Source: an uncultured Bacteroidales bacterium
GTDB lineage: Bacteria > Bacteroidota > Bacteroidia > Bacteroidales > Paludibacteraceae
Direction: 5' to 3'
Assembly: GCA_902785605.1 (NCBI GenBank)
Contig: CACZZL010000022.1
Coordinates: 1-39,768, forward strand
Length of the DNA stretch: 39,768 nt
Under the pieces are notes generated by a model. The model worked only from the letters and a program-made list of their open reading frames with translations, was not told the origin of the DNA and did not search any database. Below are positions 1-39,768 of the stretch, piece after piece. The position numbers were made by a program, and so were the translations under genes. Position 1 is the stretch's first letter. Each line of letters opens with the position of its first letter.

Positions 1-79
1 TGACGGCTTAGAGACCCTGCTACGCTCGGCATAGGATATATACAAGTGCATATCCTCTGCCCTCGCTTAAACGCAGCGT

Positions 80-382
80 TTGACGATCGATATGGGACCG
101 TTGTTCCAGACTCCGGCAGAGGCAGCTAAACAGGCGGTGGAGAACGATGTCCATGTACTGGGTGTCTCCTCTCTTGCGGCAGGTCACAAGACCCTCATCC
201 CGCAGGTTATCGAGGAACTCAAGAAACTCGGCCGTCCGGATATCATGGTCACCGCCGGTGGTGTCATCCCCGCGCAGGACTATGACTTCCTCTACAAAGC
301 CGGCGTTGCCGCCATCTTCGGCCCGGGCACTCCGGTAGCCTACTCCGCCAAAGTGGTTATGCAACTCTTGATGCAAGAGTAA
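80..382 (+). CDS. mutA: Methylmalonyl-CoA mutase large subunit, C-terminal fragment (partial)
   Basis: About 100 residues match the end of the cobalamin-binding domain of methylmalonyl-CoA mutase: [30 protein letters not shown] and [13 protein letters not shown] are near-universal in that family. The enzyme interconverts succinyl-CoA and methylmalonyl-CoA on the way to propionate. The upstream half of the B12 domain, with the DxHxxG motif, and the whole TIM barrel are absent. Upstream of base 80 this frame is closed at once by TAA (68-70) and TAG (32-34), and no frame of bases 1-78 resembles the family. Reading TTT GAC at 79-84 and dropping one base near 86 would restore the expected F-D-V-D-M-G. 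The product is certain; whether the gene is broken or the sequence edge is faulty is not. A hairpin follows the stop codon. Confidence 0.85.
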
Positions 383-437
383 TCCATTCGGTATTCCGAT
401 ATATCGGTATCTCGCTATACCGCTATATCAGTAACGT

Positions 438-472
438 AGAGAGCGGCCCGCGAGGGTCGCTCTCTCTTCTCT
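438..472 (+). terminator. Hairpin after mutA, probable terminator
   Basis: AGAGAGCG (438-445) pairs with CGCTCTCT (458-465). Extra GCCC/GGGT pairing leaves a very short loop. The tail is pyrimidine-rich (CTTCTCTC) rather than a pure T run, so termination is likely but not certain. It lies between genes that converge on it, so it could serve both. Confidence 0.5.
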
Positions 473-550
473 CATCGGCTGGACATAGCGGTGTCCTGTG
501 TGCGCGATTTCCGTGAGCGAGTATTTTTCGTCCTTACGCTCCCATATCGC

Positions 551-1090
551 CTATTCTTGCCTAATTTTACCTAATTCGTACGCCTCTTGCAGTTTGGTAT
601 TGCCGGAAATCTCTTTCGGTTCATTCACGCCGCCGCAGAAAAGATGGGCTTTAAGGGTCGCCTTCTCGTAGCAATCAATCCAACCTTGCAGACCGCTCTC
701 GGCGCGTTTGGGCGTAAACTCCTCATCCTCAGCAGCCGTGGTCAGCAGATAGATGTCGCGGAACTTGTAATCCTTCGGATACATAGCGTTCATCCGGTCG
801 ATGAGCGTCTTCATCTGACCCGACATCTCATAGTAATAAATCGGCGTCGCCCAGCAAACAACATCGGCATTGAGCACGGACTCCATGATCGCCGGCACAT
901 CATCCTTGAATACACACGCACCCGTCTCCTGACATTTGAGACAACCGATACAAAACTTTATCTCCTTGCCCCGCAGCGAGATCAGTTCCACTTCATGTCC
1001 GGCACTCTTTGCGCCCTCCGCAAACTGCTCTGCCAGCGCGTGGCTGTTCGATCCCGCACGGAGACTTGTAGAAATAACAACAACTTTCAT
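551..1090 (-). CDS. Flavodoxin-fold NAD(P)H-dependent FMN reductase-like protein (paralogue 1)
   Basis: This 179-aa protein begins MKVVVISTSLRAGSNSHALA, the beta1-loop-alpha1 FMN-phosphate site of the NADPH-dependent FMN reductase / iron-sulfur flavoprotein group. A Cys cluster at residues 47, 50, 53 and 59 (FCIGCLKCQETGAC) is followed by KDD. ATPIYYYEMSGQMKTLIDR around 81-99 is the second flavin-binding loop. Proteins of this type bind FMN and shuttle electrons or reduce quinones and similar compounds; the substrate cannot be read from sequence. It is the last gene of a minus-strand cluster, 9 bp after the alpha/beta-hydrolase gene. Close relatives are encoded at 3345-3860 and 6439-7053. The four cysteines could bind a metal cluster, but that is inference. 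Confidence 0.85.
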   Translation of the reverse strand: MKVVVISTSLRAGSNSHALAEQFAEGAKSAGHEVELISLRGKEIKFCIGCLKCQETGACVFKDDVPAIMESVLNADVVCWATPIYYYEMSGQMKTLIDRMNAMYPKDYKFRDIYLLTTAAEDEEFTPKRAESGLQGWIDCYEKATLKAHLFCGGVNEPKEISGNTKLQEAYELGKIRQE

Positions 1091-1099
1091 ATTTGCTAT

Positions 1100-2224
1100 T
1101 TATTTTAGATTCTTCTCAAAGAACTCCGCCAACTTGTCCCACGGAATCATATTCTTGGGTTCGCCTTTGCCGGCCGGCTCGGTATATCCGCCATCATAGA
1201 GATCGCAATGCGAAGCGTCCGGAATGATGAGCAGCTCTTTGTTCTCGGGACAGGGATTCGGAGCGACCACGGTTTTGTAGCCGTCTGCTTTGCCGTCCAC
1301 CATGTAATGGTACGCCGCTTCGCCGAAATAACGGCTGTGGGCGTCCGCGCCGTGCATAATCAGAACAGCAGAACGAATCTCGTTGATGTAATACAGGAAA
1401 CGGCTGTTGGCATAAGCCTGCGTGCCGATGACACGCCAACCGTCATTCGAGTTGCCGGAACGGGCGTGATAACCACGGGCGGTCTTGTAGTAATCGTAGT
1501 AGTCCTTGACGAACTGCGGTGCGTCGTCCGGCAGTGGGTCTATCACGCCTCCTGCCATAGCAGCAGGGGCTGCAAGACGTTGTGCGGCGAGTGCCACACG
1601 CGCTTCGTGACGCGCCTCTTCGGTGTCAGCGGAATCGAAATAACCGTTACCGCTGACACGCGTCATGTCGTACATCGTGGAAGCCACCGTCGCTTTGATG
1701 CGTGTATCTGCTGCAGCCGCATTGAGTGCTATTCCTCCCCAGCCGCATATACCGATGATGCCAATTCTATCAGCATCCACTTCCGGCAGTTTGCTTAGAT
1801 AATCCACCGCTGCCATGAAGTCCTCGGTATTGATATCCGGTGACGCAGTACGACGCGGTTCACCCGAACTCTCGCCGGTAAAAGAAGGATCAAAAGCCAA
1901 TGCAACAAATCCGCGCTCTGCCATTTTCATTGCATACAGACCTGAACTCTGCTCTTTGGTTGCGCCGAAAGGACCAGACACGGCTAAAGCGGCGTATTTG
2001 TGATTTGACATTTGAGATTTGTCATTTGCCTTCGGCGTGTAGAGATCAGCCACCAAGGTGAAGCCGTACTGGGTCTCGAAGGATACCTTCTTATGATTTA
2101 CTTTCTCACTAAGCGGGAACACTTTGTCCCATGTGTCATTTTCACAATTATTCATTTTGTCATTTGAATTTGTGCAAGCAGCAAAGGTAATGGCTGCAAG
2201 CATTAGGGTGAAAAACTTTCTCAT
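1100..2224 (-). CDS. Alpha/beta-hydrolase (dienelactone hydrolase-like) lipoprotein
   Basis: This 374-aa protein has a lipoprotein signal peptide (lipobox ...TFAAC, Cys17) and an alpha/beta-hydrolase fold. The nucleophile elbow is GICGWGG with Cys160 in the nucleophile position, as in dienelactone hydrolases. The probable acid is Asp294 (HGADAH) and the probable base His339 (DASHCDL). It is expected to hydrolyse a small ester or lactone at the cell envelope; the substrate is unknown. Its ATG shares one base with the stop of the upstream CMD-cupin gene (TAATG), which indicates translational coupling. Residues about 65-77 (KANDKSQMSNHKY) and the stretch just after the lipobox are encoded by 7-nt-period repeats and look like inserted loops. 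Confidence 0.85.
   Translation of the reverse strand: MRKFFTLMLAAITFAACTNSNDKMNNCENDTWDKVFPLSEKVNHKKVSFETQYGFTLVADLYTPKANDKSQMSNHKYAALAVSGPFGATKEQSSGLYAMKMAERGFVALAFDPSFTGESSGEPRRTASPDINTEDFMAAVDYLSKLPEVDADRIGIIGICGWGGIALNAAAADTRIKATVASTMYDMTRVSGNGYFDSADTEEARHEARVALAAQRLAAPAAMAGGVIDPLPDDAPQFVKDYYDYYKTARGYHARSGNSNDGWRVIGTQAYANSRFLYYINEIRSAVLIMHGADAHSRYFGEAAYHYMVDGKADGYKTVVAPNPCPENKELLIIPDASHCDLYDGGYTEPAGKGEPKNMIPWDKLAEFFEKNLK
1996..2030. repeat. Heptamer repeat inside the hydrolase gene
   Basis: Five consecutive heptads of the form ATTTGNN (ATTTGTG, ATTTGAC, ATTTGAG, ATTTGTC, ATTTGCC). They lie in frame and encode a surface-loop-like stretch at about residues 65-77 of the hydrolase. Confidence 0.9.
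2153..2173. repeat. Short heptamer-like repeat just after the lipobox of the hydrolase
   Basis: Three degenerate heptads (CATTTTG, TCATTTG, AATTTGT) resemble the ATTTGNN set at 1996-2030. They encode about residues 17-24, the tether that follows the lipidated cysteine. Confidence 0.5.
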
Positions 2225-3348
2225 TATTGTACGGTATTATATTGTGTGTCATTAACGGGTTCGAGCCATTCGTTCGTGGCGTCCGGTTGCTCTTGGGTGT
2301 GAATCGCCAAGTGCTGCATCCACGAGTCCTCCGCGGCTCCATGCCAGTGTTTGACGCCTTCGGGAATAGCAATCACGGTTCCCGGAGTAAGCGGAACTGC
2401 GGGTTTGTTCCACTCCTGATACCAACCCTTGCCGCTCACGCAGATCAGCACTTGTACCGCTCCGTGGTGAACATGCCAGTTATTGCGGCAACGCGGCTCG
2501 AACGTCACATTCGCTACACCGTCAAAATACGGTTGCAGAAAACTCTGTCCCACGAAATACTGCGCGTAAGCAGAGTTGGGCGAGCCCTGCGGCCAGGGAG
2601 AGTTGAGAGTTGAATGTTGAGAGTTGAGAGAAGTTGGCAAGTTTGAAGTTGACAGTTCATCATAAGCTTTCGCTAAGCGTCCGGCTTCGTTCAAAAGGCC
2701 ATTTGCCGCGAGAGCAACTACGATACCTTGTAACTGCTCTTCGCTCACACCCATATTGCGTGCGCCGGCGATGTGTGCTTTCAGTTGCGGCTCCACACCT
2801 TCGAGACCGCTCAACGCAGAGACGGTCACCAACTCGCGGTCGGCGTACGTCAGGTTATCACGGGCAAAAATATCCCCGAACAAATGCGCCTTCAGGTAAT
2901 AATCCGTCGCTTCCGCAAACTCATACTCAAAAGCCTTGCCGACCAGTTGCGTCTGCACGCGCGTACCTTCTTTAAGTGCATCGTAGTCATCGCTGAGCGG
3001 ACTTGCATCCTCGCCCATAATAACCTTCACGCCTTTCGCCTGACGATCTCCTATGACGCGCTGCAAAACACCCAGCGCATTCAGACTCCGCGGAAAACCC
3101 GTATAAGCATACAGTTGCGAGAGCGCTTCCTTGATCTGGCTAACCGTCAACTCGGCCTCCAACCCGTTATGAATAGCCGACTCCAGTGCCACCAAATCGC
3201 CCTTAGCCTCATCGCAAGCGATAGCACTCATCCACGCTGCCTGTTCGGTACTAAACGAAAGCTCATTCATATCTTTTGTTTCTGTCTTATGCTTTGGACT
3301 GCATGCAACCAGCAAAGCTGCCAAAGCAAGGGTCATGAATTTTCTCAT
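2224..3348 (-). CDS. Carboxymuconolactone decarboxylase-cupin fusion lipoprotein
   Basis: This 374-aa protein has a lipobox ending LLVAC (Cys16). Two carboxymuconolactone decarboxylase / AhpD-like helical repeats follow: about residues 35-105 (IKEALSQLYAYTGFPRSLNAL) and 145-225 (DRELVTVSALSGLEGVEPQLK). A cupin domain lies at about 275-355, with metal ligands in NWHVHHGAVQ and EGVKHWHG. Such CMD-cupin fusions occur beside flavodoxins and hydrolases in Bacteroidota, and an oxidoreductive or ring-opening role on small molecules is plausible. The usual AhpD CxxC pair is not seen, so peroxidase activity is doubtful. Its ATG overlaps the upstream flavodoxin stop (ATGA). The linker at about 232-250 is encoded by a heptamer repeat. 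Confidence 0.85.
   Translation of the reverse strand: MRKFMTLALAALLVACSPKHKTETKDMNELSFSTEQAAWMSAIACDEAKGDLVALESAIHNGLEAELTVSQIKEALSQLYAYTGFPRSLNALGVLQRVIGDRQAKGVKVIMGEDASPLSDDYDALKEGTRVQTQLVGKAFEYEFAEATDYYLKAHLFGDIFARDNLTYADRELVTVSALSGLEGVEPQLKAHIAGARNMGVSEEQLQGIVVALAANGLLNEAGRLAKAYDELSTSNLPTSLNSQHSTLNSPWPQGSPNSAYAQYFVGQSFLQPYFDGVANVTFEPRCRNNWHVHHGAVQVLICVSGKGWYQEWNKPAVPLTPGTVIAIPEGVKHWHGAAEDSWMQHLAIHTQEQPDATNEWLEPVNDTQYNTVQ
2598..2653. repeat. Heptamer repeat encoding the CMD-cupin linker
   Basis: Eight consecutive 7-nt units: GAGAGTT, GAGAGTT, GAATGTT, GAGAGTT, GAGAGAA, then the more divergent GTTGGCA, AGTTTGA and AGTTGAC. On the coding strand they give the S/N/T/L-rich linker between the second CMD repeat and the cupin domain. 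Confidence 0.9.
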
Positions 3349-3860
3349 AGTTTCGCTACTAACTCAACGATTTTCTGTTTCGTAGCCTCTGTTTTCTGCT
3401 CGTCGATTTTGGCGGTTACAACGCCCATGTTCTCGGCATGCCAGTAGTTGCAGATGTCGCGGAACTCAGCCGTTGCGCCATCATATACACCCGGCGAATA
3501 AGACGAACAGAGCAACGCCATCTTCTTTACCTTAGCCGGCGCGTTGACGCAGTACATGCGCTGGATAGGCGCCTGGATCTGCGCGCAGAGCGTGAAATAA
3601 TAAATCGGCGCAGCCAGAACGAGCACTTCCGCCTCTGCCATCAGCGGATAGAGTTCCTGCATGTCATCTTTCTGGATGCACGCACCGTTGCCCTTGCCGT
3701 GGCAGTACTCGCACGCCAGACAGCCAGCGATATGTTTGTGCGCCACATTCACGAGCGTCACGTTATGACCTGCAGCCTCGGCTGCGTTCTTGTATTCGTC
3801 CGCCATCCAAGCGGTGTTACCCTTCGCTCTCGGCGAAGCCTGAAGAATCAATACGTTCAT
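3345..3860 (-). CDS. Flavodoxin-fold NAD(P)H-dependent FMN reductase-like protein (paralogue 2)
   Basis: This 171-aa protein begins MNVLILQASPRAKGNTAWMA, an FMN phosphate-binding loop. Cys residues at 47, 50, 53 and 61 (GCLACEYCHGKGNGAC) followed by KDD match the cluster in the proteins encoded at 551-1090 and 6439-7053. AAPIYYFTLCAQIQAPIQR is the flavin isoalloxazine loop. It is a probable cytoplasmic flavoprotein that supplies reducing power for the neighbouring CMD-cupin and hydrolase proteins; that link is inferred from gene order only. Its stop overlaps the next ATG (ATGA). No clear promoter is visible directly upstream: the closest match, TAATTTTA, lacks the final G. Confidence 0.85.
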   Translation of the reverse strand: MNVLILQASPRAKGNTAWMADEYKNAAEAAGHNVTLVNVAHKHIAGCLACEYCHGKGNGACIQKDDMQELYPLMAEAEVLVLAAPIYYFTLCAQIQAPIQRMYCVNAPAKVKKMALLCSSYSPGVYDGATAEFRDICNYWHAENMGVVTAKIDEQKTEATKQKIVELVAKL

Positions 3861-3901
3861 AATGTATTCTGTTTTTTTCTAAAATTAATACTTCTTGAAA
3901 A

Positions 3902-3994
3902 TCAGCGGCATAGCTTCCGGTGCAAGTTTTCGTTTTTTGGCGCGCAGGCAGCGAGCATCGCCGCTACACAGGCATAAAGAAAGATTTTTTTCAT
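3902..3994 (-). pseudogene. Short lipoprotein leader, possibly frameshifted
   Basis: ATG at 3994 opens a convincing lipoprotein signal peptide (MKKIFLYACVAAMLAAC, lipobox LAAC) followed by only 13 more residues. At an A6 run directly after the lipobox the other frame continues as KKRKLAPEAMPLIFKKY before its own stop. Either this is a very small lipoprotein or one base was lost or gained in the A run of a decayed gene. It lies 24 bp after the DUF389 stop and before the flavodoxin operon. The mature function is unknown. Confidence 0.45.
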
Positions 3995-4018
3995 TGGATA
4001 AACGTGATTCAACTTTTC

Positions 4019-5362
4019 CTATTGTGTAATAACGATGATCTTGTCCGATTGGAGACGCACGGAGAGCCAATGCGAGATGCGCTCCTGCTCGTTTCCGCTG
4101 AGGGGCTCCTTTGCGTGGAGCACCGCCAGGATGACTTCCTCGTTCTTCTCTTTGACAATCCGTTGCCCCCGAGTCAGCGTCACTTCGGTCACTTCGGGCC
4201 ACTGTGCACAAATCTCTGCGGCAATCTGCCCGGAGGGCAACTCCATCGCCTCAAAAGCTTCAATCCGCGTCTGCAGAATATGAATCGAATCGTCACGCTG
4301 CTGCATTTGTTTCTCCGTAGAAGCCAGCCAATCACGCATGACCTCTGTCTCGTTGAGCCGGCGAACCTCTATCGTCGCGTCTTCGCGTATCTGGATCTGA
4401 GCAGGAGAGATGCCGTTCTTCTCCGCCTCGGCATACAATCGCGCACGGTTGTCTTGGGTCAGACTCTCACCCGCCAGCCGCAAGGTCAGCGTATAGGGCT
4501 TCTGAGATACGTCGGTCGTGTAATCGTAAATATATGTGGACCCGATGGACCTGTTTTCCTTGACAAAATGCCGTGCGGCGTTGCTGAACTGGTTTTCCCG
4601 AACGATACTGTATGCGCTGAAAAAACTCGGCACAAGCACGATCGGAATCAGCACTCCATAAGTGATTGCGCTCTTGTAAGAACGGTTTTCTACCTCTACC
4701 GCAGCGGGAAAATGGAGATACTTGACTACAATATAGGTCGCCAGCGCGATGAAGACGCAGTTGATGAAAAAGAGGTACAATGCGCCGCCCGCGTAGTGCC
4801 AGTTAAGATTGGCGATACCGTATCCGACCGTACAAAGCGGCGGCATCAAAGCGGTCGCAATCGCTACACCGGACAACACCGTGCCTTTCTCCTTGCGGGA
4901 CATCTCTAACATACCGGCTATGCCTCCGAAAAATGCGATAATCACGTCATAGACGGATGGATTGGTTCGCGCCAACAGTTCTGTCGGGGTGTCGGTCTCC
5001 AACGGGGTCACAAGGAAATAGAGCGTTGACGCTACCAGACTGATGATGAACATGATACCCAAGTTCTTGAGCGACTTCACCAGCAAATCCGTGTCGTACG
5101 TTCCCAAGCCCATTCCAAAACCGATTATCGGACTCATAAGCGGCGATATGAGCATCGCGCCGATGATAACAGGAATAGAATTGACATTCAATCCCACAGA
5201 CGCAATGACAATCGCCACAAACAGAATGTAGATATTCGGCCCGCGGAAAAAAATGTTGTTGCGGATGTTGTTGCCCGCTGCCTCCACGTCGATATAATCC
5301 GTCAGGCTCAACTGCTCACGCAGGAAACTTTTAGCGCTTTTCTTGAATTCGTGGTATGTCAT
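4019..5362 (-). CDS. DUF389 family membrane protein
   Basis: I start this 447-aa protein at MTYHEFKKSAKSF (5362), because a promoter -7 box lies at 5375-5382 and excludes the longer frame. The core is the DUF389 (TIGR00341-like) module, with about six membrane segments between residues 40 and 250: IYILFVAIVIASVGLNVNS, VIIGAMLISPLMSPIIGFG, IMFIISLVASTLYFLV, VIIAFFGGIAGML, ALYLFFINCVFIALATY and VLIPIVLVPSFFSAYS. SPLMSPI, ATALMPPLCTVGYG and similar strings are family signatures. The C-terminal 190 residues are soluble, with a possible short coiled coil near 335-365. The molecular function of DUF389 proteins is not established. It is transcribed from its own promoter toward the flavodoxin cluster. 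Confidence 0.85.
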   Translation of the reverse strand: MTYHEFKKSAKSFLREQLSLTDYIDVEAAGNNIRNNIFFRGPNIYILFVAIVIASVGLNVNSIPVIIGAMLISPLMSPIIGFGMGLGTYDTDLLVKSLKNLGIMFIISLVASTLYFLVTPLETDTPTELLARTNPSVYDVIIAFFGGIAGMLEMSRKEKGTVLSGVAIATALMPPLCTVGYGIANLNWHYAGGALYLFFINCVFIALATYIVVKYLHFPAAVEVENRSYKSAITYGVLIPIVLVPSFFSAYSIVRENQFSNAARHFVKENRSIGSTYIYDYTTDVSQKPYTLTLRLAGESLTQDNRARLYAEAEKNGISPAQIQIREDATIEVRRLNETEVMRDWLASTEKQMQQRDDSIHILQTRIEAFEAMELPSGQIAAEICAQWPEVTEVTLTRGQRIVKEKNEEVILAVLHAKEPLSGNEQERISHWLSVRLQSDKIIVITQ

Positions 5363-5374
5363 AAAATTTCGGTG

Positions 5375-5406
5375 CAAAGTTACTACTTTTTTTTGAGATA
5401 CACAAA
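5375..5406 (-). promoter_or_regulatory. Bacteroidota promoter for the DUF389 gene
   Basis: On the minus strand, TTTG (5403-5406), 20 nt, then TAACTTTG (5375-5382). This is the -33/-7 pair used by the Bacteroidota primary sigma factor. It sits 13 bp before the chosen ATG. Confidence 0.8.
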
Positions 5407-5459
5407 CATAAATTTGCCGAACAACTACCATTTTTGCAGAAAACGCAGAAAAACATCAT

Positions 5460-5591
5460 TTTTTGAGCGGCCGTAGCATCAGCGAAACGGCGTATATGTT
5501 AGGCTTTGATTACCCGCATCATTTCACCCGCATGTTCAAAAACAAAACCGGCATCACTCCCGGTGAGTACATGCGTGGTCATGCGTCCTGA
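5460..5591 (+). pseudogene. AraC-family regulator remnant (C-terminal helix-turn-helix only)
   Basis: In the plus frame, FLSGRSISETAYMLGFDYPH and then HFTRMFKNKTGITPGEY run to a TGA at 5589-5591. This is the second helix-turn-helix and signature end of an AraC/XylS DNA-binding domain. Nothing upstream in this frame belongs to the family: it stops at 5409-5411, and the promoter of the DUF389 gene occupies the place. About 40 of the roughly 280-300 residues remain, so the gene is a 3' relic. It may once have regulated the adjacent flavodoxin/hydrolase cluster, which is inference from location. Confidence 0.85.
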
Positions 5592-5636
5592 TTATTTTCT
5601 CGGTGCATGAACCGAGACGTCTATGGGTGTATTGGT

Positions 5637-6230
5637 TCATTTCACCTCTTCCCAATCGATGTCCGTTACTTCACGAAGACGGTCATGCAGTTTGACGAAG
5701 CGTTTCTCCACTTTGTTAACGACGGCCACTTTAACCCAGTTGCCGATACCGTCAAGGATGATACCCAAGCCGACGACCCAAGCGATGGTCTCTGCGCTCA
5801 CATTCGGGTTAACCAGGCAGTACACGCCGAAGCATGAAGCCAGCACACCAAAGCAGCAGACGATCCACCAGCGGCGGAAACCGACGCGCTTGAAATCAAA
5901 CGAACTGATCGCGAGGTTGATGCCTTCAAACATCAGCCAGAAAGCGAAGATGAACGGCAGCGCTACCATCAATGGCGCCGGATGGAAAACCATGACTGCT
6001 CCGAGGATGATTTGCAGCAAAGCCGAGAGGAACATCAGTCCGCTCATAGGGATAAATCCGCGTGTAGCCGACCATGCAGCCATCTCTGTGCAACCGCCGA
6101 GGAAGAACATCAAACCAAATACCCAAGCCAGGCTTAACAATGTGGTTCCCGGGCAGAGGATACACATTACGCCGAGTGCTACGAGTGCGACACCCGCAAT
6201 ACACATCCAAATTTTAGTACTCGTTTTCAT
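5637..6230 (-). CDS. HdeD/DUF308 family membrane protein
   Basis: This 197-aa integral membrane protein has about six helices arranged as three hairpins, typical of the HdeD (DUF308) family: IWMCIAGVALVALGVMCIL, LLSLAWVFGLMFFLGG, GLMFLSALLQIILGAVMVF, LMVALPFIFAFWLMFEGIN, WWIVCCFGVLASCFGVYCL and ETIAWVVGLGIILDGIGNW. HdeD is linked to acid resistance in enterobacteria; in Bacteroidota the role is unknown. The C-terminal tail (about 35 residues) is charged. It has its own promoter and forms a divergent pair with the flavodoxin-HD operon. Confidence 0.8.
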   Translation of the reverse strand: MKTSTKIWMCIAGVALVALGVMCILCPGTTLLSLAWVFGLMFFLGGCTEMAAWSATRGFIPMSGLMFLSALLQIILGAVMVFHPAPLMVALPFIFAFWLMFEGINLAISSFDFKRVGFRRWWIVCCFGVLASCFGVYCLVNPNVSAETIAWVVGLGIILDGIGNWVKVAVVNKVEKRFVKLHDRLREVTDIDWEEVK

Positions 6231-6261
6231 ATAAATATTGATTTAAATGTCAATTCGACTG

Positions 6262-6293
6262 CAAAGTTACAACATTTATTTGAAATAAGCAAA
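6262..6293 (-). promoter_or_regulatory. Promoter for the HdeD-like gene
   Basis: Minus strand: TTTG (6290-6293), 20 nt, TAACTTTG (6262-6269). Perfect match to the Bacteroidota -33/-7 consensus, about 30 bp before the ATG. Confidence 0.85.
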
Positions 6294-6372
6294 TAAAATG
6301 GAACATTTTTGCCATTTAGGTCGTCCTTGCCGAGCTACTTATGCAAGAATAAATTAACGAATGAATGAGAAA

Positions 6373-6406
6373 AATGACATGCGTACTTGCGTATGTCATT
6401 TTTTTT
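6373..6406. promoter_or_regulatory. Palindrome with flanking T run, terminator-like or operator
   Basis: AATGACATGCG (6373-6383) pairs with CGTATGTCATT (6390-6400) around the loop TACTTG, followed by TTTTTT. It has the look of a Rho-independent terminator. However, it lies between divergent genes and overlaps the -33 region of the plus-strand promoter, so it could instead be an operator. Confidence 0.5.
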
Positions 6407-6417
6407 GTGTAATTTTG
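6386..6417 (+). promoter_or_regulatory. Promoter for the flavodoxin-HD operon
   Basis: TAATTTTG (6410-6417) matches TAnnTTTG. Twenty nt upstream is CTTG (6386-6389), one base from TTTG. The ATG is 21 bp downstream. Confidence 0.65.
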
Positions 6418-6438
6418 CACCAAATTTGACGTAAAACA

Positions 6439-7053
6439 ATGAGAGTACTATTGATTAATGGTTCGCCGCATAAGGGCGGGAATACGTATCTGGCGCTGAA
6501 GGAAGCGGCGCAGGAGTTGGAAAGGAATGGTATAGAGACCGAGATCGTGGGTGTCGGAACGAAGCCCGTAAGAGGCTGTATTGCTTGTTCGACGTGCAAG
6601 ACAAAGGGTAATGGCAAATGCGTGTTCGACGACGATCTGTGCAGCGAGGTAAGTGCGAAGATGGCTGAATGCGACGGACTCATCGTGGGTTCGCCGGTCT
6701 ATTATGGACAACCGAACGGAACGGTGATTGCGTTAGTACAGCGAATGCTGTATTCGAACGGAGCGGCCTTTAACGGCAAGCCTGCAGCAGGGGTAGCCGT
6801 GTGTCGTAGAGGAGGCGCAACAGCTGCGTTGCAGACGCTGAATATGCCGTTTCAGTTGCTGAACATGCCCATCGTGACGAGCCAGTACTGGAACATCGTT
6901 TACGGTCGGTTGGAAGGTGAAGCCGCTTTGGATGCCGAAGGCATGCAGACCATGCGTTCGCTGGCGAAAAACATGGCGTATCTGCTGAAAGCGACGGAAG
7001 GTCAGCCCAAGCCCGAATACGAAGAACGGCAGGCTATGCATTTTATTCGATAG
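6439..7053 (+). CDS. Flavodoxin-fold NAD(P)H-dependent FMN reductase-like protein (paralogue 3)
   Basis: This 204-aa protein begins MRVLLINGSPHKGGNTYLAL, the FMN phosphate loop. Cys 47, 50, 53 and 61 (GCIACSTCKTKGNGKC) and the acidic DDD after them match the two minus-strand paralogues exactly in position. GSPVYYGQPNGTVIALVQRM is the flavin-ring loop. It is 25-35 residues longer at the C-terminus than those two and is of the type usually annotated as flavodoxin family protein / multimeric flavodoxin WrbA-like. Electron donor and acceptor are unknown. It is the first gene of a two-gene operon with an HD-domain protein 6 bp downstream. Confidence 0.85.
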   Translation: MRVLLINGSPHKGGNTYLALKEAAQELERNGIETEIVGVGTKPVRGCIACSTCKTKGNGKCVFDDDLCSEVSAKMAECDGLIVGSPVYYGQPNGTVIALVQRMLYSNGAAFNGKPAAGVAVCRRGGATAALQTLNMPFQLLNMPIVTSQYWNIVYGRLEGEAALDAEGMQTMRSLAKNMAYLLKATEGQPKPEYEERQAMHFIR

Positions 7054-7059
7054 GAACAA

Positions 7060-7674
7060 ATGAGTTTGGAGCAATATATCGAACAGGCGATTCTGCCGCA
7101 GTATGATGCGTTTGACGGCGGGCATCAGCGAGACCATGCGCAGATGGTGATAGACGAGAGTGTTAAGTTGGCGCGTGCGCACGGAGCGGACGAGCAGATG
7201 GCGTATGTGATTGCGGCGTACCATGATCTGGGTTTGCGTTTTGACCGTGAGACGCACCATATCCATTCGGGTGAGATTCTGATGGCAGACGAGCGGCTGC
7301 GTGAATGGTTCACGGAGGAGCAGTTGCATATTATGCGGGATGCGGTCGAGGACCATCGAGCGAGCAGTAAGAATCCGCCGCGTACGATCTATGGCGCGAT
7401 TGTGGCTGAGGCGGATCGACAGATTAATCCGGAGTTGGTGATTCACCGAACGATGGCGTATAGCGCTAAGTTGTTTCCGAATGGAGATTTTGAGACGCTG
7501 TATGCACGAAGTAAGGAGCACTTGCTGGAGAAATACGCAGAAGGCGGGTATATGAAATTATGGCTCAACAGCGAGCGTAATGTGCGAAGTCTGGAAGAGT
7601 TACGGGCGATTATTCGGGACGAAAGGCAACTGAGAGAGTTGTGCAAAGCGTGGTTTTCTTCGAAAAAAGCCTAA
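7060..7674 (+). CDS. HD-domain phosphohydrolase
   Basis: This 204-aa protein has the HD metal-site pattern: His22 (GGHQRDH), His55-Asp56 (AAYHDLGL), further histidines in THHIHSGE and DHRASS, and a late Asp in VAEADRQ. HD proteins of this size usually hydrolyse nucleotides or other phosphoesters; the substrate is not predictable. The C-terminal third is helical and charged. It follows the flavodoxin gene by 6 bp and is probably co-transcribed. The ffh promoter begins within 5 bp of its stop codon. Confidence 0.8.
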   Translation: MSLEQYIEQAILPQYDAFDGGHQRDHAQMVIDESVKLARAHGADEQMAYVIAAYHDLGLRFDRETHHIHSGEILMADERLREWFTEEQLHIMRDAVEDHRASSKNPPRTIYGAIVAEADRQINPELVIHRTMAYSAKLFPNGDFETLYARSKEHLLEKYAEGGYMKLWLNSERNVRSLEELRAIIRDERQLRELCKAWFSSKKA

Positions 7675-7678
7675 AAAA

Positions 7679-7710
7679 TTTGTGTATGTCAAAAAAAAGT
7701 TGTACTTTTG
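7679..7710 (+). promoter_or_regulatory. Promoter of the ffh operon
   Basis: TTTG (7679-7682), 20 nt, TACTTTTG (7703-7710). The ATG of ffh is 26 bp downstream. Confidence 0.85.
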
Positions 7711-7736
7711 CACGCAATTTGTAAATTAGGTATACT

Positions 7737-9044
7737 ATGTTTGATAATTTATCAGAACGATTAGAACGAAGCTTCAAGATTCTCAAGGGTGAGGGTCGAA
7801 TAACTGAGATTAATATTGCGGAGACCGTGAAGGATATCCGCAAAGCCTTGTTAGAGGCGGATGTCAACTATAAGACCGCGAAACAGTTCACGGACCAGGT
7901 GAAAGAGAAAGCGCTGGGTCAGAACGTGATGACGAGTGTGCGTCCCGGTCAGTTGATGGTCAAGATCACGCACGATGAGTTGGCTGCGTTGATGGGCGGT
8001 GAGGCGCAGGAGATCAACCTGAAAGGTAATCCGGCAATCATTTTGATGTCGGGTCTTCAAGGTAGTGGTAAAACCACTTTCGCCAGCAAGTTAGCCAATT
8101 ATCTGCAGACCAAGAAGGGCAAGAAAGTGATGCTCGTGGCGTGTGATGTGTATCGTCCGGCGGCTATTGAGCAGTTGCGTGTGCTGGGAGAGCAGATTAA
8201 TGCCAAGGTGTATACGGGCGAAGGCGAATCGAATCCTGTGAAGAAAGCGCAGGCAGCGATTGACGAGGCGAAGCGATTCGGTTACGATGTGGTGATTGTC
8301 GATACGGCAGGTCGTCTGGCAGTTGACGAACAGATGATGCAGGAGATTGCCGCTATCAAAGAGGCGATTAATCCGTCCGAGACCCTGTTCGTAGTGGATG
8401 CGATGACCGGTCAGGACGCGGTTAATACGGCCAAGGAGTTCAACGACCGTTTGGATTTTGACGGCGTGGTACTGACCAAGTTGGACGGTGATGCCCGTGG
8501 CGGTGCGGCTTTGAGTATTCGTTCGGTGGTGAATAAGCCGATTAAGTTCATCGGTACGGGTGAGAAGATGGAGGCGCTGGATGTGTTCCATCCTGCCCGT
8601 ATGGCGGATCGTATCCTCGGAATGGGTGACGTGGTGAGCCTTGTGGAGCGTGCGCAAGAGCAGTACGATGAGGCAGAGGCACGTCGAATCAGCAAGAAGA
8701 TCGCCAAGAACCAATTCGATTTTAACGATTTTATCGGTCAGTTGAACCAGATCAAGAAGATGGGTTCGATGAAAGAGTTGATGGGTATGATCCCGGGCAT
8801 GGACAAAGCGCTGAAGGATGTGGAGATCAGCGACGATGCGTTCAAGCCGATTGAGGCGATGATCAATTCGATGACTCCGGCCGAGCGTGCTAATCCGAGT
8901 CTGCTGAACGGCAGCCGCAAAGCGCGTATTGCCAAAGGTGCAGGTGTGGATATTGTGGCGCTGAATCGTTTCCTCAAGCAATTCGAGCAGACCTCGAAGA
9001 TGATGAAGAAAGTGCAGCAGATGGGGAATAGCCGGAGGCGGTAA
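7737..9044 (+). CDS. ffh: Signal recognition particle protein Ffh (SRP54)
   Basis: This 435-aa protein has all Ffh domains. The N-terminal helical bundle covers about 1-90. The GTPase NG domain has a P-loop GLQGSGKTTFASKLA near 105-120, CDVYRPAAIEQL, DTAGRL, and TKLDGDARGGAALS followed by GTGEK. The Met-rich M domain starts near 295 (QLNQIKKMGSMKELMGMIPGM) and ends with the basic MGNSRRR. Ffh binds signal sequences emerging from the ribosome together with 4.5S RNA and docks with FtsY to deliver membrane proteins. Length is normal. It heads a six-gene plus-strand operon and is preceded by a consensus promoter. Confidence 0.98.
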   Translation: MFDNLSERLERSFKILKGEGRITEINIAETVKDIRKALLEADVNYKTAKQFTDQVKEKALGQNVMTSVRPGQLMVKITHDELAALMGGEAQEINLKGNPAIILMSGLQGSGKTTFASKLANYLQTKKGKKVMLVACDVYRPAAIEQLRVLGEQINAKVYTGEGESNPVKKAQAAIDEAKRFGYDVVIVDTAGRLAVDEQMMQEIAAIKEAINPSETLFVVDAMTGQDAVNTAKEFNDRLDFDGVVLTKLDGDARGGAALSIRSVVNKPIKFIGTGEKMEALDVFHPARMADRILGMGDVVSLVERAQEQYDEAEARRISKKIAKNQFDFNDFIGQLNQIKKMGSMKELMGMIPGMDKALKDVEISDDAFKPIEAMINSMTPAERANPSLLNGSRKARIAKGAGVDIVALNRFLKQFEQTSKMMKKVQQMGNSRRR

Positions 9045-9067
9045 AGGTTAAGGGTTATAGTTTAGTG
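9042..9067. repeat. Heptamer repeat between ffh and the next gene
   Basis: TAAAGGT, TAAGGGT, TATAGTT, TAGTG: degenerate 7-nt units that begin with the ffh stop codon and end on the GTG start of the next gene. They fill the whole intergenic gap. Confidence 0.65.
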
Positions 9068-9637
9068 TCCGAAGAAAAGACATATCAACCGAAGTGGGAG
9101 AAACACGTTGAGTATCAGCGGAGTAAACACCATCATCACCATCATCGCGAAGATGGTGGGTGTAACCGTAGTTCGGAGCCGGATAAGTATACCAATAAGA
9201 TGGGCGGTGCGCTGCGTATGAAAGACAAGAGCGCGTATTACGGGCTGATGGTTATCATTGTGGCTGTGGCGTTGTTCGGCGCGTATAAACTGGTGAAGAT
9301 GGCTGTGCACGAGATTCGTCAGATGCCGTTGGATGATCCGGCAACGGAGCGGAGTGTGGATGAGTTGCGTATTCACAAAGTGGATGAGAAGAACGCGTTG
9401 TTGCTGGGTGACAGTTTGGCGCAGGCGTTTCAGGTTGACTCGTCAATGATCCATCGTGTGCAGATTGAGACTCGCCCTGTGTATCGTCCGCCGAGAAAGG
9501 AGAATAAATGGTATATCACCAAACGCGAATGGAAAGCGATTTGGCGCAATCTGAAGGTATGGCGCTGGGAGAAACGCCGTGAGCGTGAAGAAGCAGAAGC
9601 CGCAAAAAACGCTGAGAAAGAGAAAGATAACGAATGA
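9065..9637 (+). CDS. Single-pass membrane protein of unknown function with natural His6
   Basis: This protein of about 190 aa starts most likely at GTG 9065; an in-frame ATG exists only near residue 46. I do not recognise a family. The N-terminal segment is hydrophilic and contains six consecutive histidines (residues 22-27, SKHHHHHHRED). A single transmembrane helix follows at about 58-77 (YYGLMVIIVAVALFGAYKLV). After it comes a segment of about 70 residues, then a very basic and acidic C-terminal region (RREREEAEAAKNAEKEKDNE) likely to be helical. The stop overlaps the folD ATG (ATGA), so it is part of the ffh operon. A metal-related role for the His run is possible but unsupported by anything else. 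Confidence 0.75.
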   Translation: MSEEKTYQPKWEKHVEYQRSKHHHHHHREDGGCNRSSEPDKYTNKMGGALRMKDKSAYYGLMVIIVAVALFGAYKLVKMAVHEIRQMPLDDPATERSVDELRIHKVDEKNALLLGDSLAQAFQVDSSMIHRVQIETRPVYRPPRKENKWYITKREWKAIWRNLKVWRWEKRREREEAEAAKNAEKEKDNE

Positions 9638-10539
9638 TTTTAGACGGAAAACAAATAGCAGCACAGATCCGTGGCGAATTGCGTGAGCAAGTGCAAGCGC
9701 TGTTGGCTTCGGGTCAACGTGCACCGAAACTGGCTGTGGTGATTGTGGGGCATAACCCTGCGAGTGAGACCTATGTGAACAACAAGATCAAGGCGTGCGC
9801 GGAAGTGGGCATTGAGGCGGAGAAGATTGCGTACGAGGAGTACATCACCGAACAGGCTTTGCTCACGGAGGTGCGTCGGTTGAACAGCGACGAGACGATT
9901 GACGGGTTCATTGTGCAGTTGCCGCTGCCGGCTCATATCAGCGAATCGAGTGTGCTGAGTGCGATTGATTATCGCAAGGATGTGGATGGCTTGACTCCGC
10001 AGAGCATGGGACGTGTTATTCAGGGTCTGGATGCGTTCATTAGCGCGACGCCGAAGGGTATTCGGGAATTGCTGGCGCGTTATAAGATTCAGACGGAAGG
10101 CAAGCATGTGGTGGTCATCGGTCGCTCGAATATCGTCGGCAAACCGATGGCGATGCTGCTGATGCAACGTCCGTACCTGAGTCTGCCGAATATGAGTGCA
10201 TCGTCGTTAGGCGATGCGACGGTGACGGTGTGTCACAGCAAGACGCGGGATCTGAAGTCGATTTGTCTGACCGCCGATATCCTCATTGTGGCAGCCGGAA
10301 GTCCGAAGTTGCTGACGGCGGATATGGTCAAAGAAGGTGCGACGGTGATTGATGTGGGAATCAACCGAGTAGATGATCCTACTACTCCGAAGGGTTATCG
10401 TTTGGTGGGCGATGTGGATTTTGAACACGTGGCACCGAAGGCGGCGTATATCACGCCTGTTCCCGGAGGAGTAGGACCTATGACGATTGTGAGTCTGTTA
10501 CAAAATACGTTACAAGCATACAATGAACATACTCGATAA
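9634..10539 (+). CDS. folD: Methylenetetrahydrofolate dehydrogenase/cyclohydrolase FolD
   Basis: This 301-aa bifunctional enzyme oxidises 5,10-methylene-THF to methenyl-THF and hydrolyses that to 10-formyl-THF. Family signatures are clear: VGHNPASETYVNNKIKAC with the catalytic-region Lys, DGFIVQLPLPAHI, DYRKDVDGLTPQS, VVVIGRSNIVGKPMAMLL (NADP-binding) and TPVPGGVGPMTIVSLLQNT at the C-terminus. Length is slightly above the usual 280-290, owing to a short insert after the NADP loop (PYLSLPNMSASS). It starts inside the stop of the preceding gene (ATGA) and its last 17 bases overlap prfA. Confidence 0.98.
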   Translation: MILDGKQIAAQIRGELREQVQALLASGQRAPKLAVVIVGHNPASETYVNNKIKACAEVGIEAEKIAYEEYITEQALLTEVRRLNSDETIDGFIVQLPLPAHISESSVLSAIDYRKDVDGLTPQSMGRVIQGLDAFISATPKGIRELLARYKIQTEGKHVVVIGRSNIVGKPMAMLLMQRPYLSLPNMSASSLGDATVTVCHSKTRDLKSICLTADILIVAAGSPKLLTADMVKEGATVIDVGINRVDDPTTPKGYRLVGDVDFEHVAPKAAYITPVPGGVGPMTIVSLLQNTLQAYNEHTR

Positions 10540-11623
10540 GATAGATGGCTTGGAGGCCAAGTTCCATGAGGTTTCGTTACTCATTACCGATCCGGCGGTG
10601 ATTGCTGACCAGGCACGCTATGTGCGTCTAAATCGCGATTACCATGACTTGGAGCGTGTGCTGGAGTGCGCTCATCGGTATAAGAAAGCGGTGACGGACT
10701 TGCAGGACGCGAAGGATTTGTTCTACAACGAGTCCGATCCGGAGATGAAGGAGATGGCAAAGGCGGAGATGGAGGAGCTGGAACCGCAGATTCCGAAGTT
10801 GGAGGAAGAGTTGAAGTTGCAGCTGCTGCCGCAAGATCCGGAAGACGGTAAGAACGTGGTGATGGAGATCCGTGGCGGTACGGGAGGTGACGAGGCGGCT
10901 ATTTTTGCCGGAGACCTGTTCCGTATGTACTGTAAGTACTTTGAGATCAAGGGATTTAAGTACACCGTGTCGTCGTTCACCGAAGGTGCGGCAGGCGGAT
11001 ACAAGGAGATTATTTTCAATGTGACCGGTCAGAATGTGTACGGTACGCTCAAGTACGAGAGTGGTGTTCACCGTGTACAGCGTGTTCCGGTGACCGAGAC
11101 GCAAGGACGTGTACATACCTCGGCTGCGACGGTCGCTGTGTTGCCCGAGGCGGATGAGTTCGAGGTGCATATCAATGAGGGGGAGATTAAATGGGAGACG
11201 TTTCGGTCAGGCGGTGCCGGCGGTCAGAACGTGAACAAGGTCGAATCGGGTGTGCGGTTGCGTTATAACTGGAAGAATCCTAATACGGGTGAAGTGCAGG
11301 AGATACTGATTGAGTGTACCGAGACGCGCGACCAGCCGAAGAACAAAGAGCGCGCGCTTTCGCGTTTGCGTACGCAAATCTACGACAAGGAGCACCAGAA
11401 GTATATTGACGACATCGCTGCACGAAGGAAGACGATGGTCTCGACGGGCGATCGGTCTGCGAAGATACGTACGTACAATTATCCGCAGGGTCGTATCACC
11501 GATCACCGTATCGGATACACGGTATATAACCTGGCGGCGTTCATGGACGGCGATATACAGGGAGTGATCGATGCGTTGCAAGTAGCCGAGAACGCAGAGC
11601 GATTGAAAGAGAGCGAGTTATAA
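10523..11623 (+). CDS. prfA: Peptide chain release factor 1
   Basis: This 366-aa class I release factor has the hydrolysis motif in RSGGAGGQNVNKVES. The region corresponding to the RF1 PxT recognition motif reads RVPVTETQGRVHTSA (P-V-T rather than the P-A-T of E. coli), and it is not the RF2 type (SPF). RF1 reads UAA and UAG and releases the nascent chain. The N-terminal helical domain (about 1-100) and the C-terminal basic tail (QIYDKEHQKYIDDIAARRK onward) are full length. The 17-bp overlap with folD suggests coupled translation. Confidence 0.97.
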   Translation: MNILDKIDGLEAKFHEVSLLITDPAVIADQARYVRLNRDYHDLERVLECAHRYKKAVTDLQDAKDLFYNESDPEMKEMAKAEMEELEPQIPKLEEELKLQLLPQDPEDGKNVVMEIRGGTGGDEAAIFAGDLFRMYCKYFEIKGFKYTVSSFTEGAAGGYKEIIFNVTGQNVYGTLKYESGVHRVQRVPVTETQGRVHTSAATVAVLPEADEFEVHINEGEIKWETFRSGGAGGQNVNKVESGVRLRYNWKNPNTGEVQEILIECTETRDQPKNKERALSRLRTQIYDKEHQKYIDDIAARRKTMVSTGDRSAKIRTYNYPQGRITDHRIGYTVYNLAAFMDGDIQGVIDALQVAENAERLKESEL

Positions 11624-11649
11624 AGGCGAAAGGCGAATGGTTATAGGCT
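11622..11649. repeat. Heptamer repeat between prfA and rsmE
   Basis: AAAGGCG, AAAGGCG, AATGGTT, ATAGGCT: four 7-nt units that begin in the prfA stop codon and run to the base before the rsmE ATG region. They fill the intergenic gap exactly. Confidence 0.85.
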
Positions 11650-11650
11650 A

Positions 11651-12355
11651 ATGTATCTGTTTTATTGTCCAAATATAGCAACAGAGCCGGTTCTCCCCGA
11701 GGAGGAGAGCAATCACTGTGTGCAGGTCTTACGCCGAACGGCTGGGGATGAGATTCTCGTCACGGACGGAGTAGGGACGTTGTATCGGTGTGTGGTGACC
11801 AATCCGCATCGCAAGCATTGTGAGGTGCGCATTGTGTCGCAGGAGCGTCCGGAAGCGTTGCACGAAGGATGGGTACATGTGCTGCTGGCGCCGACGAAGA
11901 ACATCGACCGTACGGAATGGGCGATTGAGAAATGTGTGGAGATGGGCGCGGATGAGATTACGCTCTTGCTTTGTGACCATTCGGAGCGTAAGACGGTGAA
12001 TATGGAGCGACTGCAGAAGATTGTGGTATCGGCTGCCAAGCAGAGTTTGAAGACACGTTTTCCGATATTGCATGCGTTGACGAAGATGACGGAGTTGCAG
12101 TTGGAGGGCGATCGGTTCATTGCTCATTGTATCGAAGGGTACAAGGCGACAGATGACAAAAGGGCGCTGAAAGATAAGATTGTGCGCGGTCACAAGACGG
12201 CTGTGCTGATCGGGCCGGAAGGTGATTTCTCGCCCGAGGAAGTGAACTGGGCGTTGCAGCACGGTTATGAGCCGGTGAGTTTGGGCGCAGCACGTCTTCG
12301 TACCGAAACAGCGGCCATTGTGGCATGCCATACGGCGGTACTCGTTAATGAGTAA
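11651..12355 (+). CDS. rsmE: 16S rRNA m3U1498 methyltransferase RsmE
   Basis: This 234-aa SPOUT-class enzyme starts with a PUA-like domain (MYLFYCPNIATEPVLPEEES, HCVQVLRRTAGDEILVTDG). The knotted methyltransferase core follows: LLAPTKNIDRTEWAIEKCVE, MGADEITLLLCDHSER, KQSLKTRFP, IGPEGDFSPEEVNWALQ and SLGAARLRTETAAIVA, all diagnostic. It methylates N3 of U1498 in 16S rRNA using S-adenosylmethionine. Its stop and the next ATG share one base (TAATG), so it is tightly coupled to the PAP2 gene. Confidence 0.96.
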   Translation: MYLFYCPNIATEPVLPEEESNHCVQVLRRTAGDEILVTDGVGTLYRCVVTNPHRKHCEVRIVSQERPEALHEGWVHVLLAPTKNIDRTEWAIEKCVEMGADEITLLLCDHSERKTVNMERLQKIVVSAAKQSLKTRFPILHALTKMTELQLEGDRFIAHCIEGYKATDDKRALKDKIVRGHKTAVLIGPEGDFSPEEVNWALQHGYEPVSLGAARLRTETAAIVACHTAVLVNE

Positions 12356-12930
12356 TGAATTGGGATACCGACATATTGCTATGGATCAACGGGCACTACG
12401 CAGATTGGTTGGATAGTGTGATGTGGGTGATCAGTAAGCCGACGACCTGGATTCCGTTGTATGTGGTGTTGGTCGCGTTATTGGCGTACCGGTATCGGGA
12501 TTGGCGGACGATGGTACTTGTGCTGGCGGCATTCGGTATCGCGGTAGGCTTGAGCGATTTGACCTGCAGCGGTGTGCTCAAACCACTGGTCTGCAGGTTA
12601 CGGCCGACCCATGAACCGGCGATTGATCCCATTCATTTGGTACATGGATATACGGGAGGTCGATACGGATTCTGCAGCAGCCATGCAGCCAACAGTATGG
12701 CGGTTGCGTTGCTGTTCAGTTTGCTATATCGCAAAAAATTAGCTACCGCAAGCTTGATGGCATGGGTAGCTATCGTATGTTATAGTCGGATGTACCTGGG
12801 CGTTCATTACCCGACCGATATAGTGGCGGGTTTGGCTATTGGGGCTCTGATGGCATTATGGGTCTACTTGGCGCTTTCACGTTGGCAGCTCCGTGTGGAC
12901 GACGTGGCAGCTCAGCGGGATGGTTCATAA
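12355..12930 (+). CDS. PAP2-family membrane phosphatase
   Basis: This 191-aa protein has about five membrane helices and the three acid-phosphatase motifs: K-x6-RP (KPLVCRLRP), a PSGH equivalent in GFCSSHAANS (Ser-Ser-His), and SR-x5-H-x3-D (SRMYLGVHYPTD). Such enzymes remove phosphate from undecaprenyl pyrophosphate, lipid A or phosphatidic acid at the outer face of the inner membrane; which substrate applies is unknown. It is the last gene of the ffh operon. The final 95 bases overlap, in antisense, the 3' end of the minus-strand gene 12836-13228. Confidence 0.85.
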   Translation: MNWDTDILLWINGHYADWLDSVMWVISKPTTWIPLYVVLVALLAYRYRDWRTMVLVLAAFGIAVGLSDLTCSGVLKPLVCRLRPTHEPAIDPIHLVHGYTGGRYGFCSSHAANSMAVALLFSLLYRKKLATASLMAWVAIVCYSRMYLGVHYPTDIVAGLAIGALMALWVYLALSRWQLRVDDVAAQRDGS

Positions 12931-13228
12931 AACGCTCGAATTCCTCGGGGGTGAGCAACAGGCGTAACTCGTCGTAGATACTCTGCAGACGCGACATGTT
13001 CTCTGCCCGGGACAGTCCTTTTTGCCGAATACGCGCGTACTTGAGGTGCATGCGATAGATGGTATCAAACCGTACTGAATCGGTAATATTCAGTTCCCTT
13101 ACCAGCCTTGTGGTCTGGGTTAGCGCCTCTTCCTCGGGAGTGCGTTGCGGCCGTTCAGAAACCGGATCCTGTGCCCACATGGCTCCTGCGAAGAGAATAG
13201 ATAAAAGAAGTAAAGAGATTTTTTTCAT
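12836..13228 (-). CDS. Small secreted Spy/CpxP-like protein
   Basis: This 130-aa protein is read from MKKISLLLLSILFAGAMWAQ, a clear signal peptide cleaved after AQ; the longer frame lacks a plausible N-terminus. The mature part is helical and charged. ITDSVRFDTIYRMHLKYARI and SIYDELRLLLTPEEFERFMN resemble the helical LTxxQ-type repeats of Spy/CpxP periplasmic chaperones, though the match is loose. The C-terminal 30 residues are Pro/Arg-rich and encoded antisense to the PAP2 gene. Only 23 bp separate its start from the permease GTG on the other strand. Confidence 0.6.
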   Translation of the reverse strand: MKKISLLLLSILFAGAMWAQDPVSERPQRTPEEEALTQTTRLVRELNITDSVRFDTIYRMHLKYARIRQKGLSRAENMSRLQSIYDELRLLLTPEEFERFMNHPAELPRRPHGAANVKAPSRPIMPSEPQ

Positions 13229-13251
13229 ATAAAAAATACACAACAAAAATC

Positions 13252-14484
13252 GTGCCGAAAATACCTGAAATAGCATTGGCCAAGCGACTTTATTTTTCGC
13301 AGCGTGACGAAGATCGTCATGCCCGTCCGGCAGTGCGTGTAGCGTTGTTGGGAATGATCGTGGGTGTGATGGTGATGATTGTGACCATTTGTGTGGTTGT
13401 GGGTTTCAAGCGCACGATCACGGAGAAGGTGGCAGGATTCGGTGCGCATATCCAGTTGGTGTCGTTTGATAACAACAACACGTACGACCTGCAGCCGATC
13501 GAGGTGAGTGACAGTCTGATGGAGCGTTTGGGGCGCTATGCGCATGTGGTGCAAACGGCTCCGTTCATTACCAAACCGGGCATGCTCAAGACCGACAGCG
13601 CGTTTGAAGGCATGGTGTTGAAGGGCACGGATTATTGGGATTTCTTTGCGAGCAATGTGCGGGAAGGGGCAGTTCCGAGTTCTCCGCAAGAGGTGTTGCT
13701 GTCCGTGCGTATGGCCTCTAAGTTGCGGTTACATTGTGGCGACGCAGTGTTGGCGTATTTTGTGGACGATGACGATGTGCGTGCACGGCGGTTCATTATC
13801 TCAGGTTTGTACGACACGGGTTTTGCGCAGAACGACGATCTGTTTATTTTGACGACGTTGGAGACGGCGCGACGGTTGCAAGGTTGGGACGAGCATACGT
13901 TCTCGGGTGTGGAGATGGTTGTGGATGATATGCGTTATCTGGACGAGACAGCGGATGAGATCTATTTTGCAACGGTTAATCATCTGGACGAGAACGGCTA
14001 TAATGTGTATTTTGTGCAGACCTTGCTGGATCAGAATCCTGCTATTTTTGCCTGGTTGAGACTGCTGGATATGAACGTTGTGGTGATTTTGATACTGATG
14101 CTGTTGGTAGCAGGGTTTAACATGGTGTCGGGCTTGATTATTATGATTTTGGACAGCGTGCAGTTCATCGGTATCATGAAGGCGCTGGGTGCGACGAATC
14201 GTTTTGTGCGTCGTGTGTTCCTGACGCAAGCCGCGATGCTGATTGGCAAAGGCGTGCTGTGGGGCAATGTGATTGGTCTGGGTCTGGCGGCTATGCAGTA
14301 CTGGGGGCATCTGGTTCCGCTGGAGCCGTCTACGTATTATGTGGACACGGTGCCGATTGCATTTGCATGGGAATGGCTGGTTGTGCTTAATGTGGTGACG
14401 ATTATTCTGTCGATGCTTATTCTGCTGCTGCCGTCGCTTATTATCACACGTATCAGTCCGTCGAAGGTCATGCATTTTGAGTAA
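13252..14484 (+). CDS. ABC transporter permease, LolC/LolE (FtsX-MacB) type
   Basis: This 410-aa protein starts at GTG 13252 (VPKIPEIALAKRLYFSQRDE); no in-frame ATG occurs before the first helix. Topology is that of MacB/FtsX-like permeases: one helix at about 30-52 (ALLGMIVGVMVMIVTICVVV), a large periplasmic domain (about 55-275), then three helices (VVVILILMLLVAGFNMVSGL; LTQAAMLIGKGVLWGNVIGL; LVVLNVVTIILSMLILLLPS). IGIMKALGATNRFVRRVFL is a family signature. It probably acts in lipoprotein release or another envelope function with an ATPase encoded elsewhere. Length fits LolC/E. No obvious promoter is seen; the region upstream is the divergent start of the Spy-like gene. Confidence 0.85.
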   Translation: MPKIPEIALAKRLYFSQRDEDRHARPAVRVALLGMIVGVMVMIVTICVVVGFKRTITEKVAGFGAHIQLVSFDNNNTYDLQPIEVSDSLMERLGRYAHVVQTAPFITKPGMLKTDSAFEGMVLKGTDYWDFFASNVREGAVPSSPQEVLLSVRMASKLRLHCGDAVLAYFVDDDDVRARRFIISGLYDTGFAQNDDLFILTTLETARRLQGWDEHTFSGVEMVVDDMRYLDETADEIYFATVNHLDENGYNVYFVQTLLDQNPAIFAWLRLLDMNVVVILILMLLVAGFNMVSGLIIMILDSVQFIGIMKALGATNRFVRRVFLTQAAMLIGKGVLWGNVIGLGLAAMQYWGHLVPLEPSTYYVDTVPIAFAWEWLVVLNVVTIILSMLILLLPSLIITRISPSKVMHFE

Positions 14485-14485
14485 G

Positions 14486-14513
14486 GGTTACGGGTTACAG
14501 GTTATAGGTTATG
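14486..14513. repeat. Heptamer repeat carrying the GSCFA start codon
   Basis: GGTTACG, GGTTACA, GGTTATA, GGTTATG: four perfect-period units. The ATG start (14511-14513) is the end of the last unit. Confidence 0.9.
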
Positions 14514-15344
14514 GTTAAGTTACAGACAATCGTGGATATTCAGCCGAGTGAATGGAAGATCGGGTATGAGGATAAAATCCTGATGCTTGGTTCGTGTTTC
14601 TCGGACGAGATAGGTGCGCAGATGCAGCAACGGTACTTGCAGGTGACGTGTAATCCGTTTGGCACGCTATATAACCCGCTGAGTATTGCTCAGGCGCTGA
14701 CCATGACCGAGGTGCCGGAACTGGTCGAACACGAGGGTTTATGGCACTCGATGGCGCACCATGGGAGTTTCTCGCGGGCAAGCAAAGAAGAAGCAGAACA
14801 GGCTGTGCGTGCGTCGATAAAGACGATGCAACAGGCGCTTAATGAGGCGAGTGTGGTGATTGTGACGTTTGGCACGGCGTGGGTGTATGAGATGAAGGGT
14901 GAAGGGTTACCGGTTACAGGTTACGGGGTCGTAGGTAATTGTCACAAGTTGCCGGAGCGTTGTTTTGTAAGAAGGCGATTGACGGTAGAGGAGATTGTGG
15001 ATGCGTGGAAGCCGATACTGGAAAAGTACAGCGACAAACACTGGTTGTTCACCGTCTCGCCGATTCGGCATATCAAGGACGGCTTGCACGAGAACCAATT
15101 GAGCAAAGCTACACTACTGCAGTCCGTAGAACAGTTAGGTGATTATTTCCCCTCTTATGAGATTATGTTGGATGAGTTGCGGGATTATCGGTTCTATGCG
15201 GACGATTTGGTTCATCCGAGTTCGTTGGCGGTAAATTATATCTGGGAGCGGTTTGTAGATACGTATTGTACGAATCAAACCAAAAATGAACTCGTGCTTC
15301 AGCATAAACGCTGGAAGCACGAGCATCATCGATTATTACATTAG
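14511..15344 (+). CDS. GSCFA-domain protein
   Basis: This 277-aa protein belongs to the GSCFA family, named for a conserved motif here read as LMLGSCFSDEIG (residues 25-36). NPFGTLYNPLSI, VVIVTFGTAWVYE, CHKLP, LFTVSPIRHIKDGLHENQLSKA and DLVHPSSLAVNYIWERF are the other family blocks. The Ser in GSCF and the D-x-x-H of DDLVHPS suggest an SGNH-hydrolase-like fold, but the substrate is unknown. Residues about 128-142 (GEGLPVTGYGVVG) are encoded by a 7-nt-period repeat and lie in a loop between VYEMK and NCHKLP. The start codon and the stop codon both lie inside further heptamer repeats. Confidence 0.88.
   Translation: MVKLQTIVDIQPSEWKIGYEDKILMLGSCFSDEIGAQMQQRYLQVTCNPFGTLYNPLSIAQALTMTEVPELVEHEGLWHSMAHHGSFSRASKEEAEQAVRASIKTMQQALNEASVVIVTFGTAWVYEMKGEGLPVTGYGVVGNCHKLPERCFVRRRLTVEEIVDAWKPILEKYSDKHWLFTVSPIRHIKDGLHENQLSKATLLQSVEQLGDYFPSYEIMLDELRDYRFYADDLVHPSSLAVNYIWERFVDTYCTNQTKNELVLQHKRWKHEHHRLLH
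14894..14935. repeat. In-frame heptamer repeat in the GSCFA gene
   Basis: GAAGGGT, GAAGGGT, TACCGGT, TACAGGT, TACGGGG, TCGTAGG: six units, 42 nt (2 x 21), so the frame is kept. The unit resembles the GGTTACG repeat just upstream of the same gene. Confidence 0.85.
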
Positions 15345-15375
15345 CCTTTAGCCTTTCACCATTAGCCTTTCAAAG
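15341..15375. repeat. Heptamer repeat containing both convergent stop codons
   Basis: TTAGCCT, TTAGCCT, TTCACCA, TTAGCCT, TTCAAAG. The TAG stop of the GSCFA gene (15342-15344) and the TAA stop of valS (complement of 15362-15364) lie in different copies of the same unit. Confidence 0.9.
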
Positions 15376-17977
15376 CTTTGATAGCTTCTTCGAGTGCGGC
15401 GATGCGGGTTTCGGCATCGCTTTTCTTTTTGCGCTCGAGTTCTACGATCTCCGGTTTGGCGTTTGCTACGAAGCGTTCGTTGCTTAGTTTTGCCATGACA
15501 CCGCGGAGGAAACCTTGCTGGTGTTGCAGGTCGGCCTCGAGTTTCTTGAGTTCCTCTTCTACGTTGATGAACTGATCCATCGGGATGGCGAACTCGGTCG
15601 TGCCGACGATGAACTTAGAGCAGTTGCCGCTCACTTCACCGTTGACTACAACTTCAACATTGGCGAGTTTATCCACGAGTGCATTGAGAGCAATCGGCGA
15701 GATGAGCGTGAGGCGCTCCTTGACCGGGATGTTCTTCGACGCACGGATGGCACGGATCTCAGTGATGATCTTTTTGAGATTCTCGACCTCGGTGAGGATC
15801 TCAAGATCTTGAGATGTCGAGACTTCGAGTGTTGAGGTCATGATACTCTCGCCTTGTTTGCGCTCGTAGAGGTTCTGCCAGAGTTCCTCGGTGATGAACG
15901 GCATGAACGGGTGGAGTACACGGAGCAGACGGTCGAAGAACGCGAGGGTTGCTTCGTAAGTTGCGCGGTCAATCGGCTGTTGGTACCCCGGTTTGATCAT
16001 CTCCAGATACCAGCCGCTGAACTCATCGCAGTAGAGTTTGAAGATGGCCATGAGGGCTTCGGACAGACGGTATTTGCTGAACAGGTCGGCAATCTCGGCT
16101 TCTGTCTGTGCCAATTGAGCATTGAACCAATCGATGGCGTATTTGGAGGTCTCGGGTTGCGGGATGTCCGCTACTTCGAGTCCTTTGACCATACGGAAGC
16201 AGTTCCAGATCTTGTTGCAGAAGTTACGTCCTTGCTCGCAGAGCGAGTCATCGTAGAGAATGTCGTTGCCGGCAGGAGCAGAGAGGAGAATACCCATACG
16301 GACTCCGTCGGCGCCGTAGCGCTCAATGAGGTCGAGCGGGTCGGGTGAGTTACCGAGCGATTTGGACATCTTACGTCCGAGTTTATCGCGCACAATACCT
16401 GTGAAATAGACGTGCTTGAACGGCATTTTGCCTTGGTACTCATAGCCTGCCATGATCATACGTGCTACCCAGAAGAAGATGATATCCGGACCTGTTACGA
16501 GGTCAGCGGTGGGGTAGTAGTACTGGATCTCTTTGTTGTTCGGTTCTTCGATTCCGTTGAACAGCGAGATGGGCCAGAGCCAGGAACTGAACCAAGTGTC
16601 GAGTGCTCCTTCGTCTTGGACGTAATTGCCTTCGGGTGCCGTTTCAGAAACGATGATCTTGTCCTCCGGGTAGTTCTCGAGGCCGGTCTGAGCGAGCAAG
16701 TCGGCATCGTAGTACGCCGGGATACGGTGTCCCCACCAGAGTTGGCGTGAGATACACCAGTCTTTGATGTTCTCCAGCCAGTTACGGTAGGTGTTCTTGT
16801 ATTTGGCGGGATAGAAAACGATGTCGTCGTTCATGACAGGCGGCAGGGCGATGTCAGCGAAGTGCTGCATCTTGACGAACCATTGGAGCGACAAACGCGG
16901 CTCGATAGGTACGTTGGTACGCTCGGAGTAGCCGACTTTGTTGTCGTAGTCTTCGATCTTCTCCACGAGGTTGAGCGCCTTGAGGTCCTCGATGATGGCT
17001 TTGCGGCAATCGAAACGGTCCATGCCGTGGTACTTACGCACGTTGGCTTGGAGTTCGGGTTCGACGGTATCCATGTTGAGGTGCGCATCTGCGGTGAAGA
17101 TATCGATGGTACGCAGGTTGTATTTCTGTCCAAGGGCGTAGTCGTTCACGTCGTGTGCAGGGGTGACCTTGAGGCAACCGGTACCGAAGCCGATCTCAAC
17201 GTATCGGTCCTCGATGATGGGGATGACACGACCGACACCGGGGACGATGACATGTTTGCCTTTGAGCCATTGGTTCTTCTCCTCCTTGGGGTTGATGCAA
17301 ACGGCTATATCGCCGAAGATGGTCTCGGGACGAGTAGTAGCGACGATGGCGTACTTACCCGGCTCTTCCGCTACTTCGTAGCGTAAGTAGTAGAATTTGT
17401 TATGCTCGTCGTGGTAGATCACCTCCTCGTCGGAGAGAGCAGTCTGGCGCTCAGGGTCCCAGTTGACCATACGCAGGCCACGGTAGATGAGACCTTTGTT
17501 GTAGAGGTCGCAGAACACTTTGATGACGGCTTTGGAGCGCGTCTCGTCCATGGTGAAGGACGTACGGTCCCAATCGCAGGAACAACCCAGTTTGCGGAGC
17601 TGCTTGAGGATGATACCTCCGTGTTCGTCGGTCCAGTCCCATGCATGTTTGAGGAACTGCTCACGAGTCAGGTCAGACTTATTGATACCTTGCTCTTTGA
17701 GGCGCTTGATGACCTTGGCTTCGGTAGCGATAGAGGCATGGTCTGTTCCAGGCACCCAGCATGCATTCTTACCTTCGAGGCGTGCACGGCGAACGAGGAT
17801 ATCTTGGATGGTCTCGTTGAGCACGTGTCCCATGTGGAGAACACCCGTCACATTGGGCGGCGGAATGACAATGGTGAACGGCTCGCGACCGTCAGGTTCG
17901 GAATGAAATAACTTGTTGTCCAGCCAGTATTGGTACCAGCGGGCTTCAATGTCAGTAGGATTGTATTTAGAGTCCAT
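15362..17977 (-). CDS. valS: Valyl-tRNA synthetase
   Basis: This 871-aa class Ia enzyme has the HIGH signature as [15 protein letters not shown] (residues about 39-53) and KMSKS in [17 protein letters not shown]. The editing (CP1) domain is present ([28 protein letters not shown]), as are the anticodon-binding domain ([39 protein letters not shown]) and the C-terminal coiled coil (about 805-871). It charges tRNA-Val with valine and hydrolyses mischarged threonyl-tRNA. Its own promoter lies 62 bp upstream. The leader between holds an AATTAAA heptamer repeat. The first transcribed bases are shared with the tRNA-Val gene of this window. Confidence 0.98.
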
Positions 17978-17983
17978 ATGATG

Positions 17984-18018
17984 GAATTAAAAATTAAAAA
18001 TTACAAATTAAAAATTGC
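17984..18018. repeat. Heptamer repeat in the valS leader
   Basis: GAATTAA, AAATTAA, AAATTAC, AAATTAA, AAATTGC: five units immediately before the valS start. They are the same sequence class as at 36138-36172 upstream of engB. Confidence 0.9.
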
Positions 18019-18038
18019 GCTTTTTTCAAAAGCGGGTG

Positions 18039-18070
18039 CAAAGGTACTACTTTTTTCTGACATACGCAAG
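18039..18070 (-). promoter_or_regulatory. valS promoter
   Basis: Minus strand: CTTG (18067-18070), 20 nt, TACCTTTG (18039-18046). The 27 nt at 18022-18048 are identical to those at the tRNA-Val promoter (37860-37886). Confidence 0.8.
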
Positions 18071-18093
18071 TGCGCGCGCGTTTTTTTGCAATT

Positions 18094-19260
18094 TTATAGT
18101 TTGCTCAGTTCAATGCATGCCAGAATGAGCGGAGCGACCCCTTTGGGATCATCGGGACGAATCCGCTCGTGGACGTAGTAGTCGTAGGTGCCGTTGCGGT
18201 AGGGATTACCTCCTAAACCGGCCACGGCGCAGCAGTCGATGAGGGAGAGTGTGCCATCTTCGTTCTGGATGATCTTATGTGCCTTGAGTCCTTCCATGAC
18301 TTGGTAGGCTTCGGTCTTGTAGTGCTTGGGCAGCACGCCGAGTCGCACGCCTTTGGCCATGGCGAAGCAGTACATAGCAGAACAGGTGGATTCCAAGTAG
18401 TTACCTTCTTCTCCGGCGCGGTCAGGTACTTGGTACCACAGGTGGGTATCCTTGTCCTGCACGGTCATCAGCGCGTCCATGACGCGGTTGAGGATAGCGA
18501 CCAGTTCCGGTCGTTTGGGATGGTCTGCAGGCATTAGTTCGAGCACATCGCACAGCGCCATGACGTACCATCCTTCGGCTCGTCCCCATGTCTCGGGACT
18601 ACAACCTGTGATCGAATCGCTCCAACCCATTTGGCGACTTTCGTCCCATCCGTGATGGTTGAGCCCGTTGGCTTTGCGGGTGTGGCGGTCAACCACGAGG
18701 AACTGGTTGGCGATGTCGTCCCATGCCTCGGGTTCGGGTTTCCACGCCGCATAACGAGCGTAGAACGTGGTGCCGGTGAACAAGCCGTCCAGCCACATCT
18801 GGTGCTCATAGACCTGTTTGTGCCAGAAACCGCCTTCGGAAGTACGCGGTTGTTCACGCAGTTGGTCGCGCAGGGTCTCAATGGCCGTGAGGTATTGGGG
18901 GTGCGGCGCGATGTCGTTGAGGAGAATGAGGTAGTTACCGCCTTGGATACGATCCATGTTGTAGAGGCTCTTTTTGTAGGTTAGGATGGAGCCGTCCTCG
19001 TTGATGAACTGATCGGTGAATTGCAGCACGTGGTTGAGATAGAGCGTGTCGCCTGTGGCTTGGTACAGTTCCAAGAACGCCCGTGCCATGAGAGTAGGGG
19101 TGTACTCCCATTTGGGTTTGGCGGCTCCGTCACAGGTCCATAACTCGGGGTTATGGCTCATCTCACTCTTAGCAATGTCTTCTGCCAGAGGCAAGTAGGT
19201 GTTGTTGGTGCAGGCTGTCAGCGCGATAAGGCCTGCGAAGAAAAGGTTTCTGATATGCAT
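18094..19260 (-). CDS. GH88/GH105-type unsaturated glucuronyl/rhamnogalacturonyl hydrolase lipoprotein
   Basis: This 388-aa protein has a lipobox (LIALTAC, Cys17). The (alpha/alpha)6 barrel motifs of GH88/105 are present: MARAFLELYQATGDTLYL, the catalytic-Asp region KQVYEHQMWLDGLFTGT, NGLNHHGWDES, WGRAEGWYVMALCDVLEL, YLESTCSAMYCFAMAKGVR and CCAVAGLGG. These enzymes hydrate the double bond of unsaturated uronic acids left by polysaccharide lyases, so it probably acts on pectin- or glycosaminoglycan-derived oligosaccharides at the periplasm or surface. It is the third gene of CYTH - CotH - GH105, 6 bp after CotH. No Sus pair is beside it. Confidence 0.88.
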   Translation of the reverse strand: MHIRNLFFAGLIALTACTNNTYLPLAEDIAKSEMSHNPELWTCDGAAKPKWEYTPTLMARAFLELYQATGDTLYLNHVLQFTDQFINEDGSILTYKKSLYNMDRIQGGNYLILLNDIAPHPQYLTAIETLRDQLREQPRTSEGGFWHKQVYEHQMWLDGLFTGTTFYARYAAWKPEPEAWDDIANQFLVVDRHTRKANGLNHHGWDESRQMGWSDSITGCSPETWGRAEGWYVMALCDVLELMPADHPKRPELVAILNRVMDALMTVQDKDTHLWYQVPDRAGEEGNYLESTCSAMYCFAMAKGVRLGVLPKHYKTEAYQVMEGLKAHKIIQNEDGTLSLIDCCAVAGLGGNPYRNGTYDYYVHERIRPDDPKGVAPLILACIELSKL

Positions 19261-19266
19261 GGTTGC

Positions 19267-20640
19267 TTAGTGTATTTCTTGTCCTAAAATATTGTATTTC
19301 TTACCGTTGGATTCAATGACGATCTGTCCGTTGTGCAAGGTTTTGGTAACGGTTATCGGTGAACGGTTATCGGTGAACGGGGCTTCATTGTCCCATGTCG
19401 CGGGTTTGGTGCCTTCGCCCCATTGGCTGTAGAGCCATTGGATACGCCAATCGTAGCGCCAAAGGAAATCGTTTAGTTTGCCGCTCATATTGCTGTTGTC
19501 ATTGTATCCCTGTGTGTTACGCCATACGTCCGCATCTCGTGCAGCAGCGGTTGAGATGGTTGCCGCGAAGTCAGATATTTGGGTCCGCACTTCCTCTTTC
19601 TGCGTATGGTAGTATATCCACCATTGTTCTCGGAGTGCCTGTTGGAACACGGGCCATTGTGCCAGTTGTCCAATCCAGTACTGCGCAAAAGTCGGATTGT
19701 TGTATATCCATGTCTCCTGATGGCGGTTGTACGCATTGCCGAAGTCCCACACGGGTCCGAATTTCCACGGGTCGGTGACACCGAGGCTGTCGCGGTCTTT
19801 GTACAGGAAACAACTGCCGTGATACGATTCGCAATCCTCCATGATCTCCTGCACGAGGTAGTATCGGGCTGCTTCGTGGATATCGAGCCGTTGTATGAGC
19901 TCGTTTTCGGAAGAACCGTACAAAGCGTTGTTGAGACTATAAATCTGATTTTCTATGTATTGGCGTTGTTGTGAAGAGAGTGATTCGGGCTCTTTGAGCG
20001 AGACCATGACGTGCTGCCCGTTGCCTTCCTGAAAGGTGATATTGTTCTCCGACGGGTAGTTGTCTATCTCTACGAGCCAGCCACCGGAGATCGAATCGCG
20101 GTGTGTCTCGTTGTCCGCTTGCTCGTGTATGTGCACGCGATGAGACGCTATGCGCACGTGTTCTGTAAGGAAATAGAGTCCCATGTATTGGCCGTTGAGC
20201 ACGAGTTCGACGGGGCGTGTGCGAGGTGTCCAACGCAGCCCGAGCGCTTTGCTGATGAAGAAACCTGCCGGCATCTTGAGGAAACCGAGATAATCGTCTG
20301 TATTGGCCATCAGACACCAGTGTCGGTTATTGGGCATGCCCAACACTTTGTGTTTGGTGTCGAACTTGATCTTGTACGGTTTCTTGTCAAAGCCGTTCCA
20401 AGTCCAGTTACCGCGTCCTTTGATGGTGCCGGGAATGGGTGCTTGTGCAGAGCCAAGCGGGTGATAATCAGGGATAACCGAATCGATATAGAGCGTCATG
20501 GGCACTTGTGTCTCGGTATCGTTGACGGCCTGTTTGTTCTGGGTGTTGATATAGACGACGGGTAAGGTGCGGGTAGGGTTGACCGCTCCCAGAGTGATGG
20601 CTGAAAGCAATGTGCACAGTATAAAAAAGAATCTTTTCAT
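19267..20640 (-). CDS. CotH-kinase family secreted protein
   Basis: This 457-aa protein is started at ATG 20640 (MKRFFFILCTLLSAITLGAV, signal peptide); the frame two codons longer would need GTG. CotH-family blocks are GTIKGRGNWTWNGFDKKPYKIK, HWCLMANTDDYLGFLKM, VELVLNGQYMGLYFLTEHVR, YYLVQEIMEDCES and GPVWDFGNAYNRH, which correspond to the atypical protein-kinase core of CotH. The last 25 residues (NGQIVIESNGKKYNILGQEI) form the Bacteroidales Y-x-x-x-G-Q type tail, a probable surface-sorting or secretion signal. A heptamer repeat encodes the linker (about 421-432) between the kinase-like domain and the tail. It lies 15 bp after the CYTH gene. Confidence 0.85.
   Translation of the reverse strand: MKRFFFILCTLLSAITLGAVNPTRTLPVVYINTQNKQAVNDTETQVPMTLYIDSVIPDYHPLGSAQAPIPGTIKGRGNWTWNGFDKKPYKIKFDTKHKVLGMPNNRHWCLMANTDDYLGFLKMPAGFFISKALGLRWTPRTRPVELVLNGQYMGLYFLTEHVRIASHRVHIHEQADNETHRDSISGGWLVEIDNYPSENNITFQEGNGQHVMVSLKEPESLSSQQRQYIENQIYSLNNALYGSSENELIQRLDIHEAARYYLVQEIMEDCESYHGSCFLYKDRDSLGVTDPWKFGPVWDFGNAYNRHQETWIYNNPTFAQYWIGQLAQWPVFQQALREQWWIYYHTQKEEVRTQISDFAATISTAAARDADVWRNTQGYNDNSNMSGKLNDFLWRYDWRIQWLYSQWGEGTKPATWDNEAPFTDNRSPITVTKTLHNGQIVIESNGKKYNILGQEIH
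19345..19379. repeat. Heptamer repeat in the CotH linker
   Basis: GGTAACG, GTTATCG, GTGAACG, GTTATCG, GTGAACG: five units, with the last four forming a perfect 14-nt duplication. They encode the join between the catalytic domain and the C-terminal tail. Confidence 0.9.
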
Positions 20641-20655
20641 GAACACTTTTGATTC

Positions 20656-21108
20656 TCACATGTTGGCATTGTAGTACTGCGGTTGGCCGGTTACTTCTTC
20701 TCCGAGCCATTCGGGACGGTCGAAGGTCTCGTGCTCATCTCCGAGTTCCAGTTCGGCGAGTACCAGCCCGTCCAAGCGACCGTGGAACACGTCCACTTCC
20801 CATTTTCGATCGTTGTTTGTCGGGATGATATACCGTGTCTTGGAGATGGCGCCGGGCAGGCAGATCTGCATCAGTTCGCGTGCGTCGGCCAGGTCTATCT
20901 CCCGCTCCCATTCGAACTTAGCGAGTCCTTCACGCAGGCGCGACGACTTGATGGTAAGGAATGCGCGCGTATCACGAATGCGCACGCGAATGGTCTTGCC
21001 CGGCTCTTTGCACAGATAGCCTTGCATAATTTCGTAATGAGTGGTTGCTTGTGCCATGAAGGCATCAGAGCGAACGAGAAACTTACGTTCTATTTCGGTG
21101 TTGTTCAT
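20656..21108 (-). CDS. CYTH-domain protein (triphosphatase family)
   Basis: This 150-aa protein begins MNNTEIERKFLV, the ExExK signature of the CYTH superfamily. It continues with the basic and acidic tunnel strands: GYLCKEPGKTIRVRIRDTRA, FLTIKSS, KFEWEREI, KTRYIIP, KWEVDVFHG and LVLAELELGDE. Bacterial single-domain CYTH proteins hydrolyse tripolyphosphate or related triphosphates with Mg2+. Length is typical. It has its own consensus promoter and probably leads transcription of the CotH and GH105 genes behind it, a pairing with no obvious functional logic. Confidence 0.9.
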   Translation of the reverse strand: MNNTEIERKFLVRSDAFMAQATTHYEIMQGYLCKEPGKTIRVRIRDTRAFLTIKSSRLREGLAKFEWEREIDLADARELMQICLPGAISKTRYIIPTNNDRKWEVDVFHGRLDGLVLAELELGDEHETFDRPEWLGEEVTGQPQYYNANM

Positions 21109-21130
21109 CGCGTGATTCTATTTGACGGCA

Positions 21131-21162
21131 CAAAATTACAAAAAAAAATCCATATATCCAAA
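21131..21162 (-). promoter_or_regulatory. Promoter of the CYTH-CotH-GH105 operon
   Basis: Minus strand: TTTG (21159-21162), 20 nt, TAATTTTG (21131-21138). Confidence 0.85.
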
Positions 21163-21177
21163 TAAAGCGACAATTTA

Positions 21178-21209
21178 TTTGTGTATATCAAAAAATTTGT
21201 GTACCTTTG
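21178..21209 (+). promoter_or_regulatory. Promoter of the sugar permease operon
   Basis: TTTG (21178-21181), 20 nt, TACCTTTG (21202-21209). It is back to back with the CYTH promoter. Confidence 0.85.
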
Positions 21210-21245
21210 CACGCAAAACCGAAAAAATAGTAAAATTTATATATC

Positions 21246-22505
21246 ATGAGCGCAAAACAAAAAACTTCGCTTACAGTGATCACGATCATTGCAATGATGT
21301 TTCTGTATGCAATGATTGCTTTCGTAACTAACCTCGCAGCTCCGGTCGGTAAGATCTGGGAGCAGACGTTTGAAGGCAGTGCCCATGCCGGAATTTTGGG
21401 TATGTTGGGTAACTTCTGTAATTTCCTTGCGTACCTGATTATGGGTATTCCTGCCGGTAATTTCTTGGCTAAGTTCGGTTACAAGAAAACGGCGCTGACG
21501 GCTATCCTGCTGGGCTTTGCCGGTATCAGCATTCAATGGGTCAGCGGCTACACGGACAATTTCTATGTGTATCTGTTAGGTGCCCTGTTTGGCGGTTTCT
21601 GCGTATGTATGTTGAATACGGTGGTGAACCCGATGCTTAACCTCTTAGGCGGCGGAGGTAACCGAGGTAACCAGTTGAACATGATCGGCGGTACGCTCAA
21701 CTCCCTTTCGGGTTCGTTGACTCCGATGCTGGTTGGTGCGTTGGTAGGCGAATCGCTCAAGGGTAAAGAGATCGATGATGTGAACATCGTGCTTTATATC
21801 GCGATGGCCGTGTTTGCAGTTATCTTCCTGATTATTCTGTTCACTCCGTTGGCAGAGCCGGCAGGAGCCGGTGAGAAAGTGACGTACGAACGCAGTCCGT
21901 GGGCTTTCCGTCACCTGACCTTGGGTGTGATTGCTATTTTCTTCTACGTAGGTGTGGAGGTAGGTATTCCGGCTTCGCTCATCTCGTATCTGGAGAAGGG
22001 CGGTTATGCAGGTTATGACGACGCGACGTTCATTGCCGGTTTGTACTGGCTGTTGATGCTTGTGGGCCGTACGATTGGTTCGTTCATTGGCGGTAAGGTA
22101 AGCAGCCGAACGATGGTTGTTTGTGTGTCCTGTGTAGCGATTGCTCTCATGGCCTCGGCTATGCTGTTAGGCAACACGGTACAAGTAATGATGCCGACTA
22201 ACTGGAAGTTCGTCATGGAGGCTATGCCTATCGCCGCGCTGTTGATTATGCTTTGCGGTCTGTGCACGTCTGTCATGTGGACCTGTATCTTCAATATGGC
22301 GACCGAAGGACTCGGTAAGTACACAGCCAAGGCTTCGGGTATATTTATGATGATGGTAGTCGGCGGCGGTATTGTTCCGCTGGCACAGAGTGCGTTCACG
22401 AACCATTTGCTCGGTTATATTGTGCCGATCATCGGTGTTGCTTATATCCTCTTCTACGCGCTGGTTGGAAGTAAGAACGTGAACAAAGATATCAAGGTAG
22501 ATTAA
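21246..22505 (+). CDS. MFS transporter, FucP/GluP sugar-proton symporter type
   Basis: This 419-aa protein has about twelve membrane helices, among them TVITIIAMMFLYAMIAFVTN, LGNFCNFLAYLIMGIPAGNF, YVYLLGALFGGFCVCMLNTV, LYIAMAVFAVIFLIILFTPL and TLGVIAIFFYVGVEVGIPAS. FYVGVEVGIPASLISYL, YWLLMLVGRTIGSFIGGKVS and the NTVVNPMLNLLGGGGN block fit the fucose/glucose/galactose permease group common in Bacteroidota. Substrate specificity cannot be settled. The adjacent gene (12 bp downstream) encodes an outer-membrane protein, suggesting joint expression. The consensus promoter is 37 bp upstream of the ATG. Confidence 0.85.
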   Translation: MSAKQKTSLTVITIIAMMFLYAMIAFVTNLAAPVGKIWEQTFEGSAHAGILGMLGNFCNFLAYLIMGIPAGNFLAKFGYKKTALTAILLGFAGISIQWVSGYTDNFYVYLLGALFGGFCVCMLNTVVNPMLNLLGGGGNRGNQLNMIGGTLNSLSGSLTPMLVGALVGESLKGKEIDDVNIVLYIAMAVFAVIFLIILFTPLAEPAGAGEKVTYERSPWAFRHLTLGVIAIFFYVGVEVGIPASLISYLEKGGYAGYDDATFIAGLYWLLMLVGRTIGSFIGGKVSSRTMVVCVSCVAIALMASAMLLGNTVQVMMPTNWKFVMEAMPIAALLIMLCGLCTSVMWTCIFNMATEGLGKYTAKASGIFMMMVVGGGIVPLAQSAFTNHLLGYIVPIIGVAYILFYALVGSKNVNKDIKVD

Positions 22506-22517
22506 AAGAAGGGGATT

Positions 22518-23342
22518 ATGAAACAGAAAATTTGGCTAGTCGCTTTGTTGGTATTCTGTGCCGGTTCGTTGATGGCGCAGGACCCGATATCGGAAGGCGT
22601 GATGGGTGTAGCGACGGTAGCCGGAGAGACGCGTACGGTGGCGGACAGTGTGTCGGTGGAAGTGCCGGTACCGGAGATACCGCTGTGGAAGCAGAAGTTG
22701 TACTACGGTTATAACTTCGACATCTATTTCCACCATGACTCGAAGACGGATAAGAAGGAGAACGGATGGTCGATAGCGCTCACACCGGAGATAGGATGGA
22801 AGTTGAAGGAACGGGTGTATCTGGGTTTGCGCGTCGGAGGTTCGTTTTCGGATACATACACGACGACGAACTACCTCAAGGATGACGGTACGAAATACGA
22901 GGAGAGTATTCGTGTAATGCACGGATCGTGGGAAGCGGCGCCATATGTGCGGTATCGGATGAAGACGCTGTTTGATGACAGAGTGGGAATATGGTTAGAA
23001 GCCCATTTGTATGCGGGGATGGCGTTTCCCCGTGTGAAGGACGGAATAACGAAGGGTACGGATTATGAAGGTTTGCGTCACAGTGTGACGTACGGATGTC
23101 AGGTGTCTCCGGTGATCACGTATCAGTTTAATCGTAAGAGCACGTTTCAGATCTTCTTCTCGATTATGAGTTTCGGATATAGTGGTACGACGCGTTTCTA
23201 TGAGGATGCGGTGACCGGTGACAGGCATAATGAGTACAGCAACGATGTGATTATCTTCTCGGGCAAACTCAAGAACCTGCTGGCGAACCAGTTCACTCCG
23301 GGATTGTACGGCTTGAAGTTCGGTGTACAAAAGACTTTTTAA
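22518..23342 (+). CDS. Outer-membrane beta-barrel protein of unknown function
   Basis: This 274-aa protein has a signal peptide (MKQKIWLVALLVFCAGSLMA, cleavage before QDP). The rest has alternating amphipathic strands rich in Tyr/Phe/Trp and Gly: KLYYGYNFDIYFHH, WSIALTPEIGWKLKERVYLG, SWEAAPYVRYRMKT, WLEAHLYAGMAF, CQVSPVITYQFNRK and FQIFFSIMSFGYSG. It ends in a short strand finishing with Phe (LYGLKFGVQKTF), the usual sign of a BAM-inserted barrel. Ten or so strands would fit an OmpW/OmpX-size barrel. No family is recognised with confidence. It is in an operon with the sugar permease. Confidence 0.7.
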   Translation: MKQKIWLVALLVFCAGSLMAQDPISEGVMGVATVAGETRTVADSVSVEVPVPEIPLWKQKLYYGYNFDIYFHHDSKTDKKENGWSIALTPEIGWKLKERVYLGLRVGGSFSDTYTTTNYLKDDGTKYEESIRVMHGSWEAAPYVRYRMKTLFDDRVGIWLEAHLYAGMAFPRVKDGITKGTDYEGLRHSVTYGCQVSPVITYQFNRKSTFQIFFSIMSFGYSGTTRFYEDAVTGDRHNEYSNDVIIFSGKLKNLLANQFTPGLYGLKFGVQKTF

Positions 23343-23357
23343 AGGTGGGATTCGAAA

Positions 23358-23437
23358 ATTGCCATAGGCAATAATCGTTCGAACGAAGTGAGATAAGAAC
23401 TCCCGACCGTGGAGGTGAGAAGGCTCCCTGCCTTCTC
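23358..23437. repeat. Cluster of short palindromes downstream of tRNA-Ser
   Basis: ATTGCC-ATA-GGCAAT (23358-23372), the perfect 12-nt palindrome TCGTTCGAACGA (23375-23386) and GAGAAGG-CTCCCTG-CCTTCTC (23417-23437) follow each other in 80 nt. The first has the same stem-3-stem form as the palindrome array at 29.1 kb. Confidence 0.7.
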
Positions 23438-23444
23438 AAAAAGA

Positions 23445-23481
23445 ATTAGGGACACCCTTGTGGATGTCCCTAATCTTTTTT
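23445..23481. terminator. Bidirectional Rho-independent terminator
   Basis: ATTAGGGACA (23445-23454) pairs with TGTCCCTAAT (23465-23474). CTTTTTT follows on the plus strand and TTCTTTTT on the minus strand. It can end the permease/OMP operon and the tRNA-Ser transcript. Confidence 0.85.
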
Positions 23482-23482
23482 G

Positions 23483-23569
<87 letters not shown>

Positions 23570-23615
23570 CCGGGTTTATAACCTAAATTCGAATGCTTTC
23601 CATCGAAAGCGGCTG

Positions 23616-23647
23616 CAAAGGTACTGCTTTTTTTTGATATGACCAAA
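23616..23647 (-). promoter_or_regulatory. tRNA-Ser promoter
   Basis: Minus strand: TTTG (23644-23647), 20 nt, TACCTTTG (23616-23623). It is part of a block of about 50 nt nearly identical to the tRNA-Val promoter region. Confidence 0.85.
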
Positions 23648-23731
23648 TATTTTGGCAAAAAAATGATGCAGAACCTTATTTTTTTTATTTTGGAGCCCCA
23701 AACGGAAGGAAAAGTGCGTTCCCTACGACAT

Positions 23732-23760
23732 AAAAAAAAGCAGGTTGTCTCACGACAACC
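23732..23760 (-). terminator. Terminator of the candidate small RNA
   Basis: Stem GGTTGTC (23743-23749 on the plus strand) with GACAACC (23754-23760), loop TCAC. On the minus strand it is followed by T8 (complement of 23732-23739). Confidence 0.85.
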
Positions 23761-23803
23761 CAATCTTTTCATTTAACCTTAAATCTAATACCATGAAAAA
23801 CAC
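23732..23803 (-). ncRNA. Candidate small RNA of about 72 nt
   Basis: A consensus minus-strand promoter (23808-23839) is followed only about 45-60 nt later by a strong terminator (GGTTGTC-GTGA-GACAACC, then GC and eight T). The intervening sequence has no meaningful frame on the minus strand. Together these define a short independent transcript between tRNA-Ser and the usp-like gene. Its 5' end (about 23801-23805) and 3' end (about 23732) are estimates. The target and identity are unknown. The plus-strand micro-frame at 23793-23834 has no promoter of its own. Confidence 0.6.
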
Positions 23804-23807
23804 GATG

Positions 23808-23839
23808 CAAAAGTACTGCTTTTTGGCCATATGACCAAA
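23808..23839 (-). promoter_or_regulatory. Promoter of the candidate small RNA
   Basis: Minus strand: TTTG (23836-23839), 20 nt, TACTTTTG (23808-23815). It closely resembles the two tRNA promoters of this window. Confidence 0.8.
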
Positions 23840-23902
23840 TATTTTTGCAAAAAAGTGTTAAATTTCTAAAAAATGTAAATTTTGGTTTGCAAAATGTCAG
23901 CA

Positions 23903-24493
23903 TTAGTCGCATAAAGAGAACAAATCTTCACGCGGGTTGACTAACATGACCGGCACTAGTGCACGTTGGATGGCTTTGCGCTCCGGCGGGCCGAAAAGGA
24001 TATCATCCAATCCGTAGTCGCGGCTGGCAGTGAGGACGAGTAGGTCGTGCTGAAAATCGCGTTGCCGCTCCGACGCTTCCTGGATCAGTTTGAAACTGTC
24101 CTTGCGTGCTTGGGCGATTTCGTAGGTAATGCGTGAGGGGGCACCGGTTTCGGGGGAGGCGTTCTCGGACAAACGTTCGTTGATCTTGTTGATGTGGGTG
24201 ATAATACGGTTGACGTTCTGCTTGGCGTGGGAGCCGTAGTCATTGGCTTGCAGCAGAATGATATGTGCGCCGGTTTTACGGGCGATGTAAGTGCATATCT
24301 CTGCTTTGTAGGTCTCTTCCTCCAACATGGACACCGGCACAAGCAGACGACGTAAGGGTTTGATGTTCATCGTGTTGGTGATGAACACGTACGGTCGTCT
24401 CTCCTCTCGGCAATCGTTGAGGTGATGTTGGATCGTGCGGGCGTTGTTGGCGCACTCAATGAGGCGTATGTCGTCGTTATTGTCCCAGATCAT
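23903..24493 (-). CDS. Universal stress protein-like protein
   Basis: This 196-aa protein is started at [20 protein letters not shown] (24493), whose ATG overlaps the mltG stop (ATGA). The middle (KPLRRLLVPVSMLEEETYKA, CTYIARKTGAHIILLQANDY) is a UspA-like beta-alpha unit. DLLVLTASRDYGLDDILFGP and ALVPVMLVNPRED form the C-terminal part of the Usp fold, including the conserved PVMLV strand. The ATP-binding GxxGx9G motif of many Usp proteins is not clear here, so nucleotide binding is uncertain. It is the third gene of the mutS - mltG operon. The N-terminal 45 residues are not typical of Usp. Confidence 0.7.
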   Translation of the reverse strand: MIWDNNDDIRLIECANNARTIQHHLNDCREERRPYVFITNTMNIKPLRRLLVPVSMLEEETYKAEICTYIARKTGAHIILLQANDYGSHAKQNVNRIITHINKINERLSENASPETGAPSRITYEIAQARKDSFKLIQEASERQRDFQHDLLVLTASRDYGLDDILFGPPERKAIQRALVPVMLVNPREDLFSLCD

Positions 24494-25551
24494 AGGTTGT
24501 CCATCATGTTGTGGTATTCGTTCGCGGCATTGATATGCTTGGTGAACGAGGAGGAGAAGATATGGGTGCCGTTGAGGGACGGATCTGCGCACATGAACAG
24601 GTAGTTGGTCTCCGGCGCGTTGAGCACGTAGTCAATAGAGCGGGGTAGCGGGCAACGGATCGGTCCGGGAGGCAGGCCGCGGTACATATACGTGTTGTAG
24701 GGCGAGTCGGTCTTGAGGTGCGAATAGAGCACGCGGCGGAGCTTGAAATCACCTACAGCATAGATGACGGTCGGACATGCCTGCAGCAGCATGCCTTTCT
24801 TGACGCGGTTGAGGTAGAGGCTGGCGATGATCGGCAGCTCTTTTTTGTTGTTACTCTCGCCCTCGATGATAGAGGCAAGGATCATTACCTCTACGGGTGT
24901 CAGCCCTTTCGCCTCCGCTTTGTCACGGCGTTCCAAGTCCCAGAAAGCGCTGAACTCTTTTTCCATGCGGTCGAACAACTGTTCCGGTGTGATGGTCCAA
25001 TAGACCTCGTAGGTGTTGGGGATGAACAGACAGCGGCTGGTCTCTTTGTTCATGCCGTATTGGGCGAGGAATGCTTCGTCCTCCAGGTATTGGAGCAGTG
25101 TCACGCTGTCCATCATCAGGTACGACGACACTTTGCCTGCCAATTGCTCACGCGTGCGAATGGCGTTGTTCCATGTGATGTTCACCGGTGTCTGCGCACC
25201 TATCTTGAGTCGCTCGATCAGTTCGCGGTTACCCAATTGCGGTTCGAACTCATAGTGGCCCGGTTCGGGGTAGTTGAAATGCATCATTCGCGCATGGAGT
25301 TTCATGTCCTGCGTACTACCGATCTGGTAGTCCTCTGCCATCATCGCCAGCACGTCATCAATAGAGGTGCCGGGGTAGATGTTGTAACTGTGCGGTTCGC
25401 CGTCTTTGGCCTCGAAGTTACTGATCTCCAAGCGGTAGTAGTGCTTGAGGGCAATAGCGGCCGTTGCCGTCATTACAATACCTAAAATCGCTAATACCAA
25501 GCGAAGGATGTATCGTTTCTTTAATCTTCTTTTCTCTTTCATATCGTTCAT
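24490..25551 (-). CDS. mltG: Endolytic murein transglycosylase MltG
   Basis: This 353-aa YceG/MltG-family protein has one N-terminal membrane helix ([20 protein letters not shown]). A LysM-like segment ([20 protein letters not shown]) precedes the catalytic domain: [38 protein letters not shown] with the catalytic Glu, [36 protein letters not shown] and [19 protein letters not shown]. It cleaves nascent glycan strands and sets their length. The ATG overlaps the mutS stop by four bases and its own stop overlaps the usp-like ATG. Confidence 0.94.
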
Positions 25552-28169
25552 TTGCCTCCCACAAGGCGTTTTATCTCTGACAGTTTATTGAGCGCCTCCA
25601 GAGGCGTTAAGTTGTTGATATCGAGTGCTGTTACCTCATCGCGAATCTGCTCGAGCACGGGGTCGTCGAGTTGGAAGAAACTGAGTTGCATGCCTTCGCG
25701 TGTCTCGCCCAGATGGGCTCTGGCGTTCGTGTTGGCAGCGGTATTGGCGGAGCCTTCCAGGTCTGCGAGGATCTGGTTGGCACGCTCCACGATGGAGGCG
25801 GGCATGCCGGCTAACTTGGCCACGTGAATACCGAAACTGTGCTCCGAGCCGCCGCGTACCAGTTTGCGCAGGAAAATGACCTTGCCGTTCACTTCGCGTA
25901 CGGATACGTTGTAGTTGCGGATTCGGTCGAAGGTCTTCTCCATCTCGTTGAGCTCGTGATAGTGCGTCGCGAAGAGGGTCTTGGCGTGTCCTTTGTTCTC
26001 GTGGATATACTCGACGATGGCCCAAGCGATCGAGATACCGTCGTAGGTGCTTGTGCCGCGCCCAAGTTCGTCGAACAGCACGAGGCTGCGTTCGGAGAGG
26101 TTGTTAAGGATCGAAGCGGCTTCGTTCATCTCGACCATGAAAGTCGATTCGCCGAGCGATATGTTATCCGACGCGCCGACACGCGTGAAGATCTTGTCCA
26201 CGATACCGATGGACGCGCTCTCGGCGGGTACGAACGAACCCATTTGGGCCATGAGCACAATGAGTGCTGTTTGGCGGAGTAGGGCGGATTTACCGGCCAT
26301 GTTCGGACCCGTGATGATGATGATCTGCTGCCCGTTGTTGTCCAGCAGCACGTCGTTGGCGATGTACTGTTCGCCGGGAGGCAGCTGTTGTTCGATGACC
26401 GGGTGACGACCCTGACGGATATCGATGACGAGGCTGTCGTTGATGTCCGGGCAGATGTAACGATGCTCAGCAGCGACGGTGGCAAACGAGAGCAGACAAT
26501 CGAGTTGTGCGAGCACGTTCGCGTCCAGTTGCATCTGCGGCACCCATTCGCTGAGGGCGAGCATCAGTTCCTGATAGAGTCGGTTCTCGATGATCTGGAT
26601 ACGCTCTTCGGCGGTTGTTATCTTCTCTTCGTACTGTTTGAGTTCGTCGGTGATGTAACGCTCTGCGTTGACCAGTGTCTGCTTGCGAATCCACTCCGGC
26701 GGCACTTGTTCTTTGTAGGTGTTGCGCACCTCGAGATAGTAGCCGAAGACGTTGTTGTAACCTATCTTAAGGCTTGTGATGCCGGTACGCTCTATCTCGC
26801 GTTGCTGAATCTGCAGCAGGTAATCCTTACCGTCCGATTGGATCGCGCGCAGTTCGTCCAGTTCGGTGTCCACGCCTCGTGCGATGATGTTGGGTCGGCC
26901 CTGTGCCAAAGGCGGGTCGGGTACGATCTCGCGTTCAATACGCGTGCGCATCTCCGAACACGGGTCCAGTTGTTCGCCAAGCAGGTTAAGGTACGCGTTG
27001 GTGTTGGCGCCGGAGCAAATCTCTTTGATGGGTCTGACCGCGCGTAGCGCACGTCCGAGTTGCACCATCTCACGCGGGCCGATTCGACCGGTGGAGATCT
27101 TGCTTACGATACGCTCGAGGTCACCGACCTGTTGTAGCGCCTCGCGGATGGTCTCCCGCGCCTCGGGGTTTTTGAACAGGAACTCCACGACCGTCTGGCG
27201 GTTGCGGATGCGGCGTGCGTCCTTGAGCGGGAACGCGATCCAGCGGTGTAACATACGTCCGCCCATCGGTGTGATCGTGCGGTCGATGATATCAAACAGC
27301 GTGCGGCTCTCTTCCGTCTGTCCGCCGATCAGTTCCAGATTGCGGATCGTGAAGCGGTCGAGCCAGACGTATTGGTCTTCCTCGATGCGGCTAAGGTGCT
27401 GTATATGGCCTGTCTGCAAGTGTTGCGTCATGTCGAGGTACATGAGAATACCTCCCGCTGCCGTCACACCTGCCGGCATCTTCTCCAGACCGAAGCCTTT
27501 CAGGGACGATACGCCCCACAGTTTCTGCAAACGTTCGCGGGCTGTCGATTCGACGAGCATCCAATCTTCAAGTTCGAAGGTAAAGAACTTGGAGCCGAAC
27601 AGGTTCTCCAGGTCCGCTTTGCGTCCGCGGAGATGCAGCACCTCTTTGGGCGCGAAGTTGGTCAGCAGTTTGTCGATATAGTCGCTGTTGCCTTGTCCGG
27701 CAAGGAACTCACCGGTCGAGATATCAAGGAATGCGACGCCAATGATATGTTTGTCAAAATGGATACAGGCTACCCAGTTGTTCTCTTTCTGGGTGAGGGT
27801 GGTGTCGGAGTAACTGACACCGGGGGTGACAAGCTCGGTGACACCGCGCTTCACCAGTTTCTTGGTCAGTTTGGGATCCTCCAGTTGGTCGCAGATGGCT
27901 ACGCGCAGACCTGCGCGCACCAACTTGGGCAGATAGGTATCGAGTGCATGGAACGGGAAACCCGCCATCTCGAGAGGTTGTGCAGCGGAACTGCCGCCGT
28001 TGGAACGGTGGGTGAGGGTAATGTTCAGGATTTTGCTTGCGCGCACGGCGTCCTCGGCGTAGGTCTCGTAGAAGTCGCCGCAACGAAACAGCAGCATCGC
28101 GTCGGGATACTGCGTCTTGATGTCGCGGAACTGCTTCATCATCGGAGTCAACTCAATTTTATTTTCCAT
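25548..28169 (-). CDS. mutS: DNA mismatch repair protein MutS
   Basis: This 873-aa protein has the mismatch-binding F-x-E motif in [12 protein letters not shown] (about residues 27-38) and connector, core and clamp domains. The ATPase has Walker [19 protein letters not shown], the signature [16 protein letters not shown], and Walker [21 protein letters not shown] with the His of [11 protein letters not shown]. MutS recognises base mismatches and small loops and recruits MutL. Full length for MutS1. Directly upstream is a heptamer repeat and then the S23-like gene. I see no separate promoter between them, so mutS may be read from the promoter at 28629-28660. Confidence 0.98.
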
Positions 28170-28173
28170 GTTT

Positions 28174-28236
28174 TTGATAGTTGAAAGTTGATAGTTGAAA
28201 GTTGAAAGAAGTCGTCTAGTTGATAGTTATAAGTTG
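28174..28236. repeat. Heptamer repeat between mutS and the S23-like gene
   Basis: TTGATAG, TTGAAAG, TTGATAG, TTGAAAG, TTGAAAG, then degenerate AAGTCGT, CTAGTTG, ATAGTTA, TAAGTTG: nine 7-nt units. They fill the gap and encode the last residues (I-N-L-stop) of the S23-like protein. Confidence 0.9.
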
Positions 28237-28601
28237 ATTTTCTCTGTAGTGAAACTTTTTTGTAAACCTGAGATTAATCGTGCAGTTTCGGCAATAAGAC
28301 TTTCTATGTTTTTGAAATCTGTTTCGGAGATATAATTTTCTTCAAAAGCAACTTCCAACTGGCTCATTAATTCCATCAAAGAACCAAATGATAGTTCAAG
28401 AAAGTGAGTTTTTTCTTTTACTGAATATCTAGTCATTCCTTCGGCTATATTCGATGTAACAGAAACAGCGGCTCGTCGCATTTGATTGCATAATGCAAAC
28501 TCTTCCTCTTTTGGAAAAGATTTTAAAAGGCGATATACAAATCTCCTCACTTCGCATGCGCGCACATATGCTACAAGTTTTCTATATCCGAAAAACTCCA
28601 T
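28227..28601 (-). CDS. Four-helix bundle protein (S23 / IVS-encoded type)
   Basis: This 124-aa protein is read from MEFFGYRKLVAYVRACEVRR; the promoter -7 box at 28629-28636 rules out the earlier in-frame start. FGYRKLVAYVRACEVRRFVY, LCNQMRRAAVSVTSNIAEGM and FLELSFGSLMELMSQLEVAF are the hallmarks of the S23 four-helix bundle family (TIGR02436-like). These are small pentameric proteins first seen encoded in intervening sequences of 23S rRNA genes and now found widely as stand-alone genes of unknown function. Base composition is AT-richer than mutS. Its last codons belong to a heptamer repeat. Confidence 0.88.
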   Translation of the reverse strand: MEFFGYRKLVAYVRACEVRRFVYRLLKSFPKEEEFALCNQMRRAAVSVTSNIAEGMTRYSVKEKTHFLELSFGSLMELMSQLEVAFEENYISETDFKNIESLIAETARLISGLQKSFTTEKINL

Positions 28602-28628
28602 ACCCGTAAATAAATCAATTTTGCGGCG

Positions 28629-28660
28629 CAAAATTACAAAAAATTTTGCACATATGCAAA
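28629..28660 (-). promoter_or_regulatory. Promoter of the S23-like gene (and perhaps mutS operon)
   Basis: Minus strand: TTTG (28657-28660), 20 nt, TAATTTTG (28629-28636), with the ATG 27 bp downstream. Confidence 0.85.
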
Positions 28661-28935
28661 TTTTAAGGCGATTTTTTGCCAGCAAAGTGATACTTTGCGA
28701 TGATAGATAGCGGACAATGGAGTGACTAAAGTCTAGGATTGCTCCGAGATTGCACCGAAAATAGATCGAGAATGACTAAGGAATGGTTAAACAATATATA
28801 AGCAATATATAAGGAATAACTAAAGTTCTGAACGTACTGTATTATATACATAGTATATAATACTATAGATGAAAGGAGAAAAAATGCACTGGCGAAAGTG
28901 GCGATAATGGCGATATCGTCATGAACGTCAAGATC

Positions 28936-28957
28936 GCCATGCAAAAAATTGCATGGC
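28936..28957. repeat. Perfect palindrome GCCATGCAA-AAAA-TTGCATGGC
   Basis: Nine-base stem with a four-base loop. It begins the palindrome-rich stretch. Confidence 0.9.
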
Positions 28958-28962
28958 AAAGT

Positions 28963-29016
28963 TGACCAACTTGACCAACTGAAAGCAGAACTTTGCCAAC
29001 TTGGTCAAGTTGGTCA
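28963..29016. repeat. 16-bp perfect inverted repeat
   Basis: TGACCAACTTGACCAA (28963-28978) and TTGGTCAAGTTGGTCA (29001-29016) are exact reverse complements separated by 22 nt. Each arm holds a doubled TTGACCAAC-like 9-mer. A T8 run follows about 20 nt downstream on the plus strand, so a terminator role is possible. Confidence 0.85.
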
Positions 29017-29070
29017 TGTAAAATTTGCATGTCATTTTTTTTATATAGAAAGACAGATAGGCGAGACTAA

Positions 29071-29226
29071 CCGGCATACAATGCCGGAGAATGGACCTAC
29101 GAAACCCGCATAAAATGCGGGGCTAATTGACAAAGGAATGGCGATGACATCGCCGGAAATAGACATAGAAAAAAATCCGAGGCGCGCAGTGCGTCTCGGA
29201 TAGTAGAGCGGGCAATCTGATTGCCC
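29071..29226. repeat. Array of five different short palindromes with near-regular spacing
   Basis: CCGGCAT-ACA-ATGCCGG (29071-29087), CCCGCAT-AAA-ATGCGGG (29105-29121), GGCGAT-GAC-ATCGCC (29140-29154), ATCCGAGGCGC-GCAGT-GCGTCTCGGAT (29175-29201) and GGGCAAT-CTG-ATTGCCC (29210-29226). Four have a 6-7 bp stem and a 3-nt loop. The spacers are 17, 18, 20 and 8 nt and not alike. This is not a CRISPR, because the palindromes differ in sequence. Confidence 0.8.
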
Positions 29227-29242
29227 TGTAATAGAAGAAAGA

Positions 29243-29302
29243 TCATCTCACTTCCTGCCCGGTGAGGGTGTAGGTGCGATTACCGCGGAGAATGAGGATT
29301 TG
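29243..29302 (-). pseudogene. Relic of a secreted-protein C-terminal tail
   Basis: Read on the minus strand, 19 codons give QILILRGNRTYTLTGQEVR and stop. This is the same tail type as the ends of the CotH protein (KYNILGQEIH) and the PKD protein (IYDMYGQRVE). The frame closes a few codons upstream (TAG), and no protein body precedes it. It is probably the last trace of a deleted secreted protein gene. Confidence 0.7.
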
Positions 29303-29400
29303 ACAAGATATATACTAATATTCTCTGGCCAACCAGTGCATGAAAAACACATCATAAACCTGGTAGGCGGTTACGTGTTGATTTATAACATTTTACAACG

Positions 29401-29442
29401 TAGCCTATTTTAGGTTGCCTATTTTAGGTTTCCTAATTCCGG
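29401..29442. repeat. Heptamer/14-mer tandem repeat
   Basis: TAGCCTA, TTTTAGG, TTGCCTA, TTTTAGG, TTTCCTA, ATTCCGG: six 7-nt units arranged as a 14-nt period, downstream of the DUF4468-like gene and its terminator. Confidence 0.85.
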
Positions 29443-29453
29443 CGCAAAGGTTC

Positions 29454-29489
29454 AAAAAAAAAATCCCACATATGCAAATATATGCGGGA
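29454..29489 (-). terminator. Terminator of the exonuclease-BRCT operon
   Basis: On the minus strand TCCCGCATAT pairs with ATATGTGGGA (one G-T), loop ATTTGC, followed by a run of ten T. It lies 14 bp after the stop of the DUF4468-like gene. Confidence 0.9.
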
Positions 29490-29502
29490 CTTATTAGTTG
29501 TA

Positions 29503-30219
29503 TTACCAATCATCGTTATCTTGAATAACATTAGGATGAATATTCTTATTTAAATAATCTAAGAAAGAGCGAGATAGCGATAGTGAATTGTTGCAAAAGT
29601 TAATGTAGGATTGTGAGAATACTTCTTTGTTAGATAATTTTTCCTCTTCAGCAAAAGGGAATACTGTACCAGGAACAAGCAAATCATTATGTGATCGCCC
29701 AGAAGAATCGCCAGAGACATATTGATAGTGGTGTCCTATAATCTCAAATTTTATACGATTCTCTTTGAAATGCATAATAACATCGATTTGAGCATGGACC
29801 TTAATAATTTTATAATAAAATACAGCAGGTATTGTCGTTTGACCAATCATGTTATATTGTCCCGCCCCTAAGATATAGTTTTCCGTTTGTTCTTTAATTG
29901 CACTATTCTGTGAGGAGAATGCAATACCATACCAATTCGCACATACTTTTTTTACAAGCTCCATGTCTAAAGTCGAATCAGTACGGACAATATAAGTGAA
30001 ATGGAGTAAATTGTCTTTATCTACAGGAAAAATACTTCTTAAAGTTGTTGCCCATTTGATATTGTCTTGTTTATGTCTTTTCCAAATGGTATTATAGTTA
30101 GTTATATCTACAAACATTTCATTGCACTTAAAAAAAGTGGTGTCACATTCCATAGACATTTGACCATAAGAACAAACTGCTGTTATACATAAGATAACAA
30201 TAACTAATAATTTTTTCAT
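29503..30219 (-). CDS. Secreted DUF4468-like protein
   Basis: This 238-aa protein has a signal peptide (MKKLLVIVILCITAVCSYGQ). Residues about 85-170 (MELVKKVCANWYGIAFSSQN, then SAIKEQTENYILGAGQY) match the pattern of DUF4468 / TBP-like-fold proteins of Bacteroidota, in which a WY..AF helix is followed by a strand with a Gly-rich turn. VIMHFKENRIKFEIIGHHYQ is a plausible following strand pair. Function is unknown. It is AT-rich like its neighbours. It lies 17 bp after the BRCT gene and ends at a strong terminator, so it is likely the third gene of the exonuclease-BRCT operon, although a secreted product is unexpected there. Confidence 0.65.
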   Translation of the reverse strand: MKKLLVIVILCITAVCSYGQMSMECDTTFFKCNEMFVDITNYNTIWKRHKQDNIKWATTLRSIFPVDKDNLLHFTYIVRTDSTLDMELVKKVCANWYGIAFSSQNSAIKEQTENYILGAGQYNMIGQTTIPAVFYYKIIKVHAQIDVIMHFKENRIKFEIIGHHYQYVSGDSSGRSHNDLLVPGTVFPFAEEEKLSNKEVFSQSYINFCNNSLSLSRSFLDYLNKNIHPNVIQDNDDW

Positions 30220-30236
30220 ATCATTAAAATTTTAAG

Positions 30237-30974
30237 TTAGTACTCTGATTCCATATATCTTTCGTACAGCGAAAGAAGTACTTTGTCGTTATGGGTGTTG
30301 ACCCAAAGTAGAGCAAAGTTGAGAATATCATCCTCGGTCATAAAACTAAAATCGAACTTCTCTGATTTATTGCGATTGTAGTAGTTTTGTATCATAAGAA
30401 TATTCTCATCTTTCTCTCCTCGTCGTAGTTTTTCTATAGTAGAGTTGCTTAATACAAAGATCTGAATCTGTGATGACAGCATATGATTGCACCAGGCCGC
30501 TAAATTACCAGCTATTTGCGATATAGCATATTTGTCTTTTCGGAAGCCTTCACAGAAATATAGTTCTTTACCGGCTATCCTGTTGCAGACACCGTTATCA
30601 AACATATAATGATGTTGGTTGAAATGCTCAATGGTAAAGTTTAAATCCTTAACAACTTCATTCGATGTTGCGTACTCTTCCCACTTCTCGCCCCGTAATA
30701 TATAATCTAAATCTTCTTGAGACAAGCGACGGATAGTGAAACCGTCGTGCTGTAACGTGTCCAGCTTTTGGATCTTCTCCGTGTCTGGATTTTGTCCAAC
30801 GAGCACAAAGCGCGTGGATTTTGAGATAGTGTTATTGACATCTGCTCCCCATTCTTTCAGAAGTTTAGACAGCGTACGGCTTTCTAATGAGAAACTACCG
30901 GTATAAGCTACTCGTCTATCATAAAAAGGATTGCTCTTGATATCCTTTTGCGTTGAAAATAATGTTGTTTCCAT
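30237..30974 (-). CDS. BRCT-domain protein with uncharacterised C-terminal region
   Basis: This 245-aa protein has a BRCT domain at about residues 14-93: SNPFYDRRVAYTGSFSLESR, LLKEWGADVNNTISKSTRFV and LVGQNPDTEKIQKLDTLQHD, then FTIRRLSQEDLDYIL. It aligns with the C-terminal BRCT of the exonuclease encoded 3 bp upstream (NNPFYNKKVVITG), so the two domains are probably related by duplication. Residues 94-245 match nothing I recognise. They contain HHYMFDNGVCNRIAGKELYF and a long helical C-terminus (DDILNFALLWVNTHNDKVLL). BRCT domains bind DNA ends or phosphoproteins, so an adaptor role for the exonuclease is inferred. Confidence 0.75.
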   Translation of the reverse strand: METTLFSTQKDIKSNPFYDRRVAYTGSFSLESRTLSKLLKEWGADVNNTISKSTRFVLVGQNPDTEKIQKLDTLQHDGFTIRRLSQEDLDYILRGEKWEEYATSNEVVKDLNFTIEHFNQHHYMFDNGVCNRIAGKELYFCEGFRKDKYAISQIAGNLAAWCNHMLSSQIQIFVLSNSTIEKLRRGEKDENILMIQNYYNRNKSEKFDFSFMTEDDILNFALLWVNTHNDKVLLSLYERYMESEY

Positions 30975-30977
30975 ATA

Positions 30978-31841
30978 TTAGATGGTACTATAATCCCCAT
31001 TAAGTATTTGTGTTACATCGTCTTGACCCAATTGACGAATTGAATAGCCTTCTGCTATAAGGGAGTGTAACTTAGCTAATTTTGCAGGACCCGCTTCTTG
31101 TCCTACAAATACAAAATTGGTTCGTTTGGTGATGCCCGTGTCTAGATCTGCACCGAACGATTTGAGTTTTTGCGCTAACTCATTGCGGTCAATATCAAAG
31201 ACTCCTGTAATAACGACTTTCTTGTTGTAGAAAGGATTGTTTGAATCTGCAATTGTTAAATCCTTGCGTAGCACATTGCCTTTGAGCGAATCATGTCGGA
31301 CAATTTTAGCAGGTCGTTCTTCCTCTGGAATATAATTTGCTAGTCTTGACAAATCCGGATAGACTCCTTCTAAATAGAACTTATAGAATTGCGCACAGCG
31401 CAGTGAGTCAAAGCCAGCATCATGGTGTTGGTCATCATGTAGGTTAAATGCCCAGCATAACTTATCTAACGAAAGCGAATATATTTGATATGTACAAATG
31501 AATTTGGCTATGTTATTGTGTGGAATACCGTAATAGTCCAAGTTGGCACGCAAAACTGATTCATCAAATGGTGCATTATGAGCAACTATCGGGTATTTTT
31601 CAAATAGTTCCTCGTAGTATGGCCAGATTTTATCAAATGTAGGCGCGCTCATCGTTTGTTCTGGAGTAATATGGTGTACTTTTATGCAGCCTTTTTCATA
31701 CTTATTTTCAGGTGGCTGGATATAGTCTACCGCAGTGCCTTTGATGACACCGTCCTCCACAATTGTAACGCCTATTTGACATGCCATTTTACTAGATGTG
31801 GCCGTTTCAAAATCTACTGCTATAAAACTATTTGTTGGCAT
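30978..31841 (-). CDS. DEDDh 3'-5' exonuclease fused to a BRCT domain
   Basis: This 287-aa protein has an N-terminal DnaQ-like exonuclease: motif I FIAVDFETA (Asp10, Glu12), motif II IVAHNAPFDESVL (Asp93) and motif III HHDAGFDSL (His140, Asp145). All four DEDDh acidic residues and the His are in place. The region after about 200 is a BRCT domain (NNPFYNKKVVITGVFDIDRN, LKSFGADLDTGITKRTNFVF, VGQEAGPAKLAKLHSLI). Such exonuclease-BRCT fusions resemble polymerase III epsilon-like proteins and may process DNA ends in repair or defence. Eight bases upstream of the ATG ends a 75-nt inverted-repeat structure. Confidence 0.9.
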   Translation of the reverse strand: MPTNSFIAVDFETATSSKMACQIGVTIVEDGVIKGTAVDYIQPPENKYEKGCIKVHHITPEQTMSAPTFDKIWPYYEELFEKYPIVAHNAPFDESVLRANLDYYGIPHNNIAKFICTYQIYSLSLDKLCWAFNLHDDQHHDAGFDSLRCAQFYKFYLEGVYPDLSRLANYIPEEERPAKIVRHDSLKGNVLRKDLTIADSNNPFYNKKVVITGVFDIDRNELAQKLKSFGADLDTGITKRTNFVFVGQEAGPAKLAKLHSLIAEGYSIRQLGQDDVTQILNGDYSTI

Positions 31842-31848
31842 AATAAAA

Positions 31849-31923
31849 AGTGCAAACTTCTGATAATTGGTTCTTTCGGGCTTGGACTCCCATCACTTCC
31901 AATACATGCAGAAAGTTCGCACT
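31849..31923. promoter_or_regulatory. 75-nt imperfect inverted repeat in the exonuclease leader
   Basis: AGTGCAAACTTCTG (31849-31862) and CAGAAAGTTCGCACT (31909-31923) are imperfect reverse complements (one mismatch, one bulge). An inner ATTGG (31866-31870) pairs with CCAAT (31899-31903). On the minus strand it is followed by TTTTTATT and then the ATG, so it looks like a terminator or attenuator placed in the leader. Confidence 0.65.
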
Positions 31924-32019
31924 CATAGTACGAACATTCGCATTATTTCGGAAAGTGATTTTCAAAGTGTCCAAGTTTGAAAGAATCCTTAATAAAGCAA
32001 ACGCTTAGTTATCTATTTA

Positions 32020-32035
32020 GCGCAACGCCTTGCGC
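32020..32035 (-). terminator. Small hairpin after the toxin-partner gene
   Basis: GCGCAA-CGCC-TTGCGC, followed on the minus strand by TAAATAGAT. Weak T tail, so only a possible terminator of the zeta-toxin pair. The rest of 31924-32100 shows no gene. Confidence 0.35.
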
Positions 32036-32100
32036 TTGTCCTTGCTGTTTTACGTCGGCAAGCGACGACCGGTTTTTACGCTGTCGGTAGCAGCGAGAGA

Positions 32101-32253
32101 TTAAATCGATACCGTAAACGGATCGACTTGAGTCACAACACCATTCTCACTAAAGATGAGCGGCTGGTTGTCACGACGATGCTGCTCTACAACACGGCGG
32201 AAAGACTGTTTTAAGCCTGCGCTTAATTTTGCTTCTAATTCACGTTCGCTCAT
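32101..32253 (-). CDS. 50-aa partner of the zeta-like toxin, probable antitoxin
   Basis: This short gene has a 50-residue product starting MSERELEAKLSAGLKQSFRR and ending VTQVDPFTVSI. Its ATG overlaps the stop of the zeta-like kinase gene (ATGA, 32250-32253), so it is translated with it. The N-terminal half is an amphipathic helix and the C-terminal half looks like two short strands (PLIFSENGVVTQVD). Small proteins of this type sit next to zeta/AAA kinases in Bacteroidota. Antitoxin function is inferred from size, charge and coupling. The toxin-first order is unlike the classical epsilon-zeta operon. Confidence 0.65.
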   Translation of the reverse strand: MSERELEAKLSAGLKQSFRRVVEQHRRDNQPLIFSENGVVTQVDPFTVSI

Positions 32254-32828
32254 ATCTTTTGTATTAATTGGTTCCACATTTCTGATTTGTATATTTGGGT
32301 CTCGCCAATAGTTTTGCTATGTTTAGCAACTAAAATAGCGTCACCATGCGCATTATTATAAACATGTACGTTGTCGCAAATCGGCATATACAGATTTATC
32401 AAGTTATAGATGCCGCGCGTAAAACGACGACGGATATCTTCTTCCGGGATGTCATGTCCTCCGTTGCTAACGCGTTGCGCAACACGGGCTTTCGCTTGCT
32501 CCTCATTCTCCAAAAAGAAGAAAATCAAATGCACTTTATATCCCAGCGCTTGTGCGCGGTGTACAAGCTGCATATATGAACGGGTTGAGAGTGTCGTTTC
32601 TATCGCGAAATCCACTTTCTGCGGCAATAACTCGTCTATGCGTTGCAACATAATTCGGCCCGCTTGAATGGAAACAGTCTCCGGTGCAAATGGCGACAAA
32701 CCACGCGCTATCTCATCCGCATTCACAAAGTTCGGACAATGCAACACTTCCGGTAATATGTTATACGCAGCGGTGGTCTTCCCTGCGCCGTTTGGACCTG
32801 CTATTATGTACAAATTCGGGTGTTGCAT
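32250..32828 (-). CDS. Zeta-toxin-like P-loop kinase
   Basis: This 192-aa protein is started at MQHPNLYIIAGPNGAGKTT (32828). The longer frame would start inside the promoter -7 box, and AGAAGGACGGAG precedes this ATG. The Walker A motif is GPNGAGKTT (about 11-19). NADEIARGLSPF at about 37-48, FAIETTLSTRSYMQLVHRAQ and GYKVHLIFFFLENEEQAKAR followed by VAQRVSNGGHDIPEEDIRRR are the standard blocks of the zeta toxin family. Zeta kinases phosphorylate UDP-N-acetylglucosamine or other nucleotides; the substrate here is unknown. With the 50-aa partner it forms a probable toxin-antitoxin pair. Confidence 0.85.
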   Translation of the reverse strand: MQHPNLYIIAGPNGAGKTTAAYNILPEVLHCPNFVNADEIARGLSPFAPETVSIQAGRIMLQRIDELLPQKVDFAIETTLSTRSYMQLVHRAQALGYKVHLIFFFLENEEQAKARVAQRVSNGGHDIPEEDIRRRFTRGIYNLINLYMPICDNVHVYNNAHGDAILVAKHSKTIGETQIYKSEMWNQLIQKI

Positions 32829-32852
32829 CTCCGTCCTTCTGATTTTGCGCTG

Positions 32853-32884
32853 CAAAATTACACAAAATTTTTGATATGAGCAAA
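32853..32884 (-). promoter_or_regulatory. Promoter of the zeta-like pair
   Basis: Minus strand: TTTG (32881-32884), 20 nt, TAATTTTG (32853-32860), 24 bp before the chosen ATG. Confidence 0.85.
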
Positions 32885-32891
32885 TAATTTT

Positions 32892-33056
32892 CTATAAAAA
32901 TAGAAATTTATTCTTTTCTGCCCGGAAGGCCGAGGAGGGTGTAGTTCCTGCGCCATACCAGCCCCATTGGTCCGTATCGTACAGGTAGAGGTTGACTTTC
33001 TCGGGAATATGGAAACCGGCCTCAGGACCTATCTCCACGTGCGTACCGGGAGGCAT
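32892..33056 (-). CDS. Short frame directly after the TonB receptor, possible gene remnant
   Basis: A 54-codon frame (MPPGTHVEIGPEAGFHIPEK...) starts one base after the TonB receptor stop and runs into AT-rich DNA. I do not recognise it. In another frame the same DNA reads WRRNYTLLGLPGRKE and stop, which resembles the Y-x-x-x-G secreted-protein tail seen elsewhere in this window. It may be the end of a deleted gene. Base composition changes sharply near 32925. Confidence 0.3.
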   Translation of the reverse strand: MPPGTHVEIGPEAGFHIPEKVNLYLYDTDQWGWYGAGTTPSSAFRAEKNKFLFL

Positions 33057-33057
33057 C

Positions 33058-35535
33058 TTACCGCAGATCGACGGTGACCTTGAGGTTGTATCGCCTGCCG
33101 GTTAGGTAGTTAGGCGAAGCCCATTGTTGACCATAGGCGTCGGCTACCCAGAAATAGGAGTTGACGTTCCGCCAGCCGATGAGGTTGAACACCTCAAACT
33201 GGATCGCCCACTGTTTGACGTGCTTGGCGCTCGGTTGCCGCATAAACTTAGCCGTCTGGGCGTTGAACACGTAGGTCGCGCCGAGGTCGATGCGCTTGTA
33301 GGTCGGCATGCGTCCCCAGGATTGGTTATTGCGCGGTGCGTAATAGGGTTGTCCTTCCGAGAACTGCATTTTGAGGTGGAACTTGAGTTGCGGCAGTTGG
33401 GGCAGGTAGTCCTGGAAGAGCATGGAGAAGTTCCAGCGCTGCTCCGTAGGGCTGGGAATCCAAGGGGATGGGTTACCGGTTATGGGTGATGGGTTACAGG
33501 TTCGTTGTCTGGCTGTCATGGTGGAGAAAGAGATCCAGGAGTCGGCTCCAGGGACCAGTTCGCCGTAGAGTTTGAGGTCAAGTCCTGCTGCGTAGCCTTC
33601 CGAATCGTTCTTACCGGAATAGCGTACGCGCACGTTGTCCACGGTGTAACTCTCCAAGCGGTCAATGTACTTATAGTAGCCCTCAACGGTGAATTTGAAC
33701 GGTCGTCCCCATGCTCGGAAGTAATAATCGCTGCCGAGCACGACATGTACGGAGCGCTGCGCCTTGAGGTTGCGGTTGAGTTGGATACGTGTCACGCCGA
33801 GTGCGTCGGTTACGGTGTCGCGCAGTTCCTTGTAGAACGGGGCTTGGTAATAGAGACCGGTAGCCAAGCGGAAGCAGACATCGCGTTTCCAGCCCGGAAT
33901 CCATTCGACAGACGCACGAGGGGAGGGGAGCACTTCGTTGTTCCATGACCACCATTGGAGTCGTCCGCCTACAGTGAGAATCCATTGTCCGGACTCGGTA
34001 TGCCATTTATGCTCGTTCTGGATGTAGCCCTGAACGCGTGCGGAGGCCATCGAACTGTCACCGCGCATGGCGTAGTACAGTTCCATTGTGTGACCGTTGT
34101 CGGGCAGCGAATAACCGGCACTGTCGCGCCATTCCCATTCGGATATATGGTCACGGATGAGTTCCGCCTGTCCGCTCACACCCCATCGGAGTGTGTTGTC
34201 CCCGCGTTTCCATGAACCGTTGTGCGCGAGTGTGATAACCCCTGCCTCGAGGCTGTTGCGGGCATGCTGGTGGAACAGACCGGTGCCTAGCACCTCCGCT
34301 TGTCCGTCGGTCGGGTTAATCTGCTCCGTGCTCACGTTCCCTGTCGCACTTTGGTTGTTACCGTTTGTAAGAACGTACTGACCGGTAATGTCAAAGTTCT
34401 CTCGCTCGTTGGTGTAGAAACCGGAGAGATCGAAACCGAGTTCTACTTCCTTGCTTACATGCCCCTTCGCACTCAAGGCTGCGAAGGCGGTGAGGAACTT
34501 GTCTTTCTCCTGTCCATCGTAGTAGATGGCCAGATGCTTGGCGTTCTGTCCGCCGAAGGACTCAGAGAGCGAGTCGGGCGTGAAGCGGTAGTCGTTCTGG
34601 CTGACGTTGCCCAAGAAGGACATGGTCCATGTGGAAGCTACCTTCCACGTGATATAGGTCTGATAATCAATGTAAGTCGGTTGGTAGTTGCCGGCCGTGG
34701 AGAGACCTCCGAGCATGTATTTGGATGTCTTGTAGCGCAGTCCGTGCATCATTGACCAAGTGCTGTCACCGTGTCCGACATAGACCTGCGCGCCCAGTAG
34801 GCTGGCGCTGAGGCTGGCCTCGAAATGGTCAGGACGTTTGTATTGGATATCGAGCACAGAGGCCATCTTGTCACCATACTGCGCACCGTATCCGCCAGCC
34901 GAGAAATGGACGTTCTCCACCATCTCGGGGTTGACGAAGGAGAGTCCTTCCTGTTGTCCGGACCGAATGAGCAGCGGACGGTGTACCTCGATGCCGTTGA
35001 CATAGACCGAGTTCTCGTCAAACGAGCCGCCACGGACGTTGTATTGGGAACTGAGTTCGTTGGTCTGACTAACACCGGCGAAGGTGATCAGCAGGCTCTC
35101 GATAGAACCGCCTGTAGCGTCCGGCATAATACGCGTGGCGGTGGCATCTATCTGATCCATTGTACCTTGCGTGTGCCGAATGCCTCGCACCTCAATTTCT
35201 GTCAGCAGTTGCTCATCCGTGAGCATTTGAACGTTGATATTGATCACATCGTGCAGGTCCAGAATACGCTGCTGTACGGAGGTGTAACCGATCATGGAGA
35301 AGTTGAGCACGACTGTGTCTGCTTCCTCCAGTACCAGTTCGTAATAACCGTTTTTGTTGGTCGCTGTGCCGAAAGGCGGGTTGGAATTGACCACCGCCAC
35401 ATTCGCTAACTCGATACCCACATTGTCCTGATCTACGACATAGCCGTAGATACGCGCTGTGCGGGCGAGTGCTTCGCTCGGAATAAGGAATAAGGAGCAA
35501 AGAACAAGGACTAATATGTATCTTTCAACTTTCAA
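33058..35535 (-). CDS. TonB-dependent receptor with carboxypeptidase-like N-terminal domain
   Basis: This 825-aa protein is read from TTG 35535, which overlaps the engB stop as TTGA and gives the signal peptide [20 protein letters not shown], cleaved near EALA. No ATG is available before the mature region. A CarboxypepD_reg-like domain (about 25-100: [40 protein letters not shown]) precedes the plug (about 115-235: [40 protein letters not shown]). A 22-strand-type barrel follows, ending [10 protein letters not shown]. It imports a ligand across the outer membrane; no SusD partner is adjacent, so the ligand is unknown. Heptamer repeats encode the signal-peptide core and a loop at about 677-690. 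Confidence 0.88.
33463..33504. repeat. In-frame heptamer repeat in the TonB receptor barrel
   Basis: AGGGGAT, GGGTTAC, CGGTTAT, GGGTGAT, GGGTTAC, AGGTTCG: six units (42 nt, frame-neutral). They encode a Pro/Ser/Asn-rich loop ([12 protein letters not shown]). Confidence 0.9.
35481..35515. repeat. Heptamer repeat encoding the TonB receptor signal-peptide core
   Basis: GAATAAG, GAATAAG, GAGCAAA, GAACAAG, GACTAAT: five units. On the coding strand they give the hydrophobic stretch [12 protein letters not shown]. Confidence 0.85.
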
Positions 35536-35550
35536 CTCTCGACTTTCAGT
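35523..35550. repeat. Heptamer repeat over the engB stop / TonB receptor start
   Basis: TTTCAAC, TTTCAAC, TCTCGAC, TTTCAGT: four units. They contain the engB stop (complement of 35532-35534) and the TTG start of the receptor gene. Confidence 0.85.
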
Positions 35551-36137
35551 TGGGCATTTATGCCCTCGATATAGTTGGTTAATTCTTCTCCGCCGAGTCC
35601 TGTTTCGGAAGAGGTGACGAACACAGGCGGCAGTTCTTCCCATTCTTCCAGCAACCGGTTCTTGTATGCCTCTACGTTCTCCTTAAGACGCATGCGACCG
35701 AGTTTGTCTCCCTTGGTGAAGACGATCGCGAACGGCACACCGTTCTCGCCGAGCCAGTTGATGAACTCGAGGTCTATCTTCTGCGGCTCGTGGCGGCAAT
35801 CAATGAGCACGAACAAACAAATGAGTTGCTCGCGCAGCAGGCAGTACCGTTCGATCATTCGTTTGAGCGCCTCGCGTTGTTTCTGTCCTGCTTGTGCATA
35901 ACCGTATCCGGGCAGATCGACCAGATGCCATTCCCCGTTAATCAGGAAATGGTTGATCAACAAGGTTTTGCCGGGCTTCTGGCTGGTTTTCGCCAGTTTG
36001 GGATTGTGGCACAGCATGTTGATGAGGGATGATTTTCCCACATTACTGCGTCCGATGAACGCGTATTCAGGCAGCGTGCTCTGCGGACAGGATGCTACAT
36101 CCGGATTAGAGATGATATAGGAAGCGGACTTTATCAC
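35532..36137 (-). CDS. engB: Ribosome biogenesis GTPase EngB (YsxC)
   Basis: This 201-aa TrmE-Era-EngA-EngB-Septin GTPase has G1 [14 protein letters not shown] (about 28-41), G2 region [16 protein letters not shown]3 [10 protein letters not shown]4 FTKGDKL and G5 [10 protein letters not shown], all intact. It assists late assembly of the 50S subunit. The start is GTG 36137 ([14 protein letters not shown]); the N-terminus aligns with the family, and upstream is a heptamer repeat. The last residues (LKVES) lie in another heptamer repeat. It is 23 bp after cstA and overlaps the TonB receptor start. Confidence 0.96.
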
Positions 36138-36172
36138 AATTACGAATTAAAAATTAAAAATTAAGAATTACG
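36138..36172. repeat. Heptamer repeat between cstA and engB
   Basis: AATTACG, AATTAAA, AATTAAA, AATTAAG, AATTACG: five units that encode the last residues and stop of CstA and end at the GTG start of engB. Confidence 0.9.
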
Positions 36173-37660
36173 TTTGCTTGCCCAGAACATAAAGCCGCAG
36201 AGGCAGCACAATGTGATCACGCCGGCAACAGCATAACCGATCCAGCGCAGTTCATGTGCGAGGTTGATGCCTTCTTCGGCAATGAAGATATAACTGCTGC
36301 AGACCATGGTCATGAATAGGGCAGGAATGAGTGCAATGAGGTAACCGTAACGGTAGGAACCGTTCTTGAACAGCCAGATCGTACCGGCCCAAAGCGTGAA
36401 GACGGCGAGTGTCTGGTTTGTCCATGCGAAATAACGCCAAACAACCTCAAAATCAACGAATACCATTCCGAATACGCACAGGAACAGCGGAACAGCGATC
36501 ACCAGACGCTTCGGTATCGGACGTTGATCCAGATGCAGGAAATCCGCCACGATGAGTCGTGCTGAACGAAGGGCCGTATCACCGCTGGTGATCGGTGCGG
36601 CAATGACTCCGATGATGGCCAATATACCGCCTACGGTGCCCAGCCAGTTGCGGCTGATGACATCTATTACAAATGCAGGAGTATTGGGTTTGGGCATTTC
36701 CGGCGTTTTGAGACTGGCGGCATATTCTTGCAGACCTGCTATACCGTCCACGCCCGCTTCCGGATTGGCGAAGAACGTACCTGCAGCAGCTGCCCAGATA
36801 AGCGCCAGAATACCTTCGGCTACCATGGCTCCGTAGAAGATCCAGCGTCCTTGGCGTTCGTTGGTACAGCAGCGCGACATGATCGGGCTCTGTGTGCCGT
36901 GGAAACCGGAGATGGCACCACAGGCAATGCTGACAAACATCATCGGGAATAACGGGTAGTCTTTGTTGTGGCGATTTGCCAAGCCGTCAAACACTTCCGG
37001 CATCTCGCTGCTGTGCCAGCCAAGCATAATGACCATGATACCGATACCCATGAACAGCAACATCGCACCGAAGATAGGGTAGAAACGACCGATCAGTTTA
37101 TCGACAGGCAGGACAGTTGCCAGCGCGTAGTAGGCGAAGATGATGAGTACCCACACGATAGGAATCGTGCTGCTGCCCCACGAGAGAGTTGCGAAAGCAT
37201 GCATTTTCTGCAGCAGAGCTGCCGGACCGCTCAAGAAGGTCGTAGTGAGCAGAATGAGCAGCACCAGCGACAGAATGAGCATAAACACCTTGACTCCTTT
37301 GCCGAGTTCGTCACCGATAATCTGCGGCAGGGAAATACCGCCTTTGCGGATGGACATCATTCCGCTCAGGTAATCGTGTACACCTCCGGCGAAGATGGTG
37401 CCGAACACAATCCACAGGAAAGCGGCAGGGCCGTAGAAGATACCCATGATCGCACCGAAGATAGGACCCAGGCCGGCGATATTGAGGAACTGAACGAGGA
37501 AGATACGCCACGGAGACATCGGAACAAAGTCCACACCGTCTGTTTTGGTCAACGCCGGCGTCTTACGATCCGGCTCCACTCCGAACACTTTCTCTACCAA
37601 AATGCCGTAGGTAAAAAATCCCACTACCAGCAGCACTAACGCAATAATAAAAGTAATCAT
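36161..37660 (-). CDS. cstA: Carbon starvation protein CstA (short form)
   Basis: This 499-aa membrane protein has the CstA blocks VDFVPMSPWRIFLVQFLNIA, LGPIFGAIMGIFYGP, GGVHDYLSGMMSIRKGG, CGAISGFHGTQSPIMSRC and ITSGDTALRSARLIVADFL. It has about 13 membrane helices. It is shorter than the E. coli protein of about 700 aa but normal for Bacteroidota. CstA proteins take up peptides and/or pyruvate; the substrate is not settled for this form. It has its own promoter 26 bp upstream and a heptamer repeat at its 3' end. Confidence 0.93.
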   Translation of the reverse strand: MITFIIALVLLVVGFFTYGILVEKVFGVEPDRKTPALTKTDGVDFVPMSPWRIFLVQFLNIAGLGPIFGAIMGIFYGPAAFLWIVFGTIFAGGVHDYLSGMMSIRKGGISLPQIIGDELGKGVKVFMLILSLVLLILLTTTFLSGPAALLQKMHAFATLSWGSSTIPIVWVLIIFAYYALATVLPVDKLIGRFYPIFGAMLLFMGIGIMVIMLGWHSSEMPEVFDGLANRHNKDYPLFPMMFVSIACGAISGFHGTQSPIMSRCCTNERQGRWIFYGAMVAEGILALIWAAAAGTFFANPEAGVDGIAGLQEYAASLKTPEMPKPNTPAFVIDVISRNWLGTVGGILAIIGVIAAPITSGDTALRSARLIVADFLHLDQRPIPKRLVIAVPLFLCVFGMVFVDFEVVWRYFAWTNQTLAVFTLWAGTIWLFKNGSYRYGYLIALIPALFMTMVCSSYIFIAEEGINLAHELRWIGYAVAGVITLCCLCGFMFWASKRNS

Positions 37661-37685
37661 AATGTCATATCCAATTTTGCGGCTG

Positions 37686-37717
37686 CAAAATTACGAAAAA
37701 AAAATGACATGTGCAAG
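37686..37717 (-). promoter_or_regulatory. cstA promoter
   Basis: Minus strand: CTTG (37714-37717), 20 nt, TAATTTTG (37686-37693). Confidence 0.75.
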
Positions 37718-37726
37718 GAAAAAGAC

Positions 37727-37752
37727 AAAAAAAAGAACATCTTGCGATGTTC
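37727..37752 (-). terminator. Terminator of tRNA-Val
   Basis: GAACATC (37735-37741) pairs with GATGTTC (37746-37752), loop TTGC. On the minus strand the hairpin is followed by a long T run (complement of 37726-37734). Confidence 0.85.
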
Positions 37753-37770
37753 TCTCACCCTTTCGGGTTG

Positions 37771-37845
37771 TGGGCGTTTACGGATTCGAACCGCAGACCC
37801 TCTGCTTGTAAGGCAGATGCTCTAAACCAGCTGAGCTAAACGCCC
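37771..37845 (-). tRNA. tRNA-Val (anticodon UAC)
   Basis: This 75-nt gene has acceptor GGGCGTT/AACGCCC with discriminator A and D arm GCTC-AGCTGGTTTA-GAGC. The anticodon arm is TCTGC-CTTACAA-GCAGA (anticodon TAC). The T arm contains GGTTCGAATCC. CCA is not encoded. Confidence 0.95.
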
Positions 37846-37876
37846 TCAATGTTGCTCTCTTTTTCAAAAGCGGGTG

Positions 37877-37908
37877 CAAAGGTACTGCTTTTTTTTGATA
37901 TGACCAAA
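37877..37908 (-). promoter_or_regulatory. tRNA-Val promoter
   Basis: Minus strand: TTTG (37905-37908), 20 nt, TACCTTTG (37877-37884). Nearly the same sequence as the tRNA-Ser promoter. Confidence 0.85.
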
Positions 37909-37937
37909 TTTTTTAGCAAAAAAATGCACATTTACCC

Positions 37938-38639
37938 TCATTTTTTTTGAAAAAGGCGATAATTGTACCATTTTTGGTCTTCAAAACGGACAAATACAAC
38001 ATAACATAGAAGGGTGATACCAATACCGACGATGGTGCCGCCGAAGACATCTCTTGCGAAATGTTGGCTGAGGTAGATGCGGCTGTAACCACCGAGTGCG
38101 GCTGCTGCAAAAAGCAGCAACTGGAGAAGATAACTAGTCGTCCTAGGGTACCTAGAATTCCTAGGATTCCTAGTCAATAGAATACAAACCACAAAAGCCA
38201 AGGCAAAGAAGGAGGTCGTATGTCCGGAAGGGAAAGAGTACCAATAGTTCATTTTAACCCCCTCTACCAACGGCAGTTGGGTATCCGGCATAAACAAATC
38301 AAACCAGGATAGCGGCCGTGGTGCGTTGAAGATATGTTTAAAGAGTTGTGTGCTGAGTGCAGAGAGTAGCATAGCAGCACTGGCAAATGCACCGTCACCG
38401 ATGCGACCGAAGAGGAGTAGGGCAACGCAGATGACGTAAGGGAACCATTCGGCTACGTGCGTGTAATACCTAAAAAATATATCACGCGCGTGCGTGTGAT
38501 GATCGCACAGCAGCAGATGTAATTCTCCCTGTGGAATATACAAAAGGGCTAAGCCCAATACTGCAAGCAGTACCAGGCTTAGTCCGATAAAGACGCTGTT
38601 GTTACGCAGTAGATTTGTGTTACTCAACCCGTTGTCCAT
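37938..38639 (-). CDS. PAP2-family membrane phosphatase
   Basis: This 233-aa protein starts at MDNGLSNTNLLRNN (38639); a start three codons earlier is equally possible. It has about six membrane helices. The three phosphatase motifs are complete: KHIFNAPRP (K-x6-RP), YSFPSGHTTS (PSGH) and YSRIYLSQHFARD (SR-x5-H-x3-D). It is probably an undecaprenyl-pyrophosphate or lipid phosphatase at the periplasmic face. It overlaps the 3' end of the PKD-protein gene by about 20 bp. A 9-nt-period repeat encodes the loop TRNPRNSRYPRTT between two helices. Confidence 0.88.
   Translation of the reverse strand: MDNGLSNTNLLRNNSVFIGLSLVLLAVLGLALLYIPQGELHLLLCDHHTHARDIFFRYYTHVAEWFPYVICVALLLFGRIGDGAFASAAMLLSALSTQLFKHIFNAPRPLSWFDLFMPDTQLPLVEGVKMNYWYSFPSGHTTSFFALAFVVCILLTRNPRNSRYPRTTSYLLQLLLFAAAALGGYSRIYLSQHFARDVFGGTIVGIGITLLCYVVFVRFEDQKWYNYRLFQKK
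38133..38177. repeat. 9-nt tandem repeat in the PAP2 gene
   Basis: ACTAGTCGT, CCTAGGGTA, CCTAGAATT, CCTAGGATT, CCTAGTCAA: five 9-nt units. They are frame-neutral and encode a basic loop of x-P-R / N-S-R triplets. Confidence 0.85.
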
Positions 38640-39768
38640 ACATATCATAGATACGTCCGTCGATACGAATGCACATTCGGTTGTTGCGAATCACTTTTTG
38701 TGCTGCCGGCGCGTTGTTCTGTTGGTCATTGAAGTCCGGCACGTTCTCCCATACTTGCGGGCAGGAAGGCAGGGTAAAGCCGTTATTGTCCGTCAGTACA
38801 ACATAGACCGCGTCGTACTGCTCAAACGGCATGTCCTGGTGATAAACGGATTGGTCACCGCCGATGATGGTGTCTTGACCGTTCCGGATCAGGTGCCACT
38901 CGTAGTGGGCGAAGTCATACCCGCCGTTGTTCTGCTTGTTGTATACTGCCAGCACATTGTTGAACTTGCGTTTGAAGATGTCGCTCGGGTAGTAAACCGT
39001 GAAGTTGACGGGGAAGGAGATTGTGTCGCAGTACATATCCGGGATGATGAGTTGTGCCTGATAGTTACCCGGTTTCTGCAGCACGTAGGTAGGCAGCGAG
39101 ATCGTTGCGGAAGCGACGTTCCGGTTATCTATATCAACCAGTTCATCTGCTACGCCCGGAATCACGAAACGGGCAGCTCCGTCGATGTCACCTTTGGTCT
39201 TGGAGTAGGTGATGCTCAGCGCGTCACCCGGGCAGATGTGTTGCTCCTCGGGCACGTTGTTGAAAGTCATGTCCAGACACTGGATGACGTGCACATGGCA
39301 GAATACGGACAAATCACATTTCGGATATTTGGGGTTCGGAACGATGTAACTGATGTCTTGTGTGACATAGTAGGTTTGTCCGTTTACTTTGACGCTGTCA
39401 CGTCCTTCGGCAGTGATGGTCGCAGTAGAATCTTCTCCATAGACTACATAGTTGATATACACCGGATCATAGCAATACTCCGGGGTGATGGTATCATTTT
39501 CACCGTACTGGAGCAGGTAGGCACGTCTCTCGGGATTGTCTGCCAGCGTGTCAATCGACAAACAGTGGTATACGGCTGTTCCGGGGAGAGTATCCTGCTG
39601 AACTACACGGAATGAGAACTGTACCGTACCGAGGAACTGCTCACTCTCGTCCGTACAAACCTGATGACCGTATAAGTCGGCCGATACATCGTACCATCCG
39701 GGGCTCATGTATTGGTGCTCTTTCTGCGGAGTACTATGGTCTTCCGATGTTCCGTCACCGAAGTTCCA
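38620..39768 (-). CDS. Secreted PKD-domain protein, N-terminally truncated by the window edge
   Basis: The frame stays open to the window edge (39768), so only the last 382 residues are seen. The first codons read WNFGDGTSEDHSTPQKEHQY, the core of a PKD domain (W-x-FGDG ... H-x-Y ... G-x-Y-x-V), completed by SPGWYDVSADLYG. Several further beta-sandwich segments follow (SFRVVQQDTLPGTAVYHCLS, VHVIQCLDMTFNNVPEEQHI, FPVNFTVYYP). The C-terminus (RNNRMCIRIDGRIYDMYGQR) is the Bacteroidales Y-x-x-x-G-Q tail. It is a probable cell-surface or secreted adhesin-like protein. Its ligand and full length are unknown. Confidence 0.8.
   Translation of the reverse strand, partial: WNFGDGTSEDHSTPQKEHQYMSPGWYDVSADLYGHQVCTDESEQFLGTVQFSFRVVQQDTLPGTAVYHCLSIDTLADNPERRAYLLQYGENDTITPEYCYDPVYINYVVYGEDSTATITAEGRDSVKVNGQTYYVTQDISYIVPNPKYPKCDLSVFCHVHVIQCLDMTFNNVPEEQHICPGDALSITYSKTKGDIDGAARFVIPGVADELVDIDNRNVASATISLPTYVLQKPGNYQAQLIIPDMYCDTISFPVNFTVYYPSDIFKRKFNNVLAVYNKQNNGGYDFAHYEWHLIRNGQDTIIGGDQSVYHQDMPFEQYDAVYVVLTDNNGFTLPSCPQVWENVPDFNDQQNNAPAAQKVIRNNRMCIRIDGRIYDMYGQRVE

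What the first reader, a model, noticed from the sequence alone, without database searches (positions are those of the whole stretch)
1996..38177. Dispersed short tandem repeats that share a 7-nt period but not a sequence
At least 15 loci hold degenerate tandem arrays of heptamers (1996, 2153, 2598, 9042, 11622, 14486, 14894, 15341, 17984, 19345, 28174, 29401, 33463, 35481, 35523, 36138); one more has a 9-nt period (38133). Unit sequences fall into classes: GTTGAAA-like, GGTTACG-like, AATTAAA-like, ATTTGNN, TTAGCCT, AAAGGCG. The constant feature is the period, not the motif. They fill intergenic gaps, cover start and stop codons, and lie in frame inside at least six genes. Cyanobacterial STRR heptanucleotide repeats are the nearest known parallel. 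A shared mechanism, such as template slippage or a 7-nt-stepping enzyme, is inference.
Basis: partly seen in the sequence, partly recalled or inferred. Interest (0 to 1): 0.85.

Follow-up and report, generated by a model that had tools for sequence, protein, structure and literature searches.

The report
Seven-letter DNA repeats that keep changing
A gut bacterium and its relatives carry many very short DNA arrays that repeat every seven letters, sit between genes and inside protein loops, and differ in sequence at the same spot from species to species; repeats of this length are known in other bacteria, but why seven letters is favoured is not understood.

Summary
Of the 16 heptad loci listed, 13 are far above chance, one (9042) is marginal and two (2153, 29401) are not heptads. 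In 400 kb of the same genome, lag-7 runs of at least 9 number 71, against 12 at lag 8, 1 at lag 10 and about 1 expected. Genus relatives show the same, unevenly. At orthologous sites arrays are absent or carry other units; inside genes 167 of 173 net length differences are multiples of three. 180 units share a loose consensus T[T/G]A[A/C]N[A/G]N. Array length is rarely a clean multiple of seven; 2-6 extra bases are nearly always present. On the consensus strand arrays tend to start at two purines, with a freer end. Unrelated sites share 26-34-nt stretches with the same variant unit in place. Best reading: short dispersed insertions made by microhomology-primed copying from other arrays, plus slippage; the enzyme is unknown and a local-seed test was negative. 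Kind: tandem heptanucleotide repeats (STRR, long simple sequence repeats); a new variant of a known kind.

The parts
1996..2028 (.). ATTTGNN array inside ORF 1100..2224 (-), hydrolase-like
   Evidence: lag-7 score 16; TRF; ORF; weak family matches below cut-off
2598..2657 (.). GAGAGTT / AGTTGAA array inside ORF 2224..3348 (-), about residues 230-250, between the PcaC-like (144-214) and mandelonitrile-lyase-like (260-371) parts
   Evidence: lag-7 score 18 over 2598-2630; TRF to 2657; family limits
9042..9064 (.). weak GGTTA-like array filling the gap between ffh (7737..9044) and ORF 9065..9637
   Evidence: lag-7 score 8, p 0.003: marginal
11622..11640 (.). AAAGGCG array over the stop codon of prfA (release factor 1, 10523..11623)
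   Evidence: lag-7 score 10; L016 has AATTCAC units at the orthologous junction
14482..14512 (.). GGTTACG-type array filling the gap between the FtsX-like ORF 13252..14484 and the GSCFA ORF 14511..15344
   Evidence: lag-7 score 18; families
14893..14927 (.). TGAAGGG / GGTTACA array in frame inside the GSCFA ORF
   Evidence: lag-7 score 18
15341..15370 (.). TTAGCCT array between the 3' ends of the GSCFA ORF and valS
   Evidence: lag-7 score 11
17985..18016 (.). AATTAAA array just upstream of valS (15362..17977, -)
   Evidence: lag-7 score 21
19347..19380 (.). 14-nt double unit AACGGTTATCGGTG, C-terminal part of the CotH-domain ORF 19267..20646 (-)
   Evidence: lag 7 = 13, lag 14 = 19; CotH covers residues 76-395 only
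28174..28208 (.). TTGAAAG array 5 nt from the start of mutS (25548..28169, -)
   Evidence: lag-7 score 22; other units or no array at the 5' end of mutS in genus relatives
33471..33502 (.). GGTTACC-type array in frame inside the RagA/SusC-like ORF 33058..35643 (-)
   Evidence: lag-7 score 13; not found by TRF
35480..35514 (.). GGAATAA array near the N-terminus of the RagA/SusC-like ORF
   Evidence: lag-7 score 20, running on into the next array; L136 has AAATTGA units near this site
35522..35547 (.). CTTTCAA array at the boundary of a small-GTPase ORF (35532..36137, -; EngB-like by my inference) and the RagA-like ORF
   Evidence: lag-7 score 13; MMR_HSR1 match
36138..36170 (.). AATTAAA / AATTACG array between the GTG start of the GTPase ORF and the stop of the CstA-like ORF 36161..37660 (-)
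   Evidence: lag-7 score 20; TCACTTT units in L140 at the same junction

Best explanation
The arrays are short dispersed insertions, mostly 16-60 nt. They keep arriving at, and being lost from, places where extra DNA does little harm: gene junctions and protein loops. Proposed mechanism: a free DNA 3' end that finishes in two purines pairs by at least 2 nt with an existing array, or an array-bearing module, elsewhere in the genome. It is extended for a few units, realigning by one 7-nt unit, and rejoins. Slippage inside arrays then changes copy number. Period 7 and the loose consensus T[T/G]A[A/C]N[A/G]N persist because arrays are made from arrays. Shown: period, consensus, phased start with a freer end, remainder of 2-6 nt, frame selection, differences at orthologous sites, shared variant order. 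Inferred: the copying in trans, the priming and the direction. Unknown: the polymerase, and why the first arrays had 7 nt.
For: Lag-7 excess in the own genome, in G035 (74 arrays with a run of at least 10, against 9 at lag 8 and 3 at lag 10 in 359 kb) and in single stretches from 40 genomes of the genus, G035 among them (54 against 13 and 7 in 750 kb). Same site, different unit: at the 5' junction of mutS, starting in the upstream stop codon, GATTTAG, AATTTGA, AATTGAA, AATTAAA and GACAATG in five species, and no array in others. 49 of 339 ortholog pairs at array sites hold a lag-7 run of at least 9, against 0-4 at lags 5, 6 and 8-13; shifted controls 15 of 1,802, not matched for gene junctions. 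Unit consensus 4.55 bits against 3.59 +- 0.06 shuffled. Length mod 7 is 0 or 1 in 7% of 141 arrays, against 79% of 1,197 detected implants of pure n x 7 arrays. Start at purine-purine-pyrimidine in 61 of 143 against 24.1 expected, p 4e-13; 33 of 87 against 15.6 without AATT arrays. 5' phase non-random in coding (p 4e-4) and other non-coding arrays (p 3e-5); 3' phase not (p 0.23, 0.34). Pairs sharing at least 26 nt with a variant unit in place: 44 against 20.0 +- 4.7, max 35 of 100 shuffles, with unrelated flanks in 5 of the 6 groups printed.
Against: No donor-to-target event was observed; there are no strain pairs. The variant-order excess is about twofold and leans on the common AATTAAA class. 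The CCTTTCA pair in L193 has longer flank homology, so copying may involve larger modules. Arrays outside the training set fit the consensus less well (15 valS-locus arrays +0.8 +- 0.39 bits; 31 other Bacteroidales +0.76 +- 0.34; training +2.28). Direction is not clean: the opposite strand also shows RRY starts (29 against 16.4), arrays after a stop codon have p 0.058 for the 5' and 0.079 for the 3' phase, and the pooled 3' phase is somewhat uneven (30, 21, 14, 20, 9, 23, 25 of 142). Period 8 and 11 arrays exist too. No enzyme found: no RT (PF00078) and no Y1 transposase (PF01797) in the own draft genome.
Confidence: 0.42

Rival explanations
1. In-place replication slippage with a preferred 7-nt step: a local 7-mer flanked by at least 2 nt of microhomology is duplicated again and again, the step being set by the polymerase's contact length (the proposal of Mrazek 2007, seen only through citing papers).
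For: A remainder of 2-6 nt is what slippage between short direct repeats would leave. One clean case, L154 10288-10314, is net +21 against 19 orthologs. 4-copy arrays (net +21 if local) are over-represented in coding against intergenic arrays, p 0.014, but p 0.18 if 2-copy arrays are counted. Proposal cited in PMC4679880 and PMC4692102 (passages).
Against: Array-less orthologs do not hold a seed copy of the unit: best match 5.23 of 7 against 4.96 (other units) and 5.16 (shuffled) at 30 sites (weak power, loops diverge). Modal net lengths at coding sites with at least 3 agreeing orthologs are mostly not multiples of 7 (27, 39, 30, 36, 24, 9; once 21), though flank alignment there is loose. Shared consensus and shared variant order need a further cause.
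Confidence: 0.28
2. A dedicated templated enzyme that adds 7-nt units, telomerase-like, with one or several RNA or DNA templates of the shared consensus.
For: Phased start, freer 3' end, remainder of 2-6 nt, common consensus, sharp period.
Against: No reverse transcriptase domain in the own genome (draft, 83.5% complete). Many unit classes within one genome (40 among 75 arrays) would need many templates.
Confidence: 0.12
3. Functional sites: the arrays are kept by selection as binding or translation-initiation elements.
For: Many noncoding arrays abut gene ends: within 12 nt of 65 of 106 3' ends and 51 of 96 5' ends.
Against: About half lie inside ORFs (77 of 161), with no orientation preference there (56 same, 50 opposite, 3 unclear), and sites differ between species.
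Confidence: 0.07
4. Old arrays inherited at each site and kept regular by gene conversion (concerted evolution).
For: The mutS 5' junction has arrays at exactly the same place in five species; orthologous units are a little closer (distance mostly 2-3) than random pairs (3-4).
Against: 290 of 339 orthologous pairs hold no lag-7 run of at least 9; array-less sites are scattered among relatives.
Confidence: 0.09
5. Assembly artefact or chance.
For: The window's genome is a draft and most named near relatives are metagenome assemblies.
Against: Chance excluded. The closed genome of the isolate Prevotella communis E15-14 has 88 overlapping matches to AATTGANAATTGANAATTGA against 6 for the reversed pattern; Bacteroides stercorirosoris DSM 26884 has 56 against 0.
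Confidence: 0.02

Closest known systems
STRR, short tandemly repeated repetitive heptanucleotides of filamentous cyanobacteria (e.g. three families in Calothrix PCC 7601)
   Same: 7-nt unit, several unit families in one genome
   Different: Here many more unit families with a loose common consensus, short arrays, many in frame inside genes, different units at the same orthologous site. STRR details are from a passage of PMC4692102 and from recall.
Long simple sequence repeats (LSSR) with heptanucleotide excess, Mrazek, Guo and Shah 2007
   Same: Heptanucleotides the most abundant of the 5-11-nt units in most genomes; polymerase-contact slippage was proposed
   Different: That work concerned long repeats; these arrays are short and degenerate (mostly 2-8 copies). 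The paper itself was not held; known from PMC4679880 passages.
TAACTGA direct repeats of Beggiatoaceae, cyanobacteria and five Bacteroidetes (PMC4679880, passages)
   Same: Heptamer arrays near start codons; two sets in Paludibacter propionicigenes (same family as the window's relatives, recalled). One of the 87 arrays in G035 (L194 13030-13054) has this very unit.
   Different: One fixed heptamer there, with one-base neighbours rarely repeated in the main genome studied. Here a cloud of units.
GGGNATC-type heptads of Xanthomonas and Nostoc (PMC4692102, passages)
   Same: Intergenic heptads, mostly between the same genes in two Xanthomonas, with length and sequence variation
   Different: G-rich, quadruplex-forming unit; ours are mostly A-rich.
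Rickettsia palindromic elements (recalled)
   Same: In-frame insertions inside protein-coding genes
   Different: Those are palindromic and over 100 nt (recalled), not heptad arrays.

Membership tests
Tandem heptanucleotide repeats (LSSR/STRR kind) | head-to-tail 7-nt units above chance | tested here: met
Tandem heptanucleotide repeats (LSSR/STRR kind) | 7 nt preferred over neighbouring unit lengths | tested here: met
   71 against 12 (lag 6), 12 (lag 8), 1 (lag 10) in 400 kb
Tandem heptanucleotide repeats (LSSR/STRR kind) | several unit families in one genome, dispersed | tested here: met
   40 necklace classes among 75 arrays in 440 kb
Cyanobacterial STRR proper | the published STRR heptamer sequences, in heterocystous cyanobacteria | not tested
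   nearest named relatives are Bacteroidales; the published unit sequences were not in hand
TAACTGA repeats | one fixed unit TAACTGA, neighbours not repeated | tested here: not met
   0 of 75 own-genome arrays and 1 of 87 in G035 have this unit; many neighbouring units are repeated
Phase-variable contingency repeats | copy-number change between cells switches a gene | not testable with these tools
   no strain or read data; 167 of 173 coding length differences between species are multiples of 3
IS200/IS605-type or RAYT-driven repeats | Y1 transposase in the genome | tested here: not met
   no PF01797 match in G000 (draft, 83.5% complete); 18 of 61 genus genomes over the cut-off
Retroelement or telomerase-like system | reverse transcriptase domain | tested here: not met
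   no PF00078 match in G000 (draft, 83.5% complete); not searched in relatives

The most novel reading that the evidence does not exclude
Bacteroidales of this kind have an unrecognised DNA-synthesis activity that starts at a purine dinucleotide and adds 7-nt units from a template, which may itself be another array, placing arrays of about 30 nt across the genome. That would make bacterial heptad repeats (STRR, LSSR) the product of a copying reaction rather than of local slippage.
Probability: 0.2. Interest if true: 0.9.

Novelty: new variant of a known kind. Interest (0 to 1): 0.6.

Why it matters
Why heptanucleotides dominate among longer-unit bacterial repeats has been open since 2007 (as cited in PMC4679880 and PMC4692102). 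This genus offers dozens of related genomes with orthologous filled, refilled and empty sites, and arrays that carry their own signature (start phase, remainder, variant order), so slippage, copying and a dedicated enzyme can be told apart. It also shows such DNA placed in frame in protein loops, a source of fast protein-length change. Arrays of one class occur in Prevotella, Bacteroides and Parabacteroides isolates, so laboratory tests are possible.

Tried and rejected
Local seed test: negative, weak power. Y1 transposase and reverse transcriptase as drivers: none in the own genome. Loss of SbcD (hairpin nuclease): SbcD above cut-off in 10 of 61 genus genomes and 43 of 119 order genomes, the window's own genome counted in both and negative. 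Array density 16 in 402 kb (several stretches from each of 10 SbcD-bearing genomes) against 52 in 670 kb (one stretch from each of 36 lacking it), p 0.017; but density also falls with distance from the window's species (38 in 362 kb for mutS identity >= 75%, 16 in 388 kb below), and SbcD-bearing G049 has 10 arrays in 60 kb: not supported. Draft genomes may miss SbcD. Genome-specific unit repertoire: not supported (within-genome near pairs 860 against permuted mean 825, max 874 of 100). Orientation to genes: none in coding; codirectional 44 same, 27 opposite, 1 unclear. Inverted array pairs in the window's genus: rare (4 neighbouring pairs among 267 arrays). Habitat: 27 arrays in 619 kb (35 loci that I took for ruminant or herbivore) against 4 in 619 kb (32 others). 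I sorted these by record title; several titles name no host, a horse bin sits among the others, and MAG status, lineage and habitat are confounded, so this is a lead only. One search printed too much and was cut; one search replaced it with stricter limits. Gene context rests on my own simple ORF caller.

Papers: PMC4679880 and PMC4692102, passages only; PMC4060949, passages only, nothing on the point; Mrazek 2007 not held. Searches for heptanucleotide or heptamer repeats with Bacteroidetes, Bacteroidales, or Bacteroides and Prevotella gave one paper; five literal array strings gave none. My statement that this is not in print for the group rests on those four searches of one open-licence library.
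Full report
What the window is. The window is contig 22 (39,768 bases) of a 2.08 Mb draft genome in 28 contigs, 83.5% complete. The 13 closest named valS loci, 93-73% identical in protein, are Bacteroidales and Paludibacteraceae assemblies, several from ruminants by title. Its genes are ordinary: ffh, prfA, valS, mutS, a RagA/SusC-like ORF, a CstA-like ORF and others, and two tRNA genes.

Observation. I scored each listed locus with an ungapped lag-7 score against Markov-2 sequence. Thirteen of 16 are far above chance, 9042 is marginal, 2153 is not periodic, and 29401 is a 14-nt repeat without lag-7 signal. In 400 kb of the same genome, runs of at least 9 matches number 71 at lag 7, 63 at lag 14 and 48 at lag 21, against 12, 12, 1, 13 and 2 at lags 6, 8, 10, 11 and 13 and about 1 in a Markov-2 control. 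Lags 9 and 12 have 21 and 12, which codon structure may explain. Plain autocorrelation hardly shows it (0.2522 at lag 7, 0.2509 at lag 4, 0.2486 at lag 8). Seventy-five arrays were called in 440 kb.

Spread. G035, another species of the genus, has 74 lag-7 arrays (run of at least 10) in 359 kb against 9 at lag 8, 3 at lag 10 and 10 at lag 11. One stretch each from 40 genomes of the genus (G035 among them) gives 54 in 750 kb, against 13 at lag 8, 7 at lag 10, 0 at lag 5 and 32 at lag 11. Density is uneven: 14 of the 40 stretches have none at that threshold. Further away it falls: 31 in 1.24 Mb of 67 other named loci, 3 in 400 kb of 20 genomes of the class and 3 in 390 kb of 20 genomes of the phylum. 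The class is not an assembly artefact: pattern AATTGANAATTGANAATTGA has 88 overlapping matches in the closed genome of Prevotella communis E15-14 (reversed control 6), 56 in Bacteroides stercorirosoris DSM 26884 (0), 18 in Parabacteroides goldsteinii (0), 3 in Phocaeicola vulgatus (0), and none in the other 5 of 9 genomes searched.

Same site, other unit. With 250-nt flanks, 47 of 93 array sites in the genus set have an ortholog aligned on both sides. In 49 of 339 ortholog pairs the site holds a lag-7 run of at least 9; at lags 5, 6 and 8-13 it is 0-4. Sites shifted by 600-900 nt give 15 of 1,802, but they are not matched for gene junctions. Between the upstream stop codon and the start of mutS, five species have arrays of GATTTAG, AATTTGA, AATTGAA, AATTAAA and GACAATG units, each starting in the stop codon's last two bases, while others have no array. 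The window's own mutS array has TTGAAAG units, but its upstream neighbour was not shown to be the same gene. Inside genes the same loop holds different arrays, hairpin-like inserts or nothing.

Frame. Of 161 arrays, my simple ORF caller puts 77 inside ORFs, 51 at ORF edges and 33 between. Of 173 ortholog pairs at coding sites where the other species has no array, 167 net differences are multiples of three; pairs share sites, so this is fewer independent events than it seems. A peak at 4 copies in coding (29, against 13 with 3 and 4 with 5) is suggestive only (p 0.014 against intergenic arrays; 0.18 with 2-copy arrays included). Noncoding arrays hug gene ends: within 12 nt of 65 of 106 3' ends and 51 of 96 5' ends.

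The motif is loose, not absent. Expectation-maximisation over rotations and strands of 180 units gave T[T/G]A[A/C]N[A/G]N with 4.55 bits; letter-shuffled units gave 3.59 +- 0.06, maximum 3.68 of 15, with fewer restarts than the real set. Arrays not used for training fit it less strongly. Identical unit necklaces occur in 3.1% of own-genome pairs, 3.9% within G035 and 1.95% between them, against 0.45-0.65% for shuffled units; near-identical pairs are not more frequent within than between genomes (860 against permuted mean 825, max 874).

Two structural signatures. First, array length modulo 7 is 0 or 1 in 7% of 141 arrays; pure n x 7 arrays implanted in the same DNA give 79% (1,197 detected of 1,500). 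A partial unit of 2-6 nt is nearly always present, as any process that needs at least 2 nt of pairing would leave. Second, read on the consensus strand, arrays start at purine-purine-pyrimidine in 61 of 143 cases against 24.1 expected; without AATT arrays 33 of 87 against 15.6. The start phase is non-random in coding and other noncoding arrays (p 4e-4, 3e-5); the end phase is not (p 0.23, 0.34); for arrays after a stop codon the values are 0.058 and 0.079. Implants show a flat start phase. The opposite strand also shows some excess (29 against 16.4), so I do not call the direction proven.

Sharing between unrelated sites. Forty-four array pairs share at least 26 nt including a variant unit in the same place, against 20.0 +- 4.7 (maximum 35 of 100) when units are shuffled inside arrays; at 30 nt it is 11 against 4.5 (maximum 10). 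Examples: one 34-nt string at two places of the own genome, of which 32 nt also in G035; one 30-nt TAATGAA string at three places of G035. In 5 of the 6 groups printed the flanks differ; one pair in L193 shares longer flanking sequence, so array-bearing modules may move as wholes.

Mechanism. Local slippage predicts a seed copy in empty orthologs; I found none (5.23 matches of 7 against 4.96 with units of other arrays and 5.16 with shuffled units, 30 sites), with weak power because loops diverge fast. Slippage also does not by itself explain shared variants. I therefore prefer short insertions made by microhomology-primed copying from other arrays, followed by slippage and strong sorting by selection for frame and position. 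That the copying runs in trans, its priming and the enzyme are inference. A dedicated 7-nt-adding enzyme is not excluded. The own draft genome has no reverse transcriptase domain and no Y1 transposase, and loss of SbcD does not clearly track array density.

Known kind. Tandem heptanucleotide repeats are known: STRR in cyanobacteria, heptads as the most abundant 5-11-nt long repeats in most genomes with a proposed 7-nt polymerase contact (Mrazek 2007, seen only through PMC4679880 passages), TAACTGA repeats in Beggiatoaceae, cyanobacteria and five Bacteroidetes (PMC4679880 passages; one G035 array has this unit), GGGNATC in Xanthomonas and cyanobacteria (PMC4692102 passages). What I did not find in print for this group is the cloud of related units, their exchange at orthologous sites, the in-frame insertions and the start-and-remainder signature. 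Hence: new variant of a known kind, interest 0.6.

Noticed in passing
L135, L138, L140, L141, L146, L148, L149, L151, near the RagA/SusC-like gene: A second repeat class of about 11 nt (e.g. TTATCGGAGTC in L140, by eye) lies between boxes like GTTTACTATTTTTAAGATT and TGTACGATTTTTAAGATT (8 of 9 loci looked at). Lag-11 arrays are the second most frequent non-triplet period below 14 in the genus sample (32 in 750 kb) and mostly intergenic (44 of 69). No TTTAAGATT box in the window itself.
   Followed up: partly
L148, L140, L143, L149, L154: Hairpin-like inserts with constant edges TTTGAGC ... GCGGTC(TTT) and changing palindromes, often joined to GTCTTTC heptads, also in frame inside genes. L148 has 8 of the 21 genus pattern hits; some of the 21 look like chance hits in coding sequence, as do the 5 own-genome hits.
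   Followed up: partly
L265-L276 (Bacteroides stercorirosoris DSM 26884): AATTGAC arrays form inverted pairs about 26-86 nt apart around a core such as GGCTGCGC...TGCATAG, some nested inside TTTAGCGG hairpins: 10 of 12 places fetched, of which five were picked because the pair was visible in the hit list. Looks like a miniature element with heptad ends.
   Followed up: partly
window 38141-38173; L005 valS 3' junction: Period-9 CCTAGG-rich repeat; related CCTAGG/ACTAGG strings at a valS junction in L005. Palindromic, separate from the heptads.
   Followed up: no
window 29403-29435: 14-nt unit whose halves CCTA/TAGG are complementary (CCTATTTTAGG); not a heptad array.
   Followed up: no
window 28962-29016: TTGACCAAC and AACTTGGTC repeats facing each other, an inverted repeat in a large intergenic gap.
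   Followed up: no
window 23609-23662, 37860-37914 and many places in L115-L134: Dispersed AAAAAAGCAGTACCTTTGCA-type sequence, 18-mers with up to 15 copies in 440 kb; reads like the Bacteroidetes -33/-7 promoter (recalled), beside tRNA genes in the window.
   Followed up: no
L119 10275-10330 and L133 8561-8616: Same 24-nt core between AAAGTTG heptads at two places of the own genome; it holds AGATCGGAAGA, which resembles a sequencing adapter (recalled), so contamination should be checked.
   Followed up: no
genus and order genomes: SbcD above the family cut-off in only 10 of 61 genus genomes and 43 of 119 order genomes.
   Followed up: partly
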